A DNA stretch of 64,000 bases from Nymphaea colorata (Eukaryota > Streptophyta > Magnoliopsida > Nymphaeales > Nymphaeaceae): contig NC_045143.1 in the NCBI RefSeq assembly GCF_008831285.2, positions 23,068,302-23,132,301 on the forward strand, read 5' to 3'. The stretch's first letter is position 1; the number at the start of each line of letters is the position of its first letter. Positions 1-64,000 of the stretch are shown piece by piece. Position numbers and translations under genes: made by a program. Below the pieces are notes generated by a model. That model did no database searches. It worked only from the letters and a program-made list of their open reading frames with translations, and was not told the DNA's origin.

Positions 1-930
1 GCTATGTGTTTGGGAGACGTCCCCCTTGATTGCCACTGGTCTCGCCTGTCAGAGCGCAGGCGGTGCAAGGCCCCAGGGTTCTGCTGTGTGTTGTGCTTGG
101 AGCGTTGGGCTCCTGCCTTCCCAACCTGGGTGTCCTTGGGAAGGCTGAGTATCTCACCTTGGACGTCACACATCCAGGGATGAGTGCTCTACCGCTGCAG
201 CGAGTGAAATGGATCCATACTGTTATGGGCTACCACGGGGGTTGTCTCTCGGCTGTAGGCCGCCCGCGGTGTGCACGTGCCTGTGTTGCACCCACAGGAA
301 CTGTTAATGCACTAAAGTTAATGAAAATGCAAAGTGTTTGACAGAATGCATGTGAACGTATATGTGATTGATATGAATGCAAGTGTTATGTTTAAGCATG
401 CTTCGCATGTGATTGATGTTGTGTTAGTGTGGCAATCAAGTGGCTTTTAAGTGTCGCACTCAGACGCGACATGACGATAGATGGGTTGATATTTGTCCCT
501 TTATTTGAGCCTTACTTGAGAGGGTTTGGCATTTTTCTGGCTTGTTGCCATACTGCGAAGGCTGAGCCTTCAGTTGTTTTCTTTTTCAGGTTTTGGCGGA
601 CCCGGGGCAACAGGTTGAGCGGATGGCTTCACTCACGTCCTACTGGGGTGGTTTTGGGATTGTCGTTTGTAGTGCCGGCGCGTCATGTTTTGGTTTTATT
701 GATGTCTTCTTTTTGTTAGGCATCAATGTTATTGATTTTGGGGCATTTTGGTCATGCACATAGATGTGAATTTGTATGAAGCGAAATGGTTATATTAATG
801 AAAGTTTGCCCCATTGTTTTGAATTGCTTGGCTCATCGTCTTTTTGAATTGTTGGGTAGTCACACCTCGATGCTTTATGTTTAAAAAAAAAAAAAAAAAT
901 AGTTTGAGGGTTAAAGGGTCGGGGTGTGAC
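1..930 (+). repeat. Right part of a Ty3/gypsy-type LTR (probable)
   Basis: The block ends in GGGTCGGGGTGTGACA at about 915-930, the kind of terminus common on the 3' ends of plant Ty3/gypsy LTRs, preceded by a poly-A tract at 883-899. Base composition is more GC-rich than the AT-rich DNA that follows from 931. No PBS, polypurine tract or gag/pol reading frame follows, so this is a solo or truncated LTR whose left end lies outside the window. The two ORFs of about 100 codons inside it resemble nothing I know. The call rests on terminus and composition only. Confidence 0.42.
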
Positions 931-2039
931 ACTTTAAACATTATTTTTGATATGTAATGACAACAACGGTTTTCATAATGAACTCTCCCCCTTTGACCAA
1001 TGTTTTTTTTTCTTTAAGAAGGCTATTTTCTTATTTTCCATAAAAAGTTAATGTCCTTTACTAAGCAACTCTTTGAGTATTTCTATGACAAGTTGAGCAA
1101 TAATTTGTCATTGCTCAAACCTAAAGTTTTTTCTTCATTTTTTCATCGAAAGTTATAAAACATAAGAAATTAAACCATGGTTACGTATCTCTTTTTTATT
1201 ATTAACCTTTTAAGTTCTTAAGATCTGATTTTTCAATTCTTTGACAAAGTGCAATGATTAACAAACCATGAAAATAAAAATCAATTTTTAACTTTTCTGG
1301 AGCCTCAATGAACCCACAAAATTTGGAAACAAATCTCCTTCTCATTCTCTTTGGCTAGGTAAATGAAATCACAAATGACTTTAAAATGAAAACTTGAAGC
1401 AAATTGACAACTAACTAAGATTAAAAACTCATTATCGTAATAAGTAACAACGAATGAAAGAGATAAAATTTCCCCTCTCTTTAGAATGGCCAATGTCTCG
1501 CTACCAAGATCAAATAGAGTATTGCTTTAAAAGTCCTTCCCTTTATTGATGCCTTGTTTTGAGTTGGTATTATTTGTTTGTGGAAATTTCTGGTAATTAA
1601 TTCTTTCACTAGTGCAAACCAACTTTATTTTACAGAGGTAATCTTCTATTTAACTATATATATATATATATATATAGTACAATTGTTCTCTAGCATCCAA
1701 TCATGCACAATTGGATGCGCAGTTTGTTTGGTTTTAATCCTTGAGTTTTTTTTTTTTTTTTTTTTTGCTGTGTTGGTGGCGGTCAAAGGCGATTGTCGTT
1801 GGGGGAGGCTGTTGCTTCCCCAATCCAGCAGCCCCTTCCCCTTCCACTCACTGGAGTGATAATTTGAAATATGTGTGTGTATAGATCTGGCTTAGATATT
1901 TGATCGATCCACCACACAAACTTTTGCAAGGTTTAGTGACAAATTCTAGTAGGCTTGATAGTGCTTTTAGCAACGATCAAGTACATGCTAGGAACTTTTA
2001 TTTATTTTTGGCCAATCATTTGGCCAATAGATAGAGATT
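931..2039. other. AT-rich intergenic stretch, no gene seen
   Basis: No coding similarity was seen on either strand. It holds a (TA)n run at about 1655-1676 and a poly-T run near 1746-1766. Confidence 0.6.
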
Positions 2040-2302
2040 GATCAATGGAGAAAACATGAACTTTTTAGTGCTAACCATGAGAGCAGACCTTTAGACTCTT
2101 TCAAACCATTCAAGAAAGCATTCAAGGAATCATTCTTGTCTCCTTAAGGAAACCTCATCTGCAAAAAGAAAGTGGTTCCATGAAAAATTGCCAGTTTCCT
2201 TGGAGAAAACGTTTTTCCTCTCTTCTAAACTACAGATGAACATGGAGATAGTGTCACCATGTTGCACCCCTTTTGACATTGTAGAAAAAACTATATGAAC
2301 TA
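2040..2302 (-). pseudogene. LINE (L1-type) reverse transcriptase remnant, part B, downstream of the C1 insertion
   Basis: Read on the minus strand with frame changes, this gives fragments like KGVQHGDTISMF and FLFADE. They resemble the GLRQGDPLSP and FADD blocks of plant L1 reverse transcriptases, followed by a leucine-rich stretch as in the region after FADD. It is the continuation of the fragment at 7561-7860; element C1 was inserted between them. Many stops and shifts make it a dead relic. The match is from memory of the family and short, so confidence is moderate. Confidence 0.45.
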
Positions 2303-2589
2303 TGTTAGAATACCGTGTAATAGGAAACTGGGTTCGGATATGGACCCGGTACCCATGGGCACGGGAACTGAGGATGTGCTCGGTTGCCTAGGCGGGTCTC
2401 TCTTCCTCCCTCTTTTATTCTAATCACTTATTGTAATTGTTGAAAAAGTGAATTAAGATTTCTCTCTCCTAGGGTTGCGGTTTTGCCCCTAGGTTAGAGC
2501 TTTCTCGTGGGTTTTCACATCGTTCCGAGGTTTTCTACGTAAATCCTGTGTTTGTTTTCCTTTCTCTTCTTCCGCTGCGTGTTTCTACA
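2303..2589 (+). repeat. 5' LTR of C1
   Basis: 287 bp, TG...CA termini. It contains a palindromic stretch around GGACCCGGTACCCATGGG. Its partner is 7274-7560. Confidence 0.95.
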
Positions 2590-2602
2590 TGGTATTAGAG
2601 CC
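2590..2602 (+). other. Primer binding site of C1
   Basis: TGGTATTAGAGCC directly follows the LTR. It differs by one base (C to T) from TGGTATCAGAGCC, complementary to the 3' end of initiator methionine tRNA, the usual copia primer. Confidence 0.9.
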
Positions 2603-2987
2603 AGGTTTGTGCTGTTTGGCTTCTTCGTTCGTGTGTGATTTAGGTTTTTTTTTTTTTGAACTCTAAGTCTGACCTTGCTGAAGTTCTATCTCCGACGTCA
2701 CCCTAAGTCCCACAGCCGACGCAGCCGCCGTCCCACCACCGCCTGCCGTTGCATGGCGTGTGCCGCCGCCGTCCGCCGGTCTGACACCGCCCGACGTTGC
2801 CTGGGTGCGCCGACGCCGCTCCCTATTCGACGTCGCCCGCCATCGCCTGGCCTGTTCCCCGCCCTGTGTCTGCTTGCTGGAGATCCCGCTGCCCGTCCTC
2901 CGTTGTAGGCAAAGTGCCACAGCGCCTGGGTCCTCCTCCTGCGTTTTTCTGGTATTCTCTGACTGTTGGATTTTTTTTGTGGTCGTT

Positions 2988-5900
2988 ATGGCTGAAGAGA
3001 TGACCTGCAAGACCGATGTTACATTTGACACGGACAGCAATACCAAGAGTGAAAATTTGCCTGTTCAAGTCACCTCTATTCGACTAAACAAAGACAATTA
3101 TCTCTCTTGGTCTGCTGCGCTTGAAATTGGGATCACTAGTCGCGGTCGTCTGCCCTATATCACTGGGGAGAAACCTGCGCCTAGTAAAACTGATCATGGA
3201 TGGGCGACTTGGGCATTGGAAGATAGTCAAGTTAAGGTTTGGATTATTAGTTCTGTTTCTGCTGATATTCAGCCCCTTATTTTGCGAAAGTTGACCTCAT
3301 ATGACATGTGGACTGTGCTTGCGAGGATGTATGACCGTAAAAAGAGAGTCCTGCGTACATACCAGATTAAACGCAACATCTATTCTCTTAAACAGGGTGA
3401 CTTGTTTGTGGCATCCTTCTATGCAGCCCTGAAGACTAAATGGGAGGAACTGGATTATCATGTGAATGAAGACTGGAATTGTGGTTCTGATCATGAACTG
3501 TACTGGCAGAAAGAATGGATGGACCGCACTTTTATTTTTCTAGGAGGTCTGCGTGATGAGTTTGAATTCATTATGAGTCAAATTCTCAACTGTGACGAAA
3601 CCCCTGGAATTGAGGAGGTGTATGCCCGGGTGGAATCTGAGGAACAACGCCGTCAAGTGATGCATATTGACTCTAGTCATGGTAGTTCTCCCTCTGCTTT
3701 TGTTAGCCGTGCTCCAGTGACTTGGCAGCGTCCTATTCGGCGTTGCAGTCACTGTAACAAGTTGGGACACTCAGTTGATTTTTGTTGGGATATTCATCCT
3801 GAGAAGAGGCTCACCCATGGTCGTCCTCCCTCTGGTAGGCGGGGTCCTCCTGTGCCTGATACTAGCTTTCTCAGTGTTGAAAAACCGAAGCTTTCCTCTG
3901 ACCAAATTAAGGAATTACAAGCTTACATCAGCCGGTTATCTACTACTAAGGAGGAAGCCTCCACGTTTGAGGGAGCTCAGTTAGCCCAAGCTCTTGTTGC
4001 CACAAGTGATCAAGGTAATCCCTTACTTGGTGATTGGGTAGTTGACAGTGGAGCTACTCATCATATGACAGGGAACCCTAAGTTGTTTTAAGAGTACAAA
4101 TTGTCTTCAGGTCTGCAACGCGTATCTATGGCTGATGGGTCCTCGATCTCTGTGGCTGGAAAAGGAAGTTTGTCCTTATTAAATAAATATCTTCTGCATA
4201 ATGCTCTTCATGTTCCCAATATTCCTGTGAATTTATTATCTGTCAGTAGTATCACCAAAGAACTCAATTGTAATCTAATTTTCTCTACTGATCATTGTAC
4301 CCTACAGGACTTGGTGACGAGGAAGAAGATTGGGATTGGTTCGGTTATTGATGGCCTCTACAGACTGCCCGTATAGGTTGCCTCTGCTCTCATCTCAGCC
4401 ACTAGCAGACAGTTGATGGGCGTGGAGGACAAGTCTAACATTATGAGATGGCACGAGCGCCTTGGACATCTCCCATTCCAGTTGATTAAGAAGTTGTTTC
4501 CTAGGTTGTTTACTTCTGTTTCCATGGACTCCTTCACATGTGAAGTGTGTCAGTTTGCTAAGCATGTTAGGGCTTTGTACCATATTTCTATCAATAAAAC
4601 CACTCGTCCTTTTGCTTTGGTTCACTCTGATGTTTGGGGTCCTTCGGGAATACCCACTTGTCGTGGTTTCCATTACTTTATGACTCTGATTAATGACTAC
4701 TCTCGTTGTACGTTCGTGTACTTGTTGAAAGAACGCAGTGAGGTTCCTGTCGTTGTCAAAAATTTTGTTGCCTTTGTCGAAAATCAATTTCAGACCTCTG
4801 TTCAGATTTTCCGTACTGATAATGCCAGGGAGTATGTCTCTCAATCCCTGGATGACTTCCTGCGGGGCAAGGGTATTGTTCATGAGACGTCCTGTAGTTA
4901 TACTCCTCCTCAAAATGGCGTGGCGGAACGTAAAAATCGCCATTTATTAGATGTCACCCGAGCTATTATGTTCCACAGGCACGTTCCTAAGCGCTACTGG
5001 GGCGATGCTCTCCTCACTAGTGCCCACCTCATCAACTGTATGCCCACTCGTGTGTTGAATGGCCGTACTCCTTACTCTGTGCTTAGTCCCACTCATAACC
5101 CCTGGCCTCTTACTCCTCGGGTGTTCGGGTGTGTTTGCTTTGTTCATAATCATAGTCTCACCATCAAGAAACTTCACCCTTGGTCTGTCAAAGTTGTCTT
5201 TTTGGGGTATTCCTCCACTCAAAAGGGATATAAATGTATTGATCCTACTACCTCCAAAATCTATGTCTCCCGGGATGTTACCTTTCATGAACATGAGGCG
5301 TATTTTCCTGTGAATCCTCTTCAGGGGAGTGTATAGGGGACAGTGTGGAAAAGTATTCTCCAAATCAGCTTATTCAGTTTACTGACTTCTTGTACTACAA
5401 ACTTAGTCACAGTGGAAGATACAGTCAGAGATGATAAAGACAGTCATGTGGAAGGGGGCCCTGTGGATGATCAGCCCACATCCCATGATCATTTGTTTGG
5501 GCAGGTTTGCATTAGAAAGGAGAAAGATGTGGTTGAGACTGTTGATGTAACCAATCCCAATCATGTGAGTTCCCCAAATGAACCAAGTCCAATGAATTAA
5601 GAGCTTCTCATAGCCCTGCGCAAGGGGACCAGGTCATGTACTTCTCACCCTATTCAGAGATTTGTCTCATATTCAAAACTCAGTAAAGAATACAAATGCT
5701 TTATTACCACTCTGTCTATGTCTGTGATTCCCAGGTGTGTGGAAGATGCTAGAAATGATCCTAAATGGCTACAGGCTATGACAGAGGAGATGGATGCCTT
5801 GGAAAAGAACAACACTTGGGAAGTGGTCGATATTTCCAAGGGGACTCGCTTAGTTGGTTCCAAGTGGGTGTTTAGCGTGAAGTATAAACCTGATGGCACC

Positions 5901-7279
5901 GTGGAACAGTATAAAGTTCGTCTGGTTGCAAAGGGGTTCAGCCAAAAATACGAAATTGACTATCTTGAAACCTTTGCTCCTGATGCAAAACTGAAGACTG
6001 TGAGGGTCATTTTGGCACTTGCAGTGCAAAAGAAGTGGGGCATGGACCAGCTTGATGTCAAGAATGCCTTCTTGAACGGCCATCTAGAGGAGGAGGTCTA
6101 TATGAGCATGCCTCCCAGATATGCTCAAAGTGGAAAATGCTGTCATCTCAAGAAGACCTTGTACGGCCTGAAGCAGTCCCATAGAGAATGGTTTGAAAGA
6201 CTGAGGGTGGTAATGAAGACAAATGGGTACAAACAAGGAAGTGGTGATCATACCCTGTTCATTAAGGATAAGTGGCCTGGTGAGCATTCTTCTTGTGTAT
6301 GTTGATGATATGATTGTGACAGGTGATGATGAAGAAGAGAAAAAGAAGATGAAGGAGAGGTTAGCTGCTGAATTTGACCTTAAAGATCTGGGAAAATTAA
6401 AGTACTTTCTGGGAATAGAGATTGCACGATCAGAGACATGACTTGTTATGAGCCAAAGGAAGTACACTTTGGACCTCCTGAAATAGATAGGTAAACTGGG
6501 ATGCAGGCCCTTTCTAACTCCAATGGAGTCAGGTACAAAGATAAGTATCAAAACTGGTAACATCCTGGATGAGGAAGGAAAAGGACGGTATCAGAGGCTA
6601 GTTGGTAAGCTTATTTATCTTACTCTTACTCGCCCTGATATTACTTATATTGTAAATGTGTTGAGTTAGTTTATGCATGCTCCTACTGATTATCACTGGA
6701 AGAGTGTAGAAAGAGTGTTGGGGTACCTGAAGAATAACCCAGGTAAATGGTTACTCCTGGTTACTGTATACACGGCAGGACAAACTTAATATTGAAGGAT
6801 ACTCTGCCGATTGAGCTGGTTGCACGGATACCAGAAGGTCTACCACAGGGTACTGCATCTTTCTAGGGAAAAACCTGGTGGTATGGAGGAGTAAAAGGCA
6901 GGAGGTCTGTTCTAGATCCAGTGCTGAGGCTGAATACAGGGTTGTTGCTATGGGGGTTACAGAGATGTTATGGCTAAAGATTCTTCTAGCAGATATTGGA
7001 CTTGAAATTAAAGAGAAGATGAAAATGTATTGTGATAATAAGTCTGCGATTAACCTGGCAAATAATCCCGTCTTGCATGATAGAACCAAACATGTGGAGA
7101 TAGATCGCCACTTCATACGGGAGCGCATAGATTCAAAGGAGTTGATCCTTTCTTATATGAAGTCTGAAGATCAAATTGCAGATGTTCTAACTAAAGCCTT
7201 ATGTACATCCCAATTTGAAAAGAATGTTAGCAAGCTTGGCATGTTTGACATGTATGCCAAGCTTGAGGGGAATTGTTAG
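2988..7279 (+). pseudogene. C1 gag-pol polyprotein, broken
   Basis: Gag probably starts at ATG 2988 (MAEEMTCK), in frame with a longer open frame from 2760. A zinc knuckle CX2CX4HX4C (CSHCNKLGHSVDFC) lies near 3744-3785 and the protease motif [12 protein letters not shown] near 4040-4075. In-frame stops interrupt the polyprotein at 4089-4091, 4374-4376 and 5334-5336. Integrase follows (RLGH zinc region, HSDVWGP, TDNAREY, NGVAERKNR; 4440-5330). Reverse transcriptase runs from 5718 with a frameshift near 6270-6300, just before YVDDMIVTG. The 6440-6870 part is heavily damaged. RNase H (6878-7279) is intact to its end, and its stop codon lies in the first bases of the 3' LTR, as also seen in C3 and C6. 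Confidence 0.93.
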
Positions 7280-7560
7280 AATACCGTGTAATAGGGAACC
7301 GGGTTCGGATATGGACCCGGTACCCATGGGCGTGGGAACCGAGGATGGGCTCGGTTCCCTAGGTGGGTCTCTCTTCCTCCCTCTTTTATTCCAATCACTT
7401 ATTGTAATTGTTGAAAAAGTGAATTAAGATTTCTCTCTCCTAGGGTTGCGATTTTGCCCCTAGGTTAGAGCTTTCCCGTGGTTTTTCACCTCGTTCCAAG
7501 GTTTTCCACGTAAATCCTGTGTTTGTTTTCCTTTCTCTTCTTCCGCTGCATGTTTCTACA
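7274..7560 (+). repeat. 3' LTR of C1
   Basis: 287 bp, same length as the left copy with about 16 substitutions and no indels by eye; followed by target duplication AACTA. Confidence 0.95.
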
Positions 7561-7860
7561 AACTACAAATGAGATGGATCTAACAATGGTCATCATCTAA
7601 TCTAACCATAACTTATTAAAACCCAACATACTAAGAGAAGTTCCAGGAAATGATATCTACCCTATCGTATGATTTATCCACGTCCATCAAAAACTGATAG
7701 GATTAGCTAATGAAAGGAGAAAAACATTTACTACTCAAATACCAATCATCACCACATCTAACTGACACCCATCGAACTAGCCAAAATTACCATCTGAAAA
7801 TAAACAATAAAAAAGCGGATTTTATGCTGCTTAAAACCACCAACTTAATTTGAGAAGACC
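7561..7860 (-). pseudogene. LINE (L1-type) reverse transcriptase remnant, part A, upstream of the C1 insertion
   Basis: The minus strand gives FLMDVDKSYDRVD near 7640-7700, resembling the DMSKAYDRVEW block of L1 reverse transcriptases, where the first catalytic aspartate lies. The frame then runs towards C1 and resumes at 2302 on the far side with the QGD and FADD-like blocks in the expected order. Several stops and shifts are present. No LINE ends, endonuclease or poly-A tail could be defined. Confidence 0.45.
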
Positions 7861-8157
7861 ACATGTAAAGTATCTTGATCTTCAACTGGGCAGTCAACCT
7901 CTACCAGATACCTGGACCAGTCTCATGTATTCACGACCTCTTCAAATCAGTATTACCTACACTTAGAAATACATCTTTTACATGTTATCCTTCAAACCTA
8001 CAGGTTGTCCATTGTGTCACGTAGAAATTACTATATCATAAAAAAGTGATTGTCAAAGATGAAAAATTGAACTTAGATATAGAAAGTTAGGTAACATATT
8101 CTTTTATTTTGTAATTGAGTTTAAGATTGTTATAAACATTATTTTTCTTCCTCAAAA

Positions 8158-9215
8158 CAAGCCTTGAATATGTAAAAGGAATTGAAGATTTCATCCATTT
8201 TGCCATGACAAAGAGTGTAATAGTCAATGAAAAACTAAGGTGTCCTTGTTTAAAGTGCAAAATTCAAAATTTTTTTATGTCAATCAACAATAGATGTTTT
8301 TAATCACATGATATGTTTCAGTTTTGTTCAAAAATACATACGTTGGCATTATTATGGATAGTCGGTGTTGCAACATCAAAGTAAACATGATGAGATTGCA
8401 GAAGATGATGAAGATAGCATGGATGAGGTGAATAGAAATACATTCGAAGTACATTCAGTATGACTGATGAACATGTAGGTGGAACAACAAATCATTTGAT
8501 ATGTTATTGGAGTTATTGGAAGGAGCATTTCATGAGCGCGTGTATACCAGTAATTTTTTAAATGAAAAAATTGTGCAAATCATGGGTATGACTTATAGAG
8601 AAATAGATGCATGTCCTCATAATTGTATATTGTTTTAGAAAGAATCTACTGGCAATGATAAGTGTGATGTTTTGGTGCTTCAAAATGGAGAGAAGATGCA
8701 GAACAAAGAAATAATGCTACAAATAAAGTATCAAGTAAAGCTTGAAAAATTGTTACTAAAATATTATGTCACTTTGCTTTAATACTAAGGCTTCAAAAGT
8801 TGTATCTATCTTCAAAACCTACTTTAGAAATGAGATGGCATGTCAAAAGACATGTTAAAGATGGTATACTACACATCCTGCTGATTCATTCATTTGGAGG
8901 TCTTTTGATAAATTGCATCCCTCTTCTGTTAGATTGTCGCAATGTGCAACTCAGTTTGGGAAGCAATAGTTTCAATTCTTATTGTACTTTGAGTACATTA
9001 TATAGTAGGTCATTGTCATTGTAGTTAATCTACCACCATAGATGTGTATGAAACAGTCAAACAAGATTTATTTCTTGTTGATTTCTAGACCAACTTCTCA
9101 TAGAGAAAAAATATATGTCTATTTACAACATTCAATTGATGAACTGAAGTTTTTTGTGCAATGCTAGTGTAAAAACCTATGATGCAAGCAAAAAGATTTC
9201 ATTGTTGACCATAAA
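8158..9215 (+). pseudogene. CACTA (En/Spm) TNP2-type transposase remnant
   Basis: Reading the plus strand across frames gives blocks in the order of plant TNP2 transposases. These are an N-terminal IEDFIHFAM...LRCPCLKC block (8175-8260), NKSFDMLLELLEGAF (8490-8535), DACPHNCILF then KEST (8605-8650), an EMRWHVKRHVKDGIL block (8828-8872), DCRNVQLSLGSNSFN (8932-8976) and NLPP.MCMK followed by IYVYLQHSIDELK (9025-9150). In-frame stops and small indels occur throughout. No CACTA termini or TSD were found, so this is an internal fragment. The family call rests on remembered motif order, which is distinctive. Confidence 0.72.
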
Positions 9216-10202
9216 TCATTAATAACAAATAGCATTTTCATTACTAATGGATTAAATGTCACGTCTTTTAATAATAGAGCTTGTGGCAGGTTTCTGAAAA
9301 TCTTTAACAATGAAAATCATGTGTAACTAAAAGTCTCCCCTGTTGTACTACATGGATAAGAGCATTTGTGAAAACTTACAAAGAATTAGAGATTGGGGCC
9401 AAGGGCATTTGTAGAATTGACCAAAGATTGTAGAAATGAAAAAGGGACATTCAAGGAAAATAACAAAGATATTTGTTGGCATCAAATACCTTACCATTCT
9501 ACTGTGTGGTCCACCTAAACATTGAAAGGGCTCTCCATTGTTGTCCCTCAAATCCCCCCTTTTGCCTTGAATCCTTATTTCGATTTCAACTCTCTCCCTT
9601 CAAGAAGTACCTCCAAACCACAATTATCTCCATCTTCTTCACATTTCCTAAATTTGTTTTCCTGTTTCCTTTGAATCGCAAAATATGGAGTGCAGCAGCA
9701 CGTCTTCAACAATCGGCTTGAGGTCGTCGGTGTGCTTCAAACATGAGAAGTTTCATACTCTGCTTGGATTCCCAGTGATTTAGTTCTCTTTTTTTTTCCC
9801 CGAGTACAGATGATTTGCAATGTTTTCTACACATTGCTTCTTGAAAAAATTTGGAAGCAAGTCACCTGAAACTATCATTGAAGATGCCCCTGGTGATAGG
9901 TTGGCTATTTGAGTTTTAAAAGTTTTTTTTTTCTAGTTAAAGCTGTTATTTTTAAGGCAGTTGGTTCTAGGCTACGGCCCTGATTGCAATTTTTACATAA
10001 GGTGTTTAGGATTGTTCTTCACATACTAGATGCACTTAATTTCCTGCTCTGTTTCCTTGATCGTATTGTGTTTAGGATATTTTTTCAGGGTGAGGTAGGT
10101 GTGGCATGACCAAGTTCTCCATTCTGCTGGTTCTAATACCCAGCCCGAGGCAAGATGGAAACGTACAGCCCAGTTGCACCCTGGTAAAAGGTCTTTTTAA
10201 TT
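9216..10202. other. Intergenic stretch, no gene seen
   Basis: AT-rich, with short poly-T tracts near 9788 and 9925. Small open frames (for example 9473-9721) show no recognisable domain. Confidence 0.55.
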
Positions 10203-10212
10203 GCTTTATACC

Positions 10213-10648
10213 TATGTTACCAAAGTGCGGGGTGCGGGTGCCGGCATGGCACATCTCAAAATTTATTGGTGCGACGATGCGGGAAGACTATTTATTATTA
10301 TTATTATTAATTTTATAAAAACTTTAAAATTTTGACTCAAAAACTTCAAAATTTTAACACTTGGGTGGAAGAGTTCGTTTTTTAGTCCTATATCTATAAA
10401 AGCTTAAACAATAAAGTAACATATAATAAATGTTTTGCTTACCGTTTATGTAACTGACGGTGGCAGACTTTGACGGGTGAGGAAAGTTTAACTTTTTACA
10501 GATGGACTGGATCTGGTTTCAACCCGAAATCAAATCCAATACCAGGTTTCGACCCGAAATCAAATCCCTTTAGAAGAACTTGGTTTGGATCTGGTTTCGG
10601 ATCTAGGTCGCACCCGCATCGCGTCGACGCGGGTGCGGCGGTAACATA
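10213..10648. mobile_element. MITE with a 10-bp target duplication, Mutator-like
   Basis: A direct repeat GCTTTATACC flanks the block (10203-10212 and 10649-10658). The block begins TATGTTACC and ends with the inverted GGTAACATA. Both ends then run into GGGTGCGGGTGC-like sequence. At 436 bp with no coding capacity it fits a non-autonomous DNA transposon; a 9-10 bp duplication is typical of Mutator-like elements. A (TTA)n run lies at about 10284-10310, and CAACCCGAAATCAAATCC is repeated near 10519 and 10550. Confidence 0.75.
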
Positions 10649-10658
10649 GCTTTATACC

Positions 10659-11067
10659 TTCTTTCACCTGCATTTATATCTGCACCCAAACCCACGCGTG
10701 CCATAGCACAACCTTGTGCTACATTTTGCTTTTGGGCAACATGATGGGAACATGACACTAAACACCCTGCACTGGGTTATATAAGAATGCCAATTGTGAA
10801 AATCAGATCACGAATCCTGCCGATCATTATCAATTACACCATAATCCAAGATAAATAATCAGATACAGCTCTAGAAGCCTTTATTTTTTCTGACATGAGT
10901 ATCTCTTCAAGACAGTTGTGCATATTGCTGTAGAAATTTACTAAATAGGCGACGCGATAACATCTCAGAGGCTCTGGTGTAGGCAGAATTTCGGCTGAAA
11001 TGCCAATGGGCAGACAGAAGTTAGCACGTTCTAGCGAAAACACATTCACCTTTGCTTACATGCAGCC
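10659..11067 (-). other. 3' flank and probable 3' UTR of the argininosuccinate lyase gene
   Basis: Lies immediately downstream of the ASL stop codon on the minus strand. The minus-strand ORF 10834-11049 is not in a recognised family and is probably untranslated. The region probably contains the poly-A signal noted at 10880-10885. Confidence 0.5.
10880..10885 (-). promoter_or_regulatory. Candidate poly-A signal of ASL
   Basis: TTTATT on the plus strand reads AATAAA on the minus strand, about 185 bases past the ASL stop. Position is plausible for a plant 3' UTR but the motif alone is weak. Confidence 0.35.
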
Positions 11068-12294
11068 TTACTGACCACCTTTGCTTATGTCGAGCTTCTC
11101 ACACCAATAGCTCATCTGTTCAGCCACACAGACCATGCCAGTCGAACCATATGATGTGAATTTCTTGATACAATTTTCTACACCTAGGAACTCATAAACA
11201 TCCTCCTCGAACACAGGATTTATGCTTTTTAGTTCTTGGAGGGTCAACTGAGAGAGTTCACATCCTTTAAAGACTGCGTATCCAACCGTTCTTCCAACTA
11301 TGTCGTGAGATGTCCGGAAGGGCACTCCCTATATGCATAAAATCAAAGAAAATGTAAATATAAAGAACCAACCACCTACATGCAGCTAAAATGAAACAAA
11401 ACAAAGCAGTATGAGCTTTCCTAAGGTACATGAATAATCAAAGCTTAAAAAGAAAACTCAGCCCAATTTTTTTTTTTCCTAAAAAAAAGGATCATGCACT
11501 ATTGCTCTGAAAAATAATGTGTCCATGAACAAGACAAATAGCCACCACTTTAGTGTAATACCTTCTTCACAAGATAATCAGCAACTGTTGTGGCATCCAG
11601 ATAGCCAGCAGGCAATGCATGTGCTATCCTCTGGCGGTTGAATGTGATATTTTGAGCAAACTCGGTAGTAACCTCCAGCATGCCAATAATCGTCTTAACA
11701 CTGTCAAATAGCGGCTCCTTGTCTTCCTGCTTATCAGAAAGAAGACAGTTCAGTTTGAAGATTTTTAACATGATCAAGCCTGATATGCACTTTCAAGACT
11801 CAGACCAATAAAAGCACTCATACAATCTACTTTTGGATTTGGACAAAGAACAGCTTCTTTTAACCTATATGGCCTTATATGGCCTTACATGGCAAGTGCA
11901 GGTCAGTCTTACTCTTCAAAGAAGTTGCCAGGTACTTGTGAGGCTTGTGTGCAAAGCACGGGTATCATACGGCGAGGAATTTTTCAGGCATAATACGGCA
12001 AAGTTCTATATCTCGAGAATATCTCGGTGAATTTTTTTAAAATTTAAAACATTTAATAAATCCTGAAAATTATAAAAAATAAAAATTAATAAAAAATACA
12101 AAAACTGGGAAAAATGCGTATAATACCTGTATTATACGCATATTATACCCATATCCCGTACAATACCCATATTATACCTGTTTTTTTCACGTTTTTTTAT
12201 TTTTTGGCGTTTTTTTTAAAATGTGTCTTTTTCATGTTTTATACGGCTGACTTGTTTTTCGCGTTTCATACGCGTTTTTGTCGAATAAAATGCG

Positions 12295-12332
<38 letters not shown>

Positions 12333-12378
12333 TGACTTGTTTTTCACGTTTCATACGTGTTTTTGTCGAATAAAACAC

Positions 12379-12431
<53 letters not shown>

Positions 12432-15400
12432 CCACACACACCCATGGTTTTTTCTGACAAATGCTGCACCTCCACCTGCACTTGCACTCCACACCTGTGT
12501 GACAGTCATTACCCAAAAAAAAACCAAACGGTTCATGTCCCATGACCAAGTTGAAAATGCAGGCACCAAGACTTGGACTACCTGAGGTAATGTGATCCAA
12601 AGGAATCAAATTTGAAACTGGGAATGGAAGGGTTTAAGGACAACCAATATTCAACAGAAAAAACAAACAAGTGCTCCTGCAAGTAGAACTGGTCTTCCCT
12701 CCAAAACTACTGCCATCCAAAAGTGTTTGAAAGACAAAAACCAGATTAACTCCAGTTTGGATCTAGAAGTGCAATAGACATCCGAGCAATACAGACATGA
12801 CAGCAAAAAGAGGGGGATGAACTGAGACTGCGACATCCAGTCTATGCATGGAAGTTACCTGCAAATCACGATTATATGCTTGTGGGAGGCCCTTGCACAG
12901 GACAAGCAAGGTGGTAAGATCACCTATTACTCGAGCTGACTTTCCACGGACGAGTTCCATTGGATCTGGATTCTTCTTTTGAGGCATTATGCTGCTGCCA
13001 GTAGACACCGAGTCACTTGGGGTCAGGAACCCAAACTCCTCTGATGCCCACAAAACCCATTCTTCACCAAGTCGAGAAAGATGGACCGCTATGATTGCAT
13101 TACCTGATAAAAGCTCTATTACAAAATCTCGATCGGAAACTGCATCAATACTACACATGGATGGATGAGCAAAGCATTCTACTGAAAGCAACAAAATGGA
13201 ATTAAAAAGAAAGTCTCCTCAACATTTCAGAGCAACAAAGTCTTATCAGTTCCATCAACATAGATTGCAAGAAAAGAATTTCATGTAACCTGCACACCAA
13301 CAGAAGGGCCAAAAAGGTAAACACCACTAGACTTGAGAAAAAGAGAAAGTTCAGTTCAAAAGCTAACCCTTTTTCCTTAAGTTTAACTACAGTTCCTACT
13401 CATCTCAATTTCCTCTGCAGACTACAGTTTTTCTGCAACTGTCTCAGTCAGAGTTCTAAAGTAAACTATCATGACCTTCGGTAATAAAATGTTGTAGTTT
13501 CTACATCTATTTTGGAATTCAAATTCAGGAAACAGAATGTCATTTGCTTCAATGTGACTGAAACTAACCTATGTTGAATATATTATGGTGGAGGCAGATC
13601 CATGTTTAGAAATCTGAAGAAAAAAGAGGTCAAAATTTTTTTGGAATTAGGAGCAAAAGGTTCCCCAAAATGTATTCCTCAAGGGTCCAAACTTACCCAA
13701 GAATTAATCAACATACCTGTTCCTGAGAGGTGCAGTAAATCCTAAAGCATCTGAAGTAGTAAATCTATTGATTGGAAGGCCAGTACCAGCCAATGCACAA
13801 GCTCCCAAGGGGCAGAAATTCAATCTTTCTTTGCAATTCAGAAGGCGACCAGAATCACGTTCTAGCTATTAACATATTAAAGAAGGATAGATTTGGAAAT
13901 CAGAAACTAATCCATCGTGCAGCATATGCATGCAACTAAGGAACACGGGAAAACTAAGAAGTGATAATAATAGATTCAGAAGATAACTCCATAAGTGCCA
14001 TTAGAGACAAGAAGTGAAAACATTAATACTGAAACAAGCATATCAGTTTCTCCCTCCAGATACATAATTCACTACTAATATTCTACGTCCAACTCACATA
14101 TATGAACACCCATATCCAAGAACTAAGCATAAATGATCATACATTTTAAATGAAGCAGCAAAGTGAATGATAATTGAATCCATTTCTCTTTATGCCCTTG
14201 GACAGCAGGTCAACTTTTGATGGTGGAAAACTCGTAAAATTAGTAATTACCTCAATGAATGAGGAAAGGATAAATGTAACACATTTACCTTCCAATCGCA
14301 ACAAAATAATGAAAAGAACCAGGGTGTTGTCGAATCTCTGGCAGAAGATTTCATATCTTCGCTCACTAGATTCTAGAACATAATAGGAACAAGGTTGATG
14401 AACCATAAATCTCAGCCTTTTTCATCAATTGACAGATAAGCTCTGTCATGCATACTCCTAATTGTGGTGTAATCTCTGCATTAATTTTAACTACCATACA
14501 TATTGCTTGGATGTAAGTTGTAACTTAATTCAAATTATCATAAAAATGAAAACACATGCTGTACAATAAAGGAGTGGCACTAAACAGGTCAGTCCTTCGG
14601 GTGTTGGGATCTTTCACCACACTTTCCATTTCCCAGCCCACAAATAGACAAAGCAACATTATTCCAACTTCTCAAGTAGGGTGTCCATTCAGCATAACCA
14701 ACACACAGCAGTCATAAAATTGGTGATCAGCTTCTGTCCTCGAATCACCAATTTGAACCAACTCCTCTTTGGCTTGGTTTTAAATGACACTGCAAGCCAA
14801 TCTCCTGGTGCAACAGGTGAATAAAGGCCGTCTCAGTGGTCCTGTTTCTGGTAAGACCATCTTAGCTACCCTTGATGCCAGAAAACTGATCCAGTCGTTA
14901 TGGATTGTGAAGGTTTGTGAAGGCCTCCTTTCTGATGTAAGTGATGTCAGACCTATCACATGGAATAGATGCACTAGGCATCTAGAGTAGAGACTAACAG
15001 CAGGATAATGAATGTTTTGAGCCATAATATTATCTCCAAGCACCAGGCAGTCCTTCTAATTATGCAACACAAGAACTGCAAGGCCTCATTATCAAATCTT
15101 CTGCAACCATCATCACAAATACTGTTCTCAGATTTTTATCAATAAAGGCTTTCCTCAGGTACTACCGAAAAAGTTTGTTCATCTTGTGAAAAACTCTCCA
15201 AAAAGTATACATTTTAATCAGATTATGAGATTTTTACTAATTTTTCTTAGAAAAACATTTATAAAAATTCAAAATATTTATTAAGATATTAAGAAAACAA
15301 AAAAATAAATTTTTAAAAATGATTTTCAAAGAATACCATTAAAAAATATTGTGTCATTTTCATTTAGCAATACTTTCAATATATTACCTCAAAATTCTAT

Positions 15401-17156
15401 TTCTTCATCTAATTTGTTTATGGTGTTTTTATCATGCTATTTTGAGAATATGGTCAACAATTGTGGTCAGTGTTAAAATCAGCCAGAAATCAGTCGATTC
15501 AAATCGAATCACTGTGGCAAACCAATTCTATTTGGTTGCTGATTCAAGGGGATGCAAGTGTCAGATTTAAATATTTTTTAGGTTTTTCTTGCTTTTTAAT
15601 TATTTATTTTTTCATTTTTGTACCAATTCACAATCGATTCAGCTGAATCATCAGCCGAGTTGCCCAATGTAGCAGACTCACTGATCAAGGTCATGAAACA
15701 ATTCTTGCCACACTGTTTCTGACAGTGTCTGCACTAATTGAAATACTCGACTCCAGCATATATGGGACAAGTTCCTTGAACATGTTTGCTTAAACCACCA
15801 TTTTGTTCAGTGCAATCAGTTTGGTTGGTAGTCTTTTGTACCCAAATCAATCGCCAATGAAACTTCAGATGCCTGCCGCCAAGGAGCATGAGCAAAATAT
15901 ACATTTGTAGTCTCTGCTTCTTTTCTGCGTCATGCATAATGGTCCACCGAAACTCACTGTAAAGATAATAATTTGATCCATTGCCAATACCCAGTATAAC
16001 AAGCCACATATACACATTAGATCGAAGGGGCATTTTGGTTGCCGAACAATTGCAAGCCCAATTTTCAACATCTCTTTGCAAGCTGGATATGGCTTCTGAG
16101 GCCCATTTTGCAGAAACACATGCAGTCCCAATTCCAGATGAGCAGAAGGCAAACTCACCACCCAAAAAGAGGCAGGAACACCCACACCCCACCCTCCCGC
16201 CTCTTCAAAACCCCAACCCCCACTTCTCTTTTTCCTCTGCCCAAGGGTCCAAGGCTGCTTCAGGACTTGAATGGACCTACAACCCGAACACCCTTCAACT
16301 TAGGTGCCTGGTGTGGTTGCCAACTTCTGCAGTATAGGAAGCACAGCTTCGGATTTGAACTGAAGATGTACTGCTTATGCACCACCAGCCCACCCTAGTT
16401 GTGCTACACCCTTTGGGGACCAGTTCCTAATTAGTTTATGATGCTTACATTAGCCATTATGAATTTCAAATTGCGCCTCTATGATGAAAGACATAAGCAG
16501 GAGAAATAAGAAACCAGAAAAAGAAAAATGATTCAGCAAGAAACTTTTAGAAATATTCTCAGTTTAGAGAACAATGTTACAAGGATATATGAGCATATCT
16601 TCATTTGATTAGGAGAGAGCTCAGCCAATAGATAGACTACCCATTACCAATTTCAACTTGCGCCTCTATGATGAAAGACACAAACAGGAGAAATAAGAGA
16701 CCAGAAAAAAGAATGGTTCAGCAAGAAACTTTTAGAAACATTCACAATTTAGAGAACAATGTTCCAAGGATATATGAGCATATCTTGATTTTATTAGGAT
16801 TTGAATAAAAGTTCAGCTAATAGATAGTCTTAAAATCAGTTACATATGCAAGTTATGAAAAGAAATTTTTCACCTGAACAACCAAATAGGTCACACCCAT
16901 AGACATTACTTTGACCCAACAAAATGCTTACAATATAAACCATTTTTCGCTCCCAAAAACAGCAAGTTTATGAAAAGTAATTTAGAGGTAAAAGCTCGTG
17001 TCAATTTGGTGAATTCCTCAATGTTCATCTTTCCAAAGTCAAGCATAATATGAAATATTTTGGATAAAGCATGTAGATCCGAGTTTTACCCAAAAAATGG
17101 TTTTATGTGTGTTTGAAGGATGAAAATCCTAGATTCCATTCAAAAACCTGATGTAG

Positions 17157-17209
<53 letters not shown>

Positions 17210-19832
17210 CCAACCAGTCAACAGTCAAGAGACCAAATCTTAAACAACGTAGGTTGGCAAAAACCTGATTCCTTCGAAACCAGGTTTTTGTTCTTGTATC
17301 CAAACAGGCCTTTAGAAGAGAACAGTGAATGAGGTCGGAAAGCAATGCAAAAGCATGATATGGCAACCATACAGCATAAAAGGTTACAAAATGAATCGTG
17401 TGCAATGTCAAGAAGTATATAATGCACAAAGCCCAAAAATTATCATACTTTCTCCACTCTAAAGCATGTAAAATTTTAAAAAAACAACAGCCAAAGACAG
17501 AAACCACTGTATTGCTTATAGATTTCCTAGCTCAATATAGAGATGGCTGGTGCGAAACAAAGTAAGTCTACAAGGAGGCAACAAAAACTTATTGGTCAAA
17601 GTGATTGGTAATTTCTCAAGAGCTAGTCACCTACCTGCTCAACATAAGCCAACAAAAGATGTTGAAGCAAGACTGGTTGAGCTCGCTGCAGATGTGTATA
17701 TCCAGGAACTATTAGTCCTTCATTTTTTATCGCTAATTTAATTAGTGCAACCTGTAATTTAACAGTCTAGGATTAGAAGACAAAGAACTTCAGAACAGCA
17801 TTAAAGTAATCCAGAAACATGTAAAAGAAAACTAGTGGCAGAGTGACAAATTTCCTGCAGAGGCGCCCAATACATCGAATTATAACTTTTACAGGGCAAC
17901 CAATATGTAAATAATTAAATGGCCATGTAGTATTGATTAGAAATAAGAAAATTTATGTGCGCTGGTAAATAAATTACATTGTATGCATGTAGATGTTAAT
18001 TGTTAAATCAAAATATTATAAGGACAAAGTAACACCTGAAGACCATGGATGAGTTCGAGAATATTATCTATGGCGTCTCGGCACCAGAGTCGGAGATCAG
18101 TTATAACTTGGTCATTCCGACTTCTTGCTGTATGTAGCTTTTTTGCAGGTTCCCCCATCAGATCTGTGAGAGCTGCTTCAATATTCATGTGCACATCTTC
18201 CCTATCTGGTCTCCAGATAAATTCGCCTGATTCAATCTGCCGTTCTATCTCCTCTAAACCATGGATAATGCTGTCACGATCACTTGCAGTCATCAAGCCC
18301 TACATTCAAACAAAAAAAAATTATAGCACTACCGACCAAAGCAAACATGAAAAATGAAGCTGTGGAAGCTAACAGAAAGCCTAGACAGAAGAAAAAAAAA
18401 ATTAAAAGCAATAACATCTTCCTTAAAAATAGATTGGCTTAAGCATAAGCATCTTTAACTTCTGCCGGAAGCAAACGAGTAGATTTGAACTTTTTGCAAA
18501 GTAACGGCCTAACGGCAGGCCACAGCCTGCATTTTGGAAAAAACTCAGTTTGATCAGCAGCTATGTGAAAATCAATTTGCAAATGTTTATTTTTTTCTTC
18601 ATATTGCAGATGGTACTAGTCCAGCCTTCCAGGGGGTATAAGACATAGATCCTTTTATTTTTTTGACAAGTACAACTCAACTACGGGTGGATGGTAAGTC
18701 CATTACAGGACTGCAACCCGAAAGGAGTCTCCTGTTTTTCTAGAAGCCCATTTCAACAGTGTTCGAATCTAAGGGCCTGGGAGAATGCCCTTTATAGGAT
18801 GCCAAGAAAAGCCCCGTCTCAAACTCAAACGTGTATGGTTGAGATGGAGCATCTTAAAAGTACATTTTGAGACCATATAGATTCTCCGTGAACATGGTTA
18901 ATAGCGAGGTAGAGGCATGTTGAGATCTAACATCTCCCACGTAATTAATCTTGAACTAAGATCCGACCCAAAAACAAGAAAATTTCCCTTAGCTTCTAAC
19001 GGTACCCGATTGCTTTTGCAAGAAAATCATCGCAGATACAGGCAAGGAGAAATAAATAACCATAGAAGGAACTTTTTCTGCTGCCAAGGAAAACGGCACT
19101 TCGAGAAACTGAGACAATTTACACTGTGTAGGAGTTGCAAAAGCACCGTTTAATGAATAAGCAAAGCAAAAAAATTAGAGAAAACTCATCTGATCTCATA
19201 ACAAAGCTGAATAGCAAAATTCGAGACAACAGTTAAATTTGCTGGGACATTAAATAGAGGAATCACAACGGACACGACTTGGAACCCAGAAATTCGCAGT
19301 CATCGGAAAGAGGAAAAAGAAGAAGAAGAAGCAGCAGCAGCAGCAGCAGAAGAAAAAGAAGAAGAAGAAGAAGAACTAAGTGTCCTCGAAAATCTAATAC
19401 AAAAGCAAACGATTTGCCTGCCTGTCTTCCAAAACTTGAAAAACACTTCAGGAAGAAGAACATGCAAGTTGGGGAGAAGCCAACGACGAGAACCTGATCG
19501 GCCAGCATAGTGGCGTGAGCCTTGCTCCCTGCGATGTCCTGCTTGTAGAGGCTCTTGTCGAACGAGACCGACTCGCTGAACCTCTCCACCGCGTCGGTAA
19601 CGCTTTCCTCGAAACGCCCGCCCCACAACTTATTCTCCTTAGCCATCGTCTTCTTCTTCGTCTTCCCATCTGACTCGGTGTCCCCACTCGCCATCGACTG
19701 CTGCAGTTTGCAGTAGACTCTGAACCCACCACCGAGGAAGAGGCCTCTTGGACGGGAGATGGCAGTGGCCGGCGTTTGGTGGCAGACGGCAAGGCGAGGT
19801 TTTAGCACCGCGGATTCAGCAAGGGAGAACAT
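11068..19832 (-). CDS. ASL: Argininosuccinate lyase, plastid-targeted, seven exons
   Basis: Splits argininosuccinate into arginine and fumarate, the last step of arginine synthesis, in the plastid. Coding exons, in transcript order: 19494-19832, 18036-18299, 17635-17751, 13717-13865, 12859-13150, 11562-11726, 11068-11328. Every exon length fits its neighbours' phase and every border is GT/AG; together they encode about 527 residues. Residues 1-65 are a basic, Ser/Thr-rich plastid transit-type leader; the enzyme begins near [10 protein letters not shown]. Conserved blocks seen: [20 protein letters not shown] (with the catalytic His), and [13 protein letters not shown], the superfamily signature loop carrying the catalytic Ser. 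The C-terminus ([15 protein letters not shown]) is complete and no stop or shift was found. An alternative start at Met47 (MASGD) or Met63 (MAKENK) would remove the leader. The largest intron, 13866-17634, holds a tandem duplication. Confidence 0.97.
11944..12430. repeat. AT-rich repeat with two (TA)n tracts in ASL intron 5
   Basis: The block has (TA)n tracts at about 12297-12331 and 12381-12430, each preceded by a copy of a roughly 45-bp motif (CTGACTTGTTTTTC, then GTTTCATACG, TTTTTGTCGAATAAAA) at 12247-12292 and 12332-12378. A diverged relative of this motif lies in inverse orientation at the window's right edge (63890-64000). Upstream is a TATTATACG-rich segment. No coding capacity. Confidence 0.65.
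16454..16830. repeat. Tandem duplication of about 187 bp in ASL intron 3
   Basis: Two diverged head-to-tail copies, 16454-16640 and about 16641-16830, share CGCCTCTATGATGAAAGACA and AGCAAGAAACTTTTAGAAA. They differ by scattered substitutions and small indels, so the duplication is old. Confidence 0.85.
17159..17208. repeat. Compound (TA)n(GA)n microsatellite in ASL intron 3
   Basis: About 17 TA units followed by a GA run. It generates the IYIYIY reading frames seen on both strands, which are not genes. Confidence 0.9.
19318..19376. repeat. GAA/GCA trinucleotide tract in ASL intron 1
   Basis: Interrupted AGA and AGC repeats, about 120 bases inside intron 1 past the donor of exon 1. On the transcribed strand it is a CTT/CTG-rich pyrimidine tract. 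Confidence 0.85.
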
Positions 19833-20771
19833 TTTTCTTCCTCCTCCTCCTCCCTTTTCTTTTTTTTTCCTTTTTGGTTTATTGGCAGCTCATCACCCTC
19901 TCCGGATTTTGCTTTTAAATGTTCTGAAGGGGCCAAAAGGCGAAGGCGTTTGGAAAAACTGGAAGGAGGAGACCCACCATTTGAGAGAGAGCTTGCCTTC
20001 GCTGACCGCTGAGTGCCGGCTGCGACCAATGGAGCTTCCGATGGCCTTCCCAATTTTAGAAAAAAACTACTTCTCCCTGGTGTACGTACACCAGCAGCAT
20101 TCCCACATTTCAAGAGAAAAATAAATTAAAAATAGAAATAAAAGCTTAAGGTGTGTTTTGGGTGACACTCTTATAACCGTTCCCTTAAATACAAGATGTA
20201 TTAAATGTTGTTTATATATAAATGTACATCTTGAGGTGACAGTTTAAAATTGAATTTTTGTCAAAAATATGCCGATCCAACAGGGCTCTTTGCATACAGT
20301 TAGGCCTTGACAATTGGCATCCTCAGGGTAGGGTTAACCCGCGGCTTGAAACATCAATTGAAGCTTCCATAAAAAGCATATATATTTAAATATTATAATA
20401 ATACATAAATATAATTAATCATAATAAATATATTATTACTAAAATAAAAATAATATTAAAAAACATGTCAGGTTGAATCAAGCCTCGTCAAGTCAATTTG
20501 AGTCGATTGGTTCGAGCTATGATTTTTTCGACTCCGAACCAGAACCCAATAAGTCAGGTACCAAATACCGGTCAGGTACATATAAAACATTATTTCCATC
20601 ATCATAGTGGTTTTGAAAACTTATTAAAAGACCATGTTGTCAAAAAACTTAATTTTCACTAAACATTGTTTTCCGAAAGTGCCGTTGATAACAAAAAAAA
20701 AAACACACCGAAACCTTACTTCAATTAAACCAAGTTTTTCTCTCTAAGTGTGAGCCATTAAGATAAAATGA
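19833..20771. other. ASL 5' flank and intergenic DNA
   Basis: Upstream of the ASL start on the minus strand. The first 60 bases are purine-rich on the transcribed strand (GGAGGAGGAGGAAG just before ATG), as in many plant 5' leaders. No clear TATA box was identified. Beyond about 20120 the DNA is AT-rich without coding signal. Confidence 0.5.
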
Positions 20772-21025
20772 GCAAACTACCTTCAAAAGGAACAATATCT
20801 TCTGACTCATTCGTGGAGTAAAGATTTTCTTTTGGCTGCGAGGAGCTTTAGCCACCTACTTAGTTTTTCCTAAGCAAACTACCTTTAAAAGAACCAATAT
20901 TTTCTCCACATTGGTGGAATAAAGGTCATTTCTTTGGCTGAGGGAAACTTTAGCCACCTACCAAGTTCTTCCAAGCAAAGGCTGAGGGCAACTTTAGCTA
21001 CCTACCCCAGTTTTTTGGCTGTGGG
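20772..21025. repeat. Tandem repeat of about 102 bp, two and a half copies
   Basis: Units start GCAAACTACCTT at 20772 and 20874; a third, partial unit begins near 20974. Each carries a TTTGGCTG...ACTTTAGC(C/T)ACCTAC core. Units are diverged, and the stretch is non-coding. Confidence 0.8.
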
Positions 21026-23845
21026 GAACTTTTTTGGCTCCGCTCGGCCCTGACTCACATCTGATTCAACCCGACTCATCCTGACTCGTTTTGATTCGCC
21101 CGATTCAAGTTACTTTAAAACTTGATTGAGTTGACGAGTTAACTCCATGACCCCGTGAACCGGTGATGTGGGTTCGAATCACAAATTTGCCGACTATGAT
21201 GACAAGGATTTTTTGTTAATGAATCAATGCAACAACCAAAGTTTGTGCAACCTCCTTGCTTAATATGATTTGATGAAGAGACAGCTACAAGAAAATACAT
21301 CCAAGTAACAAAAAAAATTCGTTGAGCAAAGAATGACTTTCGTTCCAAAATGCACGTTAGCACAGGCAGGGGGGGCGGCATACATACTGACTCCACCTTA
21401 ATTTTTTTTTTTTTTTAAAAAATTACAAGTAAATTTTAGAAAATTTCATTAATTTGAGTCAAAATTTAAAAACTTTAATTTTTCCTCTTCCTCACTCGTA
21501 AAAAAATTCTAAGTCCGCCGCACATGCCTCCAATAGACATAATGGTTAAGAATCTCATGTGTCCATCGGTAAATATAGGCAAGATTATAAACGAATTATA
21601 GTAAATACAAAGCAAAGCGGCTCCTTAATTTCTTTCAAAAATCAAATTTATTTAAATAGTCCCTTAGACAAGCTGTACAAGTAGAACTTAGCAATAACAG
21701 AACTAAAATCCATCATAGTCAAATCCGACATTCTTTAATCGACAATAATTTCTTGAAAGAACCTACGGTTGTCCTCTCCACCTCGTCACCTTTCCACCCC
21801 GACACCCAACTACCCTTCTTCTTGCCTCCTTTTGTTGGCCCACCCATATTTCTTTCCTTTGCTCACTACAACGTTTGATGCTTTAAACTAGGGTTAGAGA
21901 CCAAGACAAAAACAATGCGCCACAAATTAAATATGAAGGTCCTTCCGAGACTACCGAATCTGAAGGACCCCCTATTCCCATGATGAAGATGAGCTTCCCG
22001 TGAACGCTCTAAACAAGAGTTATGAGAGAACTCTTCGATTTGAATCAAGGAAGAGCTTCCAGCAAACCTTTGTGAAGAAGAGCTTCTAGGGAAGTGTCAT
22101 CTCCTTCTTGATTCCTCTAGCTTGCTCACGATGGTGTCGATAAGGAGATGATGGCTCAGCCTCAGTCGACCAAAATGAAGAAAAATCTTCCAAACCATGA
22201 CCATCAAGAAATCTGCCTGAGAAAAAGGAAGGTGTTGACATTGTACACGAATATGATGGCCGCACCGTCTGTAATACGAAACAAACAACTATTTTACCTT
22301 CTAAGTACTATCAGCAAATATCAGAAGTCATTGACAAGACGCCCATATCCTCTGAAACAGCAAGTGATCATAGAAATTGATGAGACTTAGAAGCAGACAG
22401 ATGAGCAATGGTCATGGGTTTTTCTCGATTCGCACCAATTCTCCAAGCAAGAGAAACAAATCTTGCAGGCGAATGAGCCTTAGAAGCACACGAAAAGGTA
22501 GAGGTCTCCCCATCACCTTCAATTGTCAACCCACATCATTCCTTCGAGTAAGAGAAACAAACGCCGTTGACGAATGAAGCTTAGAAGCAAATAGAGGAGC
22601 AAGAGAAGCAAGCTACCAAGTCCCAGCTGCCAAACCAACGGTGGCGCATGTGAAAGACTGTGTGTTAGCAAGGAACAAAGTCATCTTAGTGGGAATCATT
22701 TAAGCCACTTAGCAACCAACTCATGGCTAGTCCAATCGGTTGCGTTGGGTAGTGTATATTACCTGCGGTCCTACGGCATCAGTTCGATCTTAAAGAGCGC
22801 CATCCTAATGGTATTGAAAAGTGCTATTGTCCTCTTCTCATGCACACTTTTAAGAAAACAGTTTACCTTACATAGTTGCAACTTAATTTCTACCATTTAA
22901 TTGCATCTTAAATTATTCCCATTACATAAAAGTATGATAACTACTGGTTTTCTTACACACACACACATACACATATATAAGAGAGAGCTAGATATTTTAA
23001 CAAAGATATATATGCACACAAACATTAGAAAATGGCCGGTTAAGATAGGTAGGCTATTCTTGGTAAGAAAATGTTAAAGGAAAGATAACTTATGTGAACT
23101 TCTTGGAAATTAAGAAATGAATTCCATAGTTTTGATTAGATTGATACATATTAAATGAAAATTGCTTATATTATGGCAAAAAATGGTATATTCCATATCA
23201 CTTAGATTAGGGCAAAATCGGACATCAGAGATCATTCTTAAAAATATTTTAAACAACATATGAACATTCTAATATGTTTATAAATACCAATTCAACATAA
23301 AATATATAGCCTTAGCGTAAACTCTGTTTTTGAAAAACATGGATTTTCCTTTTATTAAAATTTTGATGTCATAAAGAGCTGTCCATTTTTTAATTGCCAC
23401 ATAAACATGTTAAATTCAAAAAATGACTAACTTAGTGTATAATTTTTATCAATACATTCTTAAGGCCATATCCATACGGTTAGATTATACAAAATAGTTC
23501 CTTAACAATCCACTTTGAGTGGTTTGGTTTTTTTGTTCCTGACTTAGTGGGATATACCAAGACAATCACAATTTTTTATCAAATTATTTGTTGTTTATCA
23601 AATTATTTGATCAAAACTATGAACCACAATGATATGTTCATAAAATGTTAAGGCACAATTATAAATAAACATAAACTTTTCTATTCCTTTTTGTAGCTAA
23701 ATAAACATAATATTTGATAATTTCTATCCATTTTTCCCCTCCACATAAAGCTGTTATATTAATTTTTTTTCTTTTATTTTTTTCATTTTCTTTTACCATC
23801 ATTAATCTCTCTCTTTACCTTTCTTTCCATTCATCCATATGTACA
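21026..23845. other. Intergenic stretch, no gene seen
   Basis: Contains diverged GACTCG/CCGACTC-rich sequence at 21040-21110, a poly-T run near 21400 and a short (AC)n tract near 22962-22978. Small open frames at 22097-22577 show no domain. Confidence 0.5.
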
Positions 23846-24136
23846 CTTGTTTGGTTGGAAGGAAAAGGAGGGATTGAGCAATCCCTCTTTTATTTGGTTG
23901 GCTAATTAAAAAGGAGGGAAAAAAAAGTAAAAGAAGAAAGTGTGTTTGGCTGCGAGGAGAGGGAAAGGAAAGGAAAGGAAAGGGAGAGATTGTGTAGTGT
24001 AAATCCAATACTTTTCAAATCGGACGAATTAAAAAGAAAATGAAAAAAAAGAAGAATTTTTTAATTCCCCATTCCATTATTTTTTCTTCTGTTTCTCTTT
24101 CCTTCCCTTCACCTCCTTTGCCTCCAACCAAGCAAG
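23846..24136. mobile_element. MITE-like inverted repeat upstream of the YjbQ-family gene
   Basis: The left arm 23846-23871 (CTTGTTTGGTTGGAAGG...) and right arm 24112-24136 (...CCTCCAACCAAGCAAG) are imperfect inverted repeats of about 25 bp around a purine/pyrimidine-rich centre. TTTGGTTGG termini are common in plant MITEs. No target duplication could be fixed. It lies within 200 bases of the gene's start codon, so it may form part of the promoter. Confidence 0.5.
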
Positions 24137-24251
24137 GCGGTAGAGAAGAACCAGTGACCCGAATAAATGTCGAAACACGTATTGTTGTGGTCGAACCGGA
24201 ACATACGGTCTCGTATGCGTTGGCGTTTCGGCAGCCACCAACAGGAGAGGC

Positions 24252-24259
24252 CATAAATA
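24252..24259 (+). promoter_or_regulatory. Candidate TATA box of the YjbQ-family gene
   Basis: CATAAATA lies about 80 bases before the start codon in otherwise GC-rich DNA. Position fits a TATA box, but nothing confirms it. Confidence 0.25.
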
Positions 24260-24335
24260 CTTCGGACATGGTGGCGGCAGCGGCGGCAGCAGAAGTGTAG
24301 CTTATTGTTTTATTAAACACCCCGAAAGGGCTGCG

Positions 24336-27300
24336 ATGCAAGCGGCGTCCTCCTATTTCTTCACGGCTAAGCCACACGCACCCAAAAACTCGAGGGTCGG
24401 GGTGAGAGCGCAAGGCAATTCCCTCGGTATCGGTGATCGGGTTGCTGCCGAAAAGTCGATGGCCGTCAAGTGGTCTCAGAAGACCGTCGTGATCCCCCCT
24501 CTCAAGAGAGGATGTCACATCGTCACCCACAAGGTCGATCTTCGGCTTCCTTCCTTTTTACTGCTTTTTCTCTTTCTTCTTCTTAGGCTTCGTCAATCTG
24601 GTTTTTATCGGTCTCTGGTGGGTTGCGGTTTCACCAGCTGGTGAAAGAGATCGAAGAGGATCTGTCCGGATACAAGTGTGGCCTCGCTCATTTCTTTCGT
24701 AAGTTTTTAGTTATTTAACCTATGCTACTTTCTGTGCATCTTCTCTGATTCAACTCCCTGAAATGGAGATTGGTGTTTTCTTCTCTTTGTTATTCTTGTT
24801 GTTGGTGTTGCTTGCGGCTATTTGAAGTGCAACATACGAGTGCCTCTCTGACCATCAACGAGAACTATGACCCGGATGTCCAGCATGACATGGAGACGTT
24901 TCTTAACAAGACTGTACCAGAGGTACTCTCCCTCTGTGTGTCTGTGTGTCCGTGTGCGTGCCACTTATTAATGCCTTTTCTCGTTGATGCAAGGGCATTC
25001 GCTAAAACCTGTAGTTCATACCAGCGGAAAAAGTGTGTAGTTAACATGAAACAGTCCAAACAAATTGTCAAGCATAATTTTCCCTTTCAGTTTTAGGATT
25101 GATGTTTGTTTGCTTCATTTTTTTTTCACAGTTTGTTTAATCTATTTGATTCATGAATTCATTGGTTCTGTTGATTCAGGGTAGAAGCGCTCCTTGGACG
25201 CATACGATGGAAGGTTAGTCTTTAGTCTTTTACGTCATTCCTTTTTGATGAGAGCATTTTTGCTCAAAATTTGAGAAAACTGTGTGGGTGTGTGTGAGTG
25301 AACAGTGACTCTGGCAATCCAGAGTATTGTCACAAAATATCATTCTAGACTAGGTTTTTCTTGGGTATTTTTTGGTGAAGTTGTTTTGCGTGGGTAAATC
25401 TAAGGAAAATGTCAATATTTTTTTAAAAATTAAACAATCATAAAAGTCGTAAAAAACCTTAGAATTTTCAGAAAAAAATTAAAATGTCTGGAAAAAATTG
25501 CGTTAAACTCGTGATTTTTTTGGCAAGATTTTCAAAATCTCGTTCATTTTTTTCTGATTTTTTATTTGATTTTCTCGTAAATGTCGTGAGATTTTTGAAA
25601 ATCTTGTGATATCTGTTACGCTGACCTAGAGCCACCCAGCTGACTCATGAGTGTTTTTTGATCTATTATGATGGATGGTTGAGTGAAAAATAACTAAATA
25701 AGGAGAAAATGTGTAAACTAATGCTTGATGATGTTAACAACCATCACTTCTTTTTCTTTATTTTTCTCTTGACCATCCTTCATGATCGGATGACCCTCAT
25801 AAGTAAACTGGGTGACTTTGAATAGCTAGGCTCACTGTTCAATTTATATATATATATATATATTCACTGCCAATAACAAATGAAATATCATCTAATTGTC
25901 ATTTATCGTTTTCATCTTCATTGTTATCTGTCTCATCTTCTATGCTTTCTTGCAGAGGCCTTTAAGGCATTTTTGTATAATATGAAAGTTCAAATATACA
26001 CATCATATATTAATGTGAATTTTGAAAAAACACAGTGCACACAGACGGATAATTAGTTTTCTTAAGCAATCTTCTAAGTATATGGCTACCATTAGTTTAA
26101 TCACATTTGATTTTCTGCTCAACACATAATCAAATGGAAGCATTTTAGTGACAAAATACTGGTATCTATGTCACATGTACATCCTTGAAAGGGTGCTGCA
26201 CCCATGTCAGCTTGACTGGATATCGGTACAAGTGCGGGATGCGGCTTAGACACAGATTACTCATATTATTTTGTACTGCCTTGATCTACTTTGGTCTTTT
26301 TTGCAGGGTTATGTCCTTGCAGCCAGGTTTTTTAAAATGACTTAGCCGGTGTCTGCACTCCAAACCCATGTGACATAGATTGATATAGATACATACAAAA
26401 CATGTAGTTTATACAAACCAACGTTCTCTTTTCGGTAAGCAATCTCCTATGCCTTAGCTAGGATTTGTTTAATCACTTAAATAGATTAGTGGTTCTTCAC
26501 TCAATGGACAATCAAACCAAAACATTCTAGAGAGAAACAGTGCTAGTAGATCCATACTCTAATTTAGTCGAGGATCCACGGCATGCAGCCTAATCTTATT
26601 TAGGCCCTGGACCTTAATTTTGTTGACTAAGTTGTGGGAATCTATTGATCAGCCGTGAAGCACATTGGAAATCCTCAGTCATGAATATGAGTTCTGAACT
26701 TTGTGTAGTTTTGCATTTGTTTGGGAACATGGAGTGTTAACCACGATATTTTTTCGTTGTTGCTGGGGTCAATACTTTCTTCTTGAAATAATACGTAAAG
26801 TTAGCACTCTTGTAGGCAATGTATTTTATGTTGATGAGCTCTGCTGAGAGGTACGCCGATATATTTTATTGCAGGTGCTGATGATATGCCTGCTCATGTA
26901 AAATCGTCAATGTTCGGCTGTTCCCTCACGTATGAACTTCTCCCTGAAATTTTCCTTGAAACAGAGAGATACTATGCGTTAGCAGATAGATCTTACCCAA
27001 TTGATTTACAATTAACTAGTTTTCTAGTTTTGACCCATAAATCTGAAGGATATTATTTACTTCTTTCTTGTTTCTAGTATGATTATGTACAATACCGTGG
27101 AAAATGCCACTTACTATCATTTCCTTTTTATGCTCACACAGGATCCCAGTAACAAATGGACGCCTTAATATGGGAACTTGGCAGGTATTAGATTAATTAG
27201 ATCATCTGGACTGGTATTAATCTTTATATCCCTCACGGTGAAAGCATTTTATTACATTTTCAGGATACATGAACAATCTTCATAGATGTCTTAAAAAGTG

Positions 27301-28189
27301 TTTGGTGGCTGTTCTGTTACGTTGGTTGCAATGTCACTTTTTTTAAAAAAAAAATTGTGTTTCAAAGAGAAAAATGAGAAAAAATGCTAAAAAAATGTGA
27401 AAATTTTGCAATATTTTGAAAGTATCACTGCAAAGAAATTTGTTAAAATATCACACCTTTGTATTGCAATATTAATTTCTAAGGTTTCTTTTAACATTTT
27501 AGTAGCCATTTTGCATTTTTAACAATGTAAACTTAGTAAAAAAACTCAAAATTCAATATTTTTACTATTTTTTCTATTTTTATTTCTTTGAGTTCCCATT
27601 TTTTGCCAAGAAGAGCCAACTTTCTGATTGATACCCTAGAGAAGAACCTGCTACAAAAACCAGAGAGCCATATTTGTGACAAACAGATAGATGACCTTTT
27701 AGTTCAAATGTGGATAAACCCAGCGATCCAATGCCTGTAACCTGTGACTAAAGATTTAGAAGTTATCACTAACTGGAAGACTGACTGGTGATATTCAATA
27801 CGTGATTGTGGAGCTTTTCTTTTCAAAGGTAGAAGTGCTCTAAAATCTAAAGTGTATGTGCTGTATAGAATTCCAAGACCTGGCCACAGTGAGGAAATTT
27901 TAGACGTTTTCCAACAGTTCTGTTAAACTGTTTGGTCCTACCTGCGTTTGAGTTCTTTAGTCTACGAAATTTCGGTGGTCAGTGGTCACTGTGCAACATG
28001 GAGCTGCTATCGAATGCACGCGTCTTTGGAGGCAATGTTTGGTACTTTTAGTCTGCTTGCGCAGCTGAACTTCCCTTCTCGGTGCTGAAAATTTGTTATT
28101 GCCTACATTTGGTGCAGGGGATATGGCTGTGTGAGCACAGAGACCATGCTACTGCTCGCAAAGTCGTGATTACGATAAATGGTGTATAA
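24336..28189 (+). CDS. YjbQ/UPF0047 family protein with plastid-type leader, seven exons
   Basis: Exons: 24336-24533, 24638-24698, 24828-24922, 25180-25213, 26875-26929, 27142-27184, 28118-28189. All borders are GT/AG and phases agree, giving 185 residues. Residues 42-185 match the conserved single-domain YjbQ fold (bacterial members are about 138 residues): [55 protein letters not shown] and the C-terminal [14 protein letters not shown]. The family (TIGR00149) has been linked to thiamine phosphate synthase activity in bacteria; its role in plants is not settled. The first 41 residues, rich in Ala, Ser and Arg, look like a plastid transit peptide, and Met42 is an alternative start giving a bacterial-sized protein. 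Intron 4 (1.66 kb) and intron 6 (0.93 kb) contain AT-rich repeats. The frame is intact. Confidence 0.93.
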
Positions 28190-28272
28190 AATGTTAAAAT
28201 TATTAGGCTTTAACGGGGAGCACGTGTTAATTTAAAGTTGGGGCGTTGAGCACATGATGAATCATGCGGTGT

Positions 28273-28278
28273 AATAAA
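28273..28278 (+). promoter_or_regulatory. Candidate poly-A signal of the YjbQ-family gene
   Basis: AATAAA lies 84 bases after the stop codon, a usual distance for a plant 3' end. Confidence 0.45.
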
Positions 28279-30212
28279 TGCTTATGGTGCTCGTGAGAGA
28301 GAGCCTTGGAACTTCTACGTTTCGTTTGATGTATGGAATTTCCTTGGTTTATATCTTTTGCTTGTAGAAAACATTTTACTTCCAGGGTGGTGTAAGGAAA
28401 GTGGACAGCTGCTAATCCAAGTACATTGTTTAAACATGTGCAGTTGCTTTATGGCATGCGTGGTATTAGTAATGATATTTTGTTACTATTTATGTTTGTG
28501 AAAAACAAAGTAGTTTGATATATATACATATGGCTCAAATGTGATGTTTAAAATGTTTTTTTTTTTTGTAATCTAATTTTACTGATATGATCTTAAGGTT
28601 AGGTTGATTTATAACATGTATTAAGTTGACCATTTTTACGAGCCTAATAGTGTTTCTGTTATAAGAAAAAATGAATTGTCTCCCAGCATCAATATTTTAA
28701 TAGTGAAAATTTTGTTTTTTTTTATAAAAAGCTTGTTTGATATGAAAATAATTTTATAAATATATTATGATGTTTTTCTTTTGTTTAAAATGATTTTAAA
28801 ATAAAAAATTAAAGGGTCTGATTTTGTTCCTAAGCTAATGGTCTGATTCTCTACCCCGGTCGGATGCGGAGGCCTAAGCCCAAGTCTCTTACAAACTTCC
28901 AAGGTATTGCTCGAACTCTCAAAGACCTAGAAAGAGAAGTGGGAATTTTGGGGTAATAATACGTTGGGGATAAGAAAAGAGGAAAGAGCAAAGTTGAGAA
29001 CAAAACTTAGTGGATTGAAGAAAAAATAAAAGAACCGAATCTAGATAGCTTTTTGCTCGATAACACCAAGACAGGAAGAGAATAAGATATGACAAAAGGA
29101 GGAAAAATTGCATCAGAAAATTGTGGAAAAGACGCCAGAGTTTAATCCAACAGGCTGGCTGAATAACGACAAGTTGCAAAAATAAAATTCAGGTAGATGA
29201 AGACACTGTAAGAGCAAGACTAGGATAATCACGATTGATCATGTTGTCCTCAGCACTCTCAAACTATATTGAAAATTCACTGAATACGAAGAATACAAAA
29301 ACACAAAGATAAAGCTGGGGGCAATGGAGTCTCTTTTATTGTAACAGCAGCCTTATTCACTCGATCGCCCCTCTTCGGTTCAGTTTCTTGCTTTATATAA
29401 TTTGAAAGACATCGCAATATACACAAATGTACCCTTCATGAAACCACGTCATTACCCATGTAAGAAGTACTTGTGCCTATAATGGATCTTTTCAAATAAG
29501 ATATATACTTAATGATAAAAAAAAACTTCATAATCAAGCATGCATTTTAAGACACAAAAGGAAAAATTACCACATGCCACTCAACCTGCCCAACTTTAAA
29601 GGGCAACAAACAGTTTAACAAATCACCATTTTCGATTTGAAAATGTGAAAAAAAAAAATCCAAGGAGCTACAAAAGCCAAAATTTCCCTCCCTTCGAAAG
29701 TAAACTATTAACATGGAAAGTTTTAAGACTCATCGGAGAAGGAAGAAAAGCCGGTGGCTCGGTAGATAGCAAGGGTATGCTTTCCGGAGAGTCACTGGTG
29801 ACCCATAATAGACAACAACAAGGGATACCCTCATCGTCCAGTCCAGTGTGGGTCACGGGAGAACCTTGTGCTATAGCAAGCTGGGTCACAGTTCAACGTG
29901 TGAGTCACCACAGAAACTCACCCAAGAGGACCGCCCATCGCTGTCCCATGTGGGTCGATCCGACCCTTGCCAAACCCTCCTTGTTGCAGAGTGAGGGTCC
30001 AATGAATCGACTCTGGCTGGGTCATGTGGGACCCTTGCCTTGCAATGAGGGTCAACGACTCAACCCTCATGGTCTGGCGAGGATCATGACCCATGCTAGA
30101 CTGGACAATTAGGGTGACCGTTGTTGTTTTCCTAGTAGGTTGTTTGGCCTCATGGACACTCTACGAATGTCCCATGCATCTATCTTAAACTCCTGCTGCC
30201 AAAACACCCTTT
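28279..30212. other. Intergenic stretch, no gene seen
   Basis: AT-rich to about 28800, then mixed. The open frame 29645-30112 (155 codons) is made of diverged GGGTCA/TGACCC-rich sequence and shows no domain. Confidence 0.5.
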
Positions 30213-30403
30213 GGGGCTGTTTGGGAACAGTAACAATATTGTTAATGTATCATGCATTTAACCCAAAAATTGGTTAAGATTCATTGGTCACTTTAAATGT
30301 GTTCTATAAATTTGTCCCAAATGCATAAAACAATAACATGCTATCACTGCTCCCAAACAACCCCATAAAACAATAACATGCTATCACTGCTCCCAAACAA
30401 CCC
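30213..30403. mobile_element. MITE with a duplicated 3' end
   Basis: The left end GGGGCTGTTTGGGAACAGTA is an imperfect inverted repeat of the right end ending CTGCTCCCAAACAACCCC, about 30 bp on each side. The last 40 bases are present twice, perfectly, at 30324-30363 and 30364-30403. GGGGYTGTTTGG termini are frequent in plant MITEs. Target duplication not clear. Confidence 0.65.
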
Positions 30404-30504
30404 CCGAGAGAGTCTTTGATCACCCAACTGGTCTAACATAAGTAACTGGTGACTCACCACCGGACAATGCACTGTCATTGTCCAGTGAGCTATGGGCTGT
30501 CCTT

Positions 30505-30505
30505 T

Positions 30506-30598
<93 letters not shown>
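30505..30598. repeat. Compound (CT)n(TA)n microsatellite
   Basis: About 25 bases of CT followed by about 70 bases of pure TA, the longest TA tract in the window. Confidence 0.95.
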
Positions 30599-30601
<3 letters not shown>

Positions 30602-33049
30602 ATCATAGGGACTTTGCTTTGCTCCTGACATGACTTGGCTACTGCTTTGTGGTCTGGACGGGTGTTAGAATCCCTACTCTCAATATAGAGGAATTTCCAT
30701 GGTGTGGGTGGTTAAGAGCAGCAAAATAATTTGTATATGAATTGAGCATGGCACATGGGAGTCAATTAAACACTTGTTCCCAGTAGATGGACCCTAGTTA
30801 TCAAAATGAAGTTATTAACTTGGAAGCTCCTACCCAGATTCACCTTTCCTAACTTAATAGTAAAGATTTAATGCTCGAGCCTTTGAAGGCATTATATATC
30901 AATATATTTGGCAATGGTTTGCCTAGGAGAAGACCTTTGAATGAGAAGGGAGGCATGCTTGGACCATGAGGGATATGTGTTGACGGTCCCAATAGTCTTT
31001 CCCCTTTGTTGAGCATGATCTTTGAAAGAAAAGTAGAAGTGTTTATCGAGTGAGAGATACCCTTGGAAGGAAAGACTCAATGGAGACTAGCAGTGTGTTT
31101 AGCAGCTATCAGGAGGATCAACTCAAGAATGAGAGTCTAATGGTCAAATTGGGCACAATCAATAGGAGAAGAATATCATGTAGAAGAAAAAATTAACTAC
31201 CTCTGTTACTGATAAGCCTCCAAAAGTTTTAATAGGGGTTTGAAAACCAATTCAAGAGAGGGTGTCACCTAAAGACAAGCAACCAATTTGGAAATCAGGT
31301 GGAAACCTTGAATTTGGGGGAAGCTAGAAGTTCTCCAACATGACTAAAAAAGTTGTTATAGTGGAAAAGGATCAAGAGAAAATATATTGAAAAAGGATCC
31401 TTGAATGTCAACAAAGCACAATCTTGTTTGAACATCATTAAGAGATGTAGGGAACAACCTAAACCTATCTTGCATTTCCCTTCTTCCTCTAGCAAAGCAG
31501 AAAAATGGATAATGGTGAAATTACCTTTATTAGACCCTCTCAGTTGTTTAATCTCCATAACATTAAGCTTCCTCAAAGGCTTGGGGTATTAAAGGAGAAA
31601 CCTGCAACAAGTACTAAAGTGAGTTAATTAGATTAACACACATGACTTTGTATAGCTTTTATTCACACCTTAGTCATTATGTGTAAAACATAATATATGT
31701 AGATAGATAGAGTTCATCATTATGCTCTTAATCAATTTTGTATTAAGAATATAAAATTCAGGTATATATTTATATGTGTAGATGTCTTAACCAAATTTCA
31801 TACTTAACCTTATAATTCCCTCATTCAACCATCGATTGGAACAAAAAGAATGATTGTTATAAGTAACCCTATCAAGATTAATATATATAAAATCTTGGAA
31901 TCGGCACTTGGACATGAAGCAGTCTTACTACTAACAATACTTGTCTAATTGGGTCTGAAGTCATGCATGTCAGATAGCTGGGATCCTTTACGTGCTTCTC
32001 CTCATGTGGAAACAAAGCTCATGTGTTAAACTTCATTACTTATATAGAAGCTGTTAATTTTCTCCTCATAGAAATTTCTTTCGCTCAGCCACTGCACTTA
32101 ACATAAATTCCTCATATTCATGACTACAAATTTTATGAAATATAGCGTTGGTGAACATAATATATAGGTCTTGTTCGGTCAGCCATATTATGTTGGCTTT
32201 AAAGATCACAAGGCTATTAAGGAGTCTTGTGCTTTTGTGAAACAAAACTTGAAGCAGATTGTTAGGAGAGTAAAAACACAATAAATGTCGCAGGTAGAGA
32301 CATTTACAGAAATTGTGATGCAATAGACATAAATAGTATTATGAAGCAATTTACACATGGTTGCAATGGATGCTCTAAGAAGAGTTGTATAGTAAGCTCG
32401 TCCAATGCTTGAGAAATATCTGAATTCAAACAATCAAAACAGACTTAATATAGTCAGTCAATGTCGTGCAGACTCCACATAACAGGTCACAAAATTATAA
32501 CTTGATACGCACATCCATTCTACTTACGTTTACTAATGTTGATCAATTTCTTTCTTATTGAATTCCAGCTCATCTTTGACTTCTTGCAGCTTTTTGGTTT
32601 TAATCAATTTTTGTTCTTCCCTATTTCAGATCAACTTAGTTTCTCCATTAGTCATTTTAAAAAAAAAATTAACTTTTATCTGTCATTAATCAATTCCTTT
32701 TTTTGGTTTGCTAATTTGGTTCCTCTTATTGCCTATGATTGAGGTAGTTGTGACAGAGAAATAATTAGTTCTTATTCACATATCAATATCTCCATTCCGC
32801 TTTCATCTTTGCTTTTGCTTTGGTGCCACTACCCTTGTTGATTAGTCGCATACCCACAAGAAAACATTACAATATAGAAATTTGAATACTCTAATGAGAT
32901 TGGGTTACATCTGATGTTGCTGGTCAGCATGTGTATGGAGAGAATAAATATCTAGTCTCATTTCATTAATTTTTCCAATATAACTGATTGCACTAATCAA
33001 TCCCTACTTGTTACCTTATTGGCACCAAAATGTTCAATGCAGCATCTTT
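30599..33049. other. Intergenic stretch, no gene seen
   Basis: No coding similarity found on either strand. Short open frames (31295-31576 minus, 32066-32433 minus) carry no recognised motif. Confidence 0.5.
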
Positions 33050-34095
33050 CTCCTTTCCACCATCATGTAGCAGCATATGCTATAGTGGAAGGTCTTCTGT
33101 CAGCTTTCTTGTCTGTAGTAATAGTCCGCAAGCCTTAGTTGAAGTCTTTCTACTGAGTGTGTCTACCACTATATTAGCCATTTCTTGATGGTACTTTATT
33201 TGGAAGTCATAATACTTCATATACTTGAGCCATCTCTTCTATTTTAGATTCAATTCCTTTTAAGAGAACAAATATTAAAGAAACTTGTGGTCACAGAATA
33301 TCTAAAATTTTACTCCACAAAGATAATGTCTCCACATCTTTATTGCAAACACCATAGCTCTTAGTTCTAGGTTGTGAGTGGGGTAATTCTTCTCATGTGG
33401 TTTTAATTGCTTAGAGGCAAATAGCTATGTCTCCCTACATAAGCACTACCCCATAACTTGTTCCTGATGTATTAGTGTAAACAACAAATCCCTTTTGTCT
33501 TTTGGCAAAATTGGAGCGTTGGTCAATTTATCCTTCAAGGTTTGAAAACTCATTTCACAAGCTTCCATCCAGTCAAATTTAATTCTCTTTTGTAGCAGTT
33601 TAGTCATCAGGACTATGATTTTGGAGAAACCCCAAATGAACTTTTGAGAATAACCAGCCAAACCAAGAAAAGTTCTAATTTCTATAATATTGGTTGATGC
33701 ATTCGATTGTTGAATGACTTTTATCTATGCTGGATCAACTGAGGCATCATCTTTTGAAGTTGTATGCTCCAAAAAGTTTACCTTGTGCAAACTCACATTT
33801 GGAGTACTCATAATAAAGCTGATTTTGTCTCAATTTTTCCAACAACAGCTTGATGTATAGTGCATGTGATGCTTCACACTTCGAGTACCAGCACATCATC
33901 AATAAACAATATGGTAAGTTGTCTAAAAAATCATGGAATACCCAATTCATGAGATCCATGAAGGATGCATGTGCATTGGTGAGTCTAAATGGCATAACTC
34001 GAAACTCATAATACCCATCACATGTACGAAAAGTTGTTTTGAGAATATCTTCTTCCTTATTTGCAATTGTTTTGAGTCATTCTCAGTTGCTTGAA
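33050..34095 (-). pseudogene. Ty3/gypsy reverse transcriptase and RNase H remnant
   Basis: The minus strand reads, from 34095 downwards, a YYEFRVMPFRLTNAHASFMD block (gypsy consensus YEFLVMPFGLTNAPATF), then YSKCE, LRQNQLYYEYSKCEF, a connection region with GYSQKFIWGFSKI, and RNase H pieces such as [21 protein letters not shown] and YHQEMANIVVDTLSRK. The YxDD catalytic box is damaged (near 33900). Stops and shifts separate all blocks. No LTR or integrase was found beside it. Domain order and wording leave little doubt about the family. Confidence 0.82.
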
Positions 34096-34226
34096 TAAAG
34101 TATGCACAAATTTTGATGACTTTTTTGTGGAGAGAAGAATGTAAAGCCTACAATTTCAAATGGGTGCAATTAAATATATGCATGTATATAATATATATGG
34201 TTTAAGGGATAATCATAAATGAAGGC

Positions 34227-34259
<33 letters not shown>

Positions 34260-34945
34260 TCTCTCTCTCTCTTATTTGTTTATAATCTTAGAACTTGCCA
34301 AAACTAGTTATTAAGTTATAATGAAGTACCCAACAATAAAATTTAGAGAAAATGAAGGAGACAAAAATCTCCGTTTGGCTGCATTCTTTATCAACATCTA
34401 AAGCAGAAATTTACTGGTTTTCTTCCTTTCATTGTTTTAGTTGTAGACTGCGGAAAGGAGCTAAGAAGTCAAAGGAGGTGCTGACAAAATCAAAGCTCTT
34501 CCTCTTTAGAGTTTAGTCTTAAACCTGGTGAGTATTGTACCTAACTGGTTTGTTTACGAGACATCTTGTGATATGAAGTTATATATATGTGTGTGTAGAC
34601 CAAAAAAGGAGGACGGTCTAGAATAGTCCTAGTAAATCAGGGTTGTCTCTGTCTAGAGGACTCAAGTATTTGAGACATAATAATAGAACAGTATGTCGAC
34701 ACATATATAGTTTCTAATGGGCAAGTTATGACTTGATCATATATATACTGCAAGGGTATACAGTGAGCATGTGGTGTTGGTGGATTGTGTTGGAATCGAC
34801 AGATCTGCAGGTGATCTGAATCATATTCTTTTCGGAGTTACAAGTATGAAATATTCAGATCTAGGTACTGCATATAGTTCTTGTATCTTACGAGATTAGA
34901 TCCTTCATAACCGATGATGCCACTTGAGGCTCATCGGTGAGTAAG
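34096..34945. other. Intergenic stretch with microsatellites
   Basis: Includes a compound (TA)(CA)(CT) run at about 34210-34272. No gene seen. Confidence 0.55.
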
Positions 34946-35165
34946 GCTGGGCATCGGGCCGGGTCGGGCCGGCCCGGTCCGTTAAAAATGAAAAAATCAA
35001 AGCCTGGCATTCAAAACGGGCTGGCCCGAGGCCCGACCCGTTTTTAAACGGGCTGGGCCGGGCCCATGTAATATCGGGCCTCGGGCTTCGGTTTATGCCC
35101 GAGGCCCAGCCCGACCCGATTATTAACGGGCCGGGCGGGTTGGGCCGGGCTTTGAGGCGGGTTGC
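34946..35165. repeat. GC-rich GGGCCGGG repeat, probably a MITE fragment
   Basis: Dense GGGCCGGG / CCCGACCCG sequence with an island of AT-rich spacer. The start GGGCATCGGGCCGGG resembles a well-known class of hAT-like plant MITEs. Clean terminal repeats and target duplication were not found. Its GC content is far above its surroundings. Confidence 0.45.
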
Positions 35166-37024
35166 TACTTGCTAGCCTCTAGCTCACTCAAAAAATGAGC
35201 ACGAACGTAAACCATGTGCACTTAATAGAATAACAAAAACAAGAACAACACCAACCAGTAGAAAGTAGTCTTCTGGAGGAGTACTCGATGCAACCGACGA
35301 TGAAGCAAGTAGAGCAGCTGTGCGATGGCGGCGACCGATGGGAGGACCGGAGGAGGCAGCCAAGGGGCGACGGCCAATGAGGAAGACTAGAGAGCTTACA
35401 TGTCTATCTACATCAGCCACCATTTGTTTTGGGGTCTCGGGACCTTGGGGGGGTGGGTGCGGTGTGCCTACACGATCTCAGTTGTACTACAGAATATGAC
35501 CACCCATATACTGATTTCCATGAGGTCAGAACTTGAGTCTGGAGCAAACAGTGACCTCACATGAGCACATATTGTCTGCAAAAAGTAAGGGGAAATTTTC
35601 CTGGAATGCACAGCAATCATGCATGCTTGAATATACAACAGAAAGACTTGATCTTCAAATGGTACTTCATCTTTTCGATTTTAGTGGATGGGCAAAGGCG
35701 TGCAATCGAATCAAACGCCAGACTGGAACGGGATAGCCAAAGGACAATATATACTGTGGGGGAGGAGGATGCTATTAGTCGACGATGTCCAGCGATGGGG
35801 AGCACGTGCACTCCTTTGTCTGCTTCTCAGCATCCTTCGCTGGCAATTTCTTCTGTGGGTCGACATTCGCTGGCCCTCCATGGCATGATCTTTGGTGCAA
35901 TTAATCTCCTTTACTCTCCTTGTCGACACCTTATTCAACAAACAAAAGAAATCAATCTGCAAGTGGAAACCCTTCTACATAGCATGTTCGCTGGATGGAT
36001 ACAGAAGTCTTCAGCGGAACAGATAATTCGACAGAAAAGCTCCTATCTATTCACAGTCAGGTCCTCACCAAAGACCATGGTGATTCACAAGGGAACTTCC
36101 CGATGAGAAAAGGGGACCACCGTCAGGAAAGAGATGTCAACGTGAAAGGGTCTCCACTATACTCAATCATAGTTGACAAACTTTCTAAGTTCACTTGAGA
36201 ATCACCTGAGTCAATTCGGATTGCTAAAACATCCGGCCACGAGTCAAGGTTAGCCCGACTCGCTCATGACTTGACCCTACTTGCACCTGACTCGCCCGAT
36301 TCTGAGACTCAATTGATGGGTCATGACTCAAGGGCATAATCATCATTATACTCAAGTTCGTAATCTTCATTGGAATTCTGAGTGCGTGTTTTGTCATGGG
36401 CGGGTTTTCAGCAGGTTTTTGTTTGGGAGACGGCAGATCTTCGCTTCGCCGAGGGATGGGTGGGTGGTTCCCACCATCATTGATCGAGGGGCCTTTCAGA
36501 TTGGTAGTCTCCGAAGACTTCTGTATTCAATCCGCAGGGCCCAATGTTTACAATCAAGTGTGAGCACTGAGCATTGAGAAAGTGAAGAGAGAGAGAGAGA
36601 GACCGTCCCTTTCATTCCGAACACACAGGGGAAATCTGTACATATCATCCACTCTTAACCAGGTACAACTCTTCGCCGACCCCCGGGATAACATACAAGG
36701 AAAACATCCCCAAATAAAAAGAAAAAAAGTCCACCCTTTTCAAACAAAACATGGGTAACCAGTCTAACTCTTCTCCACCCACCCTGGTAATATTTTATGA
36801 GGGTTATTGTTAAGCGTCAGAGCGTGCTATTCTTTCATGTAAATCTGTTTAAGAAAATATGGCACTGACGCTTTAAGATAGATGGAAAACTTTAGTTACC
36901 TCCGGATTGACATTGCGACTTCACCTACATCTCATTTGTACTGTTTAACCTTCAATTACTTTTCCAATGGAAAAAGAGAACCACAAGAATTATTTTACAC
37001 TTCTTTCACATCATCTGTAACACC
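35166..37024. other. Intergenic stretch and 3' flank of the XDH gene
   Basis: The open frames at 35184-35423 (minus) and 35561-36106 (plus) have no recognisable domain. A (GA)n run lies at 36586-36602. The segment next to 37024 should contain the XDH 3' UTR on the minus strand; no AATAAA was seen there. Confidence 0.5.
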
Positions 37025-37267
37025 TTATATACTGAGTTGAGCACGGAAGTCAGGGCCAACAAATGGCTTTGTGAAGTCATCAGCACATGCCATCCGTATA
37101 CGTTCTGGGGTAGCTGGATTGTCAAGAGGAAACCAATCAGTACATCCTGCCTCTAACCTTGCAGCTGCAATTGCATCTTTGATAGCAAAAAACACTGAAG
37201 ATGCAAGGAAGAAAGGTGGCTCTCCAACTGCTTTAGATGAATGTATTGCTTTCTTATTTGGTACACC
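37025..37267 (-). CDS. XDH: XDH terminal exon
   Basis: 80 codons and a TAA stop (37025-37027). Acceptor TGTTCAG precedes GGTGTACCA. It carries the [10 protein letters not shown] active-site Glu and the conserved [19 protein letters not shown] tail. No damage seen. Confidence 0.94.
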
Positions 37268-39374
37268 CTGAACATGTAAAAGATCCATAGATCAGTTTGC
37301 CGTGCAACTCATAAAAAATAATGCTGCTAGATATATAGAACAAGGATTGGAGAACAGCAAACTGGAAACAATTTGTTCAACTAAACAATCTGGCGTCTAT
37401 GTTTCCACGTGCCTATAGAATAAAAAAACTGGAAACAATTTGTTCAACTAAAAAATGATAAGCCCGTCCACCTCCCAAAATAAGTAATGGCGGTTCTGTA
37501 GTACAATAAATTGAAGACACTGACTTCAGTAATACTGAAGTATCAACAAAGCTAAGAAACGATTTTTAGTGATAATACCAGTTTTTTCAAAACTCAGTCA
37601 GATCAACCAAGTCAACTCAGTTGACCTGGTGACTCGATCCTCAATCTGGTCAAGAAACGAGAAAAACCAGGAATTGATATGACTAAACTGAGTCATCTGA
37701 GTTTTGGCCAAGTTGGCCGAGACATAGATTGGTTTAACCAAATCATTCATGTACATAATGTGTGCACTATACCAATCACATTAAATTTGTGTGTGTGTGT
37801 ACATTAAATTTTCACTATGATATGCATAGAGATCCATAATCCATATACATATAATAATAGTAATGTAATTGCAGTAAACATATTAATATCATTTGCAGTT
37901 CATAATACATTATCTTATTATACATATGGCTGTCACACGGGTACCTTTATTTGGGTGAAGGTACCCATGTTGACATGCGCATGGGCATGGGTACGCCCAT
38001 GGACACTGCCAGGACATGGTCAAACCTGTATCGGGTGCTGCCAATGCACCCATCACCATATCCATCCTTTTTTGGATTCAGTCAAAGTTAACCAAGTCTA
38101 TTTTTGTCCACTAATTAGGTTTTCTTTTAAACTAACACGTATATACAATGGAAATGAAGAGCCCCTGCCAACATTAAAGGGCTGTCCATGTTCTTTGTGG
38201 TCTAACTCCACTGCTCAGCAGGATTTTCCAACAACCTGCAATTTTCTAACAACTTAGTGTCCTTTAATAGAATTTTTTATAAATCTTACTTTTTGTTATA
38301 TATATATCATAGTCACAAAAAACATTTTTTTTTCCAAAAAAAAAAACACAAAAATGCAATAAATAAAATAGCTGTTTGAAACTCTTAAAAATCCTATTTT
38401 TAAAAAAAAAACATCAAAATGGAAAAAACGAAAAAAAAACATGTTCTTTTGTGTTTTTTCCTTTTTTTCATGTTTGTTTAAAGCCAAACTGTTTTTTTTT
38501 TCAGTTTCTAACTTTATTTATTGCAAAATTACTTATTTTTTATGTTGGCATTATTAGTTTCTCACTTATTTTATTTTTTCACTCATTTTTAATTTTCTTA
38601 ATTTTTAAAAAATTTGCTGCAATTTTCCCACTTTTTTGCCCGTGTTTTTCAAGCTTGCGAGAAAAACCTCGCTATTTAAAATGTGAGAAAGTTTTTGTGA
38701 CTACAATATATAATCACTGAACCATGACTGTAAGGTTCTGGTACCATCTGGAGACATCAGATGAGGGCCCTCATTTGATCTTTTTATATGTCCTTTTCGC
38801 TTTTATTTTGACTTTTTTTTTTTTGTATTTGGAAGATCGTGCGATCAAGGAGGAGAGGAAGAAAGGGGAAGGGATGAGCAGGATGAAGGGAGAGCTCTCT
38901 GCCGGCTGATCGCCTAGGCACCACTGTCGAGCGGCGGCAGGGGGACAAATAACTCCCTGCTTCCTCCCTAATATGAGGGAAGAGAAGGAGGAGGGGGTTT
39001 CTCCCCCTCCTGCCGCTGGTGGTCGGTGACCATCGAGCGGTGCAGGACAACGACTTGGGTGCTGCCGTCAAGTGGTAGGATGGGGAGAAAACTCCTCCTC
39101 CTCCATCACGTTAGGGAGGAAGGTGGGAAGGGGAGAGCACTTCCCTCCAGCCAACGGCCTAGGCACAGCCATCGTCAGCTGGCCAGCAAGAAGGGCAAGA
39201 AAACCCTCCTCCTTCCCTCCGTCCTCCATTCCACAATCTCAAAAAAAAAAAAAGGAAAAAGAAAAGGAAAGTGCACATCTAAATGTGATCAAATGAGAGC
39301 CCTCCACCAAAAAAGATGGAGGGCCCTCATTTGATGTCTACAGATGTCACCAAAATCTTAAGACTCATGGTCCA

Positions 39375-39414
<40 letters not shown>

Positions 39415-42400
39415 AAACAATAAAATTTAAGCAGAAAACACATACATTCGTTATTTATATTCATAAATTATAAATCATTAAACAAAAAAAAATCAAAATA
39501 GACAAAAAGTGAAAAATATGATTCTACTGTGTCCAAGGTGATTCATGTACTTGCACCCGCATCAGCCTCATTCACACAAGTGATGGGCGTGGCACTCGTC
39601 CAAAAGTGTCGGTATAACAACCTGACCCATTCTCAGACTAGACCAGGGCTCCTGGTCCAAAGAATTCCAATCCACTTCCTAGCAACTTTGTTTTTTGTCC
39701 TAAAAGGGCTAAGAACCAGAATATTCAAACATATAAGTAACATCTCTTCATCATTTTAGATACCAGACTAAACTTTTTAAAGTGAGATGTTACAATCCAC
39801 CACCCTCCTTAAGAGACACATGTCTCCATGAGTAGAACCCTAGGTTTGGGTGTTGATTCTAATTTCTGATACTACTGTAACAACCACATTCGGGACCCAA
39901 GTTGGTGGATCCCAACCTGCCCCCTAGTAGCTCTGGTTTCAACCCTAAAAAGTTAAGAACAAAAACACTTAACCAGCCCCCTTATAACTCCAACAAGATT
40001 TTACACAATGTTAGCTGCAGGACCAAACATTTCAAAGTATGATCTTACAATCCACCCTCCACAAAGCACATGTATTCGTGTGTCTAGGACCCCAAGTCTC
40101 CAGGTCGAACCAACTACGATATCTATTATGTTGGTTGCATGTATGAGGAGAGAGAAAGAGTAATGAAAATTGTAACATTAATCTGCCCTAATCTCTTATT
40201 AAAAGAGAAATAGGGTAAAACTGAACAATCATACAATAGGTCCAAAAATAAAACAAATATTAATAAAGAGCTGCTCCTAACTATTTAATATTCCAAAAAA
40301 CCACCTAACGTAAATACTATTTGACACTCCCTCTCAAGTTGAAGCATAGATGTTAAGCATGATCAGTTTGTCACAACATCTAGAAAACTCAGTAATAGGT
40401 AAGGATTTAGTAAAAATATCAACTGCTTGCTCTTCTGAGGCTACATGTATAGTAGATATGATTCCTCCTTAGACCATGTCTCTGATGTAATGGCAATCTA
40501 CTTCAATGTGATTTGTTCTCTCATAAAATATAGGGTTATTTGCAATGTAGGTGGCAGTCCTGTTATCTCAGAACTGTAAATCAATCCCAATCTTGAGAAG
40601 CAAATGCTTCAAGAGACACACTCTTGAAGATTCCAACACCTTCAATAGGTAATGCACAACCAAACCTCAAACTTGAGGAGAAGATAAATATATTAATCTC
40701 AAGAGAAGAGAACACAAGAGAGGCCTAAAAGCCTTAACAAAACAAGGGACAATAGTCCCTTATTTATAGTACAATGTAAGGGAGAGAAGAATGAGGAGTT
40801 GGCTGTTGGGCCAGCTCCAACGGCTAGAAATCTAGCCGTTGGAAGCTGGCCCAACAGCTAGTTCCCCTTTACAAAATAAGAAAAAGAAAAGAAATAAAAA
40901 AGGTACATAAAAAAGAAAAAGAAACAAATAAAATAAAATACATAAACACCTATGCATACATAGATATTCATATATACAAATCATACATGAAACTAGATGT
41001 ATGACAGTATATATGAAATATACATATGTATACTTACACAATGTCTAATCATTAAATTCTAACACCCCCCCTCAAACTTACGGTGTGATCACCGAAAGTT
41101 TGCCAAGAAGAAACTGAAATCGTGCTGAAGCAAGTGCCTTGGTGAAGAAATCTCCAAGTTGATATTCGGAAGGGACAAAGGACATATCGATTGTTCGGCT
41201 AAGATATTCTTCTCTCACATAGTGACAATCCATTTCAATATGCTTTGTCTTTTCATGAAAAGTATGATTGCTAGCAATGTAGATGGCACTTTTATTGTCA
41301 CAGCAGAGCTTGGTTGCTTCATTTAAGTCAATTTCAATGTCCTTCAATAAGTTTTTTAACCATACAATCTCTATGGTGGTGGTGGCCATGACACAATACT
41401 TTGCTTCAGTTGATGATAGAGAGACTTTATTTTGTTTTTTGCACCTCCACGAAATAAGAGTCACCTAGAAAAACACAAAAACCGGTGGTGGAATGCCTGT
41501 TATTAGGATCTCCATCCCAATCAGCATCAGTATAGGCAATCATATTCAAGTTTGATGAGGAGGATAAAAAAAGTCCTTTAGTGATTGTGTGTTTGACATA
41601 TCGAACAATTCTCAATGCAGCTCCCATGTGTACAGAAGTGAGTCTTTGTTGAAACTGACTTATGACATGTACAGCATGTGATATGTCAGGCCTTGTGATG
41701 GATAAATATGTGAGAGCTCCAACCAATTGACGAAATGGAGTGGGATTTTCTAGAATTTCTTCATCATCAATCTTCATCTTTACTCCTAAGGCTTCATGAG
41801 TGTCCACTACTTTGTCATCAGTGATTCCTGATCTGTTTATTATGTCATTGGCAAACTTCATTTGTGAAAGTAAGTATCCTTTTCTACTATAAGCTACTTC
41901 AATACCAAGAAAATAGGTTAGTTTACCCAAATCAGTCATTTCAAATTCATTCTTTAGAAAATCTTTTACTTGTATAATTCCGTTGGCATCATTACCTGTA
42001 ATAATCATATCATCTACATATAAAAGTAACACAATTATACCTACAACAGTATTTTTAACAAACATAGCAGTGTCAGCATAACAAGATTTAAAACCTTGTT
42101 TAAACATAACATTGCTAAACATGTCAAACCAAGCTTTTGGAGCTTGTTTCAAGCCATATAATGCCTTTCTAAGATAAAGAACTTTTCCTTGAGGTAAATC
42201 AAGCCCAGGGGGTGAATCCATGTATACCTCCTCATTTAAGTATCCATTCAAAAATGCATTTTTGACATCCAATTGATATATCGACCATTGTTTAATGGAA
42301 GCAATGGCAATAAGAGCTCTAACAGAGGTCATATGAGCAACAGAGGCGAAAGTTTCTTCGTAATCAATCTCATATTCTTGAGCATATCCTTTGGCAACAA

Positions 42401-45400
42401 GTCTAGCTTTATACCTTTCAAGTGATCCATCACTTCTAGTCTTGACTTTGTAAACCCACCTACATCCTATTGTCCTTTTCCCTATAGGAAGAGACACAAT
42501 GTCCCAAGTTTTATTGTCTTCAAGGGCTCTAAGTTCATTGTTCATTGCTTCAATCCAATGTGGGTTAGTTTTGGCTTCAAGATAGGATGAAGGTTCAACA
42601 TGAGAGTGAATAGCTAATAAGCAAACTCTATGTTTTGGGGAAAAAGACTCGTAGGAGACAAATTTTTGAGGTGGATGAAAAACTCTTTGAGATCTCCTAA
42701 GAGTAGGTTGAGACTCTTGGATGTTTTGTTGAGACCTTCTCTTATAAACTATAACTTCTCTTGGTGGAGATCTAAAAGGAGTACTCTCAACCTCGTTTAG
42801 AGCATCATCATGTGAAGAAGGCAAAACATCATCATCATCACCATTATCATCATCATCATCATTTATCCATAAAAAAAAATAGTCATCTTCATGCTTGGGT
42901 TTATTTTCATTAAAGTCATTTTCTTCTTCTAAAAATATTACATTTCTTGAAACATACACTTTATCTTTTTCAATATCATAGCATTTATATCCTTTTTGAG
43001 TTTCGGAATAGCCAATAAAGACACATTGAATAGCCCTAGATGAAAGTTTATCATTTTTGTCATTTAAAATGAAACATTTGCAACCAAAGACTTTGAATCT
43101 TTTATAAATTGGCTCCAAATTAAAAAAAATTTGAAAAGGTGAAATATTTTCTAAAACTTTAGAGGGCATTCTATTAATCAAGTAAATGGATGTTAGAATC
43201 GCTTCAGCCCAAAAATTTTTTGGAACATTTTTTGATATAAGAAGAGCTCTTGTTGTTTCAAGAATATGTCTATGTTTTCTTTCGGCAACTCCATTTTGTT
43301 GGGGGGTTTTGGGACAAGACTTTTGGTGTATAACTCCATTTTCCTTTAGGAATTCTTCAAATTCATTGGAAATAAATTCTCCCCCGGAATCACTTCTAAA
43401 AATTTTAAGATTTGCATCAAATTGAGTTTTGATCATGTTGTAAAAGTTTTTAAAATTCATAAAGACTTCCGATTTACGTTTAAGAAAGTAAACCCAAGCA
43501 TATCGAGAGTAATCATCCACAAAAATGACATAATAAAGCAAACCACCTTTAGATATAATAGGAGCGGGACCCCATACATCCGAATGCACTAATTCAAAAG
43601 GTGCCTTTGCAACAAAATTTCTATTTCCAAAAGGTAAAGCCTTAATTTTGGCTTTAATACAATCATCACAAGAGATCATTTCTTTACATTTCTCTTTCAA
43701 AAAAGGGATACAAGACATTTTTCCTAAACTTGAATGCCCAAGTCTTTGATGCCAAACTTGAATGTCACTCTTCTTGACTACATTGCAAGTAGGGTTGGAA
43801 AGATTCAAAAAATCAACATAGTAGAGATCATTTTTCCTAGAACTTTCCCCAATCGTTTTCTTGGAAAGATGGTCCTGTATCAAAAATTTATTTTGTGAGA
43901 AGATAATATCACATCCATGATTTGTTATTTGAGAAACCGACAAGAGATTTAAGTTAAGTTTGGGAATAAATCTAACTTTTGGTATTTTAAAAACTTTTGA
44001 ATTAAAATTTTGATCAATATTCTCAACACATTTGATTTCAAGAGGAGTTCCATCGGCGGTTTTAACAAATGGGCAAGTTTCTTCCTTAGTGCATTCGGTA
44101 AGTAAAGAACTACAAGGGGTCATATGAAATGAAGCTCCGGAATAAAAAATCCAAAATACTTACTTGATGATGTAGATGCCACCGTTGCTCCGGAGATTGG
44201 AGAAGTCCCTCCTCCTTTGAAAAGCGGTTGAAGAGCATCAATAAGCTTTGGTTGGAAGGCACGTACAAGTTTGTCTAGGTCAAATCGATTGCTTTCTTCA
44301 TACATTGTCCCAGCCACACTTGTCTTTTTATCAAATCTCCTCAATTTAGGACATCTAAGTTTAGTATGTCCTTCTTGACAATGGAAACATATGATCTTCT
44401 TGTTGCCATTATTGTTATGCTAATAGTTTCGATTAAAGTGAGGAGGCCTATAAGTTCTCATATGAGCACCGGGTCTTGAGGTAGCAAGAACACTCTCACT
44501 CTTATCTTTGGAAAAATTGAGTCTATTCTCCTCCATTTGAAGTTCCGTTATGGCTTCATTCATAGATGGCACTTTATGCCTATGGAGCAAGGAAGTTTTG
44601 ACTCCATCATATTCCGATCTAAGACCAAGAATGAATTTATAAAATTTCTCCCTTTGGATTTGTTTTTCTCTAACTCCAATGTCTCTTGGATCATACCATT
44701 CGGGTTCAAATAGAGCAAGTTCATCCCATAATTGCTCCATTTCTCCAACGTATTCTTTAATGGACTTATCCCCTTGTTGGAGACTTGCAATCTTCATTTG
44801 AAGATTGCACATATAGGCCACATCCTTCATAGTGTGGGTTTTCTTGAGGAATTCCCAAGCTTCATGAGCAAAATTATGTTTTGCTATTTAGCCCATGGTT
44901 GTAGTATCAACACAAGCAATAATCCAAGTGATAATCTTGTGGTGTCCTATCTTCCACTCTTCCCATTTTCTCTCATATTCATTCATAACCTTGTCTTTTT
45001 CAACTCCATCTAGTTCTTGGGCTTTACCATCTATGGTCTTGGTGAGGACTAATTGAGGTTCACCTTTAGACCCATCAACAAGTCCCCATAGGCCTTTACT
45101 TCTAATAAAATGTTCCATAGTTTTTGCCCAAGAAACATAATTTGATGAAGTTAATTTAGGAAGAGGAGTAGAAGAAGTTCTTTCATCCATAATGTGTACC
45201 TTGTAAAGGAGACGTTGAGGTAGTGCTAGGATGAAAAACAGCCACACAAAATGAAGCTTTTGACGCGTCAAAGACTGCCACAATCTTCACCACCAAGGGA
45301 GCTTTATCCCGTCACAAATATCACCAAAAGAGGCCAGCAAAATAACAACACCTTCTTGTGTCAACTCAAAGCAGCAATATATCGAACACTTGGAGTGCTT

Positions 45401-48400
45401 CACAGCTCCAAAGAAAGAGAAATACCAGGGATCTTCAAGCTTGAAAGACAGCAAGACAAAGAGCCAAAACCTTGCTCTGATACCATGTAAATCAGTCCCA
45501 ATCTTGAGAATGCAAATGCTTCAAGAGATACACTTTTGAAGATTCCAACACCTTCAATAGGTAATGCACAACCAAACCTCAAACTTGAGGAGAAGATAAA
45601 TATATTAATCTCAAGAGAAGAGAACACAAGAGAGGCCTAAAAGCCTTAACAAAACAAGGGACAACAGTCCCTTATTTATAGTACAATGTAAGGGAGAGAA
45701 GAATGAGGAGTTGGCTGTTGGGCCAGCTCCAACGGCTAGTTCCCCTTTACAAAATAAGAAAAAGTAAAAATAGAAAAAGAAAAGAAATAAAAAAGGTACA
45801 TAAAAAAGAAAAAAAAAACAAATAAAATAAAATACATAAACACCTATGCATACATAGATATTCATATATACAAATCATACATGAAACTAGATGTATGACA
45901 GTATATATGAAATATACATATGTATACTTACATAATGTCTAATCTTTAAATTTTAACAAAAACATCTTCATAAGTATGGAAGTAGGAATACCAAGAATCT
46001 CAAGTAGGGATTTACACCATGTCATTTTTGCAACAGTTTGAGTCATAGCTCGATACTCTAACTCCGAACTAGACCTAGAAACAACATTTTGTTTCTTGTT
46101 TCTCCAAGATTTGAGATTTCCTCCCACAAACACACAAAACCCCATGGTAGACTTTCTATCATCAATAGATTCTGCATAGTGCATCACTATAGGCTTCAAC
46201 ATCAAGAGAGGTACCTTTTTTGAAGAAAAGACCCTTGCCAGGGGAGGACTTTAAATATTTGACAGCCATGATGATAACATCACAATGTGCCTTTTTTGGT
46301 CTTTTCATGAACTGACTTAGTTTTCCCACAACAAAACTAATATCTGACCAAGTTATAGTCACATGTAAAAGCTTACCGCATTTTTGACATCTAGTTGATA
46401 TAAGGGTCAACCATAATGCAAAGCAAGAAACAATAAGGCGCATGGTCCCCAACCTAGCCACAGGAGAAAAAAGTCTCAAAGAAGTCGACACCATATGTTT
46501 GTGTATATCCTTTTGTGACTAGACGAGCTCATAACGCTCCACTGAGCCACCAAACAAGTACTTGATGGTGAAGACCCATTTGGAGCCAGCAATATCACAA
46601 CGAAGAGGAAGATCAACCAAGTCTCATGCCCCCCATTGGAGCAAAGCATTTATTTCATCCTGCATAGCCTACCGCCATCTCGGGTCAAGTAATGTTTGTT
46701 GATGACCAGAAGGAACAAAGTGTGTAGACAATGCAGAGACAAACTACTGCAGGCTACCACCAAGAGCATCAATAGAAACAAATTCTGAGATGAAATGAAG
46801 AGTACACTATTGTTTGCCTTTGCGCAAGGCAATAGGTAAATCGAAAGGTATCTCAGAAGCATCCTCAATGACGTCAGGTGTACTTACATCCTAAGAAGAG
46901 ACCGGTAGGCGGTCATGAGCGGAAGCATGCCAGCAAATATAAACCAGTGGGAGTCACGAACTCTGAGGAAACCTAGAGGAGACTCACAAAGAACATATTG
47001 AAGGAGATATGGAGGAATAGATAAAGAAATAGGCAACGACATTTCAGACAAGTGTGAAGTCAACTGAAAGTAAAGAAGTGACTCAACGAATGTAACATCC
47101 GCACTGATGTACTACTTATTCATATTAGGGTCAAAACAAGTGTAACACTTTTGGTGCTTTGGGTGGCCAATAAAAACACATTTAATCGATTGAGCAGCAA
47201 GTTTGTCTGTAATAGGGGAAGGACGTGGATAAAACAGGTGCACCCAAACTCTTTGGGTGGAAAAGAAAAGAGGGTCTATCTAGACAAAGAAGCTGAATAG
47301 GAATTTGATTGTCAATGAAAGAGGATGGAAGACGTTAATTAGGTAACATGCAGTGAGATGGCATCACCCCAAAATTGGGTAGGAACAAAGTTATGTAACA
47401 TAAGTGTGCGAGTCATATCAAGTAACTGACGATGTTTACGTTCGACAATGTTGTTTTGTTGTGAAGTATGAGGACAAGAAAATTGAGAGCAAATTCCACA
47501 GTTGGAGTAAAATTGCAGCAAAGTACTTAGTTTGAACTAAAAAGCATTATTAATGTGAATATTTTTGACAATGAAACTATGATATACTTCTAGGAGTAGG
47601 TTAGAGTCTTTTTGAAATATTAGGAAATTGAAATGTGTTTATTTTATTGTTATCTTATTTTCATTGGACTGAATCTGTAATTTGGTTAAATCTGAGATTA
47701 GGGTTACATGAATAACAGTTAGAATGTTTCTCACTCTTTGATCGCAACTTGGTATCAGAGCCTTCTCCAGCGTCGACAGCCAAGTAAGTCCTCTGGCGAC
47801 TCCCTTCTCCAGTGATTTCTTCCTCCAACGACTTCCTTCCTCTTTCTTCTTCTCATCGCCCATCTTTATTCCTTCTTATCCACCAACAAGGAGGCGGTAA
47901 GAGAATAGAGTTTGGGTGTGCTGCATGGAGAAGAACCTGATCATGCCTATGTGGAAGGCATGATCAGATCCTTAAGTGGGTCTTGTGGTTGCTGTTTGGT
48001 ATGTGGAACAACAGATCGTGTGGAGCAAAGATCTGCTATTCTTAGATCATGTTCAAGGCGTGATGATCGTGGAAGTTGTTTTAACTTTGTACTTGACATG
48101 GATGGTGCTCTGCTGATTGTATGTGGGGCGACTGAAAGCAGGGCAGCAACAGTCTGCAGCAAGTAGCAAAAATCAGCAACAGTCTTCCGAAGTTTTGTAC
48201 GTGGACCTGCTACCATCCGCAAACAGTTGACTCAAATCTCTGTAAATTGTTAACTACTCTTTTTTATATTGTTCAGTTTTGGTTAGTTTCCGTGATTACA
48301 GATTCTTCCTGGTTGCCTAGCGTGTGATATTCGTATGATCTTCGAGGACAGTAGAGATATTTTTCTTTGTGGTGTTTGACTACTGCATCATATATATTGT

Positions 48401-51400
48401 ATATCAGTAGTTTTTTTTCCTCTACTATAGCTGATGGTAGTAGGTCAGAAGGTTCTAATGAATACAAGATGGTTGGTAACTCCTTTTGTTATGGAACCAC
48501 GATCAAACTTGATGGTTCAAATTATGAAATCTGGTCTAGGGTATTTATGATGTTCGTGGCTGGTCATAGGAAGAAATATATTCTTGAAGAAGATGAACTT
48601 CTTGAGAAAAAGGGGAAATATGCTGCGTGGGATAAAGATAATAACATTGTAATGTCGTGGATTATGAACAGTGTAGAGTCCCGTATAGCTCCAACAATTG
48701 CATACAACATCAGAGCTAAAGATATGTGGTTTTTCTTGAAGAAGACATATTCTTATGCTACTAATGTTATTAAGATTTTATAACTGGAAGATGAGCTTTG
48801 TAACATACGGCAAGGTGATCAAGTCATGTCACAATATTTTGCTACATTAACTGCTGCGTATGAATGGTTAAAAGCTCTTCGTCCACCTTGCAAGCACTAC
48901 TATGCATCACACATTGAAACTGGTATGGTAGCAAAGTTTCTATTTGGATTATCTTCAGAGTACCCTGTGGCAAAGTCTCAAATCCTCACAGGCAATGATC
49001 TTCCAGACTTAGCAAACACATACAATAGGTTGAGTCATCTTGCAGTCACTCTTTCTCAGCCTACGCATGACACACCAGTCTCTGCACTTGTGATACCAGG
49101 AGGACGTGGACATAGTTCTTTTGTTGGAACTAGGGGACGTGGTGGTGCATGTCGTGGTCCAGGATGCGGCAGATTTCAGTGCTCCTATTGTGGCAAACTA
49201 GGTCATTTAAAAGACCGATGTTGAGAAACAAGCATCCTCATCTCAGTTCTGTTGGTCCACCAGGGCGTGGTGGAGGGAAAACCATTGCAGGAAAAGGGTC
49301 TTCTTCATCTAATGCAACTTCCTCACAAGCTATAGCTTCTATGGTTGAGTCCCCTACCTGTTCTCCTATACCTCCATCGTATTCTCTCAACTTAAGTGAG
49401 GAGGAATATGATCTTATTTTCGCCCGGAGATCCTCCTCTACATCTACCAGCACTACTGCAATAGAGTCGGCTTTCTCTGTTGGTGCACCTACCAATGACC
49501 CAAGTATGATATGGGTGATTGATTCAAGAGATTCCAGGCATTGTTGTAATCAGCCACAAATGTTTTTACCATTAACCAGGTTCACTACACCACAACACGT
49601 CAGATTGGCTGATGGCAAGTTGTCCCCTATTCTGGGCAGTGGTAATATCTACCTCACACCTTTGGGCACCATTACACATGTGTTATATACTCATTGGTTT
49701 CCTGTTAATCTGTTATCTGTTAAGCAATTGGCTAGAGACTTACAGTGTAGAGTCATTTTTTATCTGGATTCATGTTCTTTTCAGGACTTACAAACTAGGA
49801 AGACGATTGGCGGCGGCCATAAACGTGAGGGACTCTATTTCCTTTATGTCCCAGTAGATGTTGTTGCATCCTTATTCACATCCAAAACCTTTCCTTTGCG
49901 GTAGGACCTCAGACTGGGTCATACCTCTATGTCCAAACTTTGTCGCATGTTTCCAGATATTTCTGCATCAGAGTCTTTCTTATGTGATGCGTGCCAGTTA
50001 GGCAAGCATACACGTAGCAGTTTTCCCTCAATCAGAGTCCATCTAGTCAAAGTCTTTTTTATCTCCTTCATGTTGATGTTCGAGGTCCTAGTCGGGTTTC
50101 CTTTCGTTCGTGTTTCTGGTATTACCTTGTTTTGGTTGATAATTTACTAGAGTCAGTTGGATATTTTTGTTACAGGAAAGGTTTAGTAATTTGAATTCTT
50201 CATAAATTTATCGAGGAAATAAAAACTCAGTTTGGTTTCAATGTCAAAAGTATAATGCTCTTGAATTTAAATCTTCAGTTCTACTTCAATTTTATGTCAA
50301 TCATGGGATTCAACCACAATATACATGTCCCAACAAAATGGTATTACTGAATGCAAACATCAATAACTCTTAAATGTGGCCTGCACCCTCATGTTGCATA
50401 CTCATATGTCTGCCTACTTTTGGGGTGATGCTATTCTTATCGCATGCTATCTCACTAACAGATTGCCCTCGTCTGTCATCCAAGAACGCATTCCCATTCA
50501 AATACTATATCCGGATCGACCATTATTTCAGCATTCCCATTCAAATACTATATCCGGATCGACCATTATTTCATATACCTCCTGTTGACGTGTTTTGTTG
50601 TTTTGGATCATCGGGTCTGGGTCTAGATCCGCTCCACTCTACTGTTTTGTCGGGTTCTATTTATACACGTGTAACCCTGTTTCAGTATGAAAATGAAAAA
50701 TTAGTAGAGAGAGAGAGTCTGGCTGCTAGTGGGCGTCAAACCTCCTCTATCGTGGTTTTTTCCCCCAAGTTGGATTTTCCACATTAAATCACTGTTCCAT
50801 TCGTTTTTTCCTGTTTCAACATGGTATCAGGGCCTACTAGGTTCTGATTTTTTTTTTCTTTGCTCGGGTTGGACGAGGAAACTTGCCGGTATCGTTGTCG
50901 TCGCCTGACTTTGTGCTAGCCATCTGGTCGCCATTCGCCTGTGCCACTTGCGTCACCTGCTTGTTGCCTCCTCTGCTGCGATTGTCGTGGAAGAGTTGCT
51001 TCCGCTTCATGCCCTTCTCTCTGTTGCATCGCCCGACAGAGACTGCTGCAGTCGACGCTCTTCTCTCTGCTGCATCACCCGACGACTGTGAACCCTTGCT
51101 GAATCTGTTGTGTCGCCTCCATTCTTCTCTCTGCTGCATCACCCGACGACTGTTGACCCTTGCTGAATCTGTTGTGTCGCCTCCATTCTTCAGCTGCCGC
51201 CTGGGTCGATGGCTGTTTGTGCTGCTATCTGACCTGCAGTCACCTGGGCTTTCTTCACCTATCGTCGGACGGTGCGTGCTGCTGTCTCTCGTGTTCTCTG
51301 CCGTCAAACGTCTCAGCTGCGGAGCTTAGGTGAGTCTTCTGTGAGGCCCCTGCTGTGCATCGCCAAGGGTCGCCTGTTTCTACATTTCTGCCAAATGACG

Positions 51401-54400
51401 CTCCCTGTTGTTGCTTTCTGCTGTGTCGCATGGTCTAGCGAGTGACCTGCTCTGATCGACGACAACATCTTCCACAGTTTCTGCCTACTGCACAACTTGT
51501 TGTCGTCGTCCATTGCCCGAGCTGCCAGCATCCTCAGCATCTGTGAACACTGTCCGTCGCTCGACTCAGCTCGACGCTCTGTTGCCTCTTTCGTCTTCAG
51601 CCTTTTGCGACGTGGCTCTCTTGCTGCCACGGTGCTTCCTCCAGTGTTGTTTTTTCTTCTGCCAGTGCTCTGTATCTTTGCAGTCTTCCAACTGCAGTAG
51701 AGACTCTTCTTCCCTATTAACTCCATCTGTATTGTTCACGTTGCAGACGATGCCATTTCTGCCGCTAACAGTATTGCATTGTTGAGTTGTTGACCATACT
51801 GTTGTGCTACTTTGTGATGGCTGAATCAAGTTCCTCAGTCGTTAGTACTGACCCGGTAGAAGTTGGAGTCTATAAAACAGAAAATGTTCCTGTGCAAGTC
51901 ACCACTATCTGCCTCACTAAGGATAATTACCTACAATGGTCTGCCGCTATTACTATAGGGATAGCTGGTCGGGGGCGAATTGCATATATCAATGGAAAGA
52001 AGGTTGAACCTCCTGAGACGAATCCTGCTTCGGATACTTGGTTCCTTGAAGACAATCAAGTCAGAACTTGGATTGTTATCTTTGTATCTTCTGATATTCA
52101 GCCTCTTATCCTACGTAAGAAGACTGCCAGAGACGTAGGGTATTTTGGAACAAATGTATGGCCAAAAGAAGAAGGATGTTCGTGTGTACCAGCTCATGAA
52201 GGACATCTATGCTCTACGACAAAGGGAGCTTTCTGTGGCTGATTTTTATGTGATATTGAAATCAAAACGTGAAGAACTTGACTACTATTTTGATGACACG
52301 TGGAGTTGTCTTCAAGACCAGCTGCATCATTGGACTCAAGAATGGAAGAATAGGGTGTTTTGTGCTCTTGGCAGGGCTTAATGATGAGTTCGAGGGTATA
52401 AAAAGTCAAATTCTCAATTCAGACGAAATGCATAGCATTGAAGAAGTTTATTCTTGTATTGAAGCTGAGGAGCAGAGACGTCTTGTTATAACAGGAAAAA
52501 AGGAGGCTCATACCTCTTACACAAAAAGATCTGCCCTTGTTAGTCATGCCCCTATGGGGGCCAACCAATCCTTTCGAAAGTGTACTCACTGCAAGAAGAC
52601 TGGTCACACCGTGAAGTTTTGTTGGGACTTGCATCCTAAAAAGAAGAATGGTCGTGGGAAGTCTTCTAGCGGGAAGAAGCCTAGTTCTGGTATGATTGAA
52701 TCTAATGGAGGAAAACCATCAATCTCTGCTGAACAGATTCGTGAGCTCTGTGCATACTTGAGAGACATCGGACGATGTGAAAATTAATCATGCCCTTGCA
52801 GTTTCTGGAGAAAAATATAATCCTTGTAAGGGAGAATTGATTGTTGACCGTGGTGCCACCCACCACATGACTGGCAATCCTAAGTTTTTTCATGAGTATA
52901 AGCTCTCATCGGGAAAGAAACGTGTGAAGAGTATTCTCCAAGTCAAAAAACTCAATTCATAGATTTTCTGGAATACAAAAGGGAAGAGAGTCAAGTTACA
53001 GTTACAGATGCTCTTGAGCATGAGAAAGATGAAGGTTGCCCTACAGGGTTGAGCATGAGAAGGATGAAGGTTGCCCTACAGGGACTAAGGAAGAACGTAA
53101 CCGCTTATTTGGGCAGGTTTATTCTAGCCAAAAATTGCCTACAGGTGAGGTAACTGGTGGAAAGAATTCTACTCCCAATCCCAATGCTACACCTTCTTTG
53201 GATGACCCAAGTCGTGCTCGGGAGGACTCAGTTGAAAAGGAGTTTCAGACAGAGGTTGCTAATGACCAGCTACCTATCCCCCTTAGAAAGGGGGTCAGGT
53301 CATGTACTCAACATCCTGTTGGTAACTTTATATCATATTCTAAATTGAACAAGGACTACAAATGTTTTATATCATTGCTTTCTTTGGTTGTGATTCCCAG
53401 GAGTGATTCCCAGGACTGTCACTGAGGCTTAGAGCAATTTCAGGTAGACTCATGCAATGCAAGAAGAGATGGAATCTCTAAGCAAAAACATGATGTGGGA
53501 GGTGGTAAAGATCCCTGAAGCGGCTCATCTGGTTGGATCCAAGTGGGTTTACACCATTAAGTACAAACCAAACGAAAGTGTTGATAGGTACAAAGCTCGC
53601 CTTGTTGCCAAGGGATTCAGTCAAAGATATGGAACTAACTATTTGGATTCTTTTGCTCCTGTTACAAAGATGAAAATTGTTAGAGTTATTATCTCTTTAG
53701 CAGTAATAAAGGAGTAGAAAATGTACCAACTTGACGTTAAGAATGCTTTTTTCGATGGAGACTTTGAAGAGGATGTGTATATGTGTATGCCCCCATTATA
53801 TGAAGAACCAGAAAAGTGCTGCAAACTGAAGAAAGCTTTATATGGGCTCAAGCAATCTCCCCGAGCATGGTTTGAAAGACTTAGACTAGTTATGAGACAA
53901 CATGGTTATAATCAAGGAAATAGAGATCATACTCTCTTTGTGAAGAGGAAGGAACATAAAGTTACTCTTTTGTTAGTTTATGTTGATGATATAATTGTTA
54001 CAGGTGATGATGAAGATGAAATAACAAGATTAAAGGAGTTATTGGCTGTCGAGTTTGATCTCAAGGACCTTGGCAAGCTAAGATATTTCTTTGGTATTGA
54101 AATCGCAAGGTCTGGCACGAGCCTTGTGTTGAATCAACGAAAATACACTTTAGATTTACTAAAGGAAACTGGAAAACTGGGGTGTAGACCTGCTTCTACT
54201 CCTCTAGATGCTGCACACAAGCTCAGTATTAGAGATTGAGAACCTCTCTGTAAAGAGACCAAGGGAAGGTATCAACGTCTGGTTGGAAAGTTGATCTATC
54301 TTACTCTCACTAGACCTGATATTACCTTTGTTGTGAATGTGATGAGTCAACTCATGCATGCTCCAACAGATGCTCACTTGAAAGCAATTCACAGAATCTT

Positions 54401-57400
54401 GTGTTACTTGAAGAAGAATCCCGGCAAAGGGCTCCTATATGTTAGGCAAAGTCCTCTCAAGATTGAGGGGTATTCTGATGCTGACTGGGCAAACTGTGTT
54501 GATACTAGGAGATCCACCTTAGGCTACTGTGTCTACCTGGGAGGGAATCTCGTAGTATGGAGGAGCAAGAGACAAGATGTCTGCTCCCGCTCTAGCGTAG
54601 AAGCTGAATACAGAGCAGTTGCCATAGGAGTTTCTGAGCTACTATGGCTGAAGGAATTATTGATTGACATTGGTATAAAGATTGAAGGGTTAATGAAGAC
54701 GTATTGTGATAACAAGTCAGCAATCAACTTGGCCAACAACCCAGTGTTATATGACAGAACAAAACATGTTGAGATCTATGTCACACGGGTGCGGGTGCGA
54801 TATGGGGATACGGGTGTGGATACGACAAGTTTCACAATTTTTGAATACGCGGATACGACAAATATAATATTCTCTATAGAAACAGTAGAGACACAGGAAA
54901 TAAAAATCGAACACGGATCTAACGTGGAAAACCCTCAACGAGAGGGAAAAAACCACGGGTGAGGTCTGGTGCCCACTAGCCGCCAAACTCTCTCTCTCTC
55001 TTAGAATTTCATTCACACTAGAAATTAGGGTTACACGTCTTTAAGTAAGGCCCAACAAGGACTACAAGCTGGATCGGGTCTAGATCCAGACCCGGTCTCA
55101 AGACCCATCTGTACATGCTTCAACACTCCCTCTCAAGTTGCGCATACATATCAAACATGCTCAACTTGGATACATTCCTCTCAAAAGAAGTTGAAGATAG
55201 AGCTTTAGTCAGAACATCAGCGGTTTGGTCTTCAGACTTCATGTAAAGTAAGATTAACTCTTTAGCATCAATCCTCTCATGGATAAAGTGGTGATCAATC
55301 TCAACATGCTTTGTTCTGTCATGTAGTATAGGGTTATTGACTAGGTTGATTGCAGATTTGTTGTCACAGTACATCTTCATAGGTCCTCCAATCTCTATCC
55401 CGATATCAGCTAGCAATATTTTTAGCCATAGTAACTCTTACACTCCCATAGCAATAGCTCTATACTCAGCCTCTGCACTAGATCGAGAACACACATCTTG
55501 CCTCTTGCTTCTCCAGATAACAAGGTTTCCTCCCAAGTAGACACAGTACCCTGAGGTAGACCTTCTAGTATCAGCACAACCTGCCCAGTCAGCATCAGAA
55601 TACCTTCTATCTCAACAGGCTCTTGTTTCACATATAAGAGCCCCTTGCTAGCATTCCTCTTCAAATAGCACAATATTCTGTCCACAGCCTTCAAGTGTGC
55701 ATCAATAGGGGCATGCATGAATTGACTCAGTACATTCACAGCAAAAGTGGTATTTGGTCGAGTGAGGGTAAGATAAATCAATTTCCCAACAAAACGTTGA
55801 TATCTTCCTTCGGCTTCTTCACATAGCAACTCTCCATCTCTAAGGCTCAACTTGTGCCCAGCATCAAGAGGAGTAGAAGCTGGTCTACACCCCAGCTTAC
55901 TGGTCTCCTCCAATAGATCTAGTGTGTATTTCCGTTGATTTAACACAGGGCCGGTACTGGACCTAGCAATCTCAATACCAAGAAAGTACCTCAGTTTACC
56001 AAGATCCTTGAGACCAAATTCGGCAGCCATGATCACCAACTAGTACCGACAGCAACCCTGGACGACGAAACCACCACCGGCGGCGTTAACCAAAACACTA
56101 GCAGCGGCAGAGCTAGGCAACGATGTCGGGCTGCAGCCAGAAACCAGCACCAAGAGCAGTCGGAATCGGTGGCAACAATGGAAGCAACGGCGGTGGCGGC
56201 GGCGGTGGCGGCGGCGGTGGTGGCGGCGGCGGCGGCAGCGGTGGCAGCGGCGGCGGAAGAACAAGGGCAGCGAACAATGGAATGGTCAGGGCCAGAAGTT
56301 CACCGCCGGCAAAATTTCACAAACTAGAACTTTGCTCTGATACCATGTAGAAACAGTAGAAACACAGGAAATAAAAATCGAACACGGATGTAACGTGGAA
56401 AACCCTCAACGAGAGGAAAAAAAACCACGGGTGAGGAGGTCTGGTGCCCACTAGCTGCCAGACTCTCTCTCTTAGAATTTCATTCACACTAGAAATTAGG
56501 GTTACACGTCTTTAAGTAAGGCCCAACAAGGGCTACAAGCTGGATCGGGTCTAGATCCAGACCTGGTCCCAAGACCCATCTTTACATGCTTCAACATTCT
56601 CAAAAAATTATAAATTAAAAAAACAAACAAACAAAACATTGTTTATCACAAAACATTGTTTATCAATATCATGATTATCATCATTCTACTCACTGTCAAT
56701 GCCCACATCGTCCTCAGACTCAGCTTTTTCATCCACAATTTCACATGTTGATGGAATAGAAGGTTCTTCAAATCTTGAATTAACAACTTCAAGTTCATTG
56801 TCGTCTTCTAAGTTAAAGTCCTCAACATTCACGTCCCAAGATTTAGTTTCTCATTCCGTACGAGACAAATAAATAATTATACAACACTACAACAGCAAGC
56901 GTGATGGGTTGTTCGTTGATCTTTGTGATGGACATGATGGTTTGTTGACTTTTTATTTTCTGCTTTTCTGTTTGGTCATTTGTTTGCAGCCTCTCCTAAA
57001 CCAAAAGAAAGATTGGTTGGTAAAGAGTTCTTCTCTATTTCATGTACTTTTCATAACCTGCAGTTCCATGATTTGGGAGGCAAATTTCTCAGCAATAGCT
57101 TTAACCATATCGCCAAAATTTTGAGGACCATCTCTGTTATGGCCCATGTCGAACCAGCAGGTTCAGCAGTAGAACCGCGGAACTGTTGGAGAACCAATTA
57201 GCACTGAATGATGCAAGCAGCGGATAGATTAGCAAGATCACCGCCTGCATGAGATACAAGTTTTTGAAATGCACTTAAAATTGGAATTTCTCAGCAATAG
57301 GTGCTTCTTGTCAAATTACAAGCATCTAAAAGAGCATAATCAGTTTTATCTACGGTTATTTAGAGAGTTAGCGATGAAGATCAACGAACAACCCATCACG

Positions 57401-60400
57401 CATCACGCATCACTCAACAAAAAAGTTAATGAGTTACAAAATCCGAAACCTTAAAAAAACCCCAAATGAAGAACACAGTTAAACTCGAAAAGAAAAAAAA
57501 AACCCACTTACCTGTCTGTCGCCGGCTGCTGCCGGCGACGATTCCCATTTTTTCATTTGAGTCCAGTCTTAGGAACTCGAATCCCGTTGATGGAATTGGT
57601 ATCTGAACCAAGGAATCAGTTAGATATGTCTTCATTTGTAGTGATTTATCATTCACTGCCCGGACGTTGCCGTGGGTCGCCGGAGGCTACTGTATCTACC
57701 ATTGCTCGTTGGGTGAAGGTCGGCCGTCGGTGAAAAAGGAAGAAGGTCGACCTAATTTAACATTTAACGGATCAGTTTTTTAGCTTTGGATCGGGTCTGA
57801 CCCAAACCCGATCCAAACGTATCCATGAAGTATCTGTATCTGAATCACCGTATCGGCGTATCGATACGAATACGTGGGCTAATCCCATGTATCCGTGTGA
57901 CTTAGGTTGAGATTGATTGTCACTTTATCCGAGAAAGAATTGATGCTAAAGAACTAGTCCTACCATATATGAAGTCCAATTGTCACCTTATCGGGGAGAG
58001 AATTGATGCTAAAGAACTAGTTCTACCATATATGAAGTCTGAAGATCAGACAGCCGATGTTCTGACTAAAGCCTTGTCTTTGACCTTGTTTGAGAGAAAT
58101 GTATCCAAGTTTGGCATGCTTGATATGTATGCCCAACTTGAAGGGGAGTGTTAACGTGTTTTATTGTTTTGGATCATCGGGTCTGGGTCTGGATCCGATC
58201 CACTCTACTGTTTTGTCGGGTTCTATTTATACCCGTGTAACCCTGTTTCAGTATGAAAATGAAAAAATTAGCTGAGAAAGAGAGTCTGGCTGCTAGTGGG
58301 CGTCAGACCTCCTCTATTGTGGTTTTTTCCCTCAAATTGAGGGTTTTCCACGTTAAATCACTATTCCATTCGTTTTTTCCTGTTTCAACAACTCCCAAAG
58401 TATTTGGATGCACTTCATTTGCACACATCTTAAGACCAAACAAGAACAAACTTGTTGCTCAAGCTATCAAATGTATATTCATTGGATATTCTATCAATCA
58501 AAAAAGCTATTGGTGCTTTAATCCCCAAAACAAGAAAGAGATTGTCAGTGCGGATGTTACATTCTTTGAGTCTCGTCCTTATTTTCCACTCCATGTCCTA
58601 CTATGTCTGAGCTTTCAGTTTCTATTCCTCTTCCTATTCCCCCAGTATCACTTGAGTCTATTCATTCCCCTCCGCCGCTGTCATGTGAACGTTTCCTTGA
58701 TTCTCCATTAGTCTATACTCGTCGTCAAGGTCCCTCTCCAAACCGCCCACCAGAGTCTTCTTATGAGGTAAGTTCCACTGATAAGACTGACTCAGGTATA
58801 AATGATGACTACTCTACAGATGATCTACCTATCGCCATTCGCAAGGGCTAGCGACAGTGCACAATGCATCCGATCTCTAGCTCTGTTTCTATGGACTATT
58901 TGAGTACAAGTTTAGTGCAGTTTGATCGACCTATGCCTAGTCACACTATCTCGTCTTCTCACCACCAAGCCTTATTAGATTCACGGTGGAAGCAAGTCAT
59001 GCAGGAGAAAATGGATGTTCTTCTTTCTAGGGAGACTTGGGACTTGGTGGATCCACCGATGAATTGTGATGTTGTTGGCTCTAAATGGGTATTCACCATC
59101 AAATATCATTCTGATGGTTCCGTAGAGCAATTCAAAGCACGTCTTGTTGCTAAAGGCTATACATAGACTTATGGAGTTGACTTCTTTGAGACTTTTTCGC
59201 CTGTGGCATGGTTAGGCACTATTCGCCTAATTATATCTCTCGCAGTTCAGCATGATTGGCGTCTTTTTCAACTTGATGTGAAAAATGCATTTTTATATGG
59301 CGATCTCTCTGAAACTGTCTATATGCAACAACCACCTGGTTTTGAACGACAGAGGGAGCGTTCCAAGGTGTGCAAACTAAAAAAGGCTATCTATGGACTT
59401 AAAGAGAGTCCCCACGCATGGTTCCACAAGCTAAGTGAGGTTGTCTCTAAGTGTGGATTTCAAAGATCCCAACTTGATCACTCGTTGTTCATCAAGCGAG
59501 GCATATCTGGTATAGTGATATTGATTGTATATATTGATGATATTGTTCTCACAGGGGAATGTAATCAAGAGATAGCTCAGACGGAGGAATTCCTACAAAA
59601 GACCTTGGTCAATTTTGTTATTTCTTTGGTATTGAAGTAGCTCGTAGTAGTAAAAGGGTTGTGATGTCTCAAAAAAAATATGTTTTTGATCTTCTACAGG
59701 AAACGGGGTTATTGAGAGCCAAACCTGTCACACTTCCTATGAATCCTCGAATTCATATTCATGATGATGAATCAAAGATTCTTGACTCTCGATCTTACAG
59801 ATCTCTTATAAGAAAACTTTTATATTTGACTATCACTCAACCTGACATTAGCTTTGTTGTGAATAAGCTAAGGCAATTCATGAAAAAACCTCGAAAAGTT
59901 CATTGGGAGGGGAGGTTGCTTTAATTTGTGCAATAATACAGCTTGCATTCTACTGTAGCATATGAAGTGGCAAGGTTTGGTAAGTTACAAGTCATAGTCA
60001 CAAAGAACCAGTTATTTAAAAAAAAAAACGCGAGAAAATGAAATGCCGTTTAAAACTTAAAAAAAACGTGTTTTTTTTATAAAAACGAAGAAAAACACGT
60101 TTTTAACGCATTTTTTCATTTTTTTAACGCCAAACAGTTTTTTTTTCATTTTCTATTTTTTATTTGTTGCAAATCTACTTATCTTTTAATATTTGTGTCA
60201 TTAATTTCTCACTTATTTTATTTTTCCCCACTTTAAGTTTTTTATTTTTAAAAAATACCGTTTTTTTCCCCTTTTTTTCTCATATTTTTCAAGCCCGCCT
60301 TATTATACCCGAGAAAAAAATCACCGCTTAAAACTCCTCACCGTTATTTGTGACTATGGACTTACAACCAATATGGTACATCCGTACAGCTATGTTGCTG

Positions 60401-63224
60401 AAACTAGTTTCGTGGGTATATCATGTTGCATTTCTTCATAATTAGGTTTTGTAACATATTGTACGATATGCTAAAAACACTGTTAAATAAAATCACAGAC
60501 ACATAAAAATTAAAGGAAACGTAAATGGATAACATGGAAAAGAGGGGAAGAGGTATGCAATCGTAACCTGCAGCAGTGACACAGTAAACTTGAGTGGAAT
60601 GTCATTTACAGTTGGGATCTTGTAGCTTCCTGGCCCACGAGTATAAAGCATGCCTTCTTTAACCCACTTATGATCTGCATCCCCCATTTGAGCTCTTCCA
60701 ATGCAACCCATCCCAATCCCTGTATGAAAGCTCCTTCGATCTAAACCAAACACAAATAAGCCAATACATGTTACAGTTGTTTACAATGACTAAATGTGGA
60801 CAAATTATTCAACACAAAAATTAATGCTCAATTTCTACCAAGGAAGAGTTACCAGTGGCACCACGTGCATTCTGATCATTTACACATGCATGGAATATGC
60901 TAGAAATTTATGAATATGATGTTTGCACTACTATTAACTTGAAATAACAGGGGTAATTGTTGAGGCATGGAAACAGAGCAAAACTTTTTTGGTTCTCACT
61001 CAACCAATAAGGCTGCTAAACGGTAGATAGGACAGTGCCAAAGTGTGTGTTTTGTGAAGGATAACACGTACTTGTGGCATAAATGGTAAATTCTTTATAT
61101 ACACTTTTCAGGTTGCTTGAGGTAGATAGCCTACATAAAAATGGACAACTCGGAAAAGAAATGTTCTGAAAACTGAGATTCCTGACACAGGTTTACCATT
61201 GCTGAAAATTACATGGTCTGTGTAAAAGAAAAAGTATCCATTGCATGGACTACATATATGGAAAATTCTCTATATCATGACACGTAGATTAATAATGTTG
61301 GTATACTTGTTAACACACGTTCTTTATGGTGTCTGCTACATGTCATAGTGATTCAATATTTTGTTTCTTCGAAAATATTAGATGATTTAATAAATTTGGA
61401 TTCTCATGTTATGCAGTAACTCCTCAGCTTGCATAACTTTTTAATCATGTACTAGATAGAAAAGTGCGTAAACCCAAGAATAAGGAAATTATACTACTAA
61501 GGCTTCTTAATAGTTTGACTATCCAAGGTGTTTTTGCTCTTTCATGAGCGTCTATGCAAGTGCATACGTGTATGTCACATGTGCAAAAGCCAAGTTTTTT
61601 CCTTTTTCCTTTTTTCAAGATCTTTCCCTTTTTCTTCTATTCCCTTTTTTTCTGCTCTATATTTCTTTTCACTTGAAATTAAGGATTGATTTTTCATGTT
61701 GCTTAATTCTTAAAAGAAAACAATAGCCAATTTTAAATCTTGATTTATTTTTATAATATGTCAAGCCAATTCAAGTTCCATGTAAAATATGTTTTTGCAT
61801 TGAGACTAGGAGAACCTTAACTTCAAGCCCTTTAAGCCAAAGATGGACCCAAGTCCTTTAGAATGGGACCTAAACTCATGTTTTAGAAACCAAACACTTC
61901 AATCAAGTTCTCTGACATCAGTTACAGAATCCAATGTAGAATTGGACCAAGGTAACAGCTTGTCTGCTGGAATTTGACTTACTGAGTACAATTTCAGAAA
62001 TTCTCGACAAATCTTTGTGAGCCAAGTGATGCCAAACTCTAACCCGGATTGCTTCCTGACCTCCTGGCTTCTAACTTGCTTAATCAGTACTTTAACCACT
62101 TTCATTCAATTGCTGCATGTACCAGTAGAATGGTGGCCATGACAATCATTAGACCAAGATAACATGTAACTGTTTGATGCGTCTTTTTTTTTTTTTTTTT
62201 TGCTGTAATTTGACAGACACATTTCACAGTCAGAAATGGTTTGGTTTTACTGTGGATTTTAACATTTAGTAGTGCCCTCTATTTTTGTCTTTTGGGAACT
62301 GCCTAATATGCCTTAAGCCTGCCTACGCCCTAGTCTCAGGCCCTCAACCAACTACCTAGGCTGCACAAAACATTTTTGACAACATAGGACCAATTTTACC
62401 AAAAAATGCAATAACAAGTTCATTGGTATCCAGAAAAGCAAGTTGACTAATAAATCTTTCTTAAAGTGTCATGTATACAAGAGCATGACATAATGAAGAA
62501 TTTGAAATATATACCATACCTGTCCAACATCAATTGCAGGATTCAATGAACATCCCAGATCCATAACAATATGTGTTGATCTTGTATGGAAATCGCCTGT
62601 TAGTGTATCTATTTCTACTTCAGCAAATGCAGCACCATAGGTATAATAACTGAATGGCTTCCCTTGCCCAGTCTTCCAATCATATCCAATATCAGGGGTA
62701 ATGTAAAAGCCATGAGCAGATAGGTCAATCCTTTCCATAAAGCAGGCATTTGCAAGCTGATAAAGTAGAAGGCAGAAAATTAGTTAAGACATCTAAAATC
62801 CTTCTACAATATGAAGAAACTCCAAGAAAAAAATTTCATGAAGTCCTTGATAGAAGAAAACAAATCTGGAAACATGTTTGCTGGGCATAGACTATATTAA
62901 AGACCAATGAGTGGTTATGGAGGATGTGATAGATTATCTTGAGCAATTTACCTTTACAAGGTTAAAGATTTTAACAAAGTGCATAGAGGTTCCAAATGTT
63001 GATGTAAGATGAAAATGGTCACTAATGATTGGTTCACGAAAAATAATGCTTGAATTAACTTGAAAAAAGAAAAGGCTTTCATAGAGTACCTCTGCAAAGG
63101 ATTTATGCTTATTCTTTAAAACCAGAGGTTTCATGCGTGCCTTGATTTGTTCACAAGCATCCAAAACTGCAGCCCCATACATATCAGAGCTTGCAGATGC
63201 GGCAGTGGGTGATGCATTAGGCAC
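37025..63224 (-). CDS. XDH: Xanthine dehydrogenase, last four exons, frameshifted (5' part lies outside the window)
   Basis: Oxidises hypoxanthine to xanthine and urate in purine breakdown, using molybdenum cofactor, iron-sulphur centres and FAD. Exons in transcript order: 63090-63224, 62520-62756, 60568-60740 and 37025-37267. They encode about the last 262 residues of a protein usually about 1,360 long, all in the molybdopterin-binding domain. Clear blocks are [46 protein letters not shown] and [13 protein letters not shown], which carries the catalytic Glu (Glu1261 in the bovine enzyme). Plant XDH rather than aldehyde oxidase is indicated by the [12 protein letters not shown] and IDLSAHGF wording. 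All borders are GT/AG and all joins are phase 0. Exon 60568-60740 has lost one base, so the frame as read here stops making XDH. The final intron is 23.3 kb and full of transposons. Either a pseudogene or a sequence error; the rest of the exons look well preserved. Confidence 0.9.
38308..38704. mobile_element. MITE copy A, TAGTCACAAA family
   Basis: Starts CATAGTCACAAAAAAC and ends GTTTTTGTGACTAC, an inverted terminal repeat of about 12 bp. The interior is very AT-rich and clearly aligns with copy B at 59984-60368 (shared CTCACTTATTTTATTTTT and TTTTTCAAGC). No coding capacity; target duplication unclear because of TA-rich flanks. Confidence 0.65.
38715..39377. mobile_element. TIR element of 663 bp with long inverted repeats
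   Basis: The left end CACTGAACCATGACTGTAAG... is matched, inverted, by the right end ...GACTCATGGTCCAGTG over about 60 bp on each side, including ATGAGGGCCCTCAT on the left and GAGGGCCCTCATTTGAT on the right. The GC-rich centre (38870-39230) contains diverged internal copies of CGAGCGG and GGAGGGAAG-like segments. Its open frames have no domain. It lies directly next to MITE copy A. Confidence 0.7.
39378..39411. repeat. (TA)n microsatellite
   Basis: About 16 TA units directly after the right end of the 663-bp TIR element, which hides any TA target duplication. Confidence 0.9.
39615..40128. repeat. Two diverged tandem copies of an LTR-like unit
   Basis: Units at 39615-39877 and 39878-40128 both begin TAACAACC and share TCCTAAAAGGGCTAAGAAC-like sequence and TTACAATCCACC. 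GTTACAATCCACC stretches are common around plant gypsy LTR ends, but no internal region is present, so the identity is open. Confidence 0.5.
40129..40325 (-). repeat. Candidate 3' LTR of C5
   Basis: 197 bp with TG...CA ends (TGTTGGTT...TTTGACA on the plus strand). The polypurine tract CAACTTGAGAGGGAG (minus strand) touches its boundary. No second copy remains in the window, so the outer end is a guess. Confidence 0.6.
40575..41064 (-). repeat. 3' LTR of C4
   Basis: TGTAAATCAATCCC...TTCTAACA on the plus strand. It contains the long inverted repeat at 40802-40858 missing from its partner. Confidence 0.92.
40802..40858. repeat. Near-perfect hairpin in the 3' LTR of C4
   Basis: The arm 40802-40827 (GCTGTTGGGCCAGCTCC...) is repeated inverted at 40832-40858 with a single extra base, around a 4-base AAAT loop. 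The other LTR keeps only the first arm and joins straight to TTCCCC. Confidence 0.9.
41078..45190 (-). pseudogene. C4 gag-pol polyprotein with a few lesions
   Basis: Gag begins at ATG 45190 ([13 protein letters not shown]). In-frame stops occur at 44888-44890 and 44420-44422. The zinc knuckle [13 protein letters not shown] follows at about 44360-44400. A frameshift near 44160 precedes the protease, whose active site reads FYSGAS where DSGAS is expected, so the catalytic Asp is Tyr. The frame from 44123 to 41427 is then open for 898 codons: integrase ([30 protein letters not shown]), linker, reverse transcriptase ([18 protein letters not shown]) and most of RNase H. A 1-base loss near 41460 shifts RNase H into the frame that ends at 41078. 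Otherwise well preserved, so these lesions are probably later than insertion. Confidence 0.94.
45486..45958 (-). repeat. 5' LTR of C4
   Basis: 473 bp; lacks the second hairpin arm present in the 40575-41064 copy and has small indels in the AAAAGAAAAAG-type tract. Confidence 0.92.
50488..50573 (+). repeat. 43-bp perfect tandem duplication in C2 integrase
   Basis: 50488-50530 repeats at 50531-50573. Length not divisible by three, so it shifts the frame, 10 bases before the C3 insertion point. Confidence 0.92.
50583..50821 (+). repeat. 5' LTR of C3
   Basis: 239 bp, TG...CA ends, followed by the primer site. Contains AGTATGAAAATGAAAAA and a GA run. Confidence 0.93.
50822..50834 (+). other. Primer binding site of C3
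   Basis: TGGTATCAGGGCC, one base off the initiator methionine tRNA complement. Confidence 0.9.
53014..53083 (+). repeat. 35-bp tandem duplication in the C3 linker
   Basis: TTGAGCATGAGAAAGATGAA... at 53014-53048 repeats with one mismatch at 53049-53083. Not a multiple of three. Confidence 0.9.
54875..55125 (-). repeat. 3' LTR of C6
   Basis: 251 bp; the outer end reads TATAG where the partner has TGTAG. The RNase H stop codon overlaps the inner end. Confidence 0.92.
55120..56039 (-). pseudogene. C6 remnant: end of reverse transcriptase and RNase H
   Basis: Starts inside the palm/connection part ([21 protein letters not shown] at about 56030), reads through [20 protein letters not shown], then shifts near 55600 and again near 55430. 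RNase H continues with [15 protein letters not shown] and [15 protein letters not shown] to the stop at the LTR edge. The catalytic YVDD part and everything upstream is missing. Confidence 0.9.
56186..56250. repeat. GGC/GGT trinucleotide repeat in the C6 leader
   Basis: About 20 GGN units; on the transcribed minus strand these are CCN/GCC repeats in the leader between primer site and deletion point. The Gly-rich reading frame on the plus strand is an artefact. Confidence 0.88.
56346..56596 (-). repeat. 5' LTR of C6
   Basis: 251 bp with TG...CA ends, followed on the right by TTCTC. Confidence 0.92.
56686..56850 (-). pseudogene. Acidic C-terminal coding remnant inside the TIR transposon
   Basis: A minus-strand frame of 54 codons from an in-frame TGA to a TAG at 56686-56688. 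It is very rich in Glu and Asp (for example [15 protein letters not shown] and [12 protein letters not shown]). It looks like the acidic tail of a longer protein whose upstream part was deleted. Such tails occur on plant transposases, but no catalytic motif is visible, so the link is inference. Confidence 0.35.
57512..57656 (-). pseudogene. Candidate first exon inside the TIR transposon
   Basis: On the minus strand an ATG at 57656 opens 48 codons and ends at a strong splice donor (ACAG/GTAAGTGGG). GC content and codon phase look like a real 5' exon near the right TIR. I do not recognise the protein. A second possible exon, reading [20 protein letters not shown], ends at CTGCAG/GTTATG near 57055. 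Could be the transposase gene remnant or a captured host gene piece. Confidence 0.3.
57916..58041 (+). repeat. 63-bp in-frame tandem duplication in C3 RNase H
   Basis: 57916-57978 and 57979-58041 each encode a copy of the [15 protein letters not shown] segment. It begins three bases after the TIR transposon's target duplication. Confidence 0.92.
58149..58390 (+). repeat. 3' LTR of C3
   Basis: 242 bp, preceded by polypurine AAGGGGAG and followed by ACTCC and the resumed C2 reading frame. Confidence 0.93.
59984..60368. mobile_element. MITE copy B, TAGTCACAAA family
   Basis: Begins GTTACAAGTCATAGTCACAAA and ends with the inverted TTTGTGACTATGGACTTACAAC, about 20 bp of imperfect terminal repeat. 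Aligns with copy A (38308-38704) along its length. It lies 200 bases before the XDH exon 60568-60740. Confidence 0.68.
60568..60740 (-). CDS. XDH: XDH penultimate exon with a 1-base deletion
   Basis: The first part reads [19 protein letters not shown] in the frame set by the previous exon. After a run of five G (60681-60685 on the plus strand as C) the match continues only in another frame ([10 protein letters not shown]...VSLLQ). 58 codons need 174 bases and 173 are present. Borders TTTAG/ATCGAA and CTGCAG/GTTACG are intact. Confidence 0.92.
60741..62519 (-). other. XDH intron of 1.78 kb
   Basis: AT-rich with a poly-T run at 62186-62202; no coding signal on either strand. Confidence 0.75.
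62520..62756 (-). CDS. XDH: XDH internal exon (79 codons)
   Basis: Acceptor TATCAG/CTTGCA and donor GGACAG/GTATGG. Encodes [18 protein letters not shown] and the strongly conserved [19 protein letters not shown], then NPAIDVGQ. Intact. Confidence 0.94.
63090..63224 (-). CDS. XDH: XDH internal exon (45 codons)
   Basis: Acceptor TTTCAG/GTGCCT and donor GCAGAG/GTACTC. Encodes [18 protein letters not shown], a molybdopterin-domain block specific to XDH. Intact. Confidence 0.93.
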
Positions 63225-64000
63225 CTGAAATAGGGAATGCAGTCTATTATCATGACAGAAGATCACAAACCATAAGGAAAAAAAGGGCAATGGGAAAAAA
63301 ATAAGCTAGAGAATGCAAAGAACTTTTGGATGGTATTAAAATGCTACATGAATCTGAAAGCATAAAACTTCAGCAGCTAAAAAGAAACAAAATTCCAGAA
63401 GACTCCTAGTCAACATCTGTCCGCAAATAAAACTGCTCCTTCATAAAGGTTACAAGTTCAAGTGGGCATAAAGAGGTAAACCTGAAATATTTATGCTGTC
63501 CATGTGAAAAACAAGTCAGCAAGCTTCTAAGGGGATAGTGTACAACTAGGTATCTAAGCTTCTAAACAAAGTGAAAGATGAAGTTCCTGTGTATAGTGGC
63601 CATATGTGGCTAATGTCACACTAGCAAAGGTCAACCATAATTCACTATCCAGTGCATGATTCCTATTACTGCACCTTACTCTCTTGGCCAAGAAAGATAA
63701 GTATCAACAATTGTTCTCCCTCAAAAGCCACTACCATGCAATAATAGCAGTAACATAACATAAAACAGCCATAGACTAGCAACTTATTCTACCTGTAAGT
63801 ATACACATGCAGACATTCATTGGTGGATTCTGAACCTTTTTGCTCCTAACAAACTTTGAATGCTATGACCGTGCTAGGGTGTAGTCACATTGTCACAGAA
63901 AACGCGTTTTAATCGAAAAAACGCGTTAAATACAGGAAAAACAAGTCAGTTGTATAAAACGACAATTAGACACGTCTTTTTAAGAAAAACACCAGAAAAT
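63225..64000 (-). other. XDH intron running off the window, with a repeat at its end
   Basis: No coding signal. The final 110 bases (AACGCGTTTT, AAACGCGTTAAATAC, AAAAACAAGTCAGTTGTATAAAA) resemble, inverted, the repeat at 12230-12380 in the ASL intron. Confidence 0.6.

Follow-up and report, generated by a model that had tools for sequence, protein, structure and literature searches.

Introduction

Introns swollen by transposable elements (TEs) are common in plants. About 11% of the rice gene models have been reported to possess heterochromatic introns, and many of these genes are transcribed (PMC7145194); in Arabidopsis, RNA polymerase II elongates through intronic TEs (PMC10241880). In both species, the loss of H3K9me2, EDM2 or IBM2 leads to premature polyadenylation at intronic TEs (PMC7529245, PMC10241880, PMC7145194). 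For instance, the Arabidopsis immune gene RPP7 carries a single element, COPIA-R7, in its first intron, and EDM2 regulates a poly(A) site within the 5′ LTR of this element (PMC7529245). The targets of rice OsIBM2 have long TE-bearing introns and varied functions, and intron 7 of Arabidopsis IBM1 contains organelle DNA ahead of the exons for part of the catalytic domain, where a truncation would lose activity (PMC7145194). Large introns have also been described on a genomic scale: grapevine possesses 2,697 introns of 3–100 kb, more than 80% repetitive and rich in Copia (PMC3058033), 876 of 2,184 Chloranthus orthologs have genes above 20 kb (PMC8626473), and conifer introns reach up to 1.49 Mb (PMC10473749).

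Here, we describe the terminal intron of a xanthine dehydrogenase (XDH) gene from Nymphaea colorata. Since the introns of grapevine, Chloranthus and conifers are similarly large and filled with TEs, it represents a known type of structure, of which it is a good example; it does not differ from them in kind, but the order of its insertions is unusually legible. Like RPP7, it contains Copia elements, the sense LTRs of which are possible premature poly(A) sites. However, whereas RPP7 has one element in a first intron and its epigenetic control has been demonstrated (PMC7529245), the XDH nest, known here from sequence alone, has five levels and occupies the terminal intron of a gene with a metabolic role. 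It shares the long TE-bearing intron with the OsIBM2 targets and its position as the last intron with the heterochromatic intron of OsJMJ718, whereas rice heterochromatic introns are enriched promoter-proximally (PMC7145194). As in IBM1, foreign DNA precedes catalytic sequence, although the insert there is of a different origin and its effect has been demonstrated (PMC7145194). In the one literature library searched for plant XDH introns with retrotransposons and for nested retrotransposons in spliced introns, this locus was absent. It offers a readable and datable record of five successive insertions into the same intron of a metabolic gene that is present in single copy, directly before the exon for the catalytic Glu, and a convenient locus at which to test transcription and splicing through heterochromatin, as well as the roles of sense and antisense LTRs in ending transcripts.

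The xanthine dehydrogenase gene

The window, i.e. the whole 64-kb stretch of DNA that was analysed, contains four minus-strand exons that encode the C-terminus of XDH. Exons A (63090–63224) and B (62520–62756) match Pfam MoCoBD_2 with E-values of 5e-9 and 1e-25, exon C (60568–60740) comprises 173 nt in two frames that each match XDH, and the terminal exon D (37025–37267) consists of 80 codons plus TAA and contains the motif AVGEPP, the Glu of which we take to be the active-site residue. The reading frame is open and maintained in exons A, B and D. Exon D matched rat XDH 1245–1314 in phmmer with an E-value of 4e-22; exons A and B together with the start of exon C matched bovine XDH (E 2e-46), and the remainder of exon C together with exon D matched rat XDH (E 1e-34). 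For each query, the best PDB matches were XDH, with higher bit scores than aldehyde oxidase (AO).

While a search of the 64-kb window yielded no further XDH pieces, the gene extends past it into the adjoining 20 kb. There, a 530-aa open frame matches Fer2_2, FAD_binding_5 and CO_deh_flav_C in Pfam and aligns to bovine XDH 99–166 and 207–585; for this frame, too, XDH outscored AO in bits. Five more upstream pieces match XDH/AO-type Pfam domains: three clearly exceed the cut-off (MoCoBD_1 with 122.6 and 37.5 bits, MoCoBD_2 with 72.1), a fourth is above it for MoCoBD_1 (36.3) and just under it for Ald_Xan_dh_C (30.0 against 31.3), and a fifth stays under it (MoCoBD_2, 24.9 against 27). The gene thus possesses FeS, FAD and MoCo-binding domains and is nearer to XDH than to aldehyde oxidase. 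Its first exon is likely located near 83 kb (extended coordinates, by eye), which would give a gene length of about 46 kb; no N-terminal exons were recognised between about 82.9 and 78.3 kb in these coordinates. The intron preceding exon A is also large, with approximately 8.2 kb (about 71385 to 63224, extended coordinates), and shows copia-like fragments by eye.

To assess the copy number, a 118-aa C-terminal query was searched against the genome (407,766,735 bases in 783 contigs), with seven candidates being scored. It returned two matches, both at this locus, which correspond to exons C and D. A second XDH locus with the same terminal exon, the observation that the initial annotation had named as speaking against its reading, was therefore not found in the 408-Mb genome with this query.

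The terminal intron

The terminal intron spans 37268–60567 on the minus strand and comprises 23,300 nt. It is of phase 0 and the GT-AG type: exon C ends in CAG/GTTACG, and exon D follows GTTCAG/ (CAG/GT...AG/GG). The 23.3-kb intron of the initial annotation is thereby borne out at exactly these limits, with the exon for the active-site Glu split from the rest of the gene, and a full-length XDH mRNA would have to be spliced across everything that the intron contains. By our delineation, in which some element limits were set by eye, 21,709 of its 23,300 bases (93%) are mobile DNA; a single block, formed by the copia elements C5 and C2, accounts for 85% of the intron.

Some features speak against easy splicing. 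The donor is weak in its predicted pairing with U1 (−5.6 kcal/mol, against −5.7 and −7.7 for the window's two remaining donors), and 75 of the 1,241 intronic GTs pair with U1 at least as well. AATAAA shows no excess on the sense strand of the intron (22 sense, 26 antisense), so that poly(A) sites in the LTRs are an assumption. Scans with Rfam and ARAGORN returned zero families and zero genes, respectively.

Architecture of the nest

Five copia elements and one element with terminal inverted repeats (TIRs) make up the nest. C5 (40129–47578, minus strand, 3′ LTR at about 40129–40325 by eye) is its outermost host and lacks its 5′ part from the integrase onward. Its RNase H region harbors C4 (40575–45958, minus), which has both LTRs. 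C2 (47579–59910, plus) starts with its 5′ LTR in the C5 integrase and is interrupted in its integrase/SH3 region by C3 (50583–58390, plus), again with both LTRs. The RNase H region of C3 in turn contains the TIR element (54776–57905), which holds the internally deleted C6 (54875–56596, minus, both LTRs). The orientations agree with those given initially: C4, C5 and C6 are sense to XDH, C2 and C3 antisense.

C3, C4 and C6 each show paired TG..CA LTRs and a 5-bp target duplication, with some deviations: the flanks of C4 (AGAAC/AAAAC) and C3 (CCTCC/ACTCC) differ by one mismatch, and those of C6 (TTCTC/TTCTC) are exact, with the left LTR beginning with TA. C2 and C5 each retain a single LTR. The domain order, integrase before reverse transcriptase, is that of Ty1/copia: it is apparent in C2 and C5 by tblastn and in C4 within one 898-aa pol frame with gag_pre-integrs, rve, SH3 and RVT_2 (Pfam). 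C3 matches RVT_2, while C6 has kept just the end of the reverse transcriptase and RNase H (RVT_2 27.1 bits, under the cut-off of 31.6).

The TIR element is flanked on both sides by an 8-bp target duplication (GTTGAGAT/GTTGAGAT) and has short inverted ends (CTATGTCACACGG/CTAAGTCACACGG, 12/13 alike), which is characteristic of hAT-like elements; the one piece of it that was scanned contains no Pfam family, and we refer to it as non-autonomous. Among 11 genomic relatives, seven contain the end with the C6 site, which L024–L027 do not show, and in all seven this site is empty, with adjacent flanks that overlap by 4–5 bases at the target site. The left edge of the element lies at 54774–54776 in four relatives and farther left (54761–54769) in three; the right edge lies at 57905 in L023, the sole relative that reaches this side. 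The element also includes a perfect 25-bp inverted repeat (56899–56923/57377–57401). We considered this repeat as an extra insert and rejected it, as L023 aligns across the stretch; judging from this alignment, it probably belongs to the TIR element itself.

The host frames rejoin across their inserts: that of C5 across C4, where a single stop codon marks the junction, that of C2 across C3 as ..PLFHIPPKVFGC.., and that of C3 across the TIR element. Together with the target duplications and the empty C6 sites, this substantiates the nesting originally described, namely C3 in C2, the TIR element in C3, C6 in the TIR element, and C4 in C5.

A fifth level: C2 within C5

The initial annotation counted four levels. 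Our comparisons put the number at five, since C2 itself sits within C5. Homology to the C5 integrase is strong up to 47548, where none of 1000 shuffles scored as well for either of two queries, and drops beyond this point (47549–47707) to a level that 268–402 of 1000 shuffles attained. A BLAST alignment had run through the latter stretch as if the C5 integrase continued; this candidate was rejected on the grounds of the shuffles and of genomic relatives of C2, which identify it as C2 LTR. C2 has many such relatives: there were 605 first-look candidates, of which 40 were scored and gave 42 matches, and 11 loci were fetched. Sequence matching 47584–47748 is found in all 11, downstream of their reverse transcriptase, where it represents the 3′ LTR; in the six relatives viewed, the LTR starts at a TG directly past a purine tract, which places the start of the C2 LTR at 47579 by eye. 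The C5 integrase is also matched by nine of the 11 loci. In six of these nine, the match ends near the locus end, but in the three that continue, by 46, 205 and 46 bases, the homology to C5 stops at 47577, 47585 and 47577 (within 47571–47585). The C5 coding sequence thus stops where the C2 LTR starts: C2 was inserted into the C5 integrase, and the deepest path runs from C5 through C2, C3 and the TIR element to C6.

It could be argued that C2 and C5 are independent fragments that came to lie next to each other, with four levels as the maximal depth. Both are truncated, and as the far side of the proposed insertion is absent, a target duplication is not demonstrable. Nevertheless, we find this quite improbable: an independent truncation of C5 would need to end at precisely the first base of C2, whereas the integrase of the testable relatives simply continues past the point at which C5 breaks off. 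On its other side, C2 has lost its 3′ end, and its right edge falls somewhere from 59910 to about 59950; ungapped-style matches extend to 59905–59910 in most cases and to 59925 in three, gapped ones to 59910–59950. Given that C2 lacks its 3′ end and C5 its 5′ end, a single deletion, reaching from within C2 past the 5′ LTR of C5, plausibly took both.

Age of the insertions

The K80 distances between paired LTRs are 0.018 (SE 0.006) for C4, with its left LTR trimmed one base short, 0.042 (SE 0.013) for C6 and 0.066 (SE 0.017) for C3. At 1.5e-9 substitutions per site per year, these values correspond to approximately 6, 14 and 22 My, and at an alternative rate of 1.3e-8 to 0.7, 1.6 and 2.5 My. 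A rate of 1.51e-9, near the former value, has been applied to magnoliid relatives (PMC8626473). These ages follow the order of the nesting, although the values of C3 and C6 overlap within error and their difference is not significant. The earlier statement that the order of events is directly readable thus stands for the nesting, but not for the LTR ages.

A frameshift in exon C

The initial annotation overlooked a one-base frameshift in exon C. The length of this exon is not a multiple of three, and the XDH homology lies in two frames, one of them with ..LEELKWG, which meet at 60681, within a run of five Gs (60681–60685, CCCCC on the plus strand) that is the sole run of at least five Gs in the four exons of the window. 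As assembled, the gene therefore has no intact open reading frame; read literally, translation would end in exon C, ahead of the intron, and XDH cannot be assumed to be functional. Because the other coding sequence seen is open and the genome shows no second copy of the C-terminus, a base-call error at the homopolymer is the most likely explanation from the sequence at hand. Against this, the published Nymphaea colorata assembly, which the present one resembles, had undergone polishing with both Arrow and Pilon (PMC7015852), which makes a residual base error less probable.

Taken at face value, the shift at the G run would mean that the XDH gene of this plant, or of this haplotype, has lost its function and that the giant intron is tolerated since the gene no longer matters. 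We regard this as unlikely. Not only exons A, B and D but also the upstream 530-aa frame are open, whereas a gene that had been dead since the insertion of C3, the LTRs of which have diverged by 6.6%, should by our reckoning carry more damage; if the frameshift is real, it must be recent. Moreover, the genome holds no back-up copy of the C-terminus, and plants deficient in XDH are described as impaired (PMC3916724). Were the shift nevertheless genuine, the sequenced individual would be a natural XDH-null plant. Another alternative is that the assembler misjoined the two exon groups, which lie 23 kb apart on either side of a highly repetitive intron. We deem this extremely improbable: the window is free of Ns and part of one 26.3-Mb contig, the nested joints show target duplications, and the only genome matches to the 118-aa query are in order, on the same strand and phase-compatible.

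Proposed history and expression

We thus consider it likely that the locus represents an ordinary single-copy plant XDH gene with a base-call error in exon C, the last intron of which grew by insertions and at least one deletion and is silenced and spliced. In this history, the order of the nesting shows that C5 arrived first in the main stack, with C4 and C2 landing in it afterwards; C3 inserted into C2, the non-autonomous hAT-like element into C3, and C6 into the latter. By analogy with other plants, these insertions may have been tolerated for lying between intact splice sites, the intron may constitute silenced heterochromatin through which RNA polymerase II reads, and proteins of the IBM2/EDM2 type may suppress poly(A) sites in the sense LTRs, such that the intron is spliced out. 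The intron contains TEs, as do those of IBM2/EDM2-type heterochromatic-intron genes, and we think that their mode of read-through and splicing may apply at XDH too. Counted from the donor, a polymerase would meet the upper edge of C6 after 3,971 nt, C4 after 14,609 nt and the 3′ LTR of C5 after 20,242 nt.

The head-to-head arrangement of C3 and C6 creates a long inverted repeat (54043–54775 and 55298–56029, 573/738 alike). The sense strand of 54043–56029 is predicted to fold at −1060 kcal/mol, compared with a mean of −550 in eight mononucleotide shuffles, with 620 arm-to-arm pairs and a longest perfect run of 23.

One might go further and regard the intron as an epigenetic switch on XDH, which yields full-length transcripts as long as the nest is silenced and transcripts terminated in the LTRs of C6 or C4 when silencing slips. 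We consider such a role very unlikely, and it presupposes that the frameshift in exon C is a base-call error. If it were true, the pre-mRNA hairpin of about 730 bp formed by C3 and C6 might supply small RNAs that maintain the silencing, and the terminated XDH would end 80 residues early and thereby lack the active-site Glu, but keep its FeS and FAD domains. Plant XDH is known for a superoxide-forming NADH oxidase activity (PMC3916724), and the shortened protein might retain it.

Smaller inserts and neighboring repeats

The intron contents listed in the initial annotation, i.e. C2–C6 and the TIR element, were all recovered, but several small inserts had been overlooked. A dispersed repeat, X, occupies approximately 37931–39487 and is split by two MITE-like inserts. 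Its part at 37931–38281 matches 18 other genomic places; in one relative only (L019), the left and right parts (the latter near 39390–39487) lie 66 nt apart, compared with 1,109 nt here. The inserts are a MITE-like repeat (38308–38703) with a TIR of about TAGTCACAAA and 21 other places in the genome, and a MITE-like element (38706–39386) with 68-bp terminal inverted repeats (82%). A second MITE-like copy with TAGTCACAAA lies at 59995–60364 (score 190, whereas the best of 100 shuffles reached 42). A candidate third copy at 63870–64000 was rejected, as it did not score above shuffles (26 against 25, 28 against 29).

Outside the XDH intron, the window contains a separate copia element, C1 (2303–7560, plus strand), which is related to C3 and C6 and has LTRs that are 94% alike (K80 0.058). 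Argininosuccinate lyase (ASL) exons are found at 10900–19890 on the minus strand, of which 12766–13218 matches a chloroplastic plant ASL with an E-value of 1e-52 and the others were assigned by eye, and reverse-transcriptase-like fragments, Ty3/gypsy-like by eye, at 33449–34076 on the same strand. Finally, there are six two-copy tandem duplications of 35–85 bp with 91–100% matches (12247–12416, 30324–30404, 50488–50573, 51059–51191, 53014–53083 and 57916–58039), four of which lie within C2 or C3; candidate causes are repair, slippage or assembly.
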